A stretch of 64,000 nt of DNA, taken from the NCBI RefSeq assembly GCF_900188335.1, contig NZ_FZOY01000001.1:558001-622000 (forward strand), given 5' to 3'. Within the stretch, counting starts at the first letter, position 1. Every line of letters starts with the position of its first letter. Source of the stretch: Tropicimonas sediminicola. Lineage in GTDB: Bacteria > Pseudomonadota > Alphaproteobacteria > Rhodobacterales > Rhodobacteraceae. The notes beneath the pieces were generated by a model. The model was given only the letters and a program-made list of their open reading frames with translations. It made no database searches and was not told where the DNA came from. The translations under genes were made by a program, and so were the position numbers. Of the stretch, positions 1 to 64,000 are shown in pieces.

Positions 1-637
1 GGCTCTCCCAGATCTCGTCGAAGCTGCGACCCGTGGTCTCCGCCAGCCGGGCGACGTGCTGGCGCTGGCCGTCGCTCTCGACGATGCCGGGCAGGATGGT
101 GTTGATCGTCACGTTGCGGGCGATTCCCTCGCGCGCCAGCCCGGCGCAGAAGCCCACGAGCCCCGTGCGTGCGCCGTTCGACTGGCCAAGCTCGACCTGC
201 GGGATCTTCACGCCGCGCGCGGCGATGTTGACGATCCGCCCGTAGCCGCGCGCCACCATGCCGTCGAAGGTGAGCCGGATCATCTCGATCGGCGCCAGCA
301 TCATCATGTCGAGCGCCGAGATCCAGTCCTCGCGCCGCCAGTCGCGGAAATCCCCGGGCGGCTTGCCGCCGCCATTGTTGAGCAGGATGTCCGGCTCCGG
401 GCAGGCGGCCAACGCCGCGGCGCGGCCGGCTTCCGTCGTGATGTCGGCCGTCACGGTGGCGACCTCCGCGCCGGTCTCGTCCCGGATCTCGGCGGCGGTC
501 CGTTCCAGCGCCTCGGCGCCCCGCGCCACCAGCGTCACCGCCACGCCCTCGCGGGCCAGCCGTTCCGCGCAGGCGCGGCCCATGCCCTTGCTGGCTCCGG
601 TCAGCAGCGCGTGCCGGCCGGCAATCCCCATGTCCAT
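1..637 (-). CDS. Atypical SDR-family oxidoreductase (C-terminus beyond window edge)
   Basis: This is a short-chain dehydrogenase/reductase whose 3' end runs off the window. The N-terminus has the Rossmann motif TGASKGMG and the LLNNGGG segment. Where classical SDRs have the catalytic YxxxK, it reads QSNGARTG, so the Tyr and Lys are replaced. That matches the BKR-like atypical SDR subgroup, so the reaction cannot be named. It starts 15 bases after the ABC ATPase stop and closes the minus-strand operon. It is clearly paralogous to the SDR at 16635-17414, by eye about two thirds identical, with the same MDxGIAG start; that match selects the ATG at 637 over the one at 631. Confidence 0.85.
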   Translation of the reverse strand, partial: MDMGIAGRHALLTGASKGMGRACAERLAREGVAVTLVARGAEALERTAAEIRDETGAEVATVTADITTEAGRAAALAACPEPDILLNNGGGKPPGDFRDWRREDWISALDMMMLAPIEMIRLTFDGMVARGYGRIVNIAARGVKIPQVELGQSNGARTGLVGFCAGLAREGIARNVTINTILPGIVESDGQRQHVARLAETTGRSFDEIWES

Positions 638-652
638 CTGGTCTCTCCCGTC

Positions 653-2233
653 TCAGGTTGTGCCGGTGTCCGGCAATTCCAGCACTGCGTCCTTGAGTGC
701 CTGTGTCCGCGCGTGCCGGGGCGCCGCGAAAAGGCGGTCGGTCGCGCTTTCCTCGACGATCCGGCCCAAGTCCATCACGATGACCCGGTCGCAGATCGCC
801 TGCACCACCGCGAGGTCGTGGCTGATAAAGACCATCGACAGGTCGCGCTCCCGGATCAGGCCGCGCAGAAGCTCAAGCACCTGCGCCTGCACTGACACGT
901 CGAGCGCCGAGGTGGGTTCGTCGCAAATCAGGATCTGCGGTTCCGCTGCGAGCGCGCGGGCAATCGCGACCCGCTGGCGTTGCCCGCCGGAAAGCGCGCG
1001 GGGTGTGGCCTCGGCGGCCCGTTCCGGCAATCCCACGTCCTTGAGCAGCTCCAGCACCCGCGCCTTGCGGGCGGAGGTGTCCAGCTGGGTGTGCAGTCGC
1101 AGCGGCAGGTCGAGGATGCGCCGGATCGTCCAGCTCGGGTTGAGCGAGCCGAACGGGTCCTGGAACACCGGCTGGATCCGCCGGGCGCGCAGCTTTTGCG
1201 GCAAATTCCGCATGTCCTCGCCGCCAAGCTCCACCCGGCCCTCGGTCGGGCGGTCGAGGCCGATCAGGATGCGGGCGAGCGTGCTCTTGCCGCAGCCGCT
1301 TTCCCCGACAATGCCCAGAACCTCGCCCTTCGAGAGGCTCAGCGACGCGTCCGTGAGCGCTCGGAAAGGCGTGCCGCCGAACATGCCGCGGGGAGGATAG
1401 ACCCGGCCCAGCCCATGCGCCGACAGGACCGGCGCCGCGCCGTCATGCGCCGTGGGCGGAACCGGCTGCGGCAGGCTGTCGATCAGGCTCCGGGTATAGG
1501 AATGTTCGGGCGCGGTCAGGACGCGGGCGCAGGGGCCGGTCTCGACGATCTCGCCATGTTTCATCACCGCGACGTCGTCGGCGATGCGAGCGACGACGCC
1601 GAGATCGTGGGTGATGAACAGCATCCCCAGCCCGAACTCGTCCCGCAGGCCGGCCAGCAGGTCCAGCAGCTTCACCTGTGTTGTGACGTCAAGCGCCGTG
1701 GTGGGCTCGTCCGCGATCAGGAAATCGGGCTCGCACATCAGCGCCATGGCGATCAGCACGCGTTGCCTCTGTCCGCCGGACATCATGTGCGGGTACTGGC
1801 CGAGCCGGGTTCGGGCCGAGGGGACGCCGACACGGTCCAGAAGCTCCACCGCGCGTTCCCGCGCCGCGCGCATCGACCCGCCGCGGTGCCGCCGATAGAC
1901 GGCGCAAAGCTGGTCTCCGATGGTGAAGACGGGATTGAGCGCCGTCATCGGCTCCTGGAAGATCATGGCGATCCGGTCGCCGCGGGCGTTCTGCGGCGTC
2001 GTGCCGTCGTCCAGCGCCAGCCGTTCGGCTGTCACCCGCGCGCCCGGCGGGTTCAGCCCCATGAGCGCGAGCGCAGTCATGGACTTGCCGGACCCGCTCT
2101 CGCCCACCAGCGCGAGCGTCCGGCCGGCGGACAGCGTGAAGTCGATGCCGCGCACGGCATGGACCTCGCCGATTCGCACATGCAGGTCTCGCACGGTGAT
2201 CGCGCCTGCGGCGGCGGTGGTGTCCAGGGTCAT
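653..2233 (-). CDS. Peptide/nickel-type ABC transporter, fused double ATPase (DppD-DppF type)
   Basis: A single 526-residue chain holds two nucleotide-binding domains. The first has Walker A GESGSGKS, signature SGGQRQR and Walker B LIADEP. The second has Walker A GESGCGKS, LSGGQRQR and LICDEP. It would power uptake by the two permeases encoded just upstream, acting at the cytoplasmic face. This gsiA-like fusion replaces the usual separate DppD and DppF and contrasts with the second ABC system in this window (22241-24543), where the two ATPases are separate. The start MTLDTT at 2233 overlaps the permease stop by four bases, which supports it over upstream in-frame starts. Confidence 0.93.
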   Translation of the reverse strand: MTLDTTAAAGAITVRDLHVRIGEVHAVRGIDFTLSAGRTLALVGESGSGKSMTALALMGLNPPGARVTAERLALDDGTTPQNARGDRIAMIFQEPMTALNPVFTIGDQLCAVYRRHRGGSMRAARERAVELLDRVGVPSARTRLGQYPHMMSGGQRQRVLIAMALMCEPDFLIADEPTTALDVTTQVKLLDLLAGLRDEFGLGMLFITHDLGVVARIADDVAVMKHGEIVETGPCARVLTAPEHSYTRSLIDSLPQPVPPTAHDGAAPVLSAHGLGRVYPPRGMFGGTPFRALTDASLSLSKGEVLGIVGESGCGKSTLARILIGLDRPTEGRVELGGEDMRNLPQKLRARRIQPVFQDPFGSLNPSWTIRRILDLPLRLHTQLDTSARKARVLELLKDVGLPERAAEATPRALSGGQRQRVAIARALAAEPQILICDEPTSALDVSVQAQVLELLRGLIRERDLSMVFISHDLAVVQAICDRVIVMDLGRIVEESATDRLFAAPRHARTQALKDAVLELPDTGTT

Positions 2234-3108
2234 CGGCGGGCTCCCAGGATGTCGCGCAGCCCGTCGCCCAACAGGTTGATCGAGAGCGTCAGGAAGAACA
2301 GGCATAGCCCCGGCAGGGTGATGACCCAAGGGCTGAAGAACATGAAATTCTTGCCCTCCGACAGCATCAGCCCCCAGGACGGCAGCGGCGCCTGCACGCC
2401 AAGGCCGAGGAAAGACAGCGCCGCCTCGATCAGCACCGCGTTCGCCATCTCGACGGTGGCGACCACGATCAAGGGTGCGGAGATATTGGGCAGGAGTTCG
2501 GCGGTCAGGATGTGGAAGCGCGAGGCGCCCATCGCCTGGGCCGAGGCAACATATTCGGCATTGCGCAGCTTCATCGTCGCGGTTCGGGCGACCACCGCGA
2601 ACTGGTCCCATAGCAGCAGGCCGATGACCAGCAGCACCACCGTCAGCGAGCCGCCGACGATGGAGACAATGGCGAGCGCCACCAGCACGACAGGCAGCGA
2701 AAGCCGCGTGGTGATGAGGGCGGAGATCGCGGTATCGACCCAGCCGCCGAAATAGCCCGCGACCATGCCGAGCGTGATGCCGATCAGCCCGGAGATCAGG
2801 ATCGCGCCGAAGCTGAGCGCGACGGAGATCCGCGCGCCATAGATCATGCGGCTGAGATAGTCGCGCCCCAGGGCGTCGGTGCCGAGCAGGTAGCCCGGCT
2901 CGGCGCCATCATGCCAGAACGGCGGCTTGAGACGCAGCGCCAGCTCCTGCGCATAGGGGTCGTGCGGGGCGATCAGCGGGGCGAAAACGGCGACGAGGAC
3001 GATCGCGCCGAGGATTCCGGCGCCGATCATGAAACCGAGGTGTTTGCGGACCGAGAGGCGGCGGATCGCCGGAGCGCCGGCGGTGGTGTCGGGAGAGGTA
3101 TCGGTCAT
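2230..3108 (-). CDS. ABC transporter permease, DppC/OppC family
   Basis: A 292-residue inner-membrane permease with an N-terminal cytoplasmic segment, a first membrane helix near residues 25-48, the LLGTDALGRD motif typical of OppC-type subunits, and an EAA loop (EYVASAQAMGAS) that docks on the ATPase. It pairs with the DppB-type subunit at 3105-4025. Its stop overlaps the ATPase start and its start overlaps the partner's stop, each by four bases, so the three are translationally coupled. The substrate cannot be read from the sequence. Neighbouring amidase and peptidase genes suggest a peptide-like or amide compound. Confidence 0.93.
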   Translation of the reverse strand: MTDTSPDTTAGAPAIRRLSVRKHLGFMIGAGILGAIVLVAVFAPLIAPHDPYAQELALRLKPPFWHDGAEPGYLLGTDALGRDYLSRMIYGARISVALSFGAILISGLIGITLGMVAGYFGGWVDTAISALITTRLSLPVVLVALAIVSIVGGSLTVVLLVIGLLLWDQFAVVARTATMKLRNAEYVASAQAMGASRFHILTAELLPNISAPLIVVATVEMANAVLIEAALSFLGLGVQAPLPSWGLMLSEGKNFMFFSPWVITLPGLCLFFLTLSINLLGDGLRDILGARR

Positions 3109-4025
3109 GCCTTGCTCCGGATGCGCGGGTCGAGGGCTGCGTTGGCGAGGTCGGCGAAGAGCGTCAGCAGGATGTAGATCATCGAGATCAGCAGCACGAT
3201 GGCCTGGATCACCGGCATGTCGGAGCGGCTCATCGATTGCCAGGCGAGATAACCCACGCCCTGCACCGCGAAGATCGACTCGACGACGATGGAGCCGCCC
3301 AGCATGAAGCCGAACTGCACCGCCGTGAGCGAGATCACCGGCAGCACGGCGTTGCGCAGCGCGTATTTGAACAGGATCTGTCCTTCGCCCAGTCCCATGG
3401 CGCGAGCGGTGCGGATGTAGTCGGCCTCCAGCACCTCGATCATCCCGGCCCGCACCAGCCGCATCAGCGCGGGCATGGCAAAGGAGCCGAGGGTGATCGC
3501 CGGCAGGATGAAATGGGCGAGGCTGTCGCTGCCGGAGATCGGCAGCCAGCCGAGCTTGATCCCGAACAGCAGGATCAGCAGCAGCCCGGCCCAGAAGTTC
3601 GGCACCGCCTGACCGACGACGGCGAGGGTCAGCGCCATACGGTCGAGCCAGGAATTCGCATGCAGTGCGGCCAGCACGCCGAGCGGGATGGCGATGCCGA
3701 GCGCGAAGAGCAGGGACAGGCAGGCAAGCAGTGCCGTCGCGGGCACGCGTTCGGCAATGATCTGCCCGACCGGCTCGCCGGAAAGGTAGGAGCGCCCCAG
3801 GTCGCCGCGGGCGAGATCGGCGAGGTAGCCGGCGTATTGCGTCATCAGCGGCTGGTCGAAGCCGTATTGCACGCGGATCGCGGCCAGGTCGGCGTCGGTG
3901 GCGCTGTCGCCCGCGATGCCGGTCGCGGGATCGACGGCGACATGGCTCAGCACGAAGGTGATCACCGAGATCGCGAAGACCACGAACAGCGCGAGCAGGC
4001 TGCGGCGGAAGAGGAAACCGAGCAT
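3105..4025 (-). CDS. ABC transporter permease, DppB/OppB family
   Basis: A 306-residue inner-membrane permease. The N-terminal LFRRSLLALFVVFAIS helix, the GDLGRSYLSGEPV segment and the EAA loop (EADYIRTARAMGLGEGQ) are characteristic of the DppB half of peptide/nickel importers. It forms a heterodimer with the downstream DppC-type subunit. It is separated from the binding-protein gene by 64 bases containing a strong hairpin, so it is probably translated at a lower level than the binding protein. Confidence 0.93.
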   Translation of the reverse strand: MLGFLFRRSLLALFVVFAISVITFVLSHVAVDPATGIAGDSATDADLAAIRVQYGFDQPLMTQYAGYLADLARGDLGRSYLSGEPVGQIIAERVPATALLACLSLLFALGIAIPLGVLAALHANSWLDRMALTLAVVGQAVPNFWAGLLLILLFGIKLGWLPISGSDSLAHFILPAITLGSFAMPALMRLVRAGMIEVLEADYIRTARAMGLGEGQILFKYALRNAVLPVISLTAVQFGFMLGGSIVVESIFAVQGVGYLAWQSMSRSDMPVIQAIVLLISMIYILLTLFADLANAALDPRIRSKA

Positions 4026-4045
4026 CGAAGGGTCCTTGAAACGTG

Positions 4046-4073
4046 GCGCCGGGCGGGGTGGGCCGCCCGGCGC
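4046..4073 (-). terminator. GC-rich stem-loop after binding-protein gene (attenuator/stabiliser)
   Basis: Perfect 11-bp inverted repeat (arms 4046-4056 and 4063-4073, loop GGTGGG), 17 bases after the stop of the binding-protein gene and before the permease start. There is no T-run, so it is more likely an mRNA 3'-end protector or partial terminator than a full stop. Confidence 0.7.
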
Positions 4074-4089
4074 GATATCCCTGCCGGAG

Positions 4090-5604
4090 TTAGTTCCAGG
4101 AAGCGAGGAAGAAGCGCGGCAGTTCGTCGACGTTCGGGGTGAAGTTCAGCCCGTCGGCATAGCCATAGCCCATGACGATGGTGTGCATCGGCACCCAGTA
4201 GGCCCGCTCGGTGATCTTGCCGATCACGTCGGAATAGAGCGCCTCGCGCTCCGCCTCGTCGACCGTCGTGGCCGCCTGCTGAACGAGGCCGATGATTTCC
4301 TCGTCGCGGGCGCCGTCGTTGGTCGAGCCGTCGAAGAAGTTGCCGGTGGAGGCGGAGGCGTCGCCGATGGAGAAGCTGCCCCAGTCACCGTACCAGATGT
4401 CCACGTTGCCTTCGCGCCAGGCGGAGAAGGAGGCGCGGGCCTGAAGCATCTCTAGGTCGGCCTCGATCCCGACGGCGGCGAGGTAGCTCTGCACGGCCTC
4501 GGCGCGAGCGCGGTCACGGTAGGAGTTCATCCGGACCTTGAACCCCTCGCCATATCCCGCCTCGGCCAGAAGCGCCTTGGCCTTCTCGGGGTCGTATTCG
4601 TAGGTGGTCGCAGCCTCGGTCACGCAGCCGAACTGCGCGGGGTAGCAGGGCACGTCGATCACCTCGCCGTCTCCGCCCACAAGGTTGGCGACGATGGTGT
4701 CGCGGTCGATGGCGTGGTTTACGGCGCGGCGCACGCGTTCGTCCTTGAAGGGCGAGTCGGGGTTGGCGCGCCCGGCGGCGTCCATGCCGATCATCGCGAT
4801 CCGCATCGTCGAGCCGAGCTCGGCCCGGAGGTGGGGCAGGGTGCCGAGCTGGGCGACCTGGTCGGCCGGCACGTTCCAGATCCATTCCACGCCGCCGCCG
4901 ATGAGTTCGGCGATCCGGGTGGCGGTGTCGGGGATGATGCGGAAGGTCAGCGTGCCGATGGCCGGCGTGCCCTTGCCGCCGCCTTCGTAATAGCCCTCGT
5001 AGGCCGTCAGCGTGTAGCTGTTGCTGTCGCCCGGCGTGAACTTGTAGGGGCCGGTGCCGATCGGGGCCTGACCGAATTCCTGCAGGCCGACGCTCTCGAC
5101 GTAGTCCGAGGGATAGATCGGCAGCGATCCGGAGACGAATTCCAGCGCCGCGGGGAACGGCTCCTTGGAGACGATGCGCACGGTCATTGGGTCGACGGCC
5201 TCGACCTTGTCGATCCAGCTCACCGACGCCTGCGAGCGCGCCCCGGATTCCGGGTCGGCGTAGTGGTTGAGGGTCCAGACGACGTCGTCGGCGTTGAACT
5301 CCGAGCCGTCGTGGAAGGTCACGCCCTCGCGCAGCTTGAACTCCCAGGTCAGGTCATCCACCCGGCTCCATTCGGTGGCCAGCAGCGGTTCGAACTCGAA
5401 GGTTTCCGGGTTGCGGTAGATCAGCATGTCGAACAGGTGCCGGGTCATGACCACGCCGTCGCGCGAAGTCGAGATGTAGCCGTCGAAGCTCGGGAGCTCC
5501 TCGCCCATGCCGATGGTCAGGCCGTTGTCGGCTGCACCGGCCAGCACCGGGCCAGCAAGCAGGCCGATGCCGGCGGCAAGCGGGCAGAGTTTGCGGAAAT
5601 TCAT
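4090..5604 (-). CDS. ABC transporter substrate-binding protein, family 5 (peptide/nickel type)
   Basis: A 504-residue periplasmic binding protein. Residues 1-25 form a Sec signal peptide (MNFRKL..., hydrophobic core LAAGIGLLAG, then AGAA). The mature part has the SBP_bac_5 layout, including the FKLREGVTFHDGSEFNADDV segment that is near-diagnostic for oligopeptide/dipeptide binders. It delivers substrate to the DppB/DppC pair. The ligand is not deducible; the operon's hydrolases suggest an amide- or peptide-containing molecule. The ATG at 5604 follows an AGGAGACGACC-type ribosome site; longer in-frame extension upstream lacks coding sense. Confidence 0.92.
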   Translation of the reverse strand: MNFRKLCPLAAGIGLLAGPVLAGAADNGLTIGMGEELPSFDGYISTSRDGVVMTRHLFDMLIYRNPETFEFEPLLATEWSRVDDLTWEFKLREGVTFHDGSEFNADDVVWTLNHYADPESGARSQASVSWIDKVEAVDPMTVRIVSKEPFPAALEFVSGSLPIYPSDYVESVGLQEFGQAPIGTGPYKFTPGDSNSYTLTAYEGYYEGGGKGTPAIGTLTFRIIPDTATRIAELIGGGVEWIWNVPADQVAQLGTLPHLRAELGSTMRIAMIGMDAAGRANPDSPFKDERVRRAVNHAIDRDTIVANLVGGDGEVIDVPCYPAQFGCVTEAATTYEYDPEKAKALLAEAGYGEGFKVRMNSYRDRARAEAVQSYLAAVGIEADLEMLQARASFSAWREGNVDIWYGDWGSFSIGDASASTGNFFDGSTNDGARDEEIIGLVQQAATTVDEAEREALYSDVIGKITERAYWVPMHTIVMGYGYADGLNFTPNVDELPRFFLASWN

Positions 5605-5651
5605 GTGGTCGTCTCCTGTTGAACTGAAAAAGGGCCTTCCTGCGCCGTTTA

Positions 5652-7151
5652 TTATGATTTTTCCGTGTCTTGCCCGGAGTTCCTCCGGGTGCCGGCGGGC
5701 GGACGCAGCGCCCTCCGGTACGGCAATCTGGTCAGGTCCATGGTCACGCGGCCGGGCGCGTCGACATGGAGGATCTCGCGGGCCATCTCCTGGTAGGCGC
5801 CGCGGAAATGGACGGAACTTTTCACCGCGAGGAACGGCAGTTCTGCCGGTTCGATCCCAAGGTGGCGGATCAGCGCGGGCTCGGAAGCCTGCATCCGCCC
5901 GGCTGCGACGATGACCTGAACGCCGTTGCGCTCGAGCAGCACCACCCGTCCCATGTCGATCGCGTTGCCGGAATACATCGGCCCCTGTCCGGTGAAGCGC
6001 CCGTCTCCGAGGCGGCACACACGCCAGGGCCCAGGCACCGGTGCGCCGGTCTCCGGATCGGATCTGCCGCCGAGGTCGACGTCGATCTCCGCTCCCGGCC
6101 CGGCCGCCCTGGCGGCGGCGACGGCCTCCGCATCGGCGATGTGGACGAGGAGCGCGCCGTCGAGGCCTGCGTCGACCATCGCCTGCAGCAGGCCGGTCGT
6201 GTCGTTCGTGCCGCCGCCGCCGGGGTTGTCCTGCACATCGGCGAGCACGACGGGGCCGGGACCGGGAGGCACGGCGCGGGCCGCGGCGATGGCCTCTGCC
6301 GGGGGCAGGATCGGTGCGGCGAACTCCGCCTCGGCGGCGGTCCAGAGCGCGAGTTGCGCCTCGGCAAGAGCCTCGGCCGTGGCCGCATCGGGCGCGTAGG
6401 CGGCGATGGCCGGGCCGGCGCTGGCGATATCGGCCAGCGGAAAGCCGAGCGTCAGCGTTACGTCCCGCCCGTCGCCTCCGGCTTCCTGCGCCGCTCGGTA
6501 GAGGCGGCAGACTGGCTCCGCCCCGGTCGCCTGCGCCGTCAGCGGGAGCAGGAACGGCACTTCGCGGAACGCGGCGGCGGGACGGGGCGCCCCGTTGACG
6601 AAGCTGATCAGGCGGCGCATCGCCCGGGCGCCCGTCTCCGACATGTCCACATGCGGATAGGTGCGGTAGGCGTCGAGGAAATCCGCGCAGGAGACCATGC
6701 GCTGCGTCAGGTTGGTGTGCAGGTCGAGTGACACCACGATCGGCAGATCGGGACCCACGAGGTCCCTGACGGCCGCGATGATCGCCCCCTCCGCATCCTC
6801 CTCCTCGGTCGTGGCCATCGCGCCGTGGAGTTCCAGGAACACGCCGTCGAGCGGCAGCGCGGCGCGGAGTCCGTCGAGGATCTCGTCGCGATAGCCTTCG
6901 AAGGCCGCGTGGTCCACGGGGGCGGAGGGCAGGGCGATGGCCCAGAAGATCGGGACCGGCGTGCCGCCTGCGGCCTGCAGAGCAGCCAGCGCTCCGGCCG
7001 AGGGCACAGCGGTGCCAGGCAGGCGCTCCAGCAGTTCCTCGCCCCGGCTCAGGCGTGGCCAGCCGAACGGGGTTCCGAAGGCTTCGGCCGTGGTAACTCC
7101 GGGCGAAAAGCTGTTGGTTTCGTGTTGAAATCCGACGATTGCGATCCTCAT
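5652..7151 (-). CDS. M81-family metallopeptidase (MlrC/DUF1485-like)
   Basis: A 499-residue protein of the MlrC family, named for the enzyme that degrades linear microcystin peptides. Visible family motifs are GFQHETNSFSPG at the N-terminus, LELHGAM, SLDLHTN, YPHVDMSETG and a Gly-rich QDNPGGGGTNDTTG segment. The His/Asp residues in these are the expected zinc ligands. No signal peptide is seen, so it acts in the cytoplasm on imported material. The start at 7151 overlaps the amidase stop by four bases. Many M81 proteins in proteobacteria sit beside peptide ABC importers, as here. The true substrate is unknown. Confidence 0.88.
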   Translation of the reverse strand: MRIAIVGFQHETNSFSPGVTTAEAFGTPFGWPRLSRGEELLERLPGTAVPSAGALAALQAAGGTPVPIFWAIALPSAPVDHAAFEGYRDEILDGLRAALPLDGVFLELHGAMATTEEEDAEGAIIAAVRDLVGPDLPIVVSLDLHTNLTQRMVSCADFLDAYRTYPHVDMSETGARAMRRLISFVNGAPRPAAAFREVPFLLPLTAQATGAEPVCRLYRAAQEAGGDGRDVTLTLGFPLADIASAGPAIAAYAPDAATAEALAEAQLALWTAAEAEFAAPILPPAEAIAAARAVPPGPGPVVLADVQDNPGGGGTNDTTGLLQAMVDAGLDGALLVHIADAEAVAAARAAGPGAEIDVDLGGRSDPETGAPVPGPWRVCRLGDGRFTGQGPMYSGNAIDMGRVVLLERNGVQVIVAAGRMQASEPALIRHLGIEPAELPFLAVKSSVHFRGAYQEMAREILHVDAPGRVTMDLTRLPYRRALRPPAGTRRNSGQDTEKS

Positions 7152-8609
7152 TCCGCCGCCATCGCGTCCGACCGGAAGGGGAAGCTGGGACGTTTCCATT
7201 CGCGGCTGGCCTCAAAGGCACGGGCGGCGCGCAGGACGAGGTCGTCACTGAACGGTGCGGCCACGATCTGCAGCCCGAGCGGCAGGCCACCGGGCAGGCC
7301 GCTTGCCGGGTCCGGCCGCGTGAGTCCGCAGGGGATGCTGGCCGCCGGCTGGTGGGTCATGTTGAAAACGAAGGTGTAGGGCGACCAGATATCGCCGTCG
7401 ATCTGGTACCAATGCGCGTCCTTCGGCTCCGGCCCGGCGCCGATCGGCAGCGGCGGCACCGCCATGGTCGGGCAGATCAGCAGGTCGTAGGTCTCGTGGA
7501 AGGCCCGCATCCGGGCCGCGAGCGCCTCGCGGGTGCCGAGCGCGGCGATGTAGGCATCGGTGTCATAGGCCTCGGCCTGATCGAGCACGCGCGCGACCAG
7601 CTCGTCCATCTCGTCGCGCGCCTGGCTGGCGCCGTTCGCGCGATATGTCGCGGCGCGATTGCAGATCCGCAGGCAGTCGTAGGCCGGGAACAGCCCGGAG
7701 AGATCGGGATCGGCCTCTTCCACCGTGGCGCCGAGGGCCGCGAAGGTGGCCGCGGCCGCGTCGCAGGCTTCCCGTACCTGGATATCCGGGGAGCGGATGC
7801 CGAGGCCGGGGCTGTAGGCGATCCGCAGCCCGGCGACGCCGTCTTCGGGCCCCGCTGCCAGCATCGCTTCGAGCCGCGGCAGCGAATAGGGATCGCGCGG
7901 GTCCGGCCATGGCGGCGAGCAGCATCGCCCCCTCGCTCACACCCCAGCTCATCGGGCCGGTATGGCCGAGGATGCCCGCCGCGCTGGGCGGCCAGTTGGC
8001 GACCACGCCGAAGCTGGGCTTCAGCCCGAAACAGCCGCCGAAGCTCGCCGGCATGCGGATAGAGCCCGCCGCGTCGTTGCCGACGGCCAGCGTGCCGACG
8101 CCCGCGGCCAGATGCGCCGCCGCGCCCATGGAAGAACCGGAACAGCCATAGCCGAGGTGCCAGGGCGAGCGGGTGTCGCCGGTCAGCGGGCTGCGGGAAT
8201 AGGGGCTGCCGCCGAACTCGGTGGTCGTGCTTTTGCCATAGAGCACTGCCCCCTGTGCGCGGAGCCGTGCCACGGAGGGCGCGTCGGTGTCCTGCGGCGC
8301 GTCCGGATCGGTTGTGCGGGAGCCCTTGCGCGTGGGCATGCCCTTGGTGAGCAGCATGTCCTTGATCGACACCGGCACGCCATCGAGAGGGCCTAGCGGC
8401 TCGCCCATGGTGAAGCGGTCCTCCGCGGCCCGGGCCTGCGCCAGCGCGCCGTCGCGGTCGACATGGACGAAGGCGTTGATCGAGGGCTCCACCGCGTCGA
8501 ACGCGGCGAGCACGGCCTCGGTCACCTCCACGGGGCTCAGCCGCCGGGCGCGATAGGCCTCGGCCAGCAGGTCGGCGGGGATCGTGGCGAGGTCTGTCGT
8601 GTCGGTCAT
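7148..8609 (-). pseudogene. Amidase-signature hydrolase interrupted by a frameshift
   Basis: The N-terminal reading frame (from ATG at 8609) encodes an amidase-signature enzyme with Lys83 (SIKDML), cis-Ser159 (CSGSSMG) and nucleophile Ser183 (NDAAGSIRMPA). The Ser-Ser spacing of 24 is as expected for the Ser-cisSer-Lys triad. The frame is lost near 7905 after LLAAMAGP. The rest of the family sequence, from DPRDPYSLPRLEAMLAAG to the natural C-terminus AMAAE, continues in another frame. The breakpoint looks like loss of five bases from a GGCCGG-type repeat. Either the gene is a recent pseudogene or this is an assembly error. Overlaps of four bases with both neighbours show it belongs to the operon. 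Confidence 0.82.
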
Positions 8610-9466
8610 GGGGCTTTCCCGGAAAGGTCGGTCGTGGAGGCGCCGGAGGCGTGGCGCGCGAGGAAGTCGTCGATCAGCCGGATGCAGGCCTCCGGGGCCT
8701 CCAGCTGCGGCATGTGCCCGATGCCGTCCAGCAGGGTCAGGCGGGCGTCGGGCAGCGCCTCGGCGATGGCCCGGGATTCGGAGGGCGGGCAGACGCTGTC
8801 ATGCGTGCCGGTTACGAGGGCCACGGGCATCGTCAGCGCGGGCAGGTCGCCGCGGCGATCCCAGCCGATGGAGCCGTTCAGCGCAGAGAGGTAGCCATCG
8901 CGGCGAAGCGCCTGGAAGTCGGCCGAAAGCGCAGTGCGGGCGGCCTCCGGGGCATCCGGGGCGAGCACGCTGTCGGCAACGCGCGCCGCGATCTCGGGGG
9001 TGACGGTCTCGCCGTCGAACATGGCGCGTCGCCGGCCGAGATAGATCTCCCGCTCCGCCTCCGTCATATGCGCCAGGTGCGCGGCCTGCGCCCCCGAAAG
9101 CACCAGCCCGGCAAAGCGCTCCGGCGCGCGGCAGGCGGCCTCGATCAGGATGCGGCCGCCCATGGAATGGCCGACGGCGATCACTCGCTCGAGATCCAGT
9201 AGATCCAGAAGTGCCAGCAGATCGTCGGCGAAATCGGCCATGCCCGCGACGGTCGGCCCATGGCTGCCGCCATAGTTCCGCGCATCCCAGCAGAGGGTGG
9301 TCGCGCGGGTGGTCAGCCCGTCGGCGATAGGGGACCATTGGCCGGAATGACCGCCGATCCCGTGCAGGAACAGCACCGCAGGTCCCGCGCCGGCCGTCCG
9401 GCACCGCAGCTCCGTGCCCGAGGGCAGTCGAAAGGTTCGCTGTTCTGAAACTGGGAAATCCTGCAC
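8606..9466 (-). CDS. Alpha/beta-fold hydrolase
   Basis: A 286-residue alpha/beta hydrolase: oxyanion segment HGIGG (35-39), nucleophile elbow GHSMGG with Ser101, Asp222 in GTHDSVCPP, and His250 in GIGHMPQLEAP. Size and motifs suit an esterase, lactonase or C-C hydrolase; the substrate is not evident. It is the first gene of the minus-strand operon and overlaps the amidase gene by four bases. It is transcribed divergently from a LysR regulator that probably controls it. Confidence 0.9.
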   Translation of the reverse strand: MQDFPVSEQRTFRLPSGTELRCRTAGAGPAVLFLHGIGGHSGQWSPIADGLTTRATTLCWDARNYGGSHGPTVAGMADFADDLLALLDLLDLERVIAVGHSMGGRILIEAACRAPERFAGLVLSGAQAAHLAHMTEAEREIYLGRRRAMFDGETVTPEIAARVADSVLAPDAPEAARTALSADFQALRRDGYLSALNGSIGWDRRGDLPALTMPVALVTGTHDSVCPPSESRAIAEALPDARLTLLDGIGHMPQLEAPEACIRLIDDFLARHASGASTTDLSGKAP

Positions 9467-9596
9467 CGGGTCGCCTTGTTCGTACCGGGCGCATGTTGTG
9501 GGCCGGACTCCATGCTGTCAAATTCCAAAATATGGTAATGTCATGCGTAAATGTTATGGTCTGGTGGGAAGTGCAAGCTGGAAAGGCGCGGCAGGG
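9467..9596. promoter_or_regulatory. Divergent control region between hydrolase operon and LysR gene
   Basis: A 130-base gap between divergent starts, much richer in A+T than its surroundings at 9515-9560. It contains an imperfect dyad at 9522-9539 (ATTCC, seven A/T bases, GGTAAT), a plausible LysR site or promoter core. No exact -10/-35 pair can be assigned with confidence. Confidence 0.45.
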
Positions 9597-10514
9597 ATGA
9601 ATCAGAAGCAGGTCAACGCCTTTCGGATGGTCATGCGCCACGGTTCGGTCACCGCCGCAGCGCAGGCGCTCAATGTCTCGCAGCCCGCGGTCAGCCGGCT
9701 CGTGGCCGACCTGGAAGCCTCTCTCGGCTTTCCGCTCCTGCTGCGGACCGGCGGGCGGGTGCAACCGACGGCGGAGGCCTATGAATTCTTTCCCGAGGTC
9801 GAGCGCATGTTCTACGGGCTCGACCGGCTCGCGCAGGTGGCCGACGAGATCCGGACGCTGCAACGGGCGACCTTTCGCGTCGCCTCCATGCCGATGGTCA
9901 GTTTCGAGATCATCCCCCTGGCCGTTTCCCGCTTCACAGCCGACCACACCGGGATCGGAATCACCCATGACGTGCACACATCGCCCCGCATCCTCGACCT
10001 GCTTGCGGCGCGGCAGATCGACCTCGGGCTCGCGCAGACGCTGCCGGGGCGGACCGACGTGGACGTGCTCGCGGCCTTCAACAGCGACTGCGTCTGCGTG
10101 ATGTCGCCCGATCACCCGCTGGCCGGCCGTGCCCGGATCACGCCGAAGGATCTCGACGGACAGCCGCTGGTGGCGCTGAACTACCGCACGCTCACCTACA
10201 GCTACATGATGCAGTGTTTTGCCGAGGCCGACGTCCTGCCCAATATCGTGGCCGAGACCCAGCCTTCCTATTCCGCCTGCGGGCTGGCGTCGCTCGGGGT
10301 GGGGATCGCGATTGTCGATCCGATCACCCCCAGGATCTTTGGGCGCAGCCTTGTCAGCGTGCCCTTCGCGCCGCGCATTCCCTTCGAGTTCCAGATCATG
10401 AAATCCCGCGATGTGCCGCTGTCCCGCGCGGGGCTCGCTTTCCTGGAGGTGCTTAACGAAGTGCTTTCCGATCACGCCGACATCGTCACCGAAGGTCATA
10501 ACAAAAATGCATGA
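9597..10514 (+). CDS. LysR-family transcriptional regulator
   Basis: A 305-residue LTTR. The N-terminal winged helix-turn-helix is plain (GSVTAAAQALNVSQPAVSRL, residues about 17-36), followed by a type-2 periplasmic-binding-protein-like effector domain. The start at 9597 gives the canonical MNQKQVNAFRMVMRHGS beginning; the reading frame is open further upstream but that part is not LysR-like. It lies between two operons, divergent from the hydrolase/ABC set and 88 bases ahead of the TRAP set. It is the obvious candidate to regulate both in response to a shared ligand. Confidence 0.93.
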   Translation: MNQKQVNAFRMVMRHGSVTAAAQALNVSQPAVSRLVADLEASLGFPLLLRTGGRVQPTAEAYEFFPEVERMFYGLDRLAQVADEIRTLQRATFRVASMPMVSFEIIPLAVSRFTADHTGIGITHDVHTSPRILDLLAARQIDLGLAQTLPGRTDVDVLAAFNSDCVCVMSPDHPLAGRARITPKDLDGQPLVALNYRTLTYSYMMQCFAEADVLPNIVAETQPSYSACGLASLGVGIAIVDPITPRIFGRSLVSVPFAPRIPFEFQIMKSRDVPLSRAGLAFLEVLNEVLSDHADIVTEGHNKNA

Positions 10515-10602
10515 TCCAATCCGGCATTAATATTTGATCTTATCCTGTCGCTAGGGAAGACTTTCCATATACGACAACGGATAAATCAAACAGGGACCGC
10601 CA
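10515..10602 (+). promoter_or_regulatory. A+T-rich promoter region upstream of TRAP operon
   Basis: An 88-base stretch with AT-rich patches (ATTAATATTTGATC, GATAAATCAAA), in contrast to flanking GC-rich genes. It ends in CAGGGACCGCC before the TRAP binding-protein ATG. Probably carries the TRAP operon promoter; individual boxes cannot be fixed by eye. Confidence 0.4.
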
Positions 10603-11598
10603 ATGAGACTTTCCAGACGTGCCTCACTGGGGCTGAGCGCAGCCGCCCTCGCCCTCCTGTCGTCCGGCGCCGCCATGGCGGCCGACTACACGCTGCGGGT
10701 CCACACTCTGGTAAAGTCGCCGCACCCGTACAACGACATGGCCGCGGCCTTCAAGGAGCAGGTCGAGGCCGAGAGCGGCGGCGCGATCGAGGTAGAGATC
10801 TTCGATTCCGGCCAGCTCGGGCAGGACCCCGCGGTGATCGGCGAGATCGGCTTCGGCACCATCGACATGATGATCTCGACCACCTCCAACGCGGCCCAGC
10901 AGATCCCGGAATATTCCATTTTCACCATGCCCTACCTGTTCCAGGATATGGACCAGGCGCTCGAGAAGGTCGGCCCCGGCTCCGCCGTCGAGGCGCATTT
11001 CCAGCAGGTCTACGAGGAGCGCAGCGTCGGCATGAAGCTGCTCGCGCTCGGCGCGTCGGGCACGCGCAACATGTCCACCGTCTCGGTGCCGGTCGAAGGG
11101 CCGGGCGATATCGACGGGCTCAAGATGCGCACCCCGCCGTCGCCGATGGACAGCAAGACCTGGGCGGCCTTCGGCATGCTGCCGGTGACCGTCGCCTGGG
11201 GCGAGCTCTATGCCGCCATGCAGACCGGCGTGGCCGACGCGATGGAAAGTTCGCTGCCGGGCTATACCGGCTCCAAGCTCTACGAGGTGGCGCCCAATCT
11301 TGCGCTGACGGCGCATACGATCCAGGTCAACCACACATCGATCTCGCAGCGGACCTGGGACAAGCTTCCCGAGGACATGCAGGCCGTCGTCCTGGCGGCC
11401 GCGCAGGCGGCGAACAGCTTCGGCGTCGAAAAGGCCAAGGGCTACGACGACGCCCTCGTAGAGACGCTGAAGACCGAACACGGTGTCAGCGTCACCATCC
11501 CCGACAAGGCGCCCTTCATCGAGGTCGTCTCCCCCATGCAGGTGCAACTCGCCGAGGAACTCGACCTGGTCGAGGAATACGAACTCCTCACCGAGTGA
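10603..11598 (+). CDS. TRAP transporter solute-binding protein, DctP family
   Basis: A 331-residue periplasmic binding protein with a Sec signal peptide (MRLSRRA, hydrophobic core, cleavage after AAMA near residue 26). The mature part has the DctP layout: FKEQVEAESGGAIEVEIF, the DGLKMRTPPSP segment holding the conserved Arg that usually salt-bridges a ligand carboxylate, and AWGELYAAMQTGVADAME. A carboxylate-containing substrate is therefore likely. It heads the plus-strand operon that continues with its two membrane subunits and catabolic genes. Confidence 0.92.
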   Translation: MRLSRRASLGLSAAALALLSSGAAMAADYTLRVHTLVKSPHPYNDMAAAFKEQVEAESGGAIEVEIFDSGQLGQDPAVIGEIGFGTIDMMISTTSNAAQQIPEYSIFTMPYLFQDMDQALEKVGPGSAVEAHFQQVYEERSVGMKLLALGASGTRNMSTVSVPVEGPGDIDGLKMRTPPSPMDSKTWAAFGMLPVTVAWGELYAAMQTGVADAMESSLPGYTGSKLYEVAPNLALTAHTIQVNHTSISQRTWDKLPEDMQAVVLAAAQAANSFGVEKAKGYDDALVETLKTEHGVSVTIPDKAPFIEVVSPMQVQLAEELDLVEEYELLTE

Positions 11599-11606
11599 CC
11601 TGTGCC

Positions 11607-11641
11607 TCGCCCGCCCCGCCGCCCCTCCCCGGGGCGGGCGA
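11607..11641 (+). terminator. Stem-loop after TRAP binding-protein gene, terminator-like
   Basis: Perfect 11-bp inverted repeat (11607-11617 with 11631-11641, 13-base loop), immediately followed by TTTCTCTT. It looks like a rho-independent terminator lying inside the operon, between binding protein and small permease; read-through would give lower permease expression. Confidence 0.72.
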
Positions 11642-11664
11642 TTTCTCTTGATCCGGACACCGCC

Positions 11665-12144
11665 ATGCTGACCCGTCTTTGCGATCTGGTTACCCGGGTC
11701 GTCAGAGTTCTGATGTGGATCGCCTTTGCCGCGCTGATCGCCACGGTCGCGTTGCAGGTTCTGGCGCGCAACGTGCTGATGAGCCCGCTGATCTGGACAT
11801 CCGACGTGGCGCAACTGCTCTTCGCCTGGCTGATTTTCTTCGGTGCGGCTGTGGGCCTCCGGACGGGCGCGCATTACCGCGTGGACATGCTCCCCGAAGG
11901 CAACAGGCCGCTCAACCTGCTGGCCGATGCCGTGGCGCTGTTGGCCGGCTTCGCAGTGGCCTGGCTGCTTCTGTATTACGGCTGGGAACTGGCAATGGTG
12001 CGCAAGACGGCGACGGTCCAGTCGCTCGACATCTCGCGCTTCTGGATGTTCCTGCCGCTGCCGGTTTCCGGGGGGCTGATGATGCTTTACCTCGTGGAGG
12101 CCTCGATGCGCCTTGTCGCCGAGCGCGGGGAGGCGGTGCGATGA
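11665..12144 (+). CDS. TRAP transporter small permease, DctQ family
   Basis: A 159-residue four-helix membrane protein of the DctQ type. Recognisable features are the first helix with ATVALQVLARNVL, the TSDVAQLLFAWLIFFGAAVGLR helix pair and the GAHYRVDMLP loop. It forms the membrane complex with the DctM subunit, whose start overlaps its stop (ATGA). The start at 11665 is chosen because residues before it would be Pro/Arg-rich non-membrane sequence lying in the hairpin region. Confidence 0.9.
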   Translation: MLTRLCDLVTRVVRVLMWIAFAALIATVALQVLARNVLMSPLIWTSDVAQLLFAWLIFFGAAVGLRTGAHYRVDMLPEGNRPLNLLADAVALLAGFAVAWLLLYYGWELAMVRKTATVQSLDISRFWMFLPLPVSGGLMMLYLVEASMRLVAERGEAVR

Positions 12145-13430
12145 ACCCCCTGGTCACACTGATCCTGTCGTTCTTCGTGCTGGTCGCGCTGCGGGTGAAT
12201 ATCGGCTTTTCGCTGATCCTTTCCTCGGCGCTGGTGATCCTGCTCGAAGACCTGCCCCTGATCTCCGTCGTCAACCAGATGTACGCCGGGATCGACAGCT
12301 TCACGCTGCTGGCGGTGCCCTTCTTCATGCTGCTCGGCCGGATCCTGAACGCAGGTTCGATCACCGAGCGGCTGCTCAACGTGGCCGATGCCACCGTGGG
12401 TCACGTTCGGGGCGGGCTGGGGCATGTCAACGTCTTCGTCTCGATGGTCTTTGCCTCCCTCTCCGGATCGGCGGCGGCCGACACGGCTTCGGTCGGCTCG
12501 ATCCTGATCCCGGCGATGAAGAAGGCCGGCTACCCGCCCGCCTTCGCCGCGGCCCTCACCGCGGCCTCCTCGACGCTCGGCGTCATCATCCCGCCCTCGA
12601 TCATCCTGATCGTCTACGGCGCCTTCGGAAATGTCTCGATCGGCGCGCTGTTCGTCGGTGGCGTGGTGCCGGGGCTGCTCGCGGGCCTCTTCATGATGGC
12701 CTACACCTACGTGCTCGCGGTCCGCTACGGCTATCCGGCCAATCCCTTTCCGGGCGTGAAGAAGGCCGCCAAGGTGGTCTGGCGCGGGCTGCCGCCGCTG
12801 ATGATCCCGGTGATCGTGCTTGGCGGCATTGTCGGCGGTTTCTTCACCCCGACCGAGGGCGCCATCGCGGCCGTGCTCTGGGCGTTGTTCCTGTCGCTGG
12901 TGGTCTATCGCGACATCCCGCTCGCCGCCCTGCCCAGGATCCTCGCCGATGGCTGCATCGACTTCGCCATCCCGATGTTCACCGTCGCCGGGGCCGGCAT
13001 CTTCGGCTGGCTGATCGCCTATCTCGGCGCGTCGAAGATCGTGGTGGACTTCATCCTCGGCGTGACCTCGAACGGCTATCTCATCATGCTGATGCTGATC
13101 GGCTTCCTGCTGCTCGTCGGCATGGTGCTGAACCCGATCTCCGCCACGCTGATCTTTCTGCCGATCATCCAGGCGCTCAGCGAAACCGCCGGCGTGCACC
13201 CGGTCCACATGGGGGTGCTCTCGACGGTGATCCTGTCGGTCGGGCTCGTCACACCGCCCTACGGCATCTGTCTGCTCATCGCCTCGCAGATAGCAGGCGC
13301 CTCGCTCGGCCGCGCCATGCTGGCCGCTGCACCGATCTGCCTGCTCACCATTTCCGTCGGGATCCTCTCTCTGTGGTTCCCAAACATCATTCTCGGATTG
13401 CCCAAACTGCTGGTTCCCGAACTCTTCTGA
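12141..13430 (+). CDS. TRAP transporter large permease, DctM family
   Basis: A 429-residue, about 12-helix DctM subunit that carries the Na+-coupled transport path. Family motifs include the N-terminal ALRVNIGFSLILSS helix, YAGIDSFTLLAVPFFMLLG, LSGSAAADTASVGSILIPAM and the IIPPSI helix-break. The start at 12141 overlaps the DctQ stop. With the upstream DctP and DctQ it makes one complete TRAP importer. Confidence 0.94.
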   Translation: MNPLVTLILSFFVLVALRVNIGFSLILSSALVILLEDLPLISVVNQMYAGIDSFTLLAVPFFMLLGRILNAGSITERLLNVADATVGHVRGGLGHVNVFVSMVFASLSGSAAADTASVGSILIPAMKKAGYPPAFAAALTAASSTLGVIIPPSIILIVYGAFGNVSIGALFVGGVVPGLLAGLFMMAYTYVLAVRYGYPANPFPGVKKAAKVVWRGLPPLMIPVIVLGGIVGGFFTPTEGAIAAVLWALFLSLVVYRDIPLAALPRILADGCIDFAIPMFTVAGAGIFGWLIAYLGASKIVVDFILGVTSNGYLIMLMLIGFLLLVGMVLNPISATLIFLPIIQALSETAGVHPVHMGVLSTVILSVGLVTPPYGICLLIASQIAGASLGRAMLAAAPICLLTISVGILSLWFPNIILGLPKLLVPELF

Positions 13431-13445
13431 CCCGGAGGTTTACCC

Positions 13446-14384
13446 GTGCCCCACATCAAACCCAAAGGCTCCTTCGTCGCCCTTGTCACGCCCATGAACG
13501 AGGACGGCTCCATCGACTTCGAAGGCTTCCGCACGCTGCTCAACTGGCATGCGGAGAACGGCACCGAGGCGGTGCTCATCATGGGCTCGACCGGCGAGGT
13601 CTCGATGCTCTCGCCCGAGGAGCGCAAGGCGATCATCACCGAGACGGTGAAGATGAAGCCCGGCAACATGCTGATGTACTACGGCATCACCGGCAACAAC
13701 ACCTCGACCACCATCGACTATGCCCGCTATGCCAAGGCCGAGGGCGCCGACGGGGCGATCCTTGCCGCGCCGGCCTATATCTGCGCCGACAACGACGCGA
13801 TCACCGATTTCACGATGGAGGTGCTCGACAGCACCGACCTCGCCATGGGTTTCTACAACAACCCGCCGCGGGTGAAGACCGACCTGCACTGGGACAACCT
13901 GCTGAAGCTGGCGAAGCACGACAACATGGTGGTGCTGAAGGAATCGACCACCCGTGTCGGACAGGTGGCGCAGGTCTGTGCGGCGAAGCCGGACATGTCG
14001 ATCATGTGCTGCTGCTCGCCCAACCTCGGCCTGGTGATCCCGACCATGGCGCTCGGCGGGCACGGCACGGCGAACATGACCGGCAACATCATCCCGCAGG
14101 AAATGGCGGTGATCTCGAAGCCCTGGGAGACCGGCGAAGACGCGTTTGCCTGCCGCGCCGCCTGGCTCGACAACCTCTCCATGCTTCACTACGCCTATTC
14201 GACCATCAACCCGGTCTCGATCAAGACCCTGATGCGCGTCATCGGCCTGCCGTCCGGCCCGCTGCGCAAACCGCTGCAGCCGGCGCGACCGGAGATCCTG
14301 CAGAAAGGGCTCGACGCGGTGCGCGACCTCGGACTCGTCGAGAAATACGGCTTCGTCCCCAAGCCCGGCCTCGCCGCCGAATAG
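13446..14384 (+). CDS. DapA-superfamily (DHDPS/N-acetylneuraminate lyase family) enzyme
   Basis: A 312-residue class I aldolase-fold enzyme. The Schiff-base Lys165 (VVLKEST) and the Tyr137 of FYNNP are 28 residues apart as in DapA, and STGE (48-51) replaces the usual TTGE. The active-site chemistry is therefore intact: pyruvate-type Schiff base, then aldol cleavage, condensation or dehydration. In a catabolic TRAP operon it is unlikely to be lysine biosynthetic. More plausible roles are a keto-acid aldolase, dehydratase or deaminase. Eleven bases separate it from the molybdoenzyme gene and fifteen from dctM, so it is co-transcribed. Confidence 0.85.
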   Translation: MPHIKPKGSFVALVTPMNEDGSIDFEGFRTLLNWHAENGTEAVLIMGSTGEVSMLSPEERKAIITETVKMKPGNMLMYYGITGNNTSTTIDYARYAKAEGADGAILAAPAYICADNDAITDFTMEVLDSTDLAMGFYNNPPRVKTDLHWDNLLKLAKHDNMVVLKESTTRVGQVAQVCAAKPDMSIMCCCSPNLGLVIPTMALGGHGTANMTGNIIPQEMAVISKPWETGEDAFACRAAWLDNLSMLHYAYSTINPVSIKTLMRVIGLPSGPLRKPLQPARPEILQKGLDAVRDLGLVEKYGFVPKPGLAAE

Positions 14385-14394
14385 GCGCCGGGCG

Positions 14395-16635
14395 ATGACC
14401 GTCACCACGGGCATCAGCCTCTGCCACTGGGGCGCGTTCGAGGCCGACGTCTCGAACGGGCGCCTGGTGGCGGCGCGCCCGCTGCCGGGAAGCGGCGCCG
14501 ATCCCGACATGATCGGCGCCCTGCCGGACTGGGTGCACTCGCCGCTCCGCATCGACCGGCCGCATGTGCGGCGCGGCTGGCTCGCGCAGGGCCCGGAAGC
14601 CGGTGGCGCGGGGCGCGGGCGGGAGGAGATGGTGCCGGTGGACTGGCCCACCGCGCTCGACCTCGTCGCGGCCGAGCTTTCCCGCGTTCACGCAATGCAC
14701 GGGCCGACGGCGATCTTCGGCGGCTCCTACGGCTGGTCCTCCGCCGGGCGGCTGCACCACGCGCGCAGCCAGGTCCGCCGCTTTCTCGCCGCCGCCGGCG
14801 GCTTCACCGACCAGATCTCGAACTATTCCTGGGGCGCGGCCCATGCGATCCTGCCCCATGTGCTGGGCACGGCCGACGCGGTCTCCGGCGCCGCGACCTG
14901 CTGGCGGAGCATCGCCGAAGATGGCGATGTGGTCGTGGCCTTCGGCGGGCTCAATCCCAAGAACTGGCGGGTGAGTTCCGGCGGGGCAGGGGAATTCCAC
15001 ATCCCCAAGGCCGTGGCCCGTGCGCAGGCGCGCGGCGTCAAGTTCTTCATCCTGTCGCCGCAACCCGAGGATGTCCCGCCCGGCCTCGACGCGGTGCTGA
15101 TCCGCCCGCGCCCGGGCTCCGACACCGCGATCATGCTGGCACTCGCCCAAGAGGCGCTGGCGACGGGGCGGGCCGATATGGAGTTCCTCGAGCGCTACAC
15201 GACCGGCGCTGCGCCCTTCATCGACTACCTGCGCGGCGCAATCGACGGCCAGCCCAAGACGCTCGACTGGGCCGCGGCTCTCGCCGACGTACCGGTCGCC
15301 GAACTGCGGAACCTGTGGGAGGCGATCGCCAGCGGCCGCGTGATGCTGACTGCGGCCTGGGCGCTGCAACGGGCCGATCACGGCGAACAACCCTTCTGGG
15401 CCCTGATCGCACTGGCCGCCATGCTGGGCCAGATCGGTCTGCCGGGAGGCGGTTTCTCCTTTGGCTACGGATCGATGAACGCTGTCGGCGGCGAGGCCCG
15501 CAAGGGCTTCGTGCCGTCGCTCCCGGGCCTGCCCAACAAGGGCATCGCGATCCCGGTCGCCCGCTTCGCCGATGCATTCCTGAACCCCGGCGAGACCATC
15601 GCGTTCAACGGGCGGCAAGTCACCTACCCGGATGTGCGGCTGGTCTACTGGGCCGGCGGCAACCCGTTCCACCACGCGCAGGATCTCGGCCGGCTGGAGC
15701 GCGCCTGGGCGCGGCCCGAAACGGTGATCGTGCAGGATCCGTGGTGGACGGCGACGGCTCGCCGTGCCGACATCGTCCTGCCCGCCACGACGACGCTGGA
15801 ACGCGACGATATCGGCGGCACTTCCCGCGATCCGCATGTCTTCTTCATGCCTCGGCTGATCCCGCCGGTGCATCACTCCCGCAACGATATCGACATCTTC
15901 CGCGCCCTGGCCGACCGCTTGGGGTGCCGCGAATCCTACGACGAAGGACTGGACGACGATGGCTGGCTCGAACGGATGTGGGCCGGCAGCCTGGCGAAGG
16001 CCGCGAAGGAGGGGGTGGATCTGCCCGATCTCGCCGGTCTTCGCGACCGGGGGTGCGTCCGCATCCCGCTGCCCGAGCGGCCGGAGGTGCTGCTGGAGGA
16101 CTTCCGCGCCGATCCCGAAGTCCATGCCCTGCCTACGCCCTCGGGCCGGATCGAGCTGACCTCCGCCACGGTCGCGGGCTTCGGCTATGACGATTGCCCC
16201 GGTCACCCGAGCTGGCTGCCGCCGCACGAATGGCTGGGCGCGGCCGAGGCGGGACAGTTCCATCTCGTCACCAATCAGCCACCGAAACAGCTGCACAGCC
16301 AGCTCTGGCAGGTGAAGGAGCAGAAGCCGGCCACCTGTCGGATCGCCCCCGAGGATGCCGCACGCCTCGGCGTTGCCGATGGCGCGCCGATGGAGCTGTT
16401 CAATGCGCGCGGGCGCTGTCGCGCGACCGCACGGATCGCTCCCGGCCAGCGCCCGGGCGTGCTGGTGATGCCGACCGGCGCCTGGTACGCGCCCGACGCG
16501 GAGACGGGGCGAGAGCACAACGGCAACCCCAACGTGCTGACCGGGGATCGCGGCACCTCGCGGCTCGGTCAGGCCTGCGCCGCCCTGAGCGCCCTGGTCG
16601 AGGCGCGCGCCCTTACCGAAGACGAGGATACCTGA
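14395..16635 (+). CDS. Cytoplasmic molybdopterin oxidoreductase, BisC/TorA-like (S- or N-oxide reductase)
   Basis: A 746-residue DMSO-reductase-family enzyme. The GGSYGWSSAGR segment (109-119) and the NYSWGAA motif with Ser145, the expected serine ligand to molybdenum, place it with BisC/TorZ/DMSO reductase rather than formate dehydrogenase. There is no N-terminal Fe-S cysteine cluster and no Tat signal, so it should work in the cytoplasm with a soluble donor, like biotin/methionine sulfoxide reductase. Its stop overlaps the SDR start (TGATG). Being embedded in a catabolic operon suggests reduction of an oxide group on the imported substrate or a related compound. Confidence 0.88.
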   Translation: MTVTTGISLCHWGAFEADVSNGRLVAARPLPGSGADPDMIGALPDWVHSPLRIDRPHVRRGWLAQGPEAGGAGRGREEMVPVDWPTALDLVAAELSRVHAMHGPTAIFGGSYGWSSAGRLHHARSQVRRFLAAAGGFTDQISNYSWGAAHAILPHVLGTADAVSGAATCWRSIAEDGDVVVAFGGLNPKNWRVSSGGAGEFHIPKAVARAQARGVKFFILSPQPEDVPPGLDAVLIRPRPGSDTAIMLALAQEALATGRADMEFLERYTTGAAPFIDYLRGAIDGQPKTLDWAAALADVPVAELRNLWEAIASGRVMLTAAWALQRADHGEQPFWALIALAAMLGQIGLPGGGFSFGYGSMNAVGGEARKGFVPSLPGLPNKGIAIPVARFADAFLNPGETIAFNGRQVTYPDVRLVYWAGGNPFHHAQDLGRLERAWARPETVIVQDPWWTATARRADIVLPATTTLERDDIGGTSRDPHVFFMPRLIPPVHHSRNDIDIFRALADRLGCRESYDEGLDDDGWLERMWAGSLAKAAKEGVDLPDLAGLRDRGCVRIPLPERPEVLLEDFRADPEVHALPTPSGRIELTSATVAGFGYDDCPGHPSWLPPHEWLGAAEAGQFHLVTNQPPKQLHSQLWQVKEQKPATCRIAPEDAARLGVADGAPMELFNARGRCRATARIAPGQRPGVLVMPTGAWYAPDAETGREHNGNPNVLTGDRGTSRLGQACAALSALVEARALTEDEDT

Positions 16636-17414
16636 TGGATCTTGGAATTGCCGGCAAACGGGCCCTGCTGACCGGCGCGAGCCGCGGGATGGGGCGGGCC
16701 TGCGCCGAGGCGTTGGCGCGGGAGGGCTGCGAGATCACCATCTGCGCCCGTTCCGCAGGCCCCCTGGAAGAAACCGCCGAGGCGATCCGCCGGGCGACCG
16801 GGGCCACCGTCCATACCGTCGCGGCAGACGTGACCACGGAGGAAGGGCGCGCGTCGATCATCGCGGCCTGTCCGGACCCCGACATCCTGCTGAACAACGC
16901 GGGCGGCAAGGCGCCGGGCGATTTTCGCGACTGGGACCGCGACGAATGGATCTCGGCGGTGGAGCTGATGATGATCCCGCCGATCCTGATGATGCGCGCC
17001 ACCGTGGACGGGATGATGGAGCGCGGCTGGGGGCGGATCGTCAACATCGTCTCGCGCTCGGTCAAGATCCCGCAGCTCGAGCTGGGCCTGTCGAACGGTG
17101 CCCGTTCCGGGCTCGTCGGATTCACTGCGGGACTTGCGCGCCAGACCATCGCGCGGGGCGTGACCGTCAACAACCTGCTGCCCGGGATCGTCGACAGCGA
17201 TGCGCAGCGCGAGCATATCGAGGGGATGCTGACCGGCGACGGACCGAGTTTCGACGAGGTCTGGAGCGCGCGCGCCAAGGCCAACCCGGCGGGCCGCTAC
17301 GGTCGTCCGGAGGAGATCGGGGCCTGGTTCGCCTTTATCTGCAGCCAGCATTCGGGCTTTGTGACCGGGCAGAACCTGCTGATCGACGGCGGCTCCTACC
17401 CCGGCACCTACTGA
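16635..17414 (+). CDS. Atypical SDR-family oxidoreductase
   Basis: A complete 259-residue SDR with the nucleotide motif TGASRGMG, LLNNAGG and a C-terminal GQNLLIDGGSYPGTY. The catalytic Tyr-x3-Lys is absent (LSNGARSG instead), as in the BKR-like atypical SDR subgroup. It is paralogous to the SDR at 1-637. The two copies end or join the two operons served by the central LysR gene. The start overlaps the molybdoenzyme stop. Activity is uncertain: the substituted residues may mean altered chemistry rather than loss of function. Confidence 0.9.
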   Translation: MDLGIAGKRALLTGASRGMGRACAEALAREGCEITICARSAGPLEETAEAIRRATGATVHTVAADVTTEEGRASIIAACPDPDILLNNAGGKAPGDFRDWDRDEWISAVELMMIPPILMMRATVDGMMERGWGRIVNIVSRSVKIPQLELGLSNGARSGLVGFTAGLARQTIARGVTVNNLLPGIVDSDAQREHIEGMLTGDGPSFDEVWSARAKANPAGRYGRPEEIGAWFAFICSQHSGFVTGQNLLIDGGSYPGTY

Positions 17415-17426
17415 GGGGGCCGGCGC

Positions 17427-18656
17427 ATGCGGATCCTCGTTCTCGGCGCGGGCGTGGTGGGCGTGACCAGCGCCTGGTACCTGGCGAAGGACGGCCACGA
17501 GGTCACCGTGCTGGAGCGGCTGGAGGGGCCGGGGCTTGCCACGAGCTACGGCAATGCCGGCGGCGTCTGCCCCGGCTTCGCAGGCCCCTGGGCAACGCCC
17601 GCCATGCCGCTCAAGGCGCTGCGGTGGATGGCGGCCGAGCAGGCGCCGCTCAAGATCCGCCCGCGTTTCGATGCGCAGCAATGGCTCTGGCTTGGCGAGT
17701 TCCTGCGCAACTGCACCACCGCCCGCTTCAAGCAGAACAAGGCCCGGATGCAGCGGGTGGCGCATTATTCGATGGCCTGTCTGCGCGCGCTGCGCGAGGA
17801 AACCGGGATCGCCTACGACAACGCCTCCGACGGGATCCTGCAGCTCTTCTCCACGCCGGAGGAGGCGGAGGGCGGCCGGCGTTCGGCCGGTGTTCTGGAG
17901 AGCCTCGGGATCGCCCACCGGCTGGTGGCGCCCGAGGATCTGGGTGGGATCGAGCCGGCGCTTGCCAACTCGTCCCTGACCTTCACCGGCGGTCTGCACC
18001 TGACGACGGACGAGACCGGCGATTGCCACCTGTTCTGCCGCGCGCTGGCGGACCTGGCGGCGGCGCGGGGCGTTCTGTTCAACTACGGTGTGACGGTCGA
18101 GCGGCTGCGGGCATCGGGCGGGAAGGTGACCGGGGCGGACACAGATGCCGGCTCCTTCGAGGCCGAGGCCGTGGTCGTCGCGATCGGCCCCTGGGCGCGC
18201 GATCTGCTGGCGCCGCTCGGCGTACGGGTGCCCGTCTACCCGGTGAAGGGCTATTCCCTGACCTGCGAGGTTGAAGACAGGGCGCGCGCCCCGCGCTCCT
18301 CGATCATGGACGAGCATTCCAAGGTGATGGTTTCGCGGCTCGGCAATCGCATCCGCGCGGCCGGTGTGGCCGAGCTGGCCGGGTTCGACGCCTCGATGCC
18401 GGCTCCGGTCCTTGCCGCGCTCCGCGCCCGCGTGGAGGCGCTGTTCCCCGGTGCAGGAAACTATGCCGAGGCCGAGACGTGGCACGGCTTTCGACCGATG
18501 ACACCCGGCGGCCCCTCCATCGTCGAGCCGCGCGGTCCACGGGGGCTCTGGCTCAACCTCGGGCATGGTTCCAACGGCTGGACCCAGGCCTGCGGCACCG
18601 GGCAGCTGCTGGCAAACCGTGTTGCCGGGCGGCCGACGCCCGAGGTCGAGGGCTGA
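17427..18656 (+). CDS. D-amino-acid dehydrogenase-like FAD oxidoreductase (DadA type)
   Basis: A 409-residue DAO-family flavoprotein: dinucleotide motif GAGVVGVTSAWYL (7-19), the SYGNAGG segment typical of DadA near residue 38, PVKGYSLT in the middle and a C-terminal GFRPMTPGGPSIV / LNLGHGSNGWT flavin motif. It would oxidise a D-amino acid or secondary amine to a keto acid or imine, passing electrons to the quinone pool. Last gene of the plus-strand operon, it ends nine bases from the stop of a convergent gene. The operon context does not reveal the amine oxidised. Confidence 0.9.
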   Translation: MRILVLGAGVVGVTSAWYLAKDGHEVTVLERLEGPGLATSYGNAGGVCPGFAGPWATPAMPLKALRWMAAEQAPLKIRPRFDAQQWLWLGEFLRNCTTARFKQNKARMQRVAHYSMACLRALREETGIAYDNASDGILQLFSTPEEAEGGRRSAGVLESLGIAHRLVAPEDLGGIEPALANSSLTFTGGLHLTTDETGDCHLFCRALADLAAARGVLFNYGVTVERLRASGGKVTGADTDAGSFEAEAVVVAIGPWARDLLAPLGVRVPVYPVKGYSLTCEVEDRARAPRSSIMDEHSKVMVSRLGNRIRAAGVAELAGFDASMPAPVLAALRARVEALFPGAGNYAEAETWHGFRPMTPGGPSIVEPRGPRGLWLNLGHGSNGWTQACGTGQLLANRVAGRPTPEVEG

Positions 18657-18665
18657 GCCGGGCGC

Positions 18666-20177
18666 TCAGGCCGAGGCAGGGTGATCCCAGACAAGGTGCT
18701 GCGCCAGCGTGCGGTCCGCCAGCCGTGCGCGCTCGCCCAGCAGGGCCTCGGCGCAGCGCAGGCGCGTTGCCAGCGCCTCGGGCCGCTCGCCCACATTGCT
18801 CAGGCATCCCGGGTCCGACGCGAGGTCGAACAGGAGCGGGGGCCGCCTCGGGGCGTGGACATAGAGCGTCTCCGCGTCCCGGCGGCACACGAGCACGCAA
18901 TCCTCCGGGGTGAGTCCGTCCGCGATCTGGCTCGGCCGGTCCGCCAGGTGGCGAAAGTCGTATTCCCAGAGTGCGGCGTCTCGCCATGCCTCGGGCTGCC
19001 CGCCCTTGCAGAAGGGCAGCAGCGTCTCGCCGTCGGGCGCGTGGCCCGGGTGCACGCCCATCGCCTCGCAGAGGGTCGGATAGATGTCGACGGCGGATGT
19101 GAAGGCCTCGACCTGCTGCCCGCCCTTGCCGCCGGGCACCTTCAGGACGAGCGGGATGTGGTAGCTCTGCTCGTGAAAGCCGCCCTTTCCCATCATCCAG
19201 TGATCGCCCAGCATCTCGCCGTGATCGGAGGTGAAGACGATCAGCGTGTCCTCGAAGGCCTTTGCGGCTTTCAGGCCTGCGACGAGCCGCCCGATCTGTG
19301 CGTCGACCTCGGCGATCATGCCGAGGTAGATCCCGCGCAGCCGAAGCAGGTCACGCGGGGAGAGATCGCGGACGAGGCCCTCCGCGCCCGGCACGAAGCC
19401 CGAGAGCTTCTGGGCGTATTGCACCGCCGTTAGGCAGGGGGCGATGCCGGGCTCCGCTTCCGGGCTCCCGGCGCGCACCGGGTCCGGCAGCGCGTCCACG
19501 TCGCAGAGGCGATTGTAGGGCGCGGGCACCGCAAAGGGCGGATGCGGGCGCAGGAAGGAGACATGCGCGAACCAGGGCGCGCCGCGCTCCTGCTCGCCCA
19601 TCCAGCGCAGGAACGCATCGGTCAGAAACGCGGTCTGCGTTTCGTCGGCGTCATAGCGCGGTGGCTGCATCGAGATCCGCTCGCCGGGTTCGGGCGGGAC
19701 GCGGTGGATGGTTTCGGGGTCGGAGACGTCCCGGCCGCGGGCGGCTAGCCACGAGATCCACGGCCTGTCGTCTTCCGGAAGCGGCTGGCGCAGCTCGAAC
19801 CCCGGCAACAGCCCCTCGTAGGTCTGCCGCGCGGGGTCGCGGGGGGCGAGATGACGCGGGTCTGGGGCGGTGTCGGTATATCCGAAGAGCGTGGGACGGT
19901 AGCCTGCTCGTCGGGCGGCGCGGGCGATATTGTCGAACCGGTCGTCGAGCGGCGCGCCGTTCCAGATCACCCGGTGGTTCATCTGGTAAAGCCCGGTGTA
20001 GAGAGACGCGCGCGCCGGCGAGCAGGGGGCGCAGGGCGCGTAGTGCCGGGCGAAGAGCGTGCCGTCTCCGGCCAGCGCATCGACGTTGGGCGTCAGCACG
20101 GCCGGGTGGCCGGCCGCGCCGAGGCAATCGCCGCGCCACTGGTCCGCGGTGATGAGAAGGATGTTGGGGCGGGGCAT
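18666..20177 (-). CDS. Sulfatase-fold hydrolase, probable phosphonate monoester hydrolase
   Basis: A 503-residue alkaline-phosphatase-superfamily enzyme. It has the formylglycine site CSPAR with Cys52, the metal-binding ITADQWRGD N-terminus and TSDHGEMLGDH. Flanking features such as GLYQMNHRV, GYTDTAPDPR and FLRPHPPF are shared with phosphonate monoester/phosphodiester hydrolases of rhizobia and Burkholderia more than with choline or aryl sulfatases. No signal peptide is seen, so it is cytoplasmic. It lies directly downstream of phnX and phnW in the same direction. The likely role is to hydrolyse an imported phosphonate monoester to free 2-aminoethylphosphonate or a relative. Function as a plain sulfatase is the alternative. 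Confidence 0.82.
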   Translation of the reverse strand: MPRPNILLITADQWRGDCLGAAGHPAVLTPNVDALAGDGTLFARHYAPCAPCSPARASLYTGLYQMNHRVIWNGAPLDDRFDNIARAARRAGYRPTLFGYTDTAPDPRHLAPRDPARQTYEGLLPGFELRQPLPEDDRPWISWLAARGRDVSDPETIHRVPPEPGERISMQPPRYDADETQTAFLTDAFLRWMGEQERGAPWFAHVSFLRPHPPFAVPAPYNRLCDVDALPDPVRAGSPEAEPGIAPCLTAVQYAQKLSGFVPGAEGLVRDLSPRDLLRLRGIYLGMIAEVDAQIGRLVAGLKAAKAFEDTLIVFTSDHGEMLGDHWMMGKGGFHEQSYHIPLVLKVPGGKGGQQVEAFTSAVDIYPTLCEAMGVHPGHAPDGETLLPFCKGGQPEAWRDAALWEYDFRHLADRPSQIADGLTPEDCVLVCRRDAETLYVHAPRRPPLLFDLASDPGCLSNVGERPEALATRLRCAEALLGERARLADRTLAQHLVWDHPASA

Positions 20178-20196
20178 GGACTTGGCTCCGGATGCG

Positions 20197-20218
20197 CGGG
20201 CGGCGGGGGCGCCGCCCG
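20197..20218 (-). terminator. Stem-loop between phnX and the hydrolase gene
   Basis: Perfect 9-bp inverted repeat (20197-20205 and 20210-20218) with a four-base loop, 10 bases after the phnX stop and upstream of the hydrolase start. No T-run. It may attenuate transcription into, or stabilise mRNA before, the hydrolase gene. Confidence 0.55.
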
Positions 20219-20228
20219 TCCGCTGCGG

Positions 20229-21014
20229 TCAGGGCTGCGCTTCGAGCTGGTCGAGCAGCGCCGGCAGGTCGGCCACGGTGTCGATCACGTGATCGGCCCC
20301 GGCTGCCGTCAGCATCTCGGTCGCCGCGCGGCGCAGCTCCTCGACCCGTTCGGGCGGCAAGGCGGCAAGTTCCTCCGGCGTCAGGCCGACAGCATTTCCC
20401 GAGAGCGCCACGCCGACGGCGAGGCAGCCGGCCGCCTTGCCTTCGCGGATGCCCGGCTCGGTGTCGTCCACCTTGACCACGGCCTCCGGCGGATAGACCA
20501 CGAGGTCGATGAAGCATTTGTACATGCCGAGCGGGCCGGGGCGCCCTTCGGGCAGGTCGTCCGAACAGACGAGGTTGTCGGGCGTGTAGCCCTGCTCGGC
20601 GGCGCGGGGCAGGACGCGCTCCATGATGGATCGTGTGTAGCCGGTGGTGGAACCGATTTTCATGCCGCGGGCACGGAGGGCCTTGACCATCTCCAGCGTC
20701 CCGGGAACCAGCGTGGCGTAGTCGGCCACCACTTCCTCGTTCATCGGCACGAAGACCTTGTAGACGCGGTCGACGTCGGAATCGTCGGGCAGGTTGCCGT
20801 GGCGGTGTTCCCACTGCGCGGCGATCGACGGCATGTCCATCATGGCGCGGATATGGTCCCACTTGGGGGCGCCCATCGGGGCGCGGGCCTGCTCGATCGT
20901 CGCCTCGATCCCGAACTCGGCAAAGGCCTTCACGAAGACGCCCATCGGCGCGAAGGATCCGAAATCGATAGTAGTGCCCGCCCAGTCGAAAACGGCGGCC
21001 TTGAACTTGGTCAT
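20229..21014 (-). CDS. phnX: Phosphonoacetaldehyde hydrolase (phosphonatase)
   Basis: A 261-residue HAD-superfamily enzyme that splits phosphonoacetaldehyde into acetaldehyde and phosphate. The nucleophile Asp10 is in FDWAGTTIDFGS and the Schiff-base Lys51 in MGAPKWDHI; the Lys in the cap domain is the hallmark separating PhnX from other HAD phosphatases. KVDDTEPGIREG carries the Mg2+-binding acids. It acts in the cytoplasm right after PhnW, whose gene is 27 bases upstream in the same operon. Length is normal for the family. Confidence 0.95.
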   Translation of the reverse strand: MTKFKAAVFDWAGTTIDFGSFAPMGVFVKAFAEFGIEATIEQARAPMGAPKWDHIRAMMDMPSIAAQWEHRHGNLPDDSDVDRVYKVFVPMNEEVVADYATLVPGTLEMVKALRARGMKIGSTTGYTRSIMERVLPRAAEQGYTPDNLVCSDDLPEGRPGPLGMYKCFIDLVVYPPEAVVKVDDTEPGIREGKAAGCLAVGVALSGNAVGLTPEELAALPPERVEELRRAATEMLTAAGADHVIDTVADLPALLDQLEAQP

Positions 21015-21041
21015 TCTGCTTTCCTCACGTTGTCCTGCGGC

Positions 21042-22223
21042 TCAGGCGGCCCCGAGCCGTGCGCGTTCTTCGAGTGCGGTGTCGGAGGGCGCGGCGCTGC
21101 CGACCCCCATTTCGTCGAGGCAGGCGCGGGCTGCGCGCACCACCTCGTGCATCACGGCCTCGTCCATCTGCCCGATGCAGCCGATCCGGAAGCTTTCGAC
21201 CACGGTGAGCTTGCCGGGATAGATGATGAACCCGCGCGCCTTCATCAGGTCGTAGAAGCGATCGAAGGAGAAGGCCGGATCGGCGGGTGAGAAGAAGGTC
21301 ACGATGATCGGCGACAGCCAGCGTTCGTTCAGCAGGGTTTCGAAGCCCAGTCCCCGCATCCCCGTGACCAGAAGATCGCGGTTGCGCGCGTAGCGCGCGC
21401 CGCGGGCCGCGACCCCGCCTTCCTCCCGGTGTTCGGTCAGCGCCTGCAGGAAGGCCGAGACCACGTGGGTCGGCGGGGTGAAACGCCACTGGCCGGTCTC
21501 GTTCATGTGGCGCCACTGGGCGTGCAGATCGAGCGAAAGCGAGTGGCTGTTGCCGGAGGCCTCCTCCAGCTCTGACCTGCGGACCAGCGCAAAGCCGAAG
21601 CCCGGCACGCCCTCGATGCACTTGTTGGCCGAGGAGACAAGGGCCTCGAACCGGATCTTCGCGGGCTCGACCGGGATCGCGCCGAAGGCCGACATGGAGT
21701 CGATCAGCAGTTTCCGCCCGAAGGCGTAGGTCGCCTCCGAGATCTCGGCGAGCGGGTTGAGGATGCCCGACGAGGTCTCGCAATGGATCGCGACCACGTG
21801 GGTGATCTTGTCGTCGGCGGCCAGCGCCTCGGCGACCTCCACCCCGCGCGGCGGCAGGTAATCGCCCTTGTCGAGCAGGACATATTTCCGACCGAGGCAG
21901 GCCAGCGTATGCGCGGCGCGCTTGCCGTAGGCGCCGTTGGCGAGCACCAGGACCTTGCCGTTGCGCGGCACCAGGCTGCCCAGCATTGCCTCGACGATGA
22001 AGGTGCCCGAGCCCTGCAGCGGGACGCAATCATAGGCCTCCCCGCCGTCGCCCAGCATCGCGACGAGCCGCGCGCGCAGCTCCGCGGTCATCTGTCGGAA
22101 ATCGGCGTCCCAGCTTCCCCAGTCTCGCAGCATGGCCTGCTTGACCTTGAAGGAGGTTGTGAGCGGGCCCGGCGTCAGCAGGTAGGGCTCGCCCAGTCGG
22201 GGCGGTTCGACACGTTTGTTCAT
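21042..22223 (-). CDS. phnW: 2-aminoethylphosphonate:pyruvate transaminase
   Basis: A 393-residue class V aminotransferase. It converts 2-aminoethylphosphonate and pyruvate to phosphonoacetaldehyde and alanine. The PLP Lys201 is in [15 protein letters not shown], a segment diagnostic for PhnW, and [10 protein letters not shown] at residues 16-25 is the typical N-terminus. The ATG at 22223 has a GGGAGG ribosome site eight bases upstream. It works with PhnX (20229-21014). It lies 17 bases downstream of the ABC ATPase gene, so uptake and breakdown are one transcription unit. Confidence 0.95.
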
Positions 22224-22240
22224 CCTGGCCTCCCTGCCAA

Positions 22241-23383
22241 TCAACCTTGCGCCTTGACGGGCGTCTCCGCACGGCTCGCGGTCCCGGCCGGGCGCGAGAA
22301 ATCCAGCTCATCCGCCCGGTGGCAGGAGACGAAGTGATCCGCCGCGATCTCGCGCCATTCGGGTGTCTCTCGCCGGCAGGCTTCGACCGCGAATGGGCAG
22401 CGTGTGTGGAACCGGCATCCGCTCGGCACGTCGAGCGGGTTCGGAATCTCGCCGACCAGCCGGATCGGATCGAACGCAGCGTCCGGGTCGGCATGCGGCA
22501 CCGCCGACAGCAGGGCGTGGGTATAGGGGTGGCGCGGGTGGAAGAAGAGCGATGCCGTCGGTGCGTATTCGACGAACTTGCCCACGTACATCACCGCCAC
22601 CCGGTGGCTCATCTGCGCCACGACAGACAGGTCGTGGGCGATGAACAGGAAGGCCACGCCCATCTCGTCCTGCAGGTCCTTCAGTAGGTTCACGATCTCG
22701 GCCTGGATCGAGACGTCGAGGGCCGAGACGCTCTCGTCGCAGACCACGAAATCCGGGCGCGTCACGAGCGCCCGCGCGATGCAGATCCGCTGCCGCTGGC
22801 CGCCCGAGAAGGCATGGGGGAAGCGGCGCAGGTGCTCGAGGTTGAGCTTGCAGCGCGCCGCTATCTCGCGCACCCGCTCGTCGATCTTCGCGCGGCTTTT
22901 CATCATGCCGGAGGCGATGAGCGGCTCGGCGATAATGTCGCGCACCGTCATCCGCGGGTTCAGCGAGGAATAGGGGTCCTGGAACACCAGGTTCATCCGC
23001 GGGCGGAAGGCGCGCAGCATGTCCGAGGTCATGGTGGCGAGGCTGTGGGAGCCTTCGGAGAAAACCATGTTCATGTTCTTGCGGAACTCGCGCAGGCTCT
23101 CGCCCTCCAGCTCGGCAAGGTCCACGTCGCGGTCGCAGCAGTGAAAGGTCACCTCGCCGGCCGTCGGGTCGATGGCGCGCAGGATCGCGCGGCCCACCGT
23201 CGTCTTTCCGGACCCGCTTTCGCCCACCAGCCCGACGGTTTCGCCGCGGCGGATGTCGAAGCTCACGCCATCGACGGCGCGGAGCTCCTGCAGTTCGGTG
23301 CGGAACAGCTTCTTCAAACGGATGGGGAACCGGACCTCGAGGTTCTTCACTTCGATCAGCAGGTCGTTGGCGACGTCGCTCAT
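22241..23383 (-). CDS. Peptide-type ABC transporter ATPase, DppF/OppF family
   Basis: A 380-residue ATPase: Walker [10 protein letters not shown], signature FSGGQRQR, Walker [11 protein letters not shown] and a C-terminal oligopeptide_HPY domain with the Cys-containing [10 protein letters not shown] motif typical of OppF/DppF. Walker B reads DES instead of the usual DEP. An insertion (residues about 100-130, including [14 protein letters not shown]) separates Walker A from the Q-loop and is longer than in standard OppF. It overlaps its partner ATPase gene by four bases and precedes phnW by 17. Confidence 0.92.
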
Positions 23384-24543
23384 GCCACGCTCCTTCCGTT
23401 GCCGTCATGCAGCCAGCAGCGCACGCCGTGCCCGCGGGAGGGAAAAACCTCCTCTGGGGGCTTGCGGTCGCAGGTTCCCACCAGCGCCTGGGCGCAGCGG
23501 GTGTGGAACGGGCAGCCCTTTGGCCGCTCCGTTGGGCTGGGGATGTCGCCGGGCACCGGGGTAAGGCGGTCCTGAAGGTGGTCGAGCGAGGGGATCGCCC
23601 GGAGCAGGCCCTGGGTATAGGGGTGCTTCGGGTCGCGGATCACCTCGCGGGTCGGGCCGCGCTCGACGATTGTGCCAAGGTACATCACCGCGATCTCGTC
23701 GGCGATCTGGGCGATCACGCCGAGGTCGTGGGTGATGAAGATCATCCCCATTCCGAGGTCGCGCTGCAATTCGCGCATCAGTTCCAGAACCTGCGCCTGG
23801 ATGGTCACGTCGAGCGCCGTGGTGGGTTCGTCGGCGATCAGCAGGCGCGGGCCGGCGGAGAGCGCCAGCGCGATCATGGCGCGCTGTCGCATGCCGCCCG
23901 AGAGGTCGTGCGGGTACTGGTCGATCCGGCCCGAGGGATTGGAGATGCCGACCCTGTCGAGCATCTCGATGGCGATCGCGCGCGCGTCCTTCCTGCCCAC
24001 GGCCTTGTGCAGGCGGATGGCCTCCATCATCTGGTTGCCGATGGTGTAGACCGGCGAGAAGGAGGCCATAGGCTCCTGGAAGATCATGCCGATCTCGCCG
24101 CCGCGCAATTGCCGGGCGGCCCGCGAACCGGGCTTGAGGGTATCGATCCGCACCTCTGCGCCGGCCTTGGTCGTGTAGTGCATCCTGGTCTCGGGCGCGA
24201 TCGCCGCGTTGCCGGGCAGCAGCTTCATCAGAGCCTTGGTCGTGACCGACTTGCCGGAACCGGACTCGCCCACCAGCCCGAGCGTCCGGCCCGCCTGGAC
24301 CTCGAAACCCACGCCTTGCACCGGGGTGATGAGGCCCTCGTCGGTGCGGAAGGAGATCGAAAGGTTCTCGACCTTCAGCATGGTCTCGGCCGGCGCGCGC
24401 CGGGTGTCGGGGCGCGTCGCTCGCGCGGGTGCGGTCGCTGTGGGGGGCTTGGCCACCGCCGTGACGGCCGTGTTCGGTGCGGGCTCCATCAGCAACCGCA
24501 ATGCGGCGCCGTATGGGCTGGGGCCGGGTCTCTGGTCGGGCAT
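23380..24543 (-). CDS. Peptide-type ABC transporter ATPase, DppD/OppD family
   Basis: A 387-residue ATPase. After a roughly 50-residue Pro/Ala-rich N-terminal extension ([12 protein letters not shown]...), the domain begins at [12 protein letters not shown]. It has Walker [11 protein letters not shown], signature LSGGMRQR, Walker [12 protein letters not shown] and a C-terminal oligopeptide_HPY motif ([11 protein letters not shown]). The extension lacks family similarity, so translation could also begin at the internal Met just before LKVENL. The start at 24543 overlaps the permease stop (TGATG). Confidence 0.9.
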
Positions 24544-25694
24544 CACCGCGTCTCCGAATAGGGGTCGGCCGCATCCCGCAGCCCGTCGCCGATGACCGTG
24601 AAGGCGAGCACCGCGACCACCACGAAGGCCGCCGGGATGAAGAGCCAGGGCGTCTGCTCGATCACACGCACCGATTGCGCCTGTTGCAGCAGCACGCCCC
24701 AGGAAACCGTGGGCGGCCTCAGCCCGAGGCCGACGAAGGACAGCGCGGTCTCGGAGAGAATCATGTAGGGGAAGGAGATCACCAGATCGACGATGATGAA
24801 GCTGGTGAAGGACGGCAGCATGTGCTGGGCGATGATCCGGCGCGGGCGGGCGCCTGCGAGCCGCGCGGCGATCACGTAATCCTCGCCCCGGATCGACAGG
24901 AGCTGCGAGCGGATGCGGCGCGCCAGCGTTGGCCAGCCGAAGAGGCCGAGGATGATGGTCATCGCGAAATAGACCTGGGTGGTCGACCATTCCTTCGGCA
25001 TGGCGGCGGCGAGGCCCATGTAGAGCGGGATAATCGGAACCACCCGGATGACCTCGGTCACCCGCTGGATGACGTTGTCGACCAGGCCGCCGGCATAGCC
25101 GGCCACGCCGCCGATCACGAGCGCCATCACGAAGGAGATCATCACCCCGATCACGCCGATCGAAAGCGATACCCGCGTGGCGTAGAGCGTCCGCGAAAAG
25201 ACATCGCGGCCGAGCTCGTCGGTGCCCCAGATGTGGAGCCGCGCGTCCGGATCTTCGAGGCCGAAAAGGTGCCGGTCCGTCGGGATGAAGCCCAGCACCT
25301 TCACCGGCTCGCCCCTCGCGAGAAAGGTCACGTGCACGCGGGTGCCGGGATCCGGCACCTGTTTCGCGCGCAGGGTCACCGGGTCGCGTTCCGTCTTCAC
25401 ACCGTGGACGAACGGGCGCAGCGAACAGCCGTTCTCGTCGCAGAACTTCGGCATCTGCGGCGCACCGGCGAGGTAGTTCGCATCGCGCGTGGTCACGCCG
25501 TAGGGCGCGACGAATTCCGCGAAGATGCCGAGCAACGCCATAAGCCCGAGCACCATGGCCGCAATCATCGCGGCGCGGTGGCGGCGGAACCGCCACCAGA
25601 TCAGCGTCCATTGCGAGGCCGAGTAGTATTTCAGCCGCTGCTGGCGGTCCCGTTCCTCTTCGGGCGACAGTGCGCCGGGGGTGATGTCGGTCAT
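24543..25694 (-). CDS. ABC transporter permease, DppC/OppC family
   Basis: A 383-residue inner-membrane permease, longer than the usual 280-310. Between the first helix (residues about 34-52) and the IWGTDELGRDVFSR motif it carries an extended periplasmic insert of about 80 residues, as in some YejE-like subunits of large-peptide importers. The EAA loop (EDYVIAARLAGARPRRI) is present. It pairs with the DppB-type subunit two bases upstream. The enlarged loop may interact with the unusually large binding protein of this system. Confidence 0.9.
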   Translation of the reverse strand: MTDITPGALSPEEERDRQQRLKYYSASQWTLIWWRFRRHRAAMIAAMVLGLMALLGIFAEFVAPYGVTTRDANYLAGAPQMPKFCDENGCSLRPFVHGVKTERDPVTLRAKQVPDPGTRVHVTFLARGEPVKVLGFIPTDRHLFGLEDPDARLHIWGTDELGRDVFSRTLYATRVSLSIGVIGVMISFVMALVIGGVAGYAGGLVDNVIQRVTEVIRVVPIIPLYMGLAAAMPKEWSTTQVYFAMTIILGLFGWPTLARRIRSQLLSIRGEDYVIAARLAGARPRRIIAQHMLPSFTSFIIVDLVISFPYMILSETALSFVGLGLRPPTVSWGVLLQQAQSVRVIEQTPWLFIPAAFVVVAVLAFTVIGDGLRDAADPYSETR

Positions 25695-25696
25695 TG

Positions 25697-26689
25697 TCAG
25701 GCCCCCAGTTTGATCCGCGGGTCGAGCCACGCGAGCAGGATGTCGGAGACGAAGTTCATGAAGACGACGACCGCGGTCAGCAGCAGCAGGATCGCGCCGG
25801 CAACGTACATGTCGAGGTCAAGATAGGCTTGCAGCAGCAGTTCACCGAGTTCGGTCAGCCCCAGCACCACCGCGACGATCGGCAGTTCGGAAAAGATCCG
25901 GTTCACGTCGAAGCCGATGGTGGAGACGACCGGGTTGATCGCGAGCCGGGCGGGATACTTGAGCAGCAGGCGCGTCTCCGGCACGCCGCGTGCGCGGGCG
26001 GCTGTGACGGAAAGCTTGTTGATCTCGTCCGACATGGTCGCCCGGACGGTCTGGATCTGGTAGGCGACGGCCGACCAGGCGAGCACCAGCGCGGGTAGCC
26101 AGAGGTGCTTCACCAGGTCCCAGGCCTTTCCTAGGGACCACGGCGCATCGGCATATTCCGCCGAGAAGAGCCCGCCGATATCCGCGCCGAACCACTTGTT
26201 GGCGAAGTAGAGCAGGATCAGCGCCAGCAGGAAGTTCGGCAGCGCCAGCCCGAGATAGGAAATCACGGTGAGGCCGTAGTCGGCGGCGGAGCCGCGACGG
26301 ACGGCGGCGAGGATGCCGATGGGGATCGAGACAAGATAGGTGACGAGCAGGGTCGAGAGCAGGATCGCGAGCGTAAGCCAGACCTTGTCGCCGATTACCT
26401 TCACGACCGAGGTCTCGAAGGCGAAGGCCTGCCCGAAATCGCCCCGCAGGACGATCCCGCCGATCCAGTCGAGATACCGCAGCATCATGGGCTTATCGAG
26501 CCCGAGCTCGACCCGGATCGCCTCGATGTCGGAGGCCGTGACCGAGACGCCGGTGCCGGAGTACTTCCGGAAGGCGTAGCGGTCTGCGTAGTCGCCGGGC
26601 GGAAGCTCCATGATGATGAAGACCATCAGCGACACCAGCAGCATCGTGACGATCATTCCGACGAGACGTTCGGCGGTGAACCGCAGCAT
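25697..26689 (-). CDS. ABC transporter permease, DppB/OppB family
   Basis: A 330-residue inner-membrane permease with the DppB-type N-terminus (ERLVGMIVTMLLVSLMVFII), the GDFGQAFAFE segment and an EAA-like loop (NKLSVTAARARGVPETR). It is the first membrane subunit after the binding-protein gene, from which it is separated by 89 bases that include a strong hairpin. Confidence 0.92.
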   Translation of the reverse strand: MLRFTAERLVGMIVTMLLVSLMVFIIMELPPGDYADRYAFRKYSGTGVSVTASDIEAIRVELGLDKPMMLRYLDWIGGIVLRGDFGQAFAFETSVVKVIGDKVWLTLAILLSTLLVTYLVSIPIGILAAVRRGSAADYGLTVISYLGLALPNFLLALILLYFANKWFGADIGGLFSAEYADAPWSLGKAWDLVKHLWLPALVLAWSAVAYQIQTVRATMSDEINKLSVTAARARGVPETRLLLKYPARLAINPVVSTIGFDVNRIFSELPIVAVVLGLTELGELLLQAYLDLDMYVAGAILLLLTAVVVFMNFVSDILLAWLDPRIKLGA

Positions 26690-26730
26690 GGCTCAGTCCC
26701 CTTGCGACGAGGCGGGTGTTGTGGAGAGGT

Positions 26731-26754
26731 CCGGGCGCCGCGAAGGGCGCCCGG
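26731..26754 (-). terminator. GC-rich stem-loop after binding-protein gene
   Basis: Perfect 9-bp inverted repeat (26731-26739 and 26746-26754, loop GCGAAG) between the binding-protein stop (26779) and the permease start (26689). No T-run on the transcribed strand. Same position as the hairpins at 4046, 11607, 33454 and 50249. Confidence 0.7.
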
Positions 26755-26778
26755 GATCGTTTGCGGATGTGCCGCCGG

Positions 26779-28827
26779 TTACTGTTCCAGCCACCACTGC
26801 TGGGGGCGGTAGGGGTAGGTCCAGTAGTAGTCGTAGGCCTTGGCGGTGAACTCCGGCACGTTCTTCAGCGCGTTGCTGTAGACGATCGGCTCCGGGATAT
26901 CGGCGACGACGCCGATCTTGATCATGTTGTCGAGGTGGATCTTCATGATCTCGGCGCCAAGCGCGTTGCTCTCGTCGGAGCCCAGCGGGTGCTGGGTGAA
27001 CTCGGTCGCGGCCGCGAAGAGGCGCTGGATGTCTGCCGGCGGCTCGGTGCCCTGGGCGCCGTCGGTCTCGATCCAGGTCGCCCAGTCGGCATGGCCCTTG
27101 GGGTTGAACGGATCACCCGGGAACAGCGCGTCGGTGACGTCCTGGCTGATGTTCGGGCCGGAGACGCCATCGTTCTTCCAGGTCATCACATCGACCTCGT
27201 TGGCATTGGCCGCCGCGCGGTACTCGTCCGATGTGACCTCGCGGATGTCGACCTGGATGCCGAGGTCGGACCAGTAGCCGCTCACCAGTTCCTGGAGCTG
27301 CGACGCGGTGCCCTGGCTGGCGAAGACGATGCGGATCGCCAGCGGCTTGCCGTCGGGTCGCATCCGCACGCCGTCGCTGCCGCGGGCGAGGCCCATCTCG
27401 TCGAGCAGGGCATTGGCGCGCTCTGGGTCGAACTGGGTGAACTCCATCAGCTCTTCGGCTTCAAGGAACGGCACCGTCTTGTACTCGGTCGCGGCGGTCT
27501 GCATCGGGCGGCCCTGGCCGAGGAAGACGATCTCGTTGATCTCGTTGCGGTCCATGCCGAGCGACATCGCCTGGCTGAAACGGACGTCCGAGAAGATCTC
27601 TGCCAGCACCGGGTCCTTGTGGGTCCGGTTGAAGCTGTAGAACGGCGTCTGGCCCAGCGTCGGGGCGAGAACGACGGTGTAGTCCCCCTTGGCCTCGTTC
27701 TCCTTGAGCAGCGGGAAGTCGTTGAGCTGCATCGCCTGCTGCTTCCAGGTGACTTCGCCGTTCATGATCCGGAGGTTCACGACCTCGCTCTCGGGCACGT
27801 ATTCCTCGCGGATCTCGTTGATGTAGGGAAGCTGGTTGCCGGCGGTGTCCACCATGAAGAAGTAGGGGTTGGCGACCAGCCGGCGGCCCTCGGTATTCTC
27901 GTCGATGACGATGTGCGACTCGAGCGTCGGCTTGACGCCAGTGCCGATCGCGGCCGCCTTGTCGGCGTCCTTCATCAGCGGCGAGGGAACGTCCATCCAG
28001 TCCGAGCTGCCGTAGTAGAAGTTCACCGCCTCGCTCTCGTTGGCGAAGCCGTGCTGTTCGCGCAGGGCGGCGGCGTCGGGATTGTACTTGTCGAGGAACC
28101 GGCCGAGGAAATGCTTGGGCAGGAACGTCTGGCCGTAGTCGATGGCCCAGCGGTTCAGCAGGTTGGGCTGCGCGATCGGGAAGGTGAACTTGACCGTCGT
28201 TTCGTCCAGCGCCTCGACCGTGGCGGGTTCACCATTGAACACCCAGCGGCCCGGAGCCTTTTCGATGACAGCCGGGTTCATCAGCACGTCGTTGTACCAG
28301 AACACCACGTCATCGGCGGTGAAGGGCGCGCCGTCCGACCACTTGTGGCCGGCCCGCAGGGAGAAGGTCAGCTCGGTGAAGTCGTCGTTCCATTCCCATG
28401 ACTTGGCGACGTTGGGAACGATGGTCTGCAGGTCGTCGGAATAGCGCACGAGGTTGACGTGGCGGATCGACAGGAGGTCCGAGGTGCCGGATTCGGTGCC
28501 GCGCGACAGCCCGGTCAGGACACCGCCATAGGCGCCGACCTGCTCGTAGGGCACCACGACCAGCGGCTCGGCGGGCAGGCGCTCGGCCAGCGGCGGCAAC
28601 TCCGGGTTGCCGAGAATGCGGGCGTTCATCTCGCCAGCGGCGGGGTTCTCGGAAAAGCCGAGATCGCAGGCAGCCTGTTCCTCGAACTGGGCGAGCTCGA
28701 ACTGTTGCGGGTAGTCCGGGCTCAGACCGCCCATGTCGGCGACGGTGATGGCCGGGCAGTCGGCAAAGGCGGGCAGGCTCAGCGCGATCAGCGCGGCGCC
28801 CGAAAGGTAAGCGGATTTGATGGACAT
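26779..28827 (-). CDS. ABC transporter substrate-binding protein, family 5, long type
   Basis: A 682-residue periplasmic binding protein with a signal peptide (MSIKSAYLSGAALIALSLPAFA, about 22 residues). The mature part has the SBP_bac_5 core (LRAGHKWSDGAPFTADDV) plus a long N-terminal addition. At 680 residues it is clearly larger than ordinary dipeptide binders (about 500) and suggests a bulky ligand. Downstream are the rest of the ABC importer, phnW, phnX and a phosphonate-ester hydrolase, so the cargo is probably a phosphonate-containing conjugate rather than a peptide. That assignment is inference from context. Confidence 0.9.
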   Translation of the reverse strand: MSIKSAYLSGAALIALSLPAFADCPAITVADMGGLSPDYPQQFELAQFEEQAACDLGFSENPAAGEMNARILGNPELPPLAERLPAEPLVVVPYEQVGAYGGVLTGLSRGTESGTSDLLSIRHVNLVRYSDDLQTIVPNVAKSWEWNDDFTELTFSLRAGHKWSDGAPFTADDVVFWYNDVLMNPAVIEKAPGRWVFNGEPATVEALDETTVKFTFPIAQPNLLNRWAIDYGQTFLPKHFLGRFLDKYNPDAAALREQHGFANESEAVNFYYGSSDWMDVPSPLMKDADKAAAIGTGVKPTLESHIVIDENTEGRRLVANPYFFMVDTAGNQLPYINEIREEYVPESEVVNLRIMNGEVTWKQQAMQLNDFPLLKENEAKGDYTVVLAPTLGQTPFYSFNRTHKDPVLAEIFSDVRFSQAMSLGMDRNEINEIVFLGQGRPMQTAATEYKTVPFLEAEELMEFTQFDPERANALLDEMGLARGSDGVRMRPDGKPLAIRIVFASQGTASQLQELVSGYWSDLGIQVDIREVTSDEYRAAANANEVDVMTWKNDGVSGPNISQDVTDALFPGDPFNPKGHADWATWIETDGAQGTEPPADIQRLFAAATEFTQHPLGSDESNALGAEIMKIHLDNMIKIGVVADIPEPIVYSNALKNVPEFTAKAYDYYWTYPYRPQQWWLEQ

Positions 28828-28892
28828 GTCTCAGCATCCCTCGCTGGTGGCATTGCGAGGATCCGGCTAACTCGTCTATGCGACAATTTTGT

Positions 28893-28915
28893 AAAGCTAT
28901 CCGTTCTATAGCTTT
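28893..28915. promoter_or_regulatory. LysR-type operator upstream of phosphonate operon
   Basis: Perfect inverted repeat AAAGCTAT (28893-28900), seven bases, ATAGCTTT (28908-28915). The core CTAT-N7-ATAG satisfies the T-N11-A rule for LysR regulators. It lies 66 bases upstream of the binding-protein start and just after the LysR gene that should bind it. Confidence 0.75.
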
Positions 28916-28946
28916 TGGTTATCAAGTGGCCGACGTCACCAAAGTG

Positions 28947-29813
28947 TCATGGACGGCCGGGGATCAGGTCCAGAAAGCGGCTGACCGCGCGGACGGATTG
29001 CATCTGTGGCAGGCAGACCGCGTATTGCCTTGCGCGCAGCCCGCTGCCGGCGATCTCGACGCCGACGAGCTCGTCGCTGGGGAGGATCTCCACATCCATC
29101 GCGACGCCCAGTCCGAGCCCGAGTTTCACCATGGTAACGATCGAGCCCCAGGATCCGACGCCGAGAATCGTGTTGGGCTCCACGCGGGCGAGCCGCGCCG
29201 AGGCTTCGAAGATGCGCCGCGTTCCGGAGCTTTTCTCGCGCTGCACCAGCGGATAGGCGACGGCCTCGTCCCAGGTGATGGAGGCACGCCCGGAATAGGG
29301 ATGATCGCGCGGCACCGCGAGCACGATCCGCGCCTCGCAGATCTCGTGACCGACGAGGTGCGACGGGATCTCTCGCGCGGTGATGAAGCAGACGTCAAGC
29401 TGGCCGGATTCCAGCTCGGGCAGCAGGTCGTGGCTGGCCATCGCCCGTGCCTCCACCCGGATGTCCGGGTAGGTCTTCATGTAGCGGGAGATGTAGGGCA
29501 CCGCGATCTGGTAGGTCGAATAGCCGATGGCAAGCTGGCCGACGTTCAGCGCGTGCTGGTCGTCGAGCAGCGTCTCGATATCCTCGGTGACCGCGAGCAC
29601 GGAGCGGATCGAGGGCAGGATCTCCTTCAGCAACGGCGTGGCTTCCACCTCGTGACCGTTCCGGTGAAACAGCCGCACGCCATATTGGCTCTCCAGCGCC
29701 TGGACGCGGGTCGAGACCGACGGCTGGGAGACGCCGATGTCGCGCGCGGCAAGGGAGAAATTGCCGAGCCGGTCGACGGCTCTGAGCTGGCTGAGAGAAA
29801 GCCGCTTCGGCAT
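28947..29813 (-). CDS. LysR-family transcriptional regulator of phosphonate operon
   Basis: A 288-residue LTTR: winged helix-turn-helix (NFSLAARDIGVSQPSVSTRV, residues about 17-36) and an effector domain of the CysB/CbbR type fold. The start at 29813 gives MPKRLSLSQLRAVDRLG, the standard beginning. It sits between the phosphonate transport/catabolism operon, same direction, and the divergent PLP-enzyme gene. A perfect LTTR box lies between its stop and the transporter operon. It is the likely regulator of both. Confidence 0.92.
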   Translation of the reverse strand: MPKRLSLSQLRAVDRLGNFSLAARDIGVSQPSVSTRVQALESQYGVRLFHRNGHEVEATPLLKEILPSIRSVLAVTEDIETLLDDQHALNVGQLAIGYSTYQIAVPYISRYMKTYPDIRVEARAMASHDLLPELESGQLDVCFITAREIPSHLVGHEICEARIVLAVPRDHPYSGRASITWDEAVAYPLVQREKSSGTRRIFEASARLARVEPNTILGVGSWGSIVTMVKLGLGLGVAMDVEILPSDELVGVEIAGSGLRARQYAVCLPQMQSVRAVSRFLDLIPGRP

Positions 29814-29931
29814 TGGGCCCCCGTCGTTCCGGCCGGTTTCGCGATGGCCGAACGCTAGCGCCCGGCACCGGATTCGGCAAACTGTCACAGAACGCGGCTA
29901 TCAGGTCGGGTCTGACCGGGCGGAGTTCCAG

Positions 29932-31290
29932 ATGACCACGATCCATACCGAAGGCGAGTCCAACACCTCCGAGGCGCGGCGGCGCTGGGAGGTGGCACAT
30001 ACCGGCGCGATGAGCGGCGCGCTCCTGCAGCGCGATTCCGACGCCTTTCTGCACCAGAGCCTGTCGACCCCTTGTGTCGGCACGATCCGCCGGGCGGAGG
30101 GGATCTGGATCGAGGATCTCGACGGGCGCCGCTACATGGATTTCCACGGTAATTCGGTGCACCACGTCGGCTGGGGCCATCCGAGGGTCGTGCAGGCGAT
30201 CAAGGACCAGATGGACGTGCTGCCCTTCTCGCCCCGGCGCTTCACCAACGAAACCGCGGTCGACCTCGCCGAGAAACTCGGCGCGCTGGCGCCAGGCGAT
30301 CTGTCAAAGGTGCTGTTCACAACCGGCGGGTCCGACGCCAACGAGGTTGCGCTCCGGATTGCGCGCGCCGCGACCGGCCGGTTCAAGACGCTGTCGTTCT
30401 GGGATGCCTTTCACGGCGCGGGCTTCGGGGCGTCCTCGGTCGGGGGCGAGGCGACGTTCCGGAGCCATATCGCCGGTCCGTTGCTCCCCGGGGCCGAGCA
30501 TGTCGCGCCCTTCGCCTGCTATCGCTGCCCCTATGGCCATGCGGGGCCGGAGAGCTGCAATCTCGCCTGCGCCGGCATGATCGACTTCGTGCTCGGGCGG
30601 GAGGGCGACATCGCGGCCGTCATCGCCGAGCCGATGCGCGCCGTGCCATACGTGCCGCCTGCGGGCTTCTGGCAAGCGGTGCGGGAGGCCTGCGACCGGC
30701 ATGGCGCATTGCTCATCATGGACGAGATTCCGACCGGTCTGGGCAAGACCGGCGCGTTCTTCGCCTTCGAGCATGATGGAATCGTGCCCGACATCGTGAC
30801 CCTCGGAAAGGCGCTCGGCGGGGGCATCCTGCCCATCGCCGCCTGCATCGCCCGGCGCGATCTCGATATCTGCGGCGACTTCGCGATCGGCCACTACACC
30901 CACGAGAAGAACCCGGTAACCGCGGCCGCGGCGCTGGCGACGATCGCGGTGATCGAGGAGGAGGGGCTGGTGGAGCGCTCGGCCCGGCTGGGTGCGGGGG
31001 CCATGGATCGGCTGGCGGCCTTCGCCGAGACTTGCCCGATCGTCGGAGACGTGCGGGGCAGGGGCCTGATGTTCGGGGTCGAGATCGTCGAGGACCGGGC
31101 GAGCAAGGCGCCGGGGAACGCGGCGGCGGAGCGAATCTACTACCGGTGCATGGCAGCGGGGCTGAGCTTCAAGATAAGCCAGGGTTCGGTGCTGACCCTC
31201 TCGCCGCCCCTGACCATTGCGGAGGACGACCTCGACCGGGCCTTGGGGATCGTGGAGGCCGCGATCTCCGAGGAGCTTGCGTCCCGCTGA
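29932..31290 (+). CDS. pbfA: Class III aminotransferase-fold PLP enzyme, probable PbfA-type aminophosphonate lyase
   Basis: A 452-residue fold-type I PLP enzyme. PLP Lys293 is in LGKALGGG, Asp264 in MDEIPTG contacts the pyridine nitrogen, and GGSDANEVALR binds the cofactor phosphate. A four-cysteine segment (Cys196, 199, 209, 213) is shared with phospho-lyases of the AGXT2L group. Class III homologues next to phnWX include PbfA, which turns (R)-1-hydroxy-2-aminoethylphosphonate into phosphonoacetaldehyde and ammonia and so feeds PhnX. Divergence from the LysR gene of the phnWX operon supports this. A plain transaminase for another amine is the alternative. The ATG at 29932 follows GGCGGAGTTCCAG; upstream in-frame sequence overlaps the LysR gene. 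Confidence 0.75.
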   Translation: MTTIHTEGESNTSEARRRWEVAHTGAMSGALLQRDSDAFLHQSLSTPCVGTIRRAEGIWIEDLDGRRYMDFHGNSVHHVGWGHPRVVQAIKDQMDVLPFSPRRFTNETAVDLAEKLGALAPGDLSKVLFTTGGSDANEVALRIARAATGRFKTLSFWDAFHGAGFGASSVGGEATFRSHIAGPLLPGAEHVAPFACYRCPYGHAGPESCNLACAGMIDFVLGREGDIAAVIAEPMRAVPYVPPAGFWQAVREACDRHGALLIMDEIPTGLGKTGAFFAFEHDGIVPDIVTLGKALGGGILPIAACIARRDLDICGDFAIGHYTHEKNPVTAAAALATIAVIEEEGLVERSARLGAGAMDRLAAFAETCPIVGDVRGRGLMFGVEIVEDRASKAPGNAAAERIYYRCMAAGLSFKISQGSVLTLSPPLTIAEDDLDRALGIVEAAISEELASR

Positions 31291-31297
31291 AACGGAA

Positions 31298-31326
31298 ACC
31301 GGCGCGCCATGGTTCGGCGCGCCGGT
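31298..31326. terminator. Bidirectional terminator hairpin between convergent genes
   Basis: Perfect 11-bp inverted repeat (31298-31308 and 31316-31326, seven-base loop), seven bases after the plus-strand lyase stop and 26 bases past the 3' end of the minus-strand tctA. Located where a shared terminator is expected; no strong T-run on either side. Confidence 0.75.
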
Positions 31327-31351
31327 GTGTCGTGGTTCCCGAAGGTGAGGG

Positions 31352-32896
31352 TCAGTCGACCAGTTCGCCCTCGTCTTCCTTGCTGGCGGCCAGCTTCATG
31401 CGTCGCTTGAGCGCTGCGCCGAAGATGATCGGCAGGATGAACCCGACGAAAGCGATGACCCAGAGGCCGATCGCCAGCGGCGAGCCGACCAGCACCGACC
31501 AGTCACCGTCGGAGATCGAGATCGCGCGGCGCAGGTTCGCCTCCATCGCGTTGCCCAGCAGGATGCCGAGGATGATCGGCACCAGCGGCACGTCGAGCTT
31601 GCGCAGCAGCCAGCCGAGCACGCCGAAGAGCACCATCACCAGCAGGTCGAAGCTGGAGCCCGAAATGCCGTAGATGCCGACGAAGGAGACCATCGCGACG
31701 ACGGGCATCAGGATCCGCGGCGGGACCAGCAGCACGCGGGTGAACATGCCGACCATCGGGATGTTCATTGCCAGCAGCATGAAGTTGCCGATGAAGAGGG
31801 CGGCGATAAGGCCCCAGACGACGTCCGGGTTCTGGGTGAAAAGCAACGGGCCGGGCGTGATGTTGAGCGCCAGAAGCACCGCCAGCAGCACCGCCGTTGT
31901 GCCCGAACCGGGCACGCCGAGCGCCAGCATCGGCACCAGCGCACCGCCGGCCGCCGCGTTGTTGCCCGCCTCCGGCGCAGCCACGCCGCGCGGGTCGCCG
32001 GTGCCGAAAGTGCCCTCGCGGTCGACCAGGCGCTTTTCCATCGAGTAGGAGATGAAGGAGCCCAGCGAGGCCCCCGCACCCGGCAGCACACCGGCCACGA
32101 AGCCCAGCACGGAGGTCCGCAGCATGGTCGGCGTGCAGTATTTCAGCATCGAGAGCGACGGGGTGATCCGCCCGATCTCGACCTTCTTGGCCGAGGCCTC
32201 GCTCTCTCCGTGGCGATGCTCGAGGAAGATCAGCACCTCGGACAGGGCGAAGAGGCCGACCAGCGCGACGAGGAAGTCGATGCCGTCATAGAGATGCACC
32301 TCGCCGAAGGTGAAGCGCGGCACGCCGGTTTGGCCGTCGACGCCGATCATCGCGATGCCGAGGCCAAGAGCCGCGGCGAAGGCGGCCTTGGCCTGGTTGG
32401 TCGAGGAGATACCGCCGAGGGTGGCAAAGGCCAGCGTGAACAGGGCGAAGTATTCCGCCGGACCGAACAGCAGCGCGACCTTGACGAGCTGCGGCGCGAT
32501 GAAGACGAGCCCCCAGGTCGCCAGGAAGGCGCCCACGAAGGAGGCCACGCCAGAGAGCGCCAGCGCCTCGCCGGCGCGGCCCTTCTGGGCCATCGGGTAG
32601 CCGTCGAGGCAGGTCATCAGCGCCGGCTCGTCGCCGGGAATGTTGAGCAGGATCGAGGAGATCCGTCCGCCGTACATGGCGCCGTAGTAGACGCTGGTCA
32701 GCAGGATCAGCGCCGCGGTGGGCGGCAGGCCGAGGGTGAAGGCGAGCGGGATCAGGATCGCCACGCCGTTCGACGGCCCGAGGCCGGGCAGGGCGCCCAT
32801 GATGGTCCCGAGAAAGCAGCCGAGCGCCGCGAGCATCAGGTTTTGGAGGGTGAAGGCGACGGAGAAGCCGTCCCCGAGGGATGCCAGGACTTCCAT
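31352..32896 (-). CDS. tctA: Tripartite tricarboxylate transporter large permease TctA
   Basis: A 514-residue, about 12-helix membrane protein. The N-terminal NLMLAALGCFLGTIMGALPGLGPSNGVAILIPLAF is diagnostic of the TctA family, and a second GAGASLGSFISYSMEKR motif reflects the internal repeat. With TctB and TctC it imports carboxylates driven by an ion gradient. It is the last gene of tctCBA, 15 bases after tctB. The substrate (citrate, other di/tricarboxylate or aromatic acid) cannot be read from sequence. Confidence 0.95.
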   Translation of the reverse strand: MEVLASLGDGFSVAFTLQNLMLAALGCFLGTIMGALPGLGPSNGVAILIPLAFTLGLPPTAALILLTSVYYGAMYGGRISSILLNIPGDEPALMTCLDGYPMAQKGRAGEALALSGVASFVGAFLATWGLVFIAPQLVKVALLFGPAEYFALFTLAFATLGGISSTNQAKAAFAAALGLGIAMIGVDGQTGVPRFTFGEVHLYDGIDFLVALVGLFALSEVLIFLEHRHGESEASAKKVEIGRITPSLSMLKYCTPTMLRTSVLGFVAGVLPGAGASLGSFISYSMEKRLVDREGTFGTGDPRGVAAPEAGNNAAAGGALVPMLALGVPGSGTTAVLLAVLLALNITPGPLLFTQNPDVVWGLIAALFIGNFMLLAMNIPMVGMFTRVLLVPPRILMPVVAMVSFVGIYGISGSSFDLLVMVLFGVLGWLLRKLDVPLVPIILGILLGNAMEANLRRAISISDGDWSVLVGSPLAIGLWVIAFVGFILPIIFGAALKRRMKLAASKEDEGELVD

Positions 32897-32911
32897 TGAA
32901 TTCTTCTCCTG

Positions 32912-33343
32912 TCAGAAACCGAACGGACCGCGGGCGAGCGAGAGCCCGAGGATCACCCGGAACACCAGGTAGATGCCGCCGGAGGTCAGGACGCCCACGA
33001 GAACGGATTGCAGCGGCCGGGTGCCCAGCCTCCAGGTGAGGTAGGACGAGGCCAGCGCGGTCGCGATGATGAAGCCCAGGACCGGCAGAAGCTCGGCGTA
33101 GAGCACCATGACGGCCACCGCCATGACGATCTCGAAAAGCCGGGCGGGTGCGGGCCATTCCGGGCCGACGTCGGGCTTGACCAGGAAGTAGAGCGAGCTC
33201 AGGCCGAGCACGACGCCGATGATGATCGGGAAGGCACTGGGGCCGACGACGTCCGAGAACGGGCTGATCTCGATGAGCGTCGCCTGCCAGATGAAGAACA
33301 GGGACAGGACGATGCCTGTCCCGCCAAGAATTCGGTCACTCAT
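32912..33343 (-). CDS. tctB: Tripartite tricarboxylate transporter small permease TctB
   Basis: A 143-residue protein with four predicted membrane helices (about residues 7-25, 38-58, 72-92, 115-138) and the TctB beginning MSDRILGGTGIVLSLFF. It is the poorly conserved small membrane subunit of the TTT importer, between tctC and tctA. The gap to tctC contains a hairpin that may lower its expression relative to TctC. Confidence 0.92.
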   Translation of the reverse strand: MSDRILGGTGIVLSLFFIWQATLIEISPFSDVVGPSAFPIIIGVVLGLSSLYFLVKPDVGPEWPAPARLFEIVMAVAVMVLYAELLPVLGFIIATALASSYLTWRLGTRPLQSVLVGVLTSGGIYLVFRVILGLSLARGPFGF

Positions 33344-33453
33344 GGTGGTCCTCCCAGCTGAGCGTATGAACGGGTGCTGTGGCCGGGATGCGCCGGCGCG
33401 TGGCGGCGTGTCCGGTCCGGGCCGTGGCCGGCGTCTGCCGGGTCTGGCAAAGG

Positions 33454-33479
33454 TCCGGGGCAGCGGGTGCCGCCCCGGA
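33454..33479 (-). terminator. GC-rich stem-loop between tctC and tctB
   Basis: Perfect 8-bp inverted repeat TCCGGGGC (33454-33461) / GCCCCGGA (33472-33479) with a ten-base loop, 14 bases after the tctC stop. The rest of the 150-base tctC-tctB gap shows no coding signal. Confidence 0.6.
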
Positions 33480-33493
33480 GGTTGCGGGATCGC

Positions 33494-34480
33494 TTACTGC
33501 GTGATCGCCGCGGTCAGGTCCTTGATGGTCGCCACGGACTCGGCCACGAAGGCTTCGAAGTCGGCGCCCTGCAGATCGAGCGGCTCGAGGCCGTTCGCTG
33601 CCATGACCTCTTTCCATTCCGGCGAGTCGTAGAGTGCCTTGATCTGGCCGACCCAGTGGTCGTAGGCCTCGTCCGACATGCCCTTGGGCGCATAGAAGCC
33701 GCGCCAGTTGGCGCCAAGCGCCTCGATGCCCTGCTCGGTCGCGGTCGGGAACTTGGAGAAGTCGCCCGACAGACGCTCCGGCGCGAGCACGGCGATCACC
33801 TTGATGTCGCCGGAATCCACGAAGCCCTTGGCCTCCGAGATGTCGCCCGAGAAGGCCTGCACCGACCCCGCCAGAAGCTGGGTCACGGCCTCGCCGCCGC
33901 CATCGAAGGCGATGTATTTCACGGAGCGGAAGTCGTCGATGCCGCCGGCCTTGGCCGCGATCAGCACCTTGAGATGGTCCCAGCCGCCCACGGCGGAGCC
34001 GCCGGCGACCGCGATCGAGGCCGGGTCTGCCTTGATCTGGTCGAGCAGCGCGGGGAGCGTCTCGATCTCGGAATCGGCGGCCACGGCGATCACGCCGTAG
34101 TCGGCGCCGATGGTGGCAAGCCAGCGGACCTGGTCCATCGTGTTGCCGGGGTAGGCGCCGGTGGCCAGGCGCGTTGCGGTCGCCGTGGAGGCCGCGACGA
34201 TCAGGTCATTGTCGTCGCCGCGCTTGTTCACGACCTCGGCAAAGGCCACGCCGCCGCCGCCGCCGGCGAGGTTGACGACCTGCATGGTCGAGCCGATCAG
34301 GCCCAGGTCCTGCATGGTCTTGCCGACCTGCCGGCAGGTGAAGTCCCAGCCGCCGCCCGGGTTGGCCGGGGCGATGCATTCGGGCTGCTCGGGCTCGAAA
34401 GCCGAGGCCGGCGCCAGGGCCATGCCGGTTGCGACGACCGCGCCGGCCAGCGCGAAACGCAGCGAGTGTTGAAACCGCAT
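33494..34480 (-). CDS. tctC: Tripartite tricarboxylate transporter substrate-binding protein TctC
   Basis: A 328-residue periplasmic binding protein of the Bug/TctC family with a signal peptide ending at APASA (about residue 27). Family marks are IAPANPGGGWDFTCRQ near the mature N-terminus and the GGGGVAFAEV loop, which together coordinate the ligand carboxylates. The ATG at 34480 has an AGGAGGAG ribosome site. It is transcribed divergently from tctDE, the two-component system that usually induces it. Confidence 0.95.
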   Translation of the reverse strand: MRFQHSLRFALAGAVVATGMALAPASAFEPEQPECIAPANPGGGWDFTCRQVGKTMQDLGLIGSTMQVVNLAGGGGGVAFAEVVNKRGDDNDLIVAASTATATRLATGAYPGNTMDQVRWLATIGADYGVIAVAADSEIETLPALLDQIKADPASIAVAGGSAVGGWDHLKVLIAAKAGGIDDFRSVKYIAFDGGGEAVTQLLAGSVQAFSGDISEAKGFVDSGDIKVIAVLAPERLSGDFSKFPTATEQGIEALGANWRGFYAPKGMSDEAYDHWVGQIKALYDSPEWKEVMAANGLEPLDLQGADFEAFVAESVATIKDLTAAITQ

Positions 34481-34533
34481 TGTGTCTCCTCCTATGAATG
34501 TCCTCCGCACGCAGCCCGGACGGGCTCGCGCGC

Positions 34534-34556
34534 TGGTCCACCCCTCTAGCGGACCA
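34534..34556. promoter_or_regulatory. Dyad in tctC-tctD divergent region (candidate TctD site)
   Basis: TGGTCC (34534-34539), 11 bases, GGACCA (34551-34556), 54 bases upstream of tctC. A perfect six-base dyad in a 212-base divergent intergenic region is consistent with an operator. It could instead be a hairpin in the tctC leader. No other structure in this gap stands out. Confidence 0.4.
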
Positions 34557-34692
34557 ATCTGTCGTGAAACTGTCTTGTTTGGTTGCCGGTGATCTGGCGC
34601 AGAGTTGTCACGCGTCTCCGGTAGCGGCTAGAGTAGCAAAAAAAGGTGTTTTGGTGAAGGGAACTTCGCCGGAAGACGGGGAGGAACAGGGG

Positions 34693-35364
34693 ATGCGCGT
34701 GCTGCTTCTCGAGGACGCGCCGGACGTGGCCGAAGCCATCATCGAGCGATTCCGGCAACGCGGCGACGTGGTGGATCACGTCGCCACCCTGAGAAGCGCC
34801 TATGACTTCATATCCGTGCAGGAGTACGACGTGGCGATCCTCGACATCGGGCTTCCGGATGGCGAGGGGACGGAGGTACTCAAGTCGCTGCGCGCCAGGC
34901 AGGTGCCGACCCCGGTGCTGATGTTGACCGCGCGGACGCAAGTCGACGACCGGGTCTCCGCGCTAGACAGCGGCGCCGACGACTACCTCGGGAAACCCTT
35001 CGATCTTCGCGAGCTGGAAGCCCGCGTCCGGGCGCTGCACCGGCGCGGCATGGGCGAGCTGACGGGCGTGCTGGAATTCGAGAACCTGACACTCGACACC
35101 GCCGGCGGCGTGGCACGGATTGGCGGCGAGCCGGTGACGCTGACCCGGCGCGAGATATCGCTGCTGGAGATCCTGATGAACAACCGGGGCAGGGTGGTGC
35201 CGAAGGACAAGATCTACGACCGGATGTTCGCCTTTGGCGACGAACCCTCCAGCCTGAACGCGGTCGAGATCCAGATCGGCCGGCTGCGCAAGAAGCTCGA
35301 TGGCAGCGGCACGGCGATCAAGACCCTGCGGGGCCTCGGCTACCAGCTCGTGGCGGCAGGCTAG
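34693..35364 (+). CDS. tctD: Response regulator TctD (OmpR family)
   Basis: A 223-residue two-domain regulator. The receiver has acidic pocket LLLEDAP, phospho-acceptor Asp51 (VAILDIGLPDGEG) and Lys of LGKPFD. The C-terminal winged-helix output domain (LTRREISLLEILMNNRG...) binds DNA. It should activate the divergent tctCBA genes. The start at 34693 gives MRVLLLEDAP and is preceded by GGAACAGG; the longer open frame upstream lies in the divergent promoter region. Six bases separate it from the kinase. Confidence 0.94.
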   Translation: MRVLLLEDAPDVAEAIIERFRQRGDVVDHVATLRSAYDFISVQEYDVAILDIGLPDGEGTEVLKSLRARQVPTPVLMLTARTQVDDRVSALDSGADDYLGKPFDLRELEARVRALHRRGMGELTGVLEFENLTLDTAGGVARIGGEPVTLTRREISLLEILMNNRGRVVPKDKIYDRMFAFGDEPSSLNAVEIQIGRLRKKLDGSGTAIKTLRGLGYQLVAAG

Positions 35365-35370
35365 GGCGGG

Positions 35371-36729
35371 ATGCCGCGTCGCCGCTACTCCCTGACCACG
35401 CGGCTCGTGCTGTCCATTGCGGCTGTCTTCGCGATCGGCGGCGGCGCGGTCTCCTATGCCGCCTTCGCCTATGGCCAGAGGGCGGCGCAAGCGTCTTTCG
35501 ACCAGCTCCTGATCGGCGCGGCCCGGCAGATCTCGCGCTCGGTGACGCCGAGCAACGGGATCCTCGTCACCGACCTGCCGGTCTCCGCCTTCGAGCTGCT
35601 GTCGCTCGCGCCGGAGGACCGGATCGTCTACGGCGTTTTCGACAGTGACCGGGGGTTCGTGACCGGCTATCCGGACGTGGTGCCGAGCGAGGGAGACACG
35701 ACCTTCGAAACCCGGGAGATCGAAGGCGAGCCGTTCCGGATCGCCCAGGTCGTCCGCCCTTTTGCCGAGCGCGACTATGGCGGTTCCGCGGTGGTTCTGG
35801 TGGGTCAGACGCTGCGTGCCCGGCAGAAGATGGCGGCCGAGATCACCCGCAACGCCATGATCGCGGCCGGCAGCTTCGGAATTTTGCTGTCAGTGCTGGC
35901 CGCCCTTGCCGTGCGCGCCGCCTTCGCGCCGCTGCGCAAGATCGAACGCCAGATCCAGGGCCGGTCGGCGAAGGACCTCAACCCGCTCGATCTCGACGTG
36001 CCGCGCGAGGTCGAAAGCCTCGTCGCCGCGCTCGACCGCTTCATTCTGCGGCTGCGCCGCCAGATCGACGTGATGCAGGGGTTCATCGCGGACGCCTCGC
36101 ACCAGATCCGCACCCCCATCGCGGCCCTGCGGGCGCAGGCCGATCTGGCCGCCGAGGAGACCGACCCGGCCGCGCTGCGGCGGATCGCGGAGCGGATCTC
36201 CACCCGGTCGGTCAACCTCAGCCGCCTGACCGACCAGCTCCTGACCCATGCGCTGATCATCCACCGCGCCGACGCCTTCGATCTCGCCGCGCTCGACCTG
36301 CGCCAGGTGGCGGTGCAGGTGGCGGAGGAGTTCGACCACGATCAGCTCGCCGATGCCTCCCACCTGGAGCTCGATCTTCCCGAGGATGCCGTGCCCTGCC
36401 AGGGCGACATGCTCTCGCTGGTCGAGGCCTGCAAGAACCTCGTCGCCAACGCCCTGCGCCATGGCGAGCCGCCGATCACCCTGCGCGTCGGTATGGAGGG
36501 AGGGCGCCCCTTCATCGCGGTGCGCGACCTGGGAGACGGCATCCCGGAGGCGGACTGGGCAGGGGCCGCGAAACGATATTCTCGCAGCTCCGGCGTCTCG
36601 CCGGAAAGCGCGGGGCTTGGGCTGGCCATCGTGGCATCGGTTGCCCGGGCGCACCGGGGGCGCTTGCTGTTCGCCCGCCCGGACGGCGGCGGATTCGAGG
36701 TCCGCATGGAATTTCAGGGGGGCGCATGA
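35371..36729 (+). CDS. tctE: Sensor histidine kinase TctE
   Basis: A 452-residue membrane kinase: first helix about 11-32, periplasmic sensor domain about 33-160 of the TctE N-terminal type, second helix about 163-185, then HAMP-like region. The H-box has His244 (ADASHQIRTPIAAL), and N-box CKNLVANALRHG and G-boxes DLGDGIPE and SAGLGLAIV follow. It phosphorylates TctD. Its last four bases overlap the start of a binding-protein gene, so kinase and binding protein are made together. Confidence 0.94.
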   Translation: MPRRRYSLTTRLVLSIAAVFAIGGGAVSYAAFAYGQRAAQASFDQLLIGAARQISRSVTPSNGILVTDLPVSAFELLSLAPEDRIVYGVFDSDRGFVTGYPDVVPSEGDTTFETREIEGEPFRIAQVVRPFAERDYGGSAVVLVGQTLRARQKMAAEITRNAMIAAGSFGILLSVLAALAVRAAFAPLRKIERQIQGRSAKDLNPLDLDVPREVESLVAALDRFILRLRRQIDVMQGFIADASHQIRTPIAALRAQADLAAEETDPAALRRIAERISTRSVNLSRLTDQLLTHALIIHRADAFDLAALDLRQVAVQVAEEFDHDQLADASHLELDLPEDAVPCQGDMLSLVEACKNLVANALRHGEPPITLRVGMEGGRPFIAVRDLGDGIPEADWAGAAKRYSRSSGVSPESAGLGLAIVASVARAHRGRLLFARPDGGGFEVRMEFQGGA

Positions 36730-37799
36730 CCGGGATCGGGAAATGGGTCAGGCCGATCGCGCTCTGGGCCGCGACTGCTGCCGCCGCGAGCGCCGAGCCC
36801 GAGGCGGTGAAGATCTATGGCTCGGAAGCGGTGCGGGACGAGATCGTGGTTCGGAGCACAACCGACATCGAACTGCTGGAGCCGCTCCTGCGGGCCTTTG
36901 CCGCCAGCGCGCCGCAAAGCCTGGTTCGCTATGAGCAGTGGAACTCCAACCCCCTCTATGCCGACGCGGCCCGGGCCTGCCGGACCGGCGCGAACGCGGC
37001 CGACCTGGTGATCAGCTCGGCGGTGGACCAGCAGGTGAAGCTGGTCAACGACGGCTGCGCCCAGCCGCACTGGCCCGTGGCCGACGAGCCGGGAACCGGA
37101 CCCGTGGCGAACTGGCGTAACGAGGTCTTCGGCATCACGGTCGAGCCCGCCGTCATCGTCTACAATTCCGATTTCGTGACCTTCGACGAAGCCCCCATGT
37201 CGCGCTTCGACATCATCGACCTGCTGCGCCCCACGGAGAGCCGATTTGCCGGGCGGGTCGCGACCTATGACATTCAGGCCTCCGGGCTCGGGTATCTCTT
37301 CGCCTTCCTGGACAGCCAGCAGGCTACCACCTTCGGCAGCATGATCGAGGCCTTCGCCAGGGCGGGCGCGGTCGCGACCTGCTGCTCGGCCGAGATCATC
37401 GACGGCGTCGCGGACGGCCGCTACCTGATCGCCTATAACGTGCTTGGCTCCTATGCGCTGAACCGGGCGGAGACCGCCGACAACCTGGTCGTCGTGGCGC
37501 CCTCCGACTACACCCTGATCCTGCGCCGCGCGGCCCTGATCCCGAAGGATGCGGGCAACCCGGCGGGCGCGGCGCAACTTCTGGACTTCATCCTTTCCGC
37601 AGAGGGCAGGCGGCTCCTGGCGGAGAAGCATCTCTTCGTCGATGTGGGCAATGCGGAAGAAGGCGGCGTCGACGTACCGCTGGCCACCGGCGCGGCAGTG
37701 CGGGAGATCCCGTTGTCGCCGGTGCTCCTCGTGGGGCTCGACCGGCAGAAGCGAGCGGCCTTCATCGACCTCTGGCGCTCCACGTTCCGCCGCGACTGA
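36726..37799 (+). CDS. Orphan periplasmic solute-binding protein coupled to TctE
   Basis: A 357-residue periplasmic protein with a signal peptide (WVRPIALWAATAAAASA, about 24 residues) and an iron/spermidine-type (SBP_bac_1/Fbp-like) fold: VKIYGSEAVRDEI near the mature start, AADLVISSAVDQQVKLVNDG, GITVEPAVIVYNSDF and a KDAGNPAGAAQLLDFILSAEGRRLL C-terminus. No ABC permease or ATPase accompanies it. Translational coupling to tctE (ATGA) suggests it presents a ligand to the sensor rather than to a transporter. That role is inference; it might also be a TctC-independent scavenging protein. Confidence 0.85.
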   Translation: MTGIGKWVRPIALWAATAAAASAEPEAVKIYGSEAVRDEIVVRSTTDIELLEPLLRAFAASAPQSLVRYEQWNSNPLYADAARACRTGANAADLVISSAVDQQVKLVNDGCAQPHWPVADEPGTGPVANWRNEVFGITVEPAVIVYNSDFVTFDEAPMSRFDIIDLLRPTESRFAGRVATYDIQASGLGYLFAFLDSQQATTFGSMIEAFARAGAVATCCSAEIIDGVADGRYLIAYNVLGSYALNRAETADNLVVVAPSDYTLILRRAALIPKDAGNPAGAAQLLDFILSAEGRRLLAEKHLFVDVGNAEEGGVDVPLATGAAVREIPLSPVLLVGLDRQKRAAFIDLWRSTFRRD

Positions 37800-37867
37800 C
37801 CGGGCCGCACCGGATTGTAACGAATATCAAAACCAGAAAATGCCAGCGGCTTGGGCGCGGCTTTTCC

Positions 37868-37894
37868 TGATCCAGACAGGCCGGCGGAACGTAA
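37868..37894 (+). promoter_or_regulatory. ECF-sigma promoter-like site (RpoE-ChrR type)
   Basis: TGATCC at 37868-37873, 16 bases, CGTAA at 37890-37894, ending 29 bases before the start of the FAD-protein gene. This matches, as I recall it, the -35 TGATCC / -10 CGTA pattern of the ECF11 (RpoE-ChrR, singlet-oxygen response) promoters of Rhodobacter relatives. The operon behind it has the gene content expected of that regulon. Confidence 0.6.
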
Positions 37895-37923
37895 CCCCTC
37901 CAAAAGATGATGCGAGGGCACCC

Positions 37924-39270
37924 ATGTTCGATTGCAAGCCGGAAACCGGAAGAAAGCGGATCGCCGTCGTCGGCGCGGGCATTTCCGGCCTCTCCGCCGC
38001 CTACTACCTCGGCGAGACCCATGACGTGACGGTGTTCGAGGCCGCGGGGCGCCTTGGCGGGCACGCGCGAACGGTGGTGGCCGGGCGCAATGGCGATCAG
38101 CCGGTAGACACGGGATTTATCGTGTTCAACTACGCAACCTATCCGCACCTGACCCGGCTCTTTCGCGACCTGGACGTGCCGGTGACCCGCAGCGACATGA
38201 CCTTTGGCGCCAGCATCGACAACGGCCGGATCGAATATGGTCTGGGCAGCCTCGGCGCGCTGGCCGCACAGCGGCGCAACCTGCTGCGTCCGCAGTTTCA
38301 CGGCATGGTCGCGGACATCCTGCGATTTGGGAAAAACGCCGAAGCGGCGGCGGAGGACGACAGCCGCACCATTGGCGAGCTGGTCGACGCGCTCGGCCTC
38401 GGCGCCTGGTTCCGCAACTACTACCTCATGCCGATGTGCGGCGCGATCTGGTCGACCCCGGTGGAGGAGGTGGACCGCTTCCCCGCGCGGTCGCTGGTCC
38501 GGTTCTTCCGCAACCACGCCCTGCTGGCTGGAAGCGGCAAGCACCAATGGTGGACCGTGAAGGGCGGGAGCGTGGAATACCTGCGCCGGCTCGAGGCCGC
38601 GTTGCTGGCGCGGGGCGTCACGATACGTCTCAATGCGCCGGCCGTGGGCCTGACCCGCAGCGCATCGGGCGCCACGCTTCGCACCGCGGGCGGGCACGAG
38701 GATACCTTCGACGAGGTGATCCTTGCCTGTCATTCCGACCAGGCGCTCGCGATCCTCGGGAATGGCGCAACGGCGCAGGAGCGCGAGAACCTCGGCGCGA
38801 TCCGCTACCAGTCCAACCGCGCCGTGCTGCATTGCGACCCCGGCCAGATGCCGAGGCGGCGCGCCTGCTGGTCGAGCTGGGCCTATCGCTCGCAGGACGG
38901 CGCGATCGGCGTGACCTACTGGATGAACCGCCTGCAGGCGATCGACGAGGGCGACCCGCTCTTCGTCACGCTCAACCCCACCTCCGAGATCCCCGAGCAC
39001 CTGGTTTACGACGTCAAGGACTTCGCCCACCCGGTCTTTGACGGGGCGGCGCTGCGCGCGCAGCGCGGCCTCAGGGCGATCCAGGGTCAGAACCGGACCT
39101 GGTTTGCCGGCGCCTACAACCGCCACGGCTTTCACGAGGACGGCATCGCCAGCGCGCTTCGCGTCGTGCGCGCCATAACCCAGACGACGCAGATGGAAGG
39201 ACCCCGCCATGACACTGACCGGCAAAGCCATGAAGACCGAACTGCTCTCGGCCTGCGAGCGCCTGCGTGA
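37924..39270 (+). CDS. FAD/NAD-binding amine-oxidase-like protein (COG2907 type)
   Basis: A 448-residue flavoprotein: GAGISGLSAAYYLG (17-30) binds FAD, GRLGGHARTV follows, and the C-terminus has WFAGAYNRHGFHEDGIASALRV. This family is regularly found beside Cfa-like methylases, DUF1365 and DUF3833 proteins in light/singlet-oxygen-responsive operons; here DUF1365 is missing. In Rhodobacter sphaeroides a FAD-dependent enzyme (UfaD) dehydrogenates methylated unsaturated acyl chains on the way to furan fatty acids, and this protein is a candidate for that role. The ATG has a GAGGG ribosome site. The 3' end overlaps the methylase gene by 62 bases. Confidence 0.85.
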   Translation: MFDCKPETGRKRIAVVGAGISGLSAAYYLGETHDVTVFEAAGRLGGHARTVVAGRNGDQPVDTGFIVFNYATYPHLTRLFRDLDVPVTRSDMTFGASIDNGRIEYGLGSLGALAAQRRNLLRPQFHGMVADILRFGKNAEAAAEDDSRTIGELVDALGLGAWFRNYYLMPMCGAIWSTPVEEVDRFPARSLVRFFRNHALLAGSGKHQWWTVKGGSVEYLRRLEAALLARGVTIRLNAPAVGLTRSASGATLRTAGGHEDTFDEVILACHSDQALAILGNGATAQERENLGAIRYQSNRAVLHCDPGQMPRRRACWSSWAYRSQDGAIGVTYWMNRLQAIDEGDPLFVTLNPTSEIPEHLVYDVKDFAHPVFDGAALRAQRGLRAIQGQNRTWFAGAYNRHGFHEDGIASALRVVRAITQTTQMEGPRHDTDRQSHEDRTALGLRAPA

Positions 39271-40366
39271 GGGCCAGCTGACGCTGCGCACCCCCGAGGG
39301 CGACGTGCATCGCTTCGGCGACACCGGGCCGGAAGCCGAAATGGTGATCCGCGACTGGGCGGCCATCACCGCTCTGGCCGCGCACGGGCAGGTCGGGCTG
39401 GGCGAGGCCTATGTCCAGGGCCTGTGGGACACGCCATCGGTCGAGGGGCTGGTGACCCTCGCGATGCGCAACCGCGAGGAGTTCGGCGCCTTCGATCACG
39501 CGAGCGGCGTGAACCGGCTGAAATTCCGGCTGGTGGACAGCGTATTGCGCGCCAATTCCCGCCGCGGGGCGCGCAAGAACATCCGCGCCCATTACGACGT
39601 CGGCAACGAGTTCTACCAGCTCTGGCTCGACGAGGGGATGACATACTCCTCGGCGCTGTTCGACGGCGCGTCGGACGACCTGGCGCAGGGGCAGATCCGC
39701 AAGAACGCGCGCGCCCTGTCGCGGCTGACCGACGGCGAACAGATCCTCGAGATCGGCTGCGGCTGGGGTGGGTTCGCCGAGCAGGCGGCCGAGGACGGGC
39801 GCCGCGTCTCCGGTGTCACCATCTCGCGCAACCAGCACAGCTATGCAGAGGCCCGTCTCGACGGGCGCGCCGACATCCAGCTTTGCGACTACCGCGACAT
39901 CTCCGGTCGCTATGACAACATCGTCTCCATCGAGATGATCGAGGCGGTCGGGGAACGCTACTGGCCCAGCTATTTCGGCGTCATCAAGCGCAACCTCGCC
40001 GAGGGCGGAAAGGCGCTTATCCAGGCGATCACCGTGCCGGACAGTTTCTTCGAGACCTACCGGGCCTCCTCGGATTTCATCCGCCAGTACGTGTTCCCCG
40101 GCGGGATGCTGCTCTCGGATCGGGTGATCGCGGACCAGGCGCGCGCGGCCGGCCTCGCGGTGCAGGGCAACTTCGTCTTCGGGCAGGACTACGCGCGGAC
40201 CTGCCGGATCTGGGCCGAGCGGCTGGTTCAGCAGAAACGCCGGGTGGACGAGCTGGGCCATGGAGACGGGTTCTTCCGCACCTGGCAGTACTACCTCGAG
40301 ATCTGCGCGGCCTCCTTCGCGGTCGGCCATACCAATGTCGTCCAGGTGGAGCTTGCCCATGCCTAG
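39209..40366 (+). CDS. Cyclopropane-fatty-acid synthase family SAM methylase (Cfa/UfaM-like)
   Basis: A 385-residue mycolic-acid/cyclopropane synthase family enzyme. The SAM site is EIGCGWGGFAEQAA, preceded by the family signature AHYDVGNEFYQLWLDEGMTYSSA, with SIEMIEAVGERYWP and FSRQYVFPGG-like segment IRQYVFPGG. It transfers a methyl or methylene group to the double bond of phospholipid acyl chains. Pairing with a FAD enzyme hints at methyl-furan acid formation rather than a simple cyclopropane. The ATG at 39209 has an AAGGA site; a second in-frame ATG at 39230 would shorten the unusual overlap. Confidence 0.9.
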   Translation: MTLTGKAMKTELLSACERLREGQLTLRTPEGDVHRFGDTGPEAEMVIRDWAAITALAAHGQVGLGEAYVQGLWDTPSVEGLVTLAMRNREEFGAFDHASGVNRLKFRLVDSVLRANSRRGARKNIRAHYDVGNEFYQLWLDEGMTYSSALFDGASDDLAQGQIRKNARALSRLTDGEQILEIGCGWGGFAEQAAEDGRRVSGVTISRNQHSYAEARLDGRADIQLCDYRDISGRYDNIVSIEMIEAVGERYWPSYFGVIKRNLAEGGKALIQAITVPDSFFETYRASSDFIRQYVFPGGMLLSDRVIADQARAAGLAVQGNFVFGQDYARTCRIWAERLVQQKRRVDELGHGDGFFRTWQYYLEICAASFAVGHTNVVQVELAHA

Positions 40367-40853
40367 GCCGCTCCTCCTCGCCCTTCTTCTGGCCGCATCG
40401 CAACTTGCTCATGTGCCGGTGGCCGAGGCGGCCTTTGCCGGCGCGCGCGAGCGCGGCTCGGCCGTTTACCGGTATTTCGGGCTGCCGCTCTACGAGGCGC
40501 GGCTCTTTACGCCGGGCGGGGCGCCGCTGGACTGGAACGCGCCCTTCGGGCTGGAGCTGCGCTACATGCGCAACCTCACGCAATACGATCTCGTCGAGGG
40601 CACCATGCGGGAGCTGGAGCGCACAGGCGGCGCACTGCCCGTCCGCGGCAAGCTGGAAACGTGCTTTGATGCCGTGAGCAAGGGCGACCGCTACCTGGCG
40701 GTGACCCAGGGGCCGGATCGGATCGCCTTCTTCCGCAACGGGCAGCAGACCTGCACGCTCGCGCACCCGCAGATCACCTCGCGGTTCATGGGCATCTTCC
40801 TTGGCGAGAACACGCGCTCCAGCGCCTTCACCCGGAAGCTGCGCGGCCAATGA
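40359..40853 (+). CDS. Chalcone-isomerase-like exported protein
   Basis: A 164-residue protein with a signal peptide (MPRPLLLALLLAASQLAHVPVAEA, about 24 residues) and a chalcone-isomerase-like domain (Chalcone_3 type): GSAVYRYFGLPLYEARLF, LELRYMRNLTQYDLVEGTM, and ITSRFMGIFLGENT near the end. Bacterial members are thought to bind fatty acids or lipids rather than chalcones. It is periplasmic, in an operon of lipid-modifying genes. It overlaps the methylase stop by eight bases and the MFS start by four. Confidence 0.82.
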   Translation: MPRPLLLALLLAASQLAHVPVAEAAFAGARERGSAVYRYFGLPLYEARLFTPGGAPLDWNAPFGLELRYMRNLTQYDLVEGTMRELERTGGALPVRGKLETCFDAVSKGDRYLAVTQGPDRIAFFRNGQQTCTLAHPQITSRFMGIFLGENTRSSAFTRKLRGQ

Positions 40854-42115
40854 GTGCAGGGATGCGATCACGGGAGGCGGGGTCGGTGAGCCTCTATCCG
40901 CGGGTGAGCCTTTACGCGCTCATGCTCGCGGCGGCGGGCATCCCGCTCTATATCCACCTGCCGCGATTTGCGTCGGTCCAGCTCGACATCGGGCTCGCGA
41001 CCATCGGATCGCTCCTGCTGGCGATCCGTCTTGTGGACCTGGTGCAGGACCCGGCCATCGGCTGGGCGATAGACCGCTGGCCGCGGGCGCAGGCCGCCTT
41101 TGCCATGACCGCCGCCGCCGGGCTGGCGATCGGCTTCCCGCTGCTTTTCGCCCTCGAGCCCGGCCCGGGGCTGGCCTGGCAGCTCCCGGCGACACTGGTC
41201 CTTCTGTTCTCCGCCTACAGCCTCGGCATGATCCTGCTTTACGGCCGCAGCGCGACGCTGGCCGCGCGCCCGGAGCCGCGGGAGCTTATGACGCTCGCGG
41301 CATGGCGCGAGGCGGGGATGCTGGCCGGCGTGGTGCTCGCCGCACTCGCGCCCACGCTGCTTGCGGGGCAGGGCGGAGAGGCCGAAGGGTATCGCTCTTT
41401 CGGTCTGCTGCTCGGAGCCGTCGCCTGCCTCGTCGCGGCCCTGAGCCTGCCGATGTGGCGACGCCCGGTGCGCCCCGGATCGGCGCTGTCCCTGGCGGGG
41501 TTGCGCAAGGCGGGCGCCACGCGCCTTCTCGTGCTGGCGCTGGTCAACAGCCTGCCCGTCGCGATCACCTCCACACTGTTCCTGTTCTTCGTGGAGGACA
41601 GGCTGCAGCTTCCGGGTATGGCCGGGCCATTCCTGATCTTGTTCTTCCTCTGCGCGGGGCTGAGCGTGCCAGGCTGGGCGCGGCTGAGCAACCGGATCGG
41701 GGCGCGGTCCGTGCTGCTCCTCGCCATGCCCCTGGCCATTCTCGGCTTCGTCGGCGCGGGCTTCATCGGCCCGGGGAATGCAGTCGCCTTTGCCGCGATC
41801 TGCATTGCATCCGGCGCGGCTCTCGGGGCCGACATGGTGGTGCTGCCTGCCATGTTCTCTGTCGCGCTGACCCGAGCGGGGCTCAACGCCTCCGCCGCCT
41901 TCGGCATCTGGTCCTTTGCCGGAAAGCTCGGCCTTGCGCTCGCCGCGTTCCTCGTGCTGCCCGCGCTGGACCTCAGCGGCTTCGCCCCCGGGCAAGAAAA
42001 CGCGCAGGGCGCCATCCGGGCGCTCACCATCGCCTATGCCTTCGTTCCTTGCGTCCTGAAACTCTTCGCCATGGCTCTTGTCCTGGCGCTGCCAAGAGAG
42101 GAGCCGACCCCATGA
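40850..42115 (+). CDS. MFS transporter (GPH-like)
   Basis: A 421-residue membrane protein with about 12 helices and a GPH/PUCC-like pattern: RLVDLVQDPAIGWAIDRWP after helix 2 is the characteristic D-P-x-x-G loop. The substrate is unknown. MFS proteins of this type recur in the RpoE-ChrR-linked lipid operon, where they might export lipids or a signal. It is coupled by ATGA overlaps to both neighbours. Confidence 0.85.
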   Translation: MSAGMRSREAGSVSLYPRVSLYALMLAAAGIPLYIHLPRFASVQLDIGLATIGSLLLAIRLVDLVQDPAIGWAIDRWPRAQAAFAMTAAAGLAIGFPLLFALEPGPGLAWQLPATLVLLFSAYSLGMILLYGRSATLAARPEPRELMTLAAWREAGMLAGVVLAALAPTLLAGQGGEAEGYRSFGLLLGAVACLVAALSLPMWRRPVRPGSALSLAGLRKAGATRLLVLALVNSLPVAITSTLFLFFVEDRLQLPGMAGPFLILFFLCAGLSVPGWARLSNRIGARSVLLLAMPLAILGFVGAGFIGPGNAVAFAAICIASGAALGADMVVLPAMFSVALTRAGLNASAAFGIWSFAGKLGLALAAFLVLPALDLSGFAPGQENAQGAIRALTIAYAFVPCVLKLFAMALVLALPREEPTP

Positions 42116-42696
42116 CGACAAATGCCATCCTGATAGTCCTGCTGCTGATCCTCCTGGTGGTGGCGATCCGGGCAAAGCTGCTCAGCTTTCGCGCCCAGAA
42201 ACCCGAGGATTACGCCTCCACCGCGCCACGGTTCGACCTGAGCGAGGTGCTGAATGGCACGATCGCTTCCGAAGGAGTGATCTACGGGCCGACGGGCCGC
42301 ATGACCAACAGCTTCGTTGCCCGGATGGAGGGCGAATGGACGGGCCGCAAGGGCACGCTCACCGAGGACTTCACCTATTCCAACGGCAACCGGATGCAGC
42401 GCAAGTGGTTCCTGGAGCTGCGGGACGACACCCATTTCGTTGCCACCGCCGAGGATATCGAGGGCGAGGGGCAGGGCGTGATCTCGGGCGCCACGGTCAT
42501 GCTGCGCTACCGCATCCGGCTGCCCGAGGAGGCCGGCGGATATGTGCTCGACACCACCGACTGGATGTACCTGATGGAGGATGGCGCGATCATGAACCGC
42601 TCCGAGATGCGCAAGTTCGGCATCAAGGTCGCGGAGCTGGTCGCGACGATGCGCCCCGCGGATGCCAAGGCGCGCGACGCGCTCGCCGCCGAATAG
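42112..42696 (+). CDS. DUF3833 protein, membrane-anchored
   Basis: A 194-residue protein with one N-terminal membrane anchor (ILIVLLLILLVVAI, residues 6-19) and a DUF3833 domain. Hallmarks are EVLNGTIASEGVIYGPTGR, GTLTEDFTYSNG, YRIRLPEE and TTDWMYLMEDGAIMNRSEMRKFGIKV. The domain is lipocalin-like in pattern; no activity is known to me. It overlaps the MFS stop and is followed 15 bases later by a second DUF3833 gene. Confidence 0.85.
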   Translation: MTTNAILIVLLLILLVVAIRAKLLSFRAQKPEDYASTAPRFDLSEVLNGTIASEGVIYGPTGRMTNSFVARMEGEWTGRKGTLTEDFTYSNGNRMQRKWFLELRDDTHFVATAEDIEGEGQGVISGATVMLRYRIRLPEEAGGYVLDTTDWMYLMEDGAIMNRSEMRKFGIKVAELVATMRPADAKARDALAAE

Positions 42697-42711
42697 GCAA
42701 GGGAGGCGACG

Positions 42712-43245
42712 ATGAAGACGATCCCGGCCCTTCTGGCCGCAGGCATGGTGATGACGCTGGCCGCCTGTTCCGGCACCCCCGGTCCGAACGATGCGCTCCT
42801 TTCTGACAGGGAGCTGAACCTGGAGGAGTTCTTCGCGGGCCGCACCGTGGCCTACGGGCAGTTCCAGGACCGCTTCGGCACGGTGCAGCGGCGCTTCGCG
42901 GTGGAGATCGACGGTACCTGGGACGGCAGCACGCTGCGCCTGGTGGAGGATTTCACCTACGACGACGGCGAGACGGAGCAGCGTATCTGGACGCTGCGCA
43001 AGACCGGGGCGCAGACATGGGAAGGCTCCGCGCCCGGTGTGATCGGCATCGCGAAGGGCGAGGAGCGCGGGGACACGTTCAACTGGCGCTACCGCATCGA
43101 CCTGCCGGTCCGAAGCGGCACCATGCGCGTCGATTTCGACGACTGGATGTGGCTTCAAACCGACGACCGTCTGCTCAACCGGGCCTACGTCTCCCGGTTC
43201 GGTATCCGTCTCGGCGAGGCGATCATCCAGTTCGAGAAGGAATGA
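42712..43245 (+). CDS. DUF3833 lipoprotein
   Basis: A 177-residue DUF3833 paralogue of the preceding gene (shared FxDRFGTVQRRF-like start, LVEDFTYDDGE, YRIDLPV, DDWMWLQTDDRLLNRAYVSRFGIRLGE). It begins with a lipoprotein signal: MKTIPALLAAGMVMTLAACSG, lipobox LAAC with Cys19 as the acylation site. The operon therefore makes one inner-membrane and one lipidated version of the same domain. A GGGAGG site precedes the ATG. It is the last gene of the operon. Confidence 0.85.
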   Translation: MKTIPALLAAGMVMTLAACSGTPGPNDALLSDRELNLEEFFAGRTVAYGQFQDRFGTVQRRFAVEIDGTWDGSTLRLVEDFTYDDGETEQRIWTLRKTGAQTWEGSAPGVIGIAKGEERGDTFNWRYRIDLPVRSGTMRVDFDDWMWLQTDDRLLNRAYVSRFGIRLGEAIIQFEKE

Positions 43246-43584
43246 CAGGCCGCCCTGCGTGCAAGGCTGCTCGAACGGTCTGTCGACCTTTGGCGCTGGT
43301 GCGGTCGGGGCATTTCCTCTGCAGAAGTCCGATGTCGCCGGCGCATTCGGTCGGGTCTTTGCGGATGGTCGCGAGATTGATGTTGACAGAGCGCGGATCG
43401 GCGGGTGAAAAATTTGTGGAAAATTTCACGAAGCCAGTCGCCATGACCGGCCTTTCGGGCGCTCCGCCGTTACCTCTCCCAGCCCGCCGAGGCCACTGAC
43501 GGGGGGCGTTCCCGGCGCCGCGGACAGGCAGGAACCTCATGGCGCACCGGGACCTCTCCGCCCGGTCAGACCAGGGAACCGCGC
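43246..43584. other. 339-base intergenic region
   Basis: The only gap above 300 bases. I find no convincing gene, tRNA or known riboswitch. It changes composition near 43400-43430, where an A+T-rich dyad lies (separate entry). The remaining sequence is GC-rich with no clear terminator hairpin for the preceding operon. It presumably holds the promoter of the downstream oxidoreductase gene. Confidence 0.5.
43405..43429. promoter_or_regulatory. A+T-rich dyad, candidate operator
   Basis: GTGAAA (43405-43410), 13 A/T-rich bases, TTTCAC (43424-43429). A symmetric element about 155 bases upstream of the oxidoreductase start, standing out from GC-rich surroundings. The bound regulator is unknown. 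Confidence 0.4.
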
Positions 43585-46026
43585 ATGAGCCTGCCTTCTA
43601 CTGCACGTGTCGTCATCATCGGGGGCGGGGTCGTCGGTGTCTCGACGCTCTATCACCTCGCCCGGGCGGGCTGGACCGACTGCCTTCTGCTCGAAAAGAA
43701 CGAGCTCACCGCGGGTTCGACCTGGCACGCGGCGGGCAATTGCCCGAATTTCTCGGCCTCCTGGGCGGTGATGAACATGCAGCGCTATTCGCTGCAGCTC
43801 TACCGGGGCCTCGCAGAACTGGTCGACTACCCGATCAACTACCACGTCACCGGCGCCGTCCGGCTGGCCCATTCCGACGCCCGTATGCGCGAGTTCGAGC
43901 GCGTCGCCAGCATGGGGCGCCACCAGGGGCTGGAGATGAAGATCTGCACGCCCGAGGAGCTGCAGGCCTACCACCCGTTCATGGAGACCCACGACCTTGC
44001 CGGTGGTCTGTGGGACCCGCTGGACGGCGACATCGACCCCGCCCAGGTGACACAGGCGATGGCGAAAGGCGCGCGCGATCTCGGCGCGCGGATCGCACGG
44101 TTCACGCCGGTCACCGGGGTGCGCCGCGAGGGAGGCGAATGGATCGTCGAGACCGATCAGGGCGAGGTCCGTTGCGAGATCGTGGTCAATGCGGCGGGCT
44201 ACTACGCGCGGCGCGTGAGCGAGTGGTTCCTTCCCTACGGCGGGCGTCTGGCGCCGGCGGCGGTGATGTCCCACCAGTACTTCCTGACCGACGAGATCCC
44301 TGAGCTGGCAGCCTGGACGAAGGAAGCCGGCCGCAAGCTGCCGATCCTGCGCGACGTCGATACCTCCTACTACCTGCGGCAGGACAAGAACGGGCTTAAC
44401 CTTGGCCCCTACGAGCCCAACTGCAAGGCGCACTGGATCACCGAGGACGATCCCTTCCCAGAGGATTTCTCCTTCCAGCTCTATCCCGACGATCTCGACA
44501 GGCTGGAATGGCATATCGAGGACGCGATGGCGCGGGTGCCGATCCTTGGCACTCAGGGCGTGGCGCGCAACATCAACGGCCCCATCCCCTATGCGCCCGA
44601 CGGCCATCCGATGATCGGGCCGATGCCGGGTGTGCCGAACGCCTTCGAGGCGCATTCCTTCACGTTCGGTATTGCCCAGGGCGGGGGCGCCGGCAAGGTC
44701 GCGGCGGAATGGATCACCGAAGGCGCGACCGAGTGGGATATGTGGGCCTGCGACCCGCGCCGCTTCACCGATTACACCGACCGGGAGTTCTGCATCGACA
44801 AGGCCATGGAGGTCTATGGCCACGAATACGCGATGCATTTCCCCCGGCACAGCTGGCCGGCCGCACGCGACCGCAAGATGTCGCCGGTCGACGCGAGGGT
44901 GCGTTCCCTCGGTGGCCAGATGGGGAGCTACAACGGCTGGGAGCGTGCGAACTGGTTTGCGCAGCCGGGCGACGACACGTCGGAGGAAGCGACACAAAGC
45001 TGGCTCCGGGCCGGCCCTTGGGAGCCGCGCATCCGCGAGGAATGCGAGGCGGTGCGCGACGGCGTCGGGGTGCTCGACCTGCCCGGTTTCTCGCGCTTCT
45101 CGCTCGAAGGCACGGGCGCCGCGGACTGGCTGCGTAGTCGGATCGCCGGCGCACTTTGTCGTGTGGGCCGGATGACGCTGGCCTATTTCCCGGACGAGCG
45201 CGGCCGCATCCTGACCGAGATGTCGGTGCTGCGGCATGGTGAGGATGCCTTCACGCTGATCACCGCCGCCTCGGCCCAGTGGCACGATTTCGAACTCCTG
45301 AAGAAGCACCTGCCCGAAGGGCTGTCGCTGGTCGACCGGACGCGGGAGCTCTCCACGCTCATCGTCGCCGGCCCCAAATCCCGCGACCTGCTCGAGGGTA
45401 TCTCGACCGCGGACCTGAGCCTCGGCTGGCTGACCCACCAGCAGGCGGAGGTCGCGGGAAAGCCGGTGCTGATGGTGCGGGTGTCCTATGCCGGTGAACT
45501 CGGCTGGGAGGTCCACGCGTCCTTCGACGACATGCCGGCGATCTATGACGCCGTACTCGCCGGAGGGGCGAAACCTTTCGGGATGTTTGCGCTGGACGCG
45601 CTGCGGCTCGAAAAGGGCTACCGGACCTGGAAGGGCGATCTCTCCAGCGACTATTCCCTGCTCGAGGCCGGGCTCGACCGCTTCGTGAAGCTCGACAAGC
45701 CCGAGGACTTCCCGGGCAAGGCCGCGCTTCTCGCGGAAAGCCGGCGCGGCGTCGCCAAGCGGTTCGCCACGCTGGTCGTGGATGCCGGCGATTGCGACGC
45801 GCCCTACATGTCGTCGGTCTGGAGCGGCGACGAGATCGTCGGCGAGACGACCTCGGGCGGCTGGGGCTACCGTGTCAACGCCTCGATCGCGCTGGCGATG
45901 GTGCGGGCCGACAGGGCGGCGCCGGGAGCCGAGCTGGAGGTGGAGATCTTCGGCGAGCGGCGCAAGGCGGTTGTGCAGCCCGAAGGGCCGCTCTGGGATC
46001 CGGAGAACCTGCGCCTGCGGGCCTGA
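43585..46026 (+). CDS. Dimethylglycine/sarcosine dehydrogenase-like FAD and GcvT-domain protein
   Basis: An 813-residue two-part enzyme. Residues 1-390 are a DAO-type flavoprotein domain with IIGGGVVGVS (11-20) and GSTWHAAG, in which His48 matches the covalently flavinylated His of dimethylglycine dehydrogenase. Residues about 430-813 are a GcvT-like tetrahydrofolate-binding domain (LPGFSRFSLEGTGAADWL, YAGELGWEVH, LRLEKGYRTWKGDL). It would demethylate an N-methylated amine, passing the methyl group to folate. No signal peptide. It is flanked by gaps on both sides, so it is probably a single-gene unit, and it need not belong to the sulfosugar island that follows. Confidence 0.9.
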   Translation: MSLPSTARVVIIGGGVVGVSTLYHLARAGWTDCLLLEKNELTAGSTWHAAGNCPNFSASWAVMNMQRYSLQLYRGLAELVDYPINYHVTGAVRLAHSDARMREFERVASMGRHQGLEMKICTPEELQAYHPFMETHDLAGGLWDPLDGDIDPAQVTQAMAKGARDLGARIARFTPVTGVRREGGEWIVETDQGEVRCEIVVNAAGYYARRVSEWFLPYGGRLAPAAVMSHQYFLTDEIPELAAWTKEAGRKLPILRDVDTSYYLRQDKNGLNLGPYEPNCKAHWITEDDPFPEDFSFQLYPDDLDRLEWHIEDAMARVPILGTQGVARNINGPIPYAPDGHPMIGPMPGVPNAFEAHSFTFGIAQGGGAGKVAAEWITEGATEWDMWACDPRRFTDYTDREFCIDKAMEVYGHEYAMHFPRHSWPAARDRKMSPVDARVRSLGGQMGSYNGWERANWFAQPGDDTSEEATQSWLRAGPWEPRIREECEAVRDGVGVLDLPGFSRFSLEGTGAADWLRSRIAGALCRVGRMTLAYFPDERGRILTEMSVLRHGEDAFTLITAASAQWHDFELLKKHLPEGLSLVDRTRELSTLIVAGPKSRDLLEGISTADLSLGWLTHQQAEVAGKPVLMVRVSYAGELGWEVHASFDDMPAIYDAVLAGGAKPFGMFALDALRLEKGYRTWKGDLSSDYSLLEAGLDRFVKLDKPEDFPGKAALLAESRRGVAKRFATLVVDAGDCDAPYMSSVWSGDEIVGETTSGGWGYRVNASIALAMVRADRAAPGAELEVEIFGERRKAVVQPEGPLWDPENLRLRA

Positions 46027-46105
46027 CGGCGGCAGCGGCGAGACGGTCTCCGACCTCCGTCGCGGTGCCTGTCGCGTCGGGCGTGAAGAACACCATTTCC
46101 CTTGG

Positions 46106-46133
46106 CTTTCGTTTTGTGCTCAATTCGAAAGTG
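46106..46133. promoter_or_regulatory. Candidate DeoR operator upstream of regulator gene
   Basis: CTTTCG (46106-46111), 14 bases, CGAAAG (46126-46131), about 20 bases ahead of the DeoR start. It includes ATTCGAAAGTG (46123-46133), an 11-base string that recurs exactly at 47002-47012 before the TRAP operon. Fits an autoregulated DeoR repressor. Confidence 0.55.
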
Positions 46134-46153
46134 TTTCGGCGCAGGGGGAAGGG

Positions 46154-46927
46154 ATGAAGGCCGTTCGCGCATCGACAAAGCGTCAGCAGGCGATCCTGCG
46201 CCATTTGCGCCAGAATGGGCGGGCGATGGTGGAGGAGCTTGCGGCCCTGTTTGACACCACCCCGCAGACCATCCGGAAGGATCTCAACACGCTGGCCGAT
46301 ACCGGCCGGGTGATGCGGTTTCACGGCGGCGCGGCGCTTCTCGCGGGGACGGAATACACCGATTACGAGCTGCGCAAGCAGATCGCCCGCGAGCAGAAGG
46401 AACGAATCGGGCGCGCCACCGCCGCACTGGTGCCCAACAACACCGCGGTCATCATCAATTCCGGCACCACCACGGCCGAGGCCGCGATGCGGCTGGGGCA
46501 GCACGTCGGCCTGAGGGTCGTGACCGACAACGTTGCATTGGCCAACGAAATAAGGCGCTTTCCCGGCATCGAGGTTATGGTTCCCGGAGGGGTGATCCGT
46601 GGCTCCGACGGCACCGTGCTCGGCGAGACAGCGGTGGAATTCATCCGCCAGTTCCGGGCCGACATCGCCATCGTGGGCTGTGCGGCCATCGCCCCGGACG
46701 GCGCGTTGCTCGATTACGACCTGCGCGAGGCGGCAGTGGCGCGGGCTATCCTGGCGGCGTCGAGGCACGCGATACTTGCGGCCGATTCCTCCAAGTTTCG
46801 ACGCATGGCGCCGGTCTGCATCGGGCACCTTCGCCAGATGCGCACGCTGGTGACCGACGCGGGCTGTCCGCAGGAGTTGCGCGCGCTCTGCCGCGAAAAC
46901 GGCGTGGGCTTGACGCTGGCCGGGTGA
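46154..46927 (+). CDS. DeoR-family transcriptional regulator, probable sulfosugar regulator
   Basis: A 257-residue DeoR protein: N-terminal helix-turn-helix (AMVEELAALFDTTPQTIRKDL, residues about 24-44) and a DeoRC sugar-phosphate sensor domain (NNTAVIINSGTTTAEAA, VTDNVALANE, GCAAIAPDGALLDYD). DeoR sensors respond to phosphorylated sugars. E. coli's sulfoquinovose operon is also controlled by a DeoR protein (CsqR/YihW). It stands first in the 18-kb sulfosugar island. A shared motif lies in front of it and the next gene. The ATG at 46154 follows GGGGGAAGGG. Confidence 0.92.
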   Translation: MKAVRASTKRQQAILRHLRQNGRAMVEELAALFDTTPQTIRKDLNTLADTGRVMRFHGGAALLAGTEYTDYELRKQIAREQKERIGRATAALVPNNTAVIINSGTTTAEAAMRLGQHVGLRVVTDNVALANEIRRFPGIEVMVPGGVIRGSDGTVLGETAVEFIRQFRADIAIVGCAAIAPDGALLDYDLREAAVARAILAASRHAILAADSSKFRRMAPVCIGHLRQMRTLVTDAGCPQELRALCRENGVGLTLAG

Positions 46928-47001
46928 TCGGGCCCAAAAGCGCCATGCCGGCCTGTCGACGACGCTTGACAGGATGGTTCGTATGGCGCAGCGTTCGATC
47001 C

Positions 47002-47012
47002 ATTCGAAAGTG
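47002..47012. promoter_or_regulatory. Repeat of DeoR-gene promoter motif before TRAP operon
   Basis: ATTCGAAAGTG, identical to 46123-46133, in the 141-base gap before the TRAP small permease (start 47069). Its flank GTTCGATCC adds a second TTCGA. Likely the operator through which the DeoR protein controls the transporter and catabolic genes. Confidence 0.5.
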
Positions 47013-47068
47013 GAAACGCGCCTCCATGTGGGCGCCGCCACTGCCGAATGCCGGGGAGGAGGAACCCG

Positions 47069-47653
47069 ATGCTGGCAATTCTGGGCCCGCTGAGCTGGGT
47101 CAATACGCACGTGCTGCGACTCGGGCGCAGTCTCGGTTGGATCGCGCTCGCCATCATGGTCGTGGTGATCCTGCTGCAGGTCTTCTTCCGCTACGTTCTC
47201 AACAACGCGCTGGCCTGGCCGGACGAGGCGGCACGCTTCCTGATGCTCTGGATGACCGGGCTGATGGCGCCTTCGGCCTACCGCTGGGGCGGCTTCGTGG
47301 CCATCGACATGCTGCCGCTGGCGCTGCCGCGGGCGGCCGGGCAGATGCTCATGCTGGTGATCCTCGTGCTCTCGCTTCTGGTGCTGCTGGTCGGCGTGAA
47401 GCACGGCTACCAGCACACCTTCGGCTTCGGCGGCCGGTTCGACAGCTCCTCGCTGCGGATCCCGCTGGACTGGGCCGGGCTGGAGACGGTGAAGCTCAAG
47501 CTGAAGTACATGTATGCTTCGCTCTTCGTCTGCATGATCCTGCTGATCTCGGTGAACATCGAGCTGATCCTGCGCAGCGTGGTCCTGCTCTTCGATCCCG
47601 ATGCCGAGCTGCCGCACGATGATGCGCCGGCCATCCTGCAGGCGGCCGACTGA
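47069..47653 (+). CDS. TRAP transporter small permease, DctQ family
   Basis: A 194-residue DctQ-type membrane protein: helix with VILLQVFFRYVLNNALAWPDEAARFLMLWMTGLM, a GGFVAIDMLP loop, then two further helices with an inserted loop (HTFGFGGRFDSSSLRIPLDWAG) that makes it longer than the 159-residue DctQ in this window. It starts at 47069 behind a GGGGAGGAGG ribosome site. Gene order here is Q-M-P, unlike P-Q-M in the first TRAP set. Confidence 0.9.
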   Translation: MLAILGPLSWVNTHVLRLGRSLGWIALAIMVVVILLQVFFRYVLNNALAWPDEAARFLMLWMTGLMAPSAYRWGGFVAIDMLPLALPRAAGQMLMLVILVLSLLVLLVGVKHGYQHTFGFGGRFDSSSLRIPLDWAGLETVKLKLKYMYASLFVCMILLISVNIELILRSVVLLFDPDAELPHDDAPAILQAAD

Positions 47654-49149
47654 TGCTGGCGTGGTTCCTCCCCGTTTTCCTGGTCTTCCTGATGATCGGG
47701 ATGCCCGTGTTCTTCGCGCTGCTGCTGGCGCCGGGGCTGCTCTTGCAGATCAACGGGCAGGAGCGCGACATCGCGCTGCTCTACCGCAACCTCTACAACG
47801 GGATGGACAGCTTCCCGCTGATGGCGCTGCCGTTCTTCGTGCTCGCAGGCGAGCTGATGAACAAGGGCGGCATCACCACCCGGCTCGTCGAGTTCAGCCA
47901 GGCCCTGATGGGCCACCTGCGCGGCGGGCTCGCGCATGTGAACATCCTCAGTTCCATCCTCTTCGCCGGCCTTTCCGGCTCGGCCGTCGCGGATACTTCC
48001 GCGCTCGGCTCCACGCTGATCCCGGCGATGGAGCGGAACGGCTATTCGCGCAGGTTCGCAGCCGCCGTCACCGCGGCGTCCTCGGTCATCGGGCCGATCA
48101 TCCCGCCCTCGGGCATCATGATCATCTATGCCTATGTCATGGGCGAGAGCGTTGCCGCGCTGTTTCTTGCGGGCATCGTGCCCGGCGTCCTCGTCGGGAT
48201 CGGCCTGATGCTGGTGGTGCGCCTGATGGCGGACAAGTACGACCTCCCCAAGGCGGAGCGCATCGTGACGCCGGGCCAGGAGATCTCCCGGCTGGAAAGC
48301 GGCGTCGCCTTCGTGCTGCTGCGGCTGAACCTGGCGGGGCTTCTTGCCGGGATCTTCGCGCTGATCGCGACCTCGCTCGCGACGGTGGGCATCCCGGTGT
48401 CGGTCAACGGCTGGCTGGTCTTCCTCGTCTTCCTCCCGATCGCCCACCTGCTGCTGATGCGCCTGCGCCGGAACGTGTCGCAGGATTTCCGGATCATCTG
48501 CAAGAAGGCGGTGGCGCCGCTGCAGACGCCGATCATCATCCTCGGCGGAATCCTGATCGGCATCTTCACCCCGACCGAGGCCTCGGCCATCGCAGTCGCC
48601 TATGCGCTGATCATCGCTTTCTTCGTGCTGCGCAGCATGACGCTCCGCGATCTGCCGGCGACGATCACCAAGGCGGCGCTGTCCTCCGCGACGGTGCTGC
48701 TCATCGTCGGTGCCGCGGTGTCGTTCAAGACGGTGGTCTCGCTCAGCCACGCGCCCGAGCACATGGCCAGCTTCATCCTGGGCCTGTCCGAGAACCCGTT
48801 GATCCTGCTGTTCCTGATCAACATTCTGCTGTTCATCGTCGGCATGTTCCTCGACGCGGGGCCGGCCATCATCATCCTCGGTCCGATCCTCGGCCCGATC
48901 TTCACCGAGCTCGGCGTGCACCCGGTGCATTTCGCCATCATCATGTCGGTGAACCTGACCGTGGGCCTCGCGACGCCGCCGATGGGGCTGGTGCTCTTCG
49001 TGGCCTCGGCCGTCTCGGGCGAGAAGGTCGAGAGCATCGCGAAGGCGATCCTGCCATTCCTGGCGGTCGAAGTGATCGTGATCTTCCTGATCACCTATTT
49101 CCCCGCCATTTCCATGACGATCCCCCGGCTGACGGGATTCGTGCAATGA
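47653..49149 (+). CDS. TRAP transporter large permease, DctM family
   Basis: A 498-residue DctM subunit with the motifs LYNGMDSFPLMALPFFVLAGELMNKGG, LSGSAVADTSALGSTLIPAM and IIPPSGIMIIYAYVMGES. It is longer than the usual 425-440 because of an insertion around residues 220-270 with two additional hydrophobic stretches, a known long-DctM variant. It overlaps the DctQ stop (TGATG). By position it is the membrane channel for import of sulfoquinovose, its glycosides or a related sulfonate; that substrate is inferred only from the neighbours. Confidence 0.92.
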   Translation: MLAWFLPVFLVFLMIGMPVFFALLLAPGLLLQINGQERDIALLYRNLYNGMDSFPLMALPFFVLAGELMNKGGITTRLVEFSQALMGHLRGGLAHVNILSSILFAGLSGSAVADTSALGSTLIPAMERNGYSRRFAAAVTAASSVIGPIIPPSGIMIIYAYVMGESVAALFLAGIVPGVLVGIGLMLVVRLMADKYDLPKAERIVTPGQEISRLESGVAFVLLRLNLAGLLAGIFALIATSLATVGIPVSVNGWLVFLVFLPIAHLLLMRLRRNVSQDFRIICKKAVAPLQTPIIILGGILIGIFTPTEASAIAVAYALIIAFFVLRSMTLRDLPATITKAALSSATVLLIVGAAVSFKTVVSLSHAPEHMASFILGLSENPLILLFLINILLFIVGMFLDAGPAIIILGPILGPIFTELGVHPVHFAIIMSVNLTVGLATPPMGLVLFVASAVSGEKVESIAKAILPFLAVEVIVIFLITYFPAISMTIPRLTGFVQ

Positions 49150-49178
49150 TCGAAGAAGTGCTTGAAAGGGAGGAAAGC

Positions 49179-50237
49179 ATGTTCCGAACATCCATAAGGA
49201 CCCTCGCGGCCGCGGCCATCCTGGCCGGGTCGACCGTCGCGGCGACCGCGGCGGACTACACGCTGCGGGCGACCGCGAACTCGAACGAGAACGACGAGGA
49301 TTACGACGGCCTCGTGGTCTTCAAGAACTACGTCGAAAGCGCCTCCAACGGGGCCATCGAGGTCGAGCTGTTCATCGGCACCCAGCTCTGCGGCAACGGT
49401 GCGGAGTGCCTGCAGGGCGTGGCCGACGGCTCGATCGACATCTACATCTCGACCTCGGGCGGCGCTGCCGGGATCTTCCCCTACGTTCAGGTGCTCGACC
49501 TTCCCTACCTGATGACCTCGGACCGGATCGCCGAGGCCGTGTTGCAGGGCGATTTCACCCGCAAGATGCGCGAGATGGCATTGGCCGACAGCGACAACAC
49601 GATCCGGCTCATGACCATCGGCAACACCGGCGGCTGGCGCAACTTCGCCAATACCCAGCGGCGGGTGCAGGGCCCCGATGACCTCGCCGGGCTCAAGATC
49701 CGCACCGTGGTCGCCGACCTGCCGCAGGAGCTTGTGCGCGCGCTCGGCGCGTCGCCGACGCCGATCCCGTGGCCGGAGCTCTTCACCTCGCTGCAGACCG
49801 GGGTGGTGGAAGGCTCCAAGAACGGCATCACCGACATTATGGGCATGAAGTTCCCCGATGCCGGCCTGCAGTACATGACCCTCGATGGCCACGCCTACAT
49901 GGGCGCGCTCTGGTGGATGAACAACGCCAAGTTCATGGAGATGCCCGACGAGCTCAAGATGGTCGTGAACGACGGCTTCTACGCGCTCCAGCAGGCCACC
50001 TTCGCCTCGCCCAAGCGCAAGTCGATCCAGGCCTACGAGGATTTCGTGGCCGGGGGCGGCGATCTCTACGTGCCGACGCCCGAGGAGAAGGCCGCGTTCA
50101 AGGAGGCCGCCGCGCCGGTCTACGACTGGTTCAAGGCCAATGTCGACGGCGGCGAGGAGATCTTCACCGCGCTCACCGAGGCCGTGGCCGAGGTCGAGGC
50201 GGAGATCGCCGAAGCCAATGCGATGGACCTGAAGTAA
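49179..50237 (+). CDS. TRAP transporter solute-binding protein, DctP family
   Basis: A 352-residue periplasmic DctP protein with a signal peptide (MFRTSIRTLAAAAILAGS..., cleavage near ATAA, residue 25). Features include SNGAIEVELFIGTQLCGNGAECLQG, with a cysteine pair (CGNGAEC) that could form a disulfide, LAGLKIRTV with the ligand-pocket Arg, and PWPELFTSLQTGVVEG. The pocket Arg normally binds a carboxylate and could accept a sulfonate. The start at 49179 has an AGGGAGGAA site; an in-frame upstream ATG at 49146 overlapping the DctM stop is less likely because it precedes the signal peptide. Confidence 0.92.
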   Translation: MFRTSIRTLAAAAILAGSTVAATAADYTLRATANSNENDEDYDGLVVFKNYVESASNGAIEVELFIGTQLCGNGAECLQGVADGSIDIYISTSGGAAGIFPYVQVLDLPYLMTSDRIAEAVLQGDFTRKMREMALADSDNTIRLMTIGNTGGWRNFANTQRRVQGPDDLAGLKIRTVVADLPQELVRALGASPTPIPWPELFTSLQTGVVEGSKNGITDIMGMKFPDAGLQYMTLDGHAYMGALWWMNNAKFMEMPDELKMVVNDGFYALQQATFASPKRKSIQAYEDFVAGGGDLYVPTPEEKAAFKEAAAPVYDWFKANVDGGEEIFTALTEAVAEVEAEIAEANAMDLK

Positions 50238-50248
50238 CACGCCACGGT

Positions 50249-50275
50249 CCCGGAGCCCCGCCGTGGGGCTCCGGG
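50249..50275 (+). terminator. GC-rich stem-loop after TRAP binding-protein gene
   Basis: Perfect 11-bp inverted repeat CCCGGAGCCCC (50249-50259) / GGGGCTCCGGG (50265-50275), five-base loop, 11 bases after the dctP stop. No T-run. Separates transporter genes from catabolic genes in the same direction. Confidence 0.72.
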
Positions 50276-50338
50276 CATAGCCGGCCCTTCCCTCGGCGGG
50301 ACAGGCCAGAACCGACCCTCATCGAGCAGGACCAAGGC

Positions 50339-50443
50339 ATGTCCTATCCCCTTGCGCGCCAACGTCTCCGGGCAGCGCCCCGGTTGCGGCCGGGCATCGT
50401 GTTGCCACGGACGGGCGGCCACGGCCGGAAGGCGGCGGCATGA
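50339..50443 (+). CDS. Possible 34-residue Arg-rich leader ORF
   Basis: A short open frame (MSYPLARQRLRAAPRLRP...) whose stop overlaps the kinase ATG as ATGA, giving potential translational coupling. It is Arg/Pro/Ala-rich and resembles no family I know. The only nearby ribosome-site candidate is CAAGG. It may be chance; the kinase's own ribosome site (CGGAAGGCGG) lies inside it. Confidence 0.22.
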   Translation: MSYPLARQRLRAAPRLRPGIVLPRTGGHGRKAAA

Positions 50444-51324
50444 CCGAGGTTCTCGTGCTCGGGATGGCGGTGGTGGATTTCGTGCTCTCGATGGAGCGCT
50501 TTCCGACCGCGGCCGCCAAGTACCGCGCGGACTCGGCCGAGATCGTGGGCGGGGGCGTGGCGGCCAATGCCGCGGTGGCGATCGCCCGGCTCGGCGGCCA
50601 GGCGACGCTGGCGACGCGGGTCGGGGACGATCCGCTGGCCGACCTGGTGCTGGGAGAGCTGGCCGGGGAGGGCGTTTGCATCGACCACGTGCATCGCGCG
50701 GCGGGCGGTCGCTCCTCCTTCTCCTCGATCTATATCGACGCCGCAGGCGAGCGGCAGATCATGAATTTCCGTGGTTCCGGGCTGACCGAAACGACCGACT
50801 GGATCGCGGCCGCGCCTCGGGCGCAGGCGGTGCTGGTGGACACGCGATGGACGGCCGGCGCGGCGGCGGCACTGGCCTCCGCCCGTGCATGGCGCGTGCC
50901 GGGCATCGTCGACGGCGAGGCGCCGATCGATCTCGCGCTGCTGGAGGCTGCGAGCCACGTTGCGCTGTCCCGGCCGGGACTGGCCTCGCTCGAACCCGGC
51001 GAGGATGCGGCCACGGCGCTGGCCCGTCTGGCCGCGCGAATCCCGGGCTGGGCCTGCGTGACGGACGGCGAGAACGGTGTCTGGTGGACCGAGGGCGCGG
51101 AAATCCGGCATCTCCCGGCGTTCCGTGTGGCGGTGAAGGACACGCTCGGCGCGGGCGATGTCTGGCACGGCGCCTTCGCCCTGGCGCTCGCCGAGGGGCA
51201 GGGGGAGCCGGAGGCGATCCGTTTCGCCAGCGCGGCCGCCGCCCTCAAATGCATGACCTTTGGTGGCCGCTCGGGATCGCCCGACCGCGCTGCCGTGATG
51301 ACCTTCCTCAAGGAGACGGGATGA
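50440..51324 (+). CDS. PfkB-family sugar kinase, probable 6-deoxy-6-sulfofructose kinase (YihV-like)
   Basis: A 294-residue ribokinase-family enzyme: GGGVAANAAVAIARLGG (37-53), RVGDD, and catalytic Asp240 in DTLGAGDVWHG. It resembles E. coli YihV through most of its length (LVDTRW versus LADVRW, SRPGLASL versus SEPGLARL). Lys27, Asn109 and Arg136 fall where, as I recall, YihV contacts the sulfonate. It should phosphorylate sulfofructose at O1. The next gene is an aldolase of the YihT/LacD type and shares an ATGA overlap. A tagatose-6-phosphate kinase role is the alternative but does not explain the downstream sulfonate genes. Confidence 0.8.
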   Translation: MTEVLVLGMAVVDFVLSMERFPTAAAKYRADSAEIVGGGVAANAAVAIARLGGQATLATRVGDDPLADLVLGELAGEGVCIDHVHRAAGGRSSFSSIYIDAAGERQIMNFRGSGLTETTDWIAAAPRAQAVLVDTRWTAGAAAALASARAWRVPGIVDGEAPIDLALLEAASHVALSRPGLASLEPGEDAATALARLAARIPGWACVTDGENGVWWTEGAEIRHLPAFRVAVKDTLGAGDVWHGAFALALAEGQGEPEAIRFASAAAALKCMTFGGRSGSPDRAAVMTFLKETG

Positions 51325-52349
51325 TGGAACTGACACCGGGCAAGCTCTGGGGCCTGCGTCGCATGGCCGATGCGAACGGCATCTTCAAGATGACCGCGGT
51401 GGACCAGCGCCCGCCGATCAAGGGTCCGATCGCCGCGCATCTCGGGCTCGAGCAGGCGCCGTGGGAGGAGGTCGCCCGCTTCAAGGGCCTGTTGATCGAG
51501 ACCCTGCAGGCGCAGTCCACCGCCATGCTGCTCGACCCGCATTACGCGATTCCGTACGGCATCGGGGCGCTCTCGCCCACCAAGGGGCTGGTCGTGACGC
51601 TGGAGGACTCGGTCTTTGCCGAGACGCCGGGCGGGCGGCTCTCGTCGGATATCGACGACTGGTCGGTGGCCAAGATCAAGCGCATGAGCGGCGACGCGGT
51701 GAAGGTGCTGGCGTGGTATCGCCCGGATGCCGACGCCGAGGTCGTGCAGAAGCAGAACGACTACGTGAAGCGCATCGGCGAGGAATGCGCGCGCTACGAC
51801 ATTCCCTTCCTGCTGGAGATGCTGGTCTATCCGCTGGCGGCCGATGCGCACCAGACGAAGGACTACGTCGAAATGAAGGGCAAGAAGGCCGATGACGTGC
51901 TGGCGACCGTCGAGGAATTCGCCAAGCCCGACTATGGCGTCGACGTCTTCAAGCTGGAAAGCCCGGTGAATGCCGCCGACGCCGACGGTTCGGCCGAGGT
52001 GCAGGCGGTCTTCGACGAGATGGGCCGGCTGGCCGGCCGCCCGTGGGTGATGCTCTCCGCCGGGGCTGGCAAGGCCGAGTTCCGCAAGGTGCTGGAGCAT
52101 GCCTTCGCGGCGGGGGCGAGCGGGTTCCTCGCCGGACGCGCGATCTGGCTCGATGCCTTCCGGGCCTACCCGGACTGGGCCGCCATCGAGGCGGGGCTTC
52201 GCGGGGGTGCCGTCGATTACATGTCCGACATCTCCGCGCTGGCCGACGCGCATGCCGCCGACTGGTCGAAACATGCCTGCTACGGCGCGGGCGGCGCGCG
52301 GTTCTCCCCGGCGGATGCCAGTTTCCGCCATGGCTACGCATCCATTTGA
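51321..52349 (+). CDS. LacD/YihT-family class I aldolase, probable sulfofructose-1-phosphate aldolase
   Basis: A 342-residue TIM-barrel aldolase of the tagatose-bisphosphate/sulfofructosephosphate family. Marks are FKMTAVDQRPPIKGP near the N-terminus, GLVVTLED, KVLAWYRPDADAE and the Schiff-base Lys211 in GVDVFKLESP. It would cleave sulfofructose-1-phosphate into dihydroxyacetone phosphate and (S)-sulfolactaldehyde. Two adjacent ATGs (51321, 51324) are possible starts; the first overlaps the kinase stop. The next gene overlaps its end by 20 bases or follows it by 10, depending on that gene's start. Confidence 0.82.
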   Translation: MMELTPGKLWGLRRMADANGIFKMTAVDQRPPIKGPIAAHLGLEQAPWEEVARFKGLLIETLQAQSTAMLLDPHYAIPYGIGALSPTKGLVVTLEDSVFAETPGGRLSSDIDDWSVAKIKRMSGDAVKVLAWYRPDADAEVVQKQNDYVKRIGEECARYDIPFLLEMLVYPLAADAHQTKDYVEMKGKKADDVLATVEEFAKPDYGVDVFKLESPVNAADADGSAEVQAVFDEMGRLAGRPWVMLSAGAGKAEFRKVLEHAFAAGASGFLAGRAIWLDAFRAYPDWAAIEAGLRGGAVDYMSDISALADAHAADWSKHACYGAGGARFSPADASFRHGYASI

Positions 52350-53742
52350 GGGCACGGGCTTGAAAATCGGACTCCTTCCGCTCGGTCGCCCCACCTTCGA
52401 CGTGCCTTTCGCCGAGGAGAAACTGTCGGCCATGCTCGCGGCGCTCGACGCGACCGGCCACGAGATCGTGGGCCCGCGCGAGCTGCTCTTCGACGAGGCG
52501 GCGACGCGCGCCGCGATGGCCGGGCTTGCCGGGGCGAGGATCGACCAGCTTCTGATCCTGCAGGTCACCTTCACCGACGCCTCGATGGCGGTGGCGGCCG
52601 CCGCAGGTTTCGACCAGCCGTTGTCGATCTGGGCCGTGCCCGAGCCGCGCCTTGGCGGGCGTTTGCGGCTGAACGCGTTCTGCGGTCTGAACCTCGCCTC
52701 TCACGCGCTCGGGCTGAACGGGCGGGCTTTCTCCTGGCTCTACGCCGACCCGGAGGGCGACATTGCAGGAGAGCTCACGGCTCTTCTGGCGGGTGAACGG
52801 CAGGCCGGGCGGCTCGACGCGCTACCTGTCGAGGCGCGTTCGCCCGATGGCGCGCGCGTGGCCGATGCGCTTCGGGGGCAGAAGATCGCGCGGATCGGCG
52901 AGCATCCGGTGGGCTTCGACACCTGCGCCTACACGCCGGAGGCGGTGCAGGCGCTTGCCGGTGTGTCGGTGGATGCGCTGGCGCTCGATGATCTTTTCGA
53001 CACCGCACGGACCGTGCCCGCCGAGGCGGCAGCCGAGGTGCGCCGGGCGGCAGAGGCCGACGTGATCGGGCTCGACGCGGTCAACCAGGAAGAGCTCGAC
53101 CGGTCGCTTCGGCTGAAGGTCGCCCTCGAGACGATCCGGGCCTCCGGCAGCTATAACGCCTTCGCTATCCGCTGCTGGCCCGAGACCTTCACCCAGTACG
53201 GTGGCGCGGTCTGCGGCCCGGCGGCGATGCTGGGCGAGGGACAGGTACCTTGCGCCTGCGAGGCCGATGTCTATGGCGCGCTCACCCAGCTCGTGCTGCT
53301 CGAGGCGGCGCAGGCGCCGGTGTTCCTGACCGACCTGGTCGATATGGACGCCGCCGATAACACCGGTGTCGTCTGGCATTGCGGCCAGGCGCCGATCTCC
53401 ATGCGCGACGACACGGCCGAGGCCACCGCGACGGTCCACACCAACCGAAAGCAGCCGCTGCTCTACCAGTTCCCTCTGAAGCCGGGGCCGGTGACCTTCC
53501 TGCGCATCAGCCAGGCCTTTGGCGCGCCGAAGATGATCGTCTCCTTCGGAGAGATGCTGCGTCGGCCGATGGCCTTCACCGGCACCTCCGGCGTCGTCCG
53601 CTTCGAGCGACCGGCGGGCGCTGTGCTGGCCGATATCATTGCCTGCGGGCTCGAACACCACATGGCGCTGGCCTATGGCGACCACCGCGTGACGCTGCGC
53701 GCCGTGGCCGCCGAGCTTGGCCTGCCACTCCTGGAGATCTGA
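52330..53742 (+). CDS. FucI/AraA-fold sugar isomerase, probable sulfoquinovose isomerase
   Basis: A 470-residue protein of the L-fucose/L-arabinose isomerase-like superfamily: beginning KIGLLPLGRPTFDVPFAE, then FNAFCGLNLASHAL-like middle, CWPETFTQYGGAVCGPAAM and C-terminal CGLEHHMALAYGDH. Conserved Glu and His positions suit a metal-dependent aldose-ketose isomerase. In sulfo-EMP2 and sulfo-transaldolase routes a FucI-type isomerase converts sulfoquinovose to sulfofructose, replacing YihS; position between aldolase and glycosidase genes supports that here. A TTG at 52360 (reading MKIGLLPLG, with GAGGG upstream) is an equally good start and would remove the overlap. Confidence 0.8.
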   Translation: MATHPFEGTGLKIGLLPLGRPTFDVPFAEEKLSAMLAALDATGHEIVGPRELLFDEAATRAAMAGLAGARIDQLLILQVTFTDASMAVAAAAGFDQPLSIWAVPEPRLGGRLRLNAFCGLNLASHALGLNGRAFSWLYADPEGDIAGELTALLAGERQAGRLDALPVEARSPDGARVADALRGQKIARIGEHPVGFDTCAYTPEAVQALAGVSVDALALDDLFDTARTVPAEAAAEVRRAAEADVIGLDAVNQEELDRSLRLKVALETIRASGSYNAFAIRCWPETFTQYGGAVCGPAAMLGEGQVPCACEADVYGALTQLVLLEAAQAPVFLTDLVDMDAADNTGVVWHCGQAPISMRDDTAEATATVHTNRKQPLLYQFPLKPGPVTFLRISQAFGAPKMIVSFGEMLRRPMAFTGTSGVVRFERPAGAVLADIIACGLEHHMALAYGDHRVTLRAVAAELGLPLLEI

Positions 53743-53746
53743 CGCG

Positions 53747-54838
53747 ATGACATTGCGATACGGGCTGATCGGATCGGGCATGATGGGGCAGGAGCATATC
53801 CGGAACCTCAACATCCTCGGCGGTTGCGAGGTGACGGCCATCGCCGACCCGGACGAGGGGATGCGGGTGCTCTCGGTCGAGACCTCGGGCGGAACGGCAC
53901 GGGCCTTCAACGACTACAGGGAGATGCTCTCGGCCGACATCTGCGACGTGCTGATGATCATCTCGCCCAACGACACCCACCACCGGATCATGCTGGACGT
54001 CATGGACACCGGCAAGCCGATCCTCTGCGAGAAGCCGCTCTGCACCACATCCGACCATTGCCGGGAACTGGTGTCCAAGGCGCAGGGCCGAGCGGCGCCG
54101 ATCTGGGTGGCGATGGAATACCGCTACATGCCGCCCATGCAGCGGCTTCTGGCCGACCTCGCCGAAGGTCGGATCGGGCGGCCGCAGATGATGTCGATTC
54201 GCGAGCACCGCTTCCCCTTCCTGCCCAAGGTTGGCGACTGGAACCGGTTCAACGAGCGCACCGGGGGCACGCTGGTCGAGAAATGCTGCCACTTCTGGGA
54301 TCTGATGCGCTTCACCCTGCAGAGTGATCCGGTGCGCGTCTACGCAAGCGGGGCGATGGATGTGAACCACCGCGACGAGACCTATGACGGGCGCACACCT
54401 GACATCATCGACAACGCCTTTGTCACCATCGACTTCGCCAACGGCACGCGGGGCATGCTGGATCTCTGCATGTTCTCCGAAGGCGCCTACTGGCAGGAGA
54501 AGATCTGCGTCACCGGCGACCAGGCGCGGATCGAGGCCAAGGTGCCCGGTCCCTCGCGCTTCTCGCCGGACGGCAAGGAGCGGGACGCCGAGGTCGTGAT
54601 CTCGGAGCGGGCCACGCGGAAGGTCACGCGCGATGTCGTCCACGTTCCCAACGAGGTGCTGCAGGCCGGCGACCACCACGGTTCCACCTACTTCCAGCAC
54701 GAACGCTTCCGCGATCTGGTGCTCGCGGGGCGGGGCGAGCCGGAGGTCACGCTGACCGACGGGCTATGGTCGGTGATCGTGGGCGAGGCGGCGGAGCACT
54801 CGGCCCGCACCGGCCAGGCCATCGAGGTGTCGCTGTGA
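53747..54838 (+). CDS. Gfo/Idh/MocA-family protein, candidate NAD-dependent sulfoquinovosidase (GH188 type)
   Basis: A 363-residue protein. The N-terminal Rossmann domain has GLIGSGMMGQEHIRNL (6-21) and the CEKPLCTT motif of the family. The C-terminal domain has WNRFNERTGGTLVEKCCHFWDLMR. Usually such proteins are dehydrogenases. However, one branch (SqgA, GH188), found with sulfo-EMP2 genes, uses NAD+ transiently to hydrolyse sulfoquinovosides through oxidation-elimination. Location between the isomerase and epimerase genes, with no other glycosidase in the window, makes that the best guess. No signal peptide, so glycosides must be imported first. An ordinary sugar dehydrogenase is the alternative. 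Confidence 0.72.
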   Translation: MTLRYGLIGSGMMGQEHIRNLNILGGCEVTAIADPDEGMRVLSVETSGGTARAFNDYREMLSADICDVLMIISPNDTHHRIMLDVMDTGKPILCEKPLCTTSDHCRELVSKAQGRAAPIWVAMEYRYMPPMQRLLADLAEGRIGRPQMMSIREHRFPFLPKVGDWNRFNERTGGTLVEKCCHFWDLMRFTLQSDPVRVYASGAMDVNHRDETYDGRTPDIIDNAFVTIDFANGTRGMLDLCMFSEGAYWQEKICVTGDQARIEAKVPGPSRFSPDGKERDAEVVISERATRKVTRDVVHVPNEVLQAGDHHGSTYFQHERFRDLVLAGRGEPEVTLTDGLWSVIVGEAAEHSARTGQAIEVSL

Positions 54839-55845
54839 GCGCCGAGGTCTTCGGCCTGATGCCCGACGGCACCCCCGTCCGGCGCTACACGCTCCGGGGC
54901 GGGGGGCTGACGGCGCAGTACCTGACCTATGGCGCCGTGCTCCAGGATCTGCGGCTGGAGGGGCATGAGGGCCCGCTGGTGCTCGGCTTCGAGGCCTTCG
55001 ACGATTACCTTGCCCATTCGCGCTATTTCGGCGCGACGGCGGGCCGCTACGCCAACCGCATCCGCGGCGGTCACCTGGAACTGGACGGCGCGACCTTCCA
55101 GCTCGATACCAATTACCTCGGCCGGCACACGCTGCACGGGGGCGCCGCCGGCATCGGCAAGCGGGTTTGGGAGCTGAAGGACCTGACGGCCGACAGCATC
55201 ACCCTCGGTATCCGCGCGGCGGACGGCGAGATGGGCTTTCCCGGCAATCTCGAGATCCTCCAGACGGTCCGTCTCGCCGGTGGCGGGGTGCTGGATATCA
55301 CCCTGCAGGCCCGGACCGACGCGCCGACGCTCTGCAACCTCGCGCATCACAGCTACTTCAACCTCGGCACGTCTGAGACGATCGACGGGCATCTTCTCGA
55401 GGTTGCGGCAGAGGCCTACCTGCCGGTCGATGCGGAGATGATTCCGACGGGCGAGCGCGCGTCCGTTGCGGGCACGCGGTTCGATTTTCGCGCGCCGGCC
55501 GCCCTCGGTCCGGCCTGCGCGCAGGGGCTCATCGACCATAATTTCTGCCTCTCCGACGGTCGCGCGGCGCTCCGCCGGGTGGCGGCGTTGCGTTGCCCCG
55601 ACAGCGGGCTGTCAATGGAAGTGCGCAGCACCGAACCGGGCCTGCAGGTCTATGACGGATCGGCGCTCGACGTGCCGGTGCCGGGGCTCGGCGGCCGTCG
55701 CATGGGGCCACGTTCCGGGGTTGCGCTCGAGCCGCAAGTCTGGCCGGATGCGCCACACCATCCGGACTTCCCCCAGGCTGTGCTGCGTCCGGGCGAGACA
55801 TACAGCCAACACACCCAGTTCATCTTCCGGAAGGACAGCCGATGA
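54835..55845 (+). CDS. Aldose 1-epimerase, probable sulfoquinovose mutarotase
   Basis: A 336-residue galactose-mutarotase-family protein: GRYANRIRGGHLELDG, NYLGRHTLHGG with the catalytic-type His, LAHHSYFNLG with the second His, and C-terminal GVALEPQVWPDAPHHPDFP with the catalytic Glu. It would speed anomer exchange of the released sugar for the isomerase, the role of YihR in E. coli. The start is a GTG at 54835 overlapping the upstream stop (GTGA); no ATG gives a family-like N-terminus. Its own stop overlaps the dehydrogenase start. Confidence 0.87.
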   Translation: MSAEVFGLMPDGTPVRRYTLRGGGLTAQYLTYGAVLQDLRLEGHEGPLVLGFEAFDDYLAHSRYFGATAGRYANRIRGGHLELDGATFQLDTNYLGRHTLHGGAAGIGKRVWELKDLTADSITLGIRAADGEMGFPGNLEILQTVRLAGGGVLDITLQARTDAPTLCNLAHHSYFNLGTSETIDGHLLEVAAEAYLPVDAEMIPTGERASVAGTRFDFRAPAALGPACAQGLIDHNFCLSDGRAALRRVAALRCPDSGLSMEVRSTEPGLQVYDGSALDVPVPGLGGRRMGPRSGVALEPQVWPDAPHHPDFPQAVLRPGETYSQHTQFIFRKDSR

Positions 55846-57293
55846 CCGATTTCACCTCCTATCTGCAGCAGTCCAACCTGATCGGCGGCGCATGGGTCGG
55901 GGCCGACAGCGGCAAGACGATCGACGTGACGAACCCCGCCACGGGCGAAGTGATCGGCACCGTTCCGAACTGCGGTGCGGACGAGACCAACCGCGCCATT
56001 GCCGCCGCGAGCGACGCCTTCCGGAGCTGGTCCAAAACCGATCTGCTCTATCGCGTGAAGTTGCTGCAGGGCCTGCATGACGCGTTGATGGACAACCAGG
56101 AGGCGCTGGTGCTGCTGCTGACGACCGAGCAGGGCAAGCCGCTGTTCGAGGCCCGAGGCGAGATCGCCATAGGCGCGGCCTATGTCCGCTGGTTCGCCGA
56201 GGAGATCCGCCGCGCCAAGGGCGAGATCGTGCCCTCTCCCTCGCAGGATCGCCGCCTGCTCGTGACCCGCCACCCGGTGGGGGTCGTGGGGGCGATCACG
56301 CCGTGGAACTTCCCCTCGTCGATGCTGGCGCGCAAGCTCGGCCCGGCGCTGGCCGCCGGCTGCACCGTGGTGGCCAAGCCCGCGACGGCCACGCCCTATT
56401 CCGGCCTGGCCTGGGGCAAGCTTTGCGAGGAGGTCGGCTTCCCGGCCGGGGTGGTCAATATCGTCACCGGATCGGCCCGCGCCATCGGCGGCGCGATCAT
56501 GGAGAGCCCCGAGGTGCGCAAGGTCACCTTCACCGGCTCGACCGAGATCGGCAAGCAGCTCATCCGCCAGTCCGCCGACACGGTAAAGAAGGTGTCGATG
56601 GAACTGGGCGGCAACGCGCCCTTCATCGTGTTCGACGACGCCGATCTCGATGCGGCGGTCGAAGGGGCGATGATCGCGAAGTTCCGCAACATGGGGCAGA
56701 CCTGCGTCTGCACCAACCGGTTCTACGTGCAGTCCGGCATCCACGACGCCTTCGTTGCGAAGCTGAAGGAGGCGACGGCCGCCCTCGTGGTCGGCAACGG
56801 GGTCGAGGAGGGTGTGCAGCAGGGGCCGATGATCGACATGGCCGCCGTCGAGAAGGTCGAGGAGTTCATCTCCGACGCCGTCGGGAAGGGCGCGACCATC
56901 GTCGAAGGGGGCAAGCGTCACGGCAACGGCGGCACCTTCTTCGAGCCGACGGTGGTGACCGGTGCGACCGCCGACATGGCTTTCGCGACCGAGGAGATCT
57001 TTGGCCCGCTCGCGGCGGTCTTCAAGTTCGAGGAAGAGGACGAGGCCATCGCCGCCGCCAACGCCACGGACTTCGGCCTCGCGGCCTATGCCTACACCCG
57101 GGACGTCGGCCGGGTGTTCCGGCTTAACGACGGGCTGGAATACGGGCTCATCGGCATCAATGCCGGGCTGATCACGACGGTCGAGGCGCCTTTTGGCGGG
57201 CTCAAGGAATCCGGCATGGGCAAGGAAGGCGGCAGCCAGGGTTTGGACGATTACCTCGAAACCAAGTATGTCTGCGTGGCGGGAGTGCTCTGA
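55842..57293 (+). CDS. GabD-like aldehyde dehydrogenase, probable sulfolactaldehyde dehydrogenase
   Basis: A 483-residue aldehyde dehydrogenase of the succinate-semialdehyde branch. Asn156 is in PWNFP, general-base Glu254 in MELGGN and nucleophile Cys288 in GQTCVC. It would oxidise (S)-sulfolactaldehyde from the aldolase to (S)-sulfolactate using NAD(P)+. The sulfolactaldehyde dehydrogenase of Pseudomonas putida SQ1 belongs to the same branch. Succinate semialdehyde oxidation is possible biochemically but does not fit SlcC and ComDE immediately downstream. It is coupled to the epimerase gene by a four-base overlap and is two bases from slcC. Confidence 0.85.
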   Translation: MTDFTSYLQQSNLIGGAWVGADSGKTIDVTNPATGEVIGTVPNCGADETNRAIAAASDAFRSWSKTDLLYRVKLLQGLHDALMDNQEALVLLLTTEQGKPLFEARGEIAIGAAYVRWFAEEIRRAKGEIVPSPSQDRRLLVTRHPVGVVGAITPWNFPSSMLARKLGPALAAGCTVVAKPATATPYSGLAWGKLCEEVGFPAGVVNIVTGSARAIGGAIMESPEVRKVTFTGSTEIGKQLIRQSADTVKKVSMELGGNAPFIVFDDADLDAAVEGAMIAKFRNMGQTCVCTNRFYVQSGIHDAFVAKLKEATAALVVGNGVEEGVQQGPMIDMAAVEKVEEFISDAVGKGATIVEGGKRHGNGGTFFEPTVVTGATADMAFATEEIFGPLAAVFKFEEEDEAIAAANATDFGLAAYAYTRDVGRVFRLNDGLEYGLIGINAGLITTVEAPFGGLKESGMGKEGGSQGLDDYLETKYVCVAGVL

Positions 57294-57295
57294 CG

Positions 57296-58219
57296 ATGAT
57301 CCTGATCACCGAGTTCATGGACGAAGACGCCGTTGCGTCCCTCAAGTCCGCCGTGCCTGCGGAATACCAGCCCGACCTGGCGGACCGGCAGGGCGATATC
57401 CCGGGCATGATGGCAGGCATTCGGGCGCTGATCGTCCGCAACCGGACGCAGGTCACCGAGGATCTGCTCGCCGCCGCGCCGGACCTGAAGGTCGTCGGCC
57501 GGCTTGGCGTGGGGCTCGACAACATCGACCTCGCGGCCTGCAAGGCGAAGGGCGTCGAGGTCATTCCCGCGACCGGCGCCAACAACCTGAGCGTCGCGGA
57601 ATACGTGATCAGCAATGCCCTCGTGCTGCTGCGCGGCGCCTATCAGGCCAATGCGCGGATGTTGGCGGGCGAGTGGCCGCGCATGGATTGCGCGGGCCGC
57701 GAGGTGCATGGCAAGACGCTCGGCCTGATCGGCTTCGGCGCGATCGCCCAGGAGACGGCAAAGCTGGCGCAGGGCCTCGGCATGCAGATCTGCGCCACCG
57801 ATCCCTACGTGCTCGCCGACAGCCCGGCCTGGACCGGCGTGATGCGGACCGATCTTTCCGGCGTGCTCCGGGCCGCGGACGTGATCAGCCTGCACGTGCC
57901 GCTCGTCGACGCCACCCGGCACATGGTCAATGCGCAGACGCTGGCAGCGATGAAACCCGGCGCCGTCCTGATCAACGCCGCCCGTGGCGGGGTGGTGGAC
58001 GAGGACGCGCTGGTCGCGGCGCTGCGGGAGGGGAAGATCGCCGGCGCGGCGCTCGACGTCTTCGAGACCGAGCCGCTGACCGCGGAAGCGGCCGCGAAAT
58101 TCGAGGGTCTGGGCAACCTGATCCTGACGCCGCACATTGCCGGCGTCACGGAGGAATCCAACGTCCGCGTCAGCACCATGATTGCCGAAATGGTGCTCGA
58201 CCGGCTGAACAAGTCCTGA
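57296..58219 (+). CDS. slcC: (S)-sulfolactate dehydrogenase
   Basis: A 307-residue D-isomer-specific 2-hydroxyacid dehydrogenase. It has the NAD motif GLIGFGAIAQETA (143-155), catalytic Arg230 (NAARGGVVDE), the Glu of FETEP and His280 (TPHIAG). SlcC enzymes of sulfolactate degraders belong to this family and oxidise (S)-sulfolactate to sulfopyruvate. The gene is followed directly by comD and comE, which consume sulfopyruvate. The S stereochemistry agrees with the product expected from the upstream aldolase and aldehyde dehydrogenase. Confidence 0.87.
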   Translation: MILITEFMDEDAVASLKSAVPAEYQPDLADRQGDIPGMMAGIRALIVRNRTQVTEDLLAAAPDLKVVGRLGVGLDNIDLAACKAKGVEVIPATGANNLSVAEYVISNALVLLRGAYQANARMLAGEWPRMDCAGREVHGKTLGLIGFGAIAQETAKLAQGLGMQICATDPYVLADSPAWTGVMRTDLSGVLRAADVISLHVPLVDATRHMVNAQTLAAMKPGAVLINAARGGVVDEDALVAALREGKIAGAALDVFETEPLTAEAAAKFEGLGNLILTPHIAGVTEESNVRVSTMIAEMVLDRLNKS

Positions 58220-58231
58220 GGAGGAGGCGAC

Positions 58232-58738
58232 ATGGCCAGGGAGATCGACAGGCAGATCATCGGGGATCTGCGCGACAACGGGATTGACTTCGTCACCAGC
58301 GTGCCGTGCAAGCAGCTCGCCGGGGTGATCGAACTGGTCGACCAGACCGACGGCATCCTGCACGTCCCATGCAACAAGGAGGACGAGGGCATGGGCCTGT
58401 GCGCCGGTGCCTACATGGGCGGGATGCGGCCGCTGATCATGATGCAGAACACTGCGCTCGGCGTGACGCTCAATTCGCTGGCGACGCTGATCCAGTTCTA
58501 CCAGATCCCGCTGCCGATGCTGATCTCCTATCGCGGCGAGGTGGGCGAGCCGGTGGCCTGCCAGGTCGAGATGGCGCTGCACACCAAGGCGCTGCTCGCC
58601 CAGTTCCACATCCCAACCTATCACTTCCACAAGGCCGAGGACGTCGCCGAACTGCCCGGCATCCTGCAGCACACCCAGATGTGCTCCAAGCCCACCGCCA
58701 TCCTGACCGACGCCAGCTTCTGGGGGAGCGCGAAATGA
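58232..58738 (+). CDS. comD: Sulfopyruvate decarboxylase, alpha subunit
   Basis: A 168-residue protein matching the Pyr-domain half of a split thiamine-diphosphate enzyme. It has TSVPCKQLAGVIE near residue 22, the cofactor-activating Glu in NKEDEGMGLCAGAYMGG and QNTALGVTLNSLATL. With ComE it converts sulfopyruvate to sulfoacetaldehyde and CO2. A GAGGAGG ribosome site precedes the ATG; the stop overlaps comE by four bases, as expected for subunits made in equal amounts. Confidence 0.92.
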   Translation: MAREIDRQIIGDLRDNGIDFVTSVPCKQLAGVIELVDQTDGILHVPCNKEDEGMGLCAGAYMGGMRPLIMMQNTALGVTLNSLATLIQFYQIPLPMLISYRGEVGEPVACQVEMALHTKALLAQFHIPTYHFHKAEDVAELPGILQHTQMCSKPTAILTDASFWGSAK

Positions 58739-59289
58739 TCCGTTACGAGCTTCTGGACCTGCTGAAACCGACCCTCACCGAGGAACTCGTGGTCTGCAAC
58801 ATCGGCTCGCCAAGCCAGGAACTGCATGCGCTCGACGACCAGCCGTCGAACTTCTACATGCTGGGCACGATGGGGCTGGCCTCGTCCATCGGTCTCGGCC
58901 TCGCGATGGCGACCGACAAGAAGGTAATCGCCATCGACGGCGACGGCTCGGTGCTGACCAACCTCGGCACCCTCGCCACCATCGGCAACAATCCTTGCGA
59001 CAACTTCATCCTGCTGATCGTGGACAACGGCAGTTACGGTTCCACCGGAGACCAGCCGACCTATACCGGCGGCCGGACCTCGCTGGCCAAGGTCGCGGAG
59101 GCCTGCGGGTGCGAGAACGTGGTGGAGTGCTCTGCCGAGGAGACGCCGGAGGCGCTGCGTGCCGCTCTGGATGCCAACCGGATGACCGTGATCGTCTCGA
59201 AATGCGAGAGCGGCAACGTGAAATGCCCGGTCATCACGATGAACCCGATCACGATCCGCGAGCGTTTCATGCGCGAGGTCGCGCGCTAG
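58735..59289 (+). CDS. comE: Sulfopyruvate decarboxylase, beta subunit
   Basis: A 184-residue thiamine-diphosphate-binding half: GDGSVLTNLGTLATIGNN (69-86) followed by VDNGSYGSTGDQPT (97-110) is the Mg/ThDP motif, and MLGTMGLASSIGLGLA is the usual preceding helix. It pairs with ComD. In coenzyme M synthesis the same activity is used by methanogens, but in this catabolic context it drains sulfolactate carbon to sulfoacetaldehyde. It is followed by an 87-base gap before soeA. Confidence 0.92.
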   Translation: MIRYELLDLLKPTLTEELVVCNIGSPSQELHALDDQPSNFYMLGTMGLASSIGLGLAMATDKKVIAIDGDGSVLTNLGTLATIGNNPCDNFILLIVDNGSYGSTGDQPTYTGGRTSLAKVAEACGCENVVECSAEETPEALRAALDANRMTVIVSKCESGNVKCPVITMNPITIRERFMREVAR

Positions 59290-59376
59290 CGCCGTGGTGC
59301 CGCCAGCGGGCGGGCGCACTGGCTTGGGATTGGCGAACAGGACAGCAGCAGGCTGCGGCCGCTCGGGGGGCAGGAC

Positions 59377-62232
59377 ATGACGCGTGAGCCGACAATCGAA
59401 CTCAACCAGCCGGTCGGCGACCGGGTCGCCAAGACGACGTGCTACATGTGCGCCTGCCGTTGCGGGATCGACGTGCACATCCGGGACGGCAAGGTCCGCT
59501 ACATCGAGGGCAACCGCGACCATCCGGTGAACAGGGGGGTGATCTGCGGCAAGGGCGCCTCGGGCATCATGCAGCACTATTCCCCGGCGCGGCTGCGGGC
59601 GCCGATGAAGCGCGTCGGGCCGCGCGGCTCCGGCCTGTTCGAGGAAATCACCTGGGGCGAGGCGCTGGAGACGGCCACGAAATGGCTGAAGGACGTCCGC
59701 CGCACCGACCCGCGCAAGCTCGCCTTTTTCACCGGCCGGGACCAGAGCCAGTCGCTGACCGGCTTCTGGGCCATGCAGTACGGCACGCCGAACTTCGCTG
59801 CGCACGGCGGGTTCTGCTCGGTCAACATGGCGGCGGGCGGGCTTTATACCTTTGGCGGCGCTTTCTGGGAGTTCGGCGACCCGGACTGGGAGCATACCAA
59901 GTACCTGATGCTGTTCGGCGTCGCGGAGGATCACGCCAGCAATCCGATCAAGGCCGGGATCGGCCAGCTCAAGAAACGGCAGGCCAAGGTGCTGTCGGTG
60001 AACCCGGTGCGGACGGGCTATTCGGCCGTGGCCGACGAATGGGTGGGGATCCGCCCCGGAACCGACGGTCTGTTCGTCGGCGCGCTGATCCACGAGCTGT
60101 TCCGGACGCAACAGGTCGATCTGGATTACCTACTGCGCTACACCAACGCTGCCTGGCTGGTGATCGACGCTCCCGGCGAGGCCGACGACGGGCTCTTCGC
60201 GCGCAACGCGGAGGGGCGGGCGCTGGTGTTCGACACCGCGGGCAATGCATTGGCCAGCAGCATGGACGTGGCGGCGAAGCCCGCGTTGACCGGGCGCCGG
60301 GAGCTGCCGGACGGGCGCTCCGCGCGGCCGGTGTTCGAACTGATGGCCGAACGCTTCCTGTCGGACGACTACACCCCCGACGCCGTGGCCGGGCAGACCG
60401 GCGTTCCCGCCGACCAGATCCGCCGGATCGCCGCGGAGCTGGCCGAGGTGGCGTTTCGCGAGGAGATCGTGATCGAGCGGGAATGGACGGACTGGGCCGG
60501 CCGCAAGCACGACAGGATGATCGGCCGGCCGGTGTCGATGCACGCGATGCGCGGGATCTCGGCCCATTCCAACGGCTTCCAGACCTGCCGGATGATCCAT
60601 GTCCTGCAGATCCTGCTGGGCACGATCGATTGCCCCGGCGGGTTCCGCTACAAGCCGCCCTATCCCAAGCAGACCCCGCCGAACCTTCTGCCGCACGGCG
60701 CCACGGGCGACATCCGGCCCGAAATGCCGCTCGGCGGCCCGCACCTTGGCTTCCCGCACGGGCCTGCGCATCTGCTGCTCGACGCGGAGGGCAACCCGAG
60801 CCGGCTCGACAAGGCGTTCTCCTGGGATGCCCCGATGTCGGCGCACGGGCTGATGCACATGGTGATCAACAACGCGGCCAAGCGCGATCCCTACGGCATC
60901 GACGTGCTGTTCCTATACATGGCGAACATGGCCTGGAACTCGTCGATGAACGTGCCGGGCACGCTCGACGCGCTGACCGCGACCGACGAGAACGGCGACT
61001 ACGTGATCCCGAAGATCATCTACTCCGATGCCTATTACTCGGAGACCGTCCCCTTCGCGGACCTGATCCTGCCGGACACGACCTACCTGGAGCGGCACGA
61101 CTGCATCTCGATGCTGGACCGCCCGATTTCCGATCCGGATTTCATCGCCGACTCGATCCGCCACCCGGTGGTTCAGCCCGACCGCGACGTCCGCGGCTTC
61201 CAGGACGTGCTGATCGATCTCGGCGCGCGGATCGGCCTGCCGGCCTTCACCAACGAGGACGGCTCGCCCAAGTACCCCGGCGGCTATCCCGACTACATGG
61301 TCCACCACCAGCGCAAGCCGGGGATCGGGCCGCTCGCCGGCTGGCGGGGAGAGGACGGCAGCGAATTCGGCGTCGGCACACCCAACGACGACCAGATCCA
61401 GCGCTACAAGGAGAACGGCGCGTTCTTCGAGCATCGTGTGGCGCCGGAACATGCCTATTTCAAGCACGCGAACCGGGGCTACCTCGACTGGGGGATCGAG
61501 AAGGGCATCCGCCTGTCTCCGGAGCCGACGATCTTCCAGCTCTACAGCGAGCCGTTGCAACGCTTCCGCCTCGCCGCGCGCGGGCATGGCGAGCGGCAGC
61601 CGCCCGAGCGGGCGCGCGACCGGGTGGAACGCTATTTCGATCCGCTGCCGTTCTGGTATCCGCCCTTCGAAGGCAGCCAGGTGGACGAGGCGTCCTTTCC
61701 GCTCCATGCGATCACCCAGCGGCCGATGCACATGTATCATTCCTGGGGGAGCCAGAACGCCTGGCTGCGCCAGATCACGGCGGCGAACCGTCTCTATATT
61801 CACCGGAGCGTCGGCGAGGCCATTGGCGCTGCTGACGACGACTGGGTCTGGCTCGCCTCGCATCTCAGCCGCATCAAGTGCCAGGTGCGCCTGATGGACG
61901 GGGTGAACCCTCACACCGTCTGGACCTGGAACGCCATCGGCAAGCGCCGCGGCGCCTGGGGCCTGTCGGAGGACGCGCCCGAGAGCCGGGACGGATTCCT
62001 GCTCAATCACCTGATCGGTGAGCTGCTGCCGGAGCGGGAAGGGGGCTACCGGTTCTCCAACTCCGACCCGATCACCGGGCAGGCCGCGTGGTTCGACCTG
62101 CGGGTCAGGATCGAGAAGGCCGAGGCGTGCGACCATGTGGAGCCCTATTTCGAGCCATTGGGAACGGGCACGCAGCCGGCGTCGCCCGGCAAGCTCGCTT
62201 TCGGTGCCGAGTTCAGGGGGAAAGCCCGATGA
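59377..62232 (+). CDS. soeA: Sulfite dehydrogenase (quinone) molybdoprotein SoeA
   Basis: A 951-residue DMSO-reductase-family catalytic subunit. The N-terminal [4Fe-4S] ligands are Cys22, Cys25, Cys29 and Cys57 (CYMCACRC and VICGKG), and Cys147 in HGGFCSVNM is the likely molybdenum ligand. There is no Tat signal, so unlike polysulfide reductase the subunit faces the cytoplasm, as SoeA does. The FTGRDQSQSLTGFWA segment and the soeABC gene order match roseobacter SoeA. It should oxidise cytoplasmic sulfite to sulfate and pass electrons to SoeB. Position after comE fits removal of sulfite freed from sulfoacetaldehyde. Confidence 0.9.
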   Translation: MTREPTIELNQPVGDRVAKTTCYMCACRCGIDVHIRDGKVRYIEGNRDHPVNRGVICGKGASGIMQHYSPARLRAPMKRVGPRGSGLFEEITWGEALETATKWLKDVRRTDPRKLAFFTGRDQSQSLTGFWAMQYGTPNFAAHGGFCSVNMAAGGLYTFGGAFWEFGDPDWEHTKYLMLFGVAEDHASNPIKAGIGQLKKRQAKVLSVNPVRTGYSAVADEWVGIRPGTDGLFVGALIHELFRTQQVDLDYLLRYTNAAWLVIDAPGEADDGLFARNAEGRALVFDTAGNALASSMDVAAKPALTGRRELPDGRSARPVFELMAERFLSDDYTPDAVAGQTGVPADQIRRIAAELAEVAFREEIVIEREWTDWAGRKHDRMIGRPVSMHAMRGISAHSNGFQTCRMIHVLQILLGTIDCPGGFRYKPPYPKQTPPNLLPHGATGDIRPEMPLGGPHLGFPHGPAHLLLDAEGNPSRLDKAFSWDAPMSAHGLMHMVINNAAKRDPYGIDVLFLYMANMAWNSSMNVPGTLDALTATDENGDYVIPKIIYSDAYYSETVPFADLILPDTTYLERHDCISMLDRPISDPDFIADSIRHPVVQPDRDVRGFQDVLIDLGARIGLPAFTNEDGSPKYPGGYPDYMVHHQRKPGIGPLAGWRGEDGSEFGVGTPNDDQIQRYKENGAFFEHRVAPEHAYFKHANRGYLDWGIEKGIRLSPEPTIFQLYSEPLQRFRLAARGHGERQPPERARDRVERYFDPLPFWYPPFEGSQVDEASFPLHAITQRPMHMYHSWGSQNAWLRQITAANRLYIHRSVGEAIGAADDDWVWLASHLSRIKCQVRLMDGVNPHTVWTWNAIGKRRGAWGLSEDAPESRDGFLLNHLIGELLPEREGGYRFSNSDPITGQAAWFDLRVRIEKAEACDHVEPYFEPLGTGTQPASPGKLAFGAEFRGKAR

Positions 62233-62972
62233 CCACGTTGCCCCCTGCCACAGACAAGAAGCTCGGGCTGGTGATCGACCTCGACATCTGCGTCGGCTGC
62301 CAGGCCTGCGCCACGAGTTGCAAGGAGTGGAACACCGGCGGCTATTCGGCGCCGCTGTCCGACCACGACCCTTACGGCGCGGACCCGAGCGGCGCCTGGC
62401 TCAACCGGATCCATTCCTACGAGTTCGGCGAAGGCGCGGCGGCGAAGACGGTCCATTTCCCGCGCTCCTGCCTGCATTGCGAGACGCCGGATTGCGTGAC
62501 GGTCTGCCCGACGGGGGCCTCCTACAAGCGCGTCGAAGACGGCATCGTCCTGGTCAACCCGGACACCTGTATCGGCTGCAAGCTGTGCTCCTGGGCCTGT
62601 CCCTACGGGGCGCGCGAATATGATCACGACGATGGCGTGATGAAGAAATGCACGCTCTGCGTGGACCGGATCTACAACGAGACGCTGGCCGAGGAGGACC
62701 GTATCCCGGCCTGCGTCAGGGCCTGTCCGACAGGGGCGCGGGCCTTTGGCGACCTTGGCGACCCCGACAGCGATGTGTCGCGCTCCGTCGCCGCGCGGGA
62801 CGGATTCAACCTGCTCGACGAGTTCGGCTACCGGCCCGTCAACAAGTACCTGCCGCCGCGCAAGACCTCGGTGCCGCTGGACCTGTCCGAGACGCCGCCG
62901 CCGGAAACGGCCACCGGGACCACGGCCATCGAGAAACTCTTCGCGTGGGTCGACCGCACGCTGTCATCCTGA
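62229..62972 (+). CDS. soeB: Sulfite dehydrogenase Fe-S subunit SoeB
   Basis: A 247-residue DmsB/NrfC-type ferredoxin with four cysteine clusters: CVGCQACATSC, CLHCETPDCVTVCP, CIGCKLCSWACP and CTLC...CVRACP, enough for four [4Fe-4S] centres. It wires SoeA to the membrane anchor SoeC. The start at 62229 overlaps the soeA stop (ATGA). No signal peptide, in agreement with a cytoplasmic complex. Confidence 0.92.
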   Translation: MTTLPPATDKKLGLVIDLDICVGCQACATSCKEWNTGGYSAPLSDHDPYGADPSGAWLNRIHSYEFGEGAAAKTVHFPRSCLHCETPDCVTVCPTGASYKRVEDGIVLVNPDTCIGCKLCSWACPYGAREYDHDDGVMKKCTLCVDRIYNETLAEEDRIPACVRACPTGARAFGDLGDPDSDVSRSVAARDGFNLLDEFGYRPVNKYLPPRKTSVPLDLSETPPPETATGTTAIEKLFAWVDRTLSS

Positions 62973-62980
62973 GGGAAAAG

Positions 62981-63919
62981 ATGCATCCAGCCTATTCCGT
63001 CATCTTCTTCACCGTGGCCTCCGGCGCAGGCTATGGGCTGCTGTTCTGGCTCTCCCTCGCCGCGCTGGTCGGCGCAATGCCCGGAGGCCGCTGGCTGATG
63101 GTCGCGGGGATGCTGCTGGCGCTGGCGCTGGTGACCTTTGGCTTGCTGTCCTCCGCCAGGCACCTCGGGCACCCGGAGCGGGCGCTCGGCGCCTTCTCGC
63201 AATGGCGGAGTTCCTGGCTCTCGCGCGAGGCGGTCGCGGCGGCGGCGACCTATGTGCCGGCGGGCCTGCTGCTGCTCCTCGCCGCCTTCGGGGGCGCCTC
63301 CGCCGTAGCGTCGTTCGCCGCGCTGCTCACCGCCCTGGGCGCCGCCGCGACGGTCTATTGTACGGCGCGGATCTATGCCTCTCTTCGCACGATCCGGCAC
63401 TGGAACCGGAAGGACGTGGTCTGGATCTACCTGGCGCTGGCACTGGCATCCGGCGGATTGCTCTTCTGCCTCCTGCTGGCGCTCGGCGGCCACGCGCTCG
63501 GGATCGCCGGGCCGCTGTCGCTGGCCGCGCTCCTTGCCGCGGCCTGGCTCAAGGCTCGCTATTGGGCGGCGGTGGATGCCGACCCCGGCGCCTATACCGT
63601 GGAGATGGCGCTTGGCATGCCCGACCTCGGCACGCCGCGCCCGCTGGACCCTCCGCACACGATGCCGAACTTCGTGATGCGCGAGATGGGCTATTCGGTC
63701 GGCCGCAAGCATGCGGTGAAACTTCGGCGTGGGGTGCTGCTGGCGCTCTTCGCCGTGCCCGCCGTCCTGCTGGCCCTGAGCCTGATCACCGGCCTGTCGG
63801 CGCCGCTCCTCGTGCTGGGCGTGCTCTCTGCCGCTGGCGGCCTGCTCGTGGAGCGCTGGCTTTTCTTCGCAGAGGCCGAACATGTCTCGCAGCTCTACTA
63901 CGGGCTGCAACGGGCCTGA
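62981..63919 (+). CDS. soeC: Sulfite dehydrogenase membrane anchor SoeC (DmsC family)
   Basis: A 312-residue DmsC-like membrane protein with about eight hydrophobic helices beginning HPAYSVIFFTVASGAGYGLLFW. LLSSARHLGHPERALGAFSQWRSSWLSRE is characteristic of the DmsC/SoeC family. It anchors SoeAB to the inner membrane and hands electrons to quinone. Eight bases separate it from soeB, and GAGGG precedes the ATG. A strong hairpin follows the stop, ending the island. Confidence 0.9.
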   Translation: MHPAYSVIFFTVASGAGYGLLFWLSLAALVGAMPGGRWLMVAGMLLALALVTFGLLSSARHLGHPERALGAFSQWRSSWLSREAVAAAATYVPAGLLLLLAAFGGASAVASFAALLTALGAAATVYCTARIYASLRTIRHWNRKDVVWIYLALALASGGLLFCLLLALGGHALGIAGPLSLAALLAAAWLKARYWAAVDADPGAYTVEMALGMPDLGTPRPLDPPHTMPNFVMREMGYSVGRKHAVKLRRGVLLALFAVPAVLLALSLITGLSAPLLVLGVLSAAGGLLVERWLFFAEAEHVSQLYYGLQRA

Positions 63920-63931
63920 GACCCACGAAAA

Positions 63932-63958
63932 AGCCCCCGGGCGGTTGCTCCGGGGGCT
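63932..63958 (+). terminator. Terminator hairpin after soeC
   Basis: Perfect 9-bp inverted repeat AGCCCCCGG (63932-63940) / CCGGGGGCT (63950-63958), preceded by AAAAA, 13 bases past the soeC stop. The A-run makes it a good terminator also for transcription coming from the right. The last 42 bases of the window show nothing further. Confidence 0.8.
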
Positions 63959-64000
63959 CAGGGTCAAGGCCCCTCCCTCTGGCGGGGAGGTGGCAAGTGA

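What the first reader, a model, noticed from the sequence alone, without database searches (positions are those of the whole stretch)
46154..63919. One contiguous island predicted to turn sulfoquinovosides into sulfate
Seen: fifteen genes on one strand, mostly with four-base overlaps. They encode a DeoR regulator, TRAP importer, YihV-like kinase, YihT/LacD-like aldolase, FucI-fold isomerase, Gfo/Idh/MocA protein, epimerase, GabD-like dehydrogenase, SlcC, ComD, ComE and SoeABC. Known: each family occurs in sulfo-EMP or sulfo-EMP2 sulfoglycolysis (kinase, aldolase, isomerase, mutarotase), in sulfolactate degradation (SlcC, ComDE) or in sulfite oxidation (SoeABC). Inference: this organism joins upper sulfoglycolysis to C3 sulfonate mineralisation in a single operon-like unit, instead of excreting sulfolactate or dihydroxypropanesulfonate for partners to finish. 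Apart from the sulfite-releasing enzyme, every step has a candidate.
Basis: partly seen in the sequence, partly recalled or inferred. Interest (0 to 1): 0.92.

Follow-up and report, generated by a model that had tools for sequence, protein, structure and literature searches.

The report
Plant sulfosugar-to-sulfate gene island
A marine bacterium of the Tropicimonas kind carries, side by side, genes that appear able to take up sulfoquinovose (the abundant sulfur sugar of plants and algae) and break it down all the way to sulfate, a job usually described as shared between several microbes.

Summary
The island is real: sixteen intact same-strand genes at 46154-63919. The 'Gfo/Idh/MocA' protein is a GH188 NAD+-dependent sulfoquinovosidase: eight of nine published active-site positions match. 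The isomerase's only NCBIfam hit is sulfoquinovose isomerase SftI (1.8e-74, under cut-off); the kinase's best solved match is YihV. Best reading: SQ glycosides enter by a TRAP importer, pass by sulfo-EMP to sulfolactate, then SlcC, ComDE and Xsc to sulfite, then SoeABC to sulfate. Of 32 family genomes with the isomerase, 30 carry ComE (16) or SuyB (15), only one both. Actibacterium pelagium has the whole route in about 27 kb. 'Extended' sulfoglycolysis is known, so this is a new variant, but it goes against the view that sulfoglycolysis and C-S cleavage rarely share a cell. Caveats: no activity tested; sulfofucose not excluded; several enzymes assigned by family and context only; soeABC and xsc may belong to the taurine unit; statistics lack phylogenetic correction.

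The parts
46154..46927 (+). DeoR/GlpR-family regulator
   Evidence: DeoRC 6.7e-43 and HTH_DeoR; found in 46 of 80 relatives' loci
46123..46133 (+). operator-like site ATTCGAAAGTG upstream of deoR
   Evidence: exact 11-mer twice in the window, at these two promoters; with up to 1 mismatch 2 found, 0.50 expected, and 10 of 100 shuffles reach 2; core heptamer upstream of deoR in 12 of 38 loci (window included) vs 0.7 expected in base shuffles
47002..47012 (+). same operator-like site upstream of dctQ
   Evidence: core heptamer in 11 of 38 deoR-dctQ gaps (window included) vs 0.65 expected in base shuffles
47069..47653 (+). TRAP small permease DctQ
   Evidence: PF04290 6e-19
47653..49149 (+). TRAP large permease DctM
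   Evidence: TIGR00786 409 bits over cut-off 268
49179..50237 (+). TRAP solute-binding protein DctP, candidate sulfoquinovoside binder
   Evidence: PF03480 7e-53; an isethionate-binding DctP is second among PDB matches, 3e-30; 74-85% identical DctP in seven of ten loci fetched around MauG-like genes outside the isomerase clusters, two of which were shown to carry an alkanesulfonate-monooxygenase-like gene
50440..51324 (+). PfkB-family kinase, predicted sulfofructose 1-kinase
   Evidence: best PDB match sulfofructose kinase 7ag6 (sequence as E. coli YihV), 190.8 bits vs next 156.5; YihV K27/N109/R138/D244 equivalents kept in the window and in 68/61/68/68 of 68 relatives (the role of these positions is recalled)
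51321..52349 (+). class I LacD-type aldolase, predicted sulfofructose-1-phosphate aldolase
   Evidence: NF009498 327.5 bits over cut-off 184; 8tnf 6.5e-91, sulfofructosephosphate aldolase 7ag1 1.8e-17; lysine K211 aligned with YihT K193 in the window and 70 of 70 relatives
52360..53742 (+). AraA/FucI-superfamily isomerase, predicted SQ-sulfofructose isomerase
   Evidence: only NCBIfam hit at 1e-10 or better is NF048012 SftI sulfoquinovose isomerase 1.8e-74, 251 bits, below cut-off 700; Pfam Fucose_iso_C 32.1 bits over 29.3; AlphaFold model pLDDT 89.4 matches L-arabinose and L-fucose isomerases at TM 0.5-0.6, rmsd about 23
53747..54838 (+). SqgA, GH188 NAD+-dependent sulfoquinovosidase
   Evidence: 8qc3 2.4e-114, 8qc2 6.9e-112; K96,Y125,R155,L159,K161,E178,H182,H310 match ArSqgA K107,Y136,R166,L170,K172,E189,H193,H321; identical in 68 of 68 aligned relatives
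54835..55845 (+). aldose-1-epimerase, predicted SQ mutarotase
   Evidence: PF01263 5.5e-77
55842..57293 (+). GabD/SlaB-type aldehyde dehydrogenase, predicted sulfolactaldehyde dehydrogenase
   Evidence: TIGR01780 SSADH 647.4 over 646.35; best PDB match an SSADH (3jz4, 594 bits), 8c54 sixth (545.9 bits; a sulfolactaldehyde dehydrogenase by recall); substrate not separable by sequence
57296..58219 (+). D-2-hydroxyacid dehydrogenase, predicted (S)-sulfolactate dehydrogenase SlcC
   Evidence: PGDH-like 2.2e-86, under cut-off; next to ComDE or SuyB/ComC in relatives; the name rests on context and recall
58232..58738 (+). sulfopyruvate decarboxylase alpha, ComD
   Evidence: TIGR03845 155.4 over 147.95
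58735..59289 (+). sulfopyruvate decarboxylase beta, ComE
   Evidence: TIGR03846 231.2 over 221.5
59377..62232 (+). SoeA, molybdopterin subunit of predicted sulfite dehydrogenase
   Evidence: best NCBIfam hit thiosulfate reductase PhsA 199.5 bits, far under its cut-off 694; PDB best a thiosulfate reductase; no twin-arginine motif; homologue in 31 of 32 isomerase-bearing genomes
62229..62972 (+). SoeB, ferredoxin-type subunit
   Evidence: NF045797 DsrO 7.4e-39, under cut-off; 16 cysteines
62981..63919 (+). SoeC, DmsC-type membrane anchor
   Evidence: PF04976 1.2e-19
63920..64000 (.). convergent intergenic stretch with a GC-rich inverted repeat (seen by eye); xsc (minus strand, 64016-65791 in continued window numbering) has its stop codon 16 bp past the window
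   Evidence: Xsc TIGR03457 938.8 bits over 676.4

Best explanation
The island lets one aerobic alphaproteobacterium mineralise sulfoquinovose glycosides alone. A TRAP transporter imports sulfoquinovosyl glycerol or SQ. SqgA (GH188, NAD+) frees SQ and a mutarotase equilibrates its anomers. A FucI/AraA-type isomerase gives sulfofructose, a YihV-type kinase gives sulfofructose-1-phosphate, and a class I LacD-type aldolase gives DHAP plus (S)-sulfolactaldehyde. A GabD-type enzyme oxidises this to (S)-sulfolactate. SlcC makes 3-sulfopyruvate, ComDE decarboxylates it to sulfoacetaldehyde, Xsc (just outside the window, convergent) releases sulfite and acetyl phosphate, and SoeABC oxidises sulfite to sulfate with electrons passing to quinone. 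A DeoR-family repressor probably controls its own gene and the TRAP-led operon. Shown by sequence: gene content, order, the GH188 residues, and the co-occurrence pattern. Inferred: every catalytic step, the imported substrate, co-expression, and flux through Xsc.
For: Each step has an intact candidate gene. Eight of nine published GH188 positions match. The only NCBIfam hit of the isomerase is SQ isomerase. The kinase's best PDB match is YihV. The xsc stop is 96 bp past the soeC stop and the genome has five pta-family matches. The module is conserved: in 80 loci kinase 70, SqgA 69, aldolase 69, SlcC 55, ComE 19, SuyB 8. Of 32 isomerase-bearing family genomes 16 have ComE, all 16 with Xsc; 15 have SuyB; the 4 without Xsc (at 1e-150) all have SuyB; SoeA in 31. 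ComE-or-SuyB: 28 of 29 isomerase-bearing genomes against 109 of 316 others.
Against: No growth, expression or enzyme data. SSADH, SlcC and SoeABC are assigned by family and context; sequence does not fix their substrates. The isomerase is under the SftI cut-off and the aldolase is nearer tagatose-bisphosphate aldolases than YihT. xsc belongs to a taurine-type cluster on the other strand, so co-induction on SQ is not given. soeABC is next to the sugar operon in few relatives: 2 of 80 loci held SoeB/SoeC, and G197 has it a little further off. The same-genus genome G007 has xsc and SoeA on other contigs. ComE is adjacent in only 19 of 80 loci.
Confidence: 0.77

Rival explanations
1. The substrate is another 6-sulfohexose, above all sulfofucose (6-deoxy-6-sulfo-D-galactose), isomerised to sulfotagatose and cleaved as sulfotagatose-1-phosphate; the lower pathway is unchanged.
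For: The isomerase model resembles AraA/FucI enzymes and the aldolase falls in the tagatose-bisphosphate aldolase family. A Paracoccus strain degrades sulfofucose completely, by an ED route (PMC12421959, passages and part of the Discussion read).
Against: SqgA keeps the GH188 SQ contacts that I could place, including the C4-OH glutamate. The isomerase's only NCBIfam hit is an SQ isomerase. GH31 sulfoquinovosidases are reported inactive on a sulfofucoside.
Confidence: 0.09
2. Two independent neighbours: the sugar genes make sulfolactate for export, while soeABC, xsc and tau genes form a taurine/sulfolactate unit that came to lie beside them by chance.
For: xsc is in a taurine-type cluster; soeABC lies within about 4 kb of xsc in 9 of 20 chosen xsc neighbourhoods, not beside a sugar operon; there is an 87-bp break before soeA.
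Against: slcC-comDE are inside the sugar operon here, and ComE is in 19 of 80 loci. ComE or SuyB occur in 30 of 32 isomerase-bearing genomes. Export would leave slcC and comDE in the operon without purpose. Joint use of xsc and soe by both routes remains likely.
Confidence: 0.1
3. The upper genes serve a non-sulfonated ketose or pentose, not a sulfosugar.
For: LacD-type aldolase and GabD-type dehydrogenase are broad families.
Against: GH188 residues, YihV as nearest kinase, SftI hit, frequent company of sulfonate genes.
Confidence: 0.03

Closest known systems
Sulfo-EMP pathway (E. coli yih; Arthrobacter AK01) and the EMP/EMP2 hybrids reported for Proteobacteria and Actinobacteria (PMC12890257)
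   Same: isomerase, PfkB kinase, aldolase order; YihV-type kinase; class I aldolase; SLA dehydrogenase and GH188 SqgA as in Arthrobacter AK01
   Different: isomerase is of the FucI/AraA type (SftI-like), not YihS; aldolase is LacD-type rather than YihT; TRAP importer; predicted to carry on to sulfite and sulfate instead of excreting sulfolactate
'Extended' sulfoglycolysis (sulfo-TAL + SuyAB in Thermotogae/Chloroflexi, PMC9594981) and tandem sulfofucolysis-SuyAB in Paracoccus wurundjeri Merri (PMC12421959)
   Same: a C-C cleaving sulfosugar pathway and a C-S cleaving module in one organism
   Different: here sulfo-EMP chemistry, C-S cleavage through ComDE and Xsc rather than SuyAB, and a predicted sulfite dehydrogenase beside it
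Bifurcated sulfolactate degradation of Roseovarius nubinhibens ISM (recalled; title seen in a reference list)
   Same: sulfolactate to sulfopyruvate, ComDE to sulfoacetaldehyde, Xsc
   Different: there sulfolactate is the imported substrate; here it would be made in the cell from SQ
Roseobacter sulfo-SMO SQ clusters
   Same: GH188 enzyme and, in the loci seen here, a related DctQMP importer with a MauG-like gene
   Different: oxygenolytic desulfonation instead of sulfoglycolysis

Membership tests
Sulfo-EMP sulfoglycolysis | SQ-sulfofructose isomerase | tested here: inconclusive
   SftI model 1.8e-74 but 251 bits under the 700 cut-off; AraA/FucI-like model
Sulfo-EMP sulfoglycolysis | sulfofructose 1-kinase of YihV type | tested here: met
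   YihV is best PDB match; K27, N109, R138, D244 positions kept in the window (roles recalled; 2rbc, a sugar kinase, keeps the K and R too)
Sulfo-EMP sulfoglycolysis | SFP aldolase | tested here: inconclusive
   class I aldolase with the aligned lysine but LacD-like, not YihT-like
Sulfo-EMP sulfoglycolysis | growth on SQ with sulfolactaldehyde as intermediate | not testable with these tools
   needs culture and enzymes
GH188 NAD+-dependent sulfoquinovosidase | homology to SqgA structures | tested here: met
   8qc3 2.4e-114
GH188 NAD+-dependent sulfoquinovosidase | sulfonate and sugar contacts and catalytic histidines of ArSqgA | tested here: met
   8 of 9 positions named in PMC10755693; the ninth, Glu163, I could not place with certainty (aligned window residues there are R152 and E153)
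ComDE sulfopyruvate decarboxylase | score over both subunit cut-offs | tested here: met
   TIGR03845 and TIGR03846
Xsc sulfoacetaldehyde acetyltransferase | equivalog model over cut-off | tested here: met
   938.8 bits over 676.4; 0 of 14 control genomes over the cut-off
SoeABC sulfite dehydrogenase | three subunits (A Mo, B Fe-S, C DmsC-type anchor), cytoplasmic A | tested here: met
   this build is shared with other complexes of the superfamily, and no Soe model was in the libraries' hits
SoeABC sulfite dehydrogenase | sulfite as substrate | not testable with these tools
   only linkage to xsc (9 of 20 chosen neighbourhoods) speaks for it
SlcC (S)-sulfolactate dehydrogenase | distinct sequence signature or activity | tested here: inconclusive
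   PGDH-like only; context supports

The most novel reading that the evidence does not exclude
In marine alphaproteobacteria this sulfo-EMP type is not a cross-feeding pathway. Nearly every carrier pairs it with one of two interchangeable C-S cleaving modules (SlcC-ComDE-Xsc or SlcC-ComC-SuyAB) and a sulfite oxidase, so these cells mineralise sulfoquinovose alone. They take it up by a TRAP importer that often has a MauG-like di-haem companion, a pair that is also found beside SQ-monooxygenase-type clusters.
Probability: 0.5. Interest if true: 0.8.

Novelty: new variant of a known kind. Interest (0 to 1): 0.64.

Why it matters
SQ is estimated at about 10 billion tons a year, and recent papers treat sulfoglycolysis and C-S cleavage as jobs of different organisms: coexistence 'in a single bacterium is unusual' (PMC12421959); 'not a solo process' (PMC13372026). 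A common, often clustered single-cell route to sulfate in Rhodobacteraceae and relatives would change how SQ sulfur flow in the sea is read from genomes, and it gives named strains (for example Actibacterium pelagium JN33, Aliiruegeria lutimaris, Shimia haliotis) in which to test it.

Tried and rejected
Tagatose or other plain-sugar role: rejected on the GH188 residues and sulfonate company. Direct sulfolactate lyase in this genome: no SuyB homologue at 1e-100, so the Xsc route is the one seen. PDB sequence search with the isomerase found nothing useful, hence the model and fold search. The plasmid search gave only distant isomerases (38% or less). Promoter scan: no sigma-70 site. The frame first taken as the MauG-like protein (L059, used as query) has an upstream stretch that is not part of it; one search shows a Sel1-type protein there on the other strand. 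The recount with a clean query gave 52 of 80 loci, 51 of them with dctP on the same strand within 4 kb, and the same 17 of 31. The Pta queries were longest frames of three fetched pieces and probably wrong frames, so that screen says nothing about pta. The five pta-family matches were not sorted into true Pta and fusion enzymes. I did not build trees of kinase and aldolase. Fisher tests ignore phylogeny; assumes that the 345 genomes are handles G000-G344, which fits the listing but was not printed. The Xsc of G074 is weak (3.2e-192, others mostly 0). Only 80 of 238 relatives were kept, and the named and unnamed sets overlap (L086 lies on the contig of G007, L133 on that of G197, by length and position). 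The 20 xsc and 10 MauG neighbourhoods were chosen by me from the listed hits. I could not read the 2023 Roseobacter SQ paper and the 2021 YihV/YihT structure paper (not held).
Full report
What is there. The window is bases 558001-622000 of contig C17 (914,591 bases) in a 5.17-Mb draft genome. From 46154 to 63919 sixteen intact genes run on one strand: deoR, dctQ, dctM, dctP, kinase, aldolase, isomerase, sqgA, mutarotase, gabD/slaB, slcC, comD, comE, soeA, soeB, soeC. Five of fifteen junctions are four-base overlaps; the larger gaps are 141, 202 and 87 bp.

The missing enzyme. Xsc lies at 64016-65791 in continued numbering, on the minus strand, its stop 96 bp from the soeC stop. It scores 938.8 bits against a cut-off of 676.4, which none of 14 control genomes reaches. 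Beyond it follow a MocR-type regulator (over the cut-off of the PdxR model; I call it TauR-like from context and recall), an aminotransferase that I name taurine-pyruvate aminotransferase from context and recall, and divergent TauABC-like genes that hit the taurine transporter models under their cut-offs. So xsc sits in a taurine-type cluster. The genome also has five matches to the phosphotransacetylase family.

The overlooked glycosidase. The 'Gfo/Idh/MocA' protein is GH188. Its best solved matches are the two SqgA enzymes of PMC10755693 (8qc3, 2.4e-114; 8qc2, 6.9e-112) and 8zn9. Eight of the nine positions named for the ArSqgA complexes match: K96, Y125, R155, L159, K161, E178, H182 and H310, for K107, Y136, R166, L170, K172, E189, H193 and H321. 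They are identical in 68 of 68 relatives aligned. The ninth, Glu163, I could not place with certainty. I read three of four parts of that paper. The island therefore most likely starts from SQ glycosides rather than only from free SQ.

The sugar enzymes. The isomerase has one NCBIfam match at 1e-10 or better, sulfoquinovose isomerase SftI (1.8e-74, 251 bits, below the cut-off of 700), and a confident model (pLDDT 89.4) whose best solved matches are L-arabinose and L-fucose isomerases (TM about 0.5-0.6, 10-15% identity, rmsd about 23, so the superfamily is clear but the domain arrangement differs). The kinase is nearest to E. coli YihV (7ag6, 190.8 bits; next 156.5, a sugar kinase 2rbc). The positions of YihV K27, N109 and R138, which I recall as sulfonate contacts, are K, N and R in the window and in 68, 61 and 68 of 68 relatives; 2rbc also keeps the K and the R, so those two are not exclusive. 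The aldolase is class I and LacD-like (327.5 bits over cut-off 184), with YihT far behind. The dehydrogenase at 55842 passes the SSADH cut-off narrowly (647.4 over 646.35), so sequence cannot tell sulfolactaldehyde from succinic semialdehyde.

The sulfonate enzymes. ComD and ComE pass their sulfopyruvate decarboxylase cut-offs (155.4 over 147.95; 231.2 over 221.5). SlcC is only PGDH-like by sequence. SoeABC has the expected three parts, with no twin-arginine motif on SoeA, but its best-scoring models are thiosulfate reductase and other relatives, under their cut-offs.

Spread and pairing. In 394 genomes of the family, 46 have an isomerase match at 1e-20, of which 32 (own included) are below 1e-130. 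The neighbourhoods of the 31 others were read: kinase in 31, aldolase in 25, SqgA in 25, SlcC in 24, ComE in 7, SuyB in 2 (several stretches are cut by contig ends). A scan of named genomes found 238 relatives, of which 80 were kept: Tropicimonas, Aliiruegeria, Shimia, Maritalea, Hoeflea, Nitratireductor and others. In these 80 loci: kinase 70, SqgA 69, aldolase 69, DctP 56, SlcC 55, ComE 19, SuyB 8, SoeB 2; no locus held both ComD/E and SuyB. The two sets overlap. Genome-wide, among the 32 carriers ComE (1e-30) is in 16 and SuyB (1e-100) in 15; both only in G197; neither in G171 and in the 77%-complete G359. All 16 ComE carriers have Xsc (1e-150); the four carriers without Xsc have SuyB. SoeA is in 31 of 32. 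In the 345-genome sample, ComE or SuyB occurs in 28 of 29 carriers against 109 of 316 non-carriers (p 1.8e-11, no correction for relatedness). Alone, ComE is 16 of 32 against 68 of 362 and Xsc 28 of 32 against 222 of 362 (p 1.6e-4 and 3.4e-3).

A second complete island. Its SoeA and SoeB are 79% and 81% identical to the window's. G197 also has SuyB elsewhere. Thus the physical union arose, or was kept, in another genus in a different order.

Against a single operon. In twenty xsc neighbourhoods that I chose, tauR-like genes accompany xsc in 17 and soeABC lies near in 9. In G007 the sugar operon, xsc and SoeA are on three contigs. So soeABC and xsc are probably shared parts that in this genome lie beside the sugar operon, and their expression on SQ is not assured. 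In G171 (Litoreibacter roseus by contig) the sugar operon is followed by soeCBA-xsc-tauR-tpa/tauABC, with a histidinol-dehydrogenase-family gene between and no SlcC-ComDE.

Control. ATTCGAAAGTG occurs exactly twice in the window, upstream of deoR and of dctQ; by count alone this is weak (10 of 100 shuffles reach two at one mismatch). Its core heptamer appears in 11 of 38 deoR-dctQ gaps and upstream of 12 of 38 deoR genes (window included, loci related), where base shuffles give 0.65 and 0.7. This fits a DeoR operator but is not proof.

Comparison with print. The 2022 review (PMC9594981, passages) describes 'extended' sulfoglycolysis, for example sulfo-TAL with SuyAB. The 2026 review (PMC12890257, sections 3.1 and 4) lists sulfo-EMP products as DHPS or sulfolactate, mentions hybrid EMP1/2 enzyme sets in Proteobacteria, and notes that some degraders also carry genes for further steps. 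PMC12421959 (passages and the first part of the Discussion) shows a Paracoccus that degrades sulfofucose completely and calls such coexistence unusual. PMC13372026 (passages and Discussion) assigns sulfo-SMO to Roseobacters. My searches listed no paper whose title, abstract start or read passages describe sulfo-EMP coupled to ComDE-Xsc-SoeABC; but key papers are not held, and the legend of PMC10755693 Figure 5 names Jannaschia and other Rhodobacteraceae clusters that I could not see. Hence: a new variant of a known kind.

Verdict. Probability about 0.77 that the island and its neighbour xsc mineralise SQ to sulfate as described; about 0.09 for another sulfohexose.

Noticed in passing
L054-L084 and L086-L165 (between dctP and the kinase); window 50238-50439: A MauG/CCP-type protein with two CxxCH motifs (PF03150) lies next to dctP, same strand, within 4 kb, in 51 of 80 named loci, and was seen in 17 of 31 unnamed ones. 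The window has only a 202-bp gap there, with no similarity to the G007 stretch at 0.01. Against a strict SQ link: 216 of 394 family genomes have a homologue at 1e-100, the window's genome too, elsewhere.
   Followed up: partly
L188, L189, L191, L192, L194, L195: DctQMP + MauG with a GH188-like gene (47-50% identical) in 6 of 10 MauG contexts that I chose outside the isomerase clusters; in the two checked (L189, L194) an alkanesulfonate-monooxygenase-like gene is present (240-246 bits, under its cut-off 518). This suggests a shared SQ uptake module of the sulfo-SMO and sulfo-EMP types. One paper search for MauG with sulfoquinovose listed three papers, none relevant by title.
   Followed up: partly
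L080, L081: Operon variants with SuyB and ComC-like genes in place of ComDE, in genomes without Xsc at 1e-150.
   Followed up: yes
L063, L073, L074, L079, L083, L084 and, among others, L098, L100, L104, L105, L111: Isomerase and kinase (often with SlcC, SlaB) without the LacD-type aldolase detected nearby; another aldolase or pathway may serve there.
   Followed up: no
L075:17575-18879: A histidinol-dehydrogenase-family gene (over the hisD cut-off; HpsN-like by recall) follows the sugar operon in Litoreibacter roseus, which has neither ComE nor SuyB at the limits used: a possible third lower route.
   Followed up: no
window 18672-28827: 2-Aminoethylphosphonate degradation genes phnW and phnX (over cut-off) beside a PehA-like ester hydrolase and an ABC transporter whose binding protein is of the oligopeptide/nickel type.
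   Followed up: no
window 43585-46026: An 813-aa protein with FAD-oxidoreductase and GcvT-type parts (dimethylglycine/sarcosine dehydrogenase type by recall) directly upstream of deoR.
   Followed up: no
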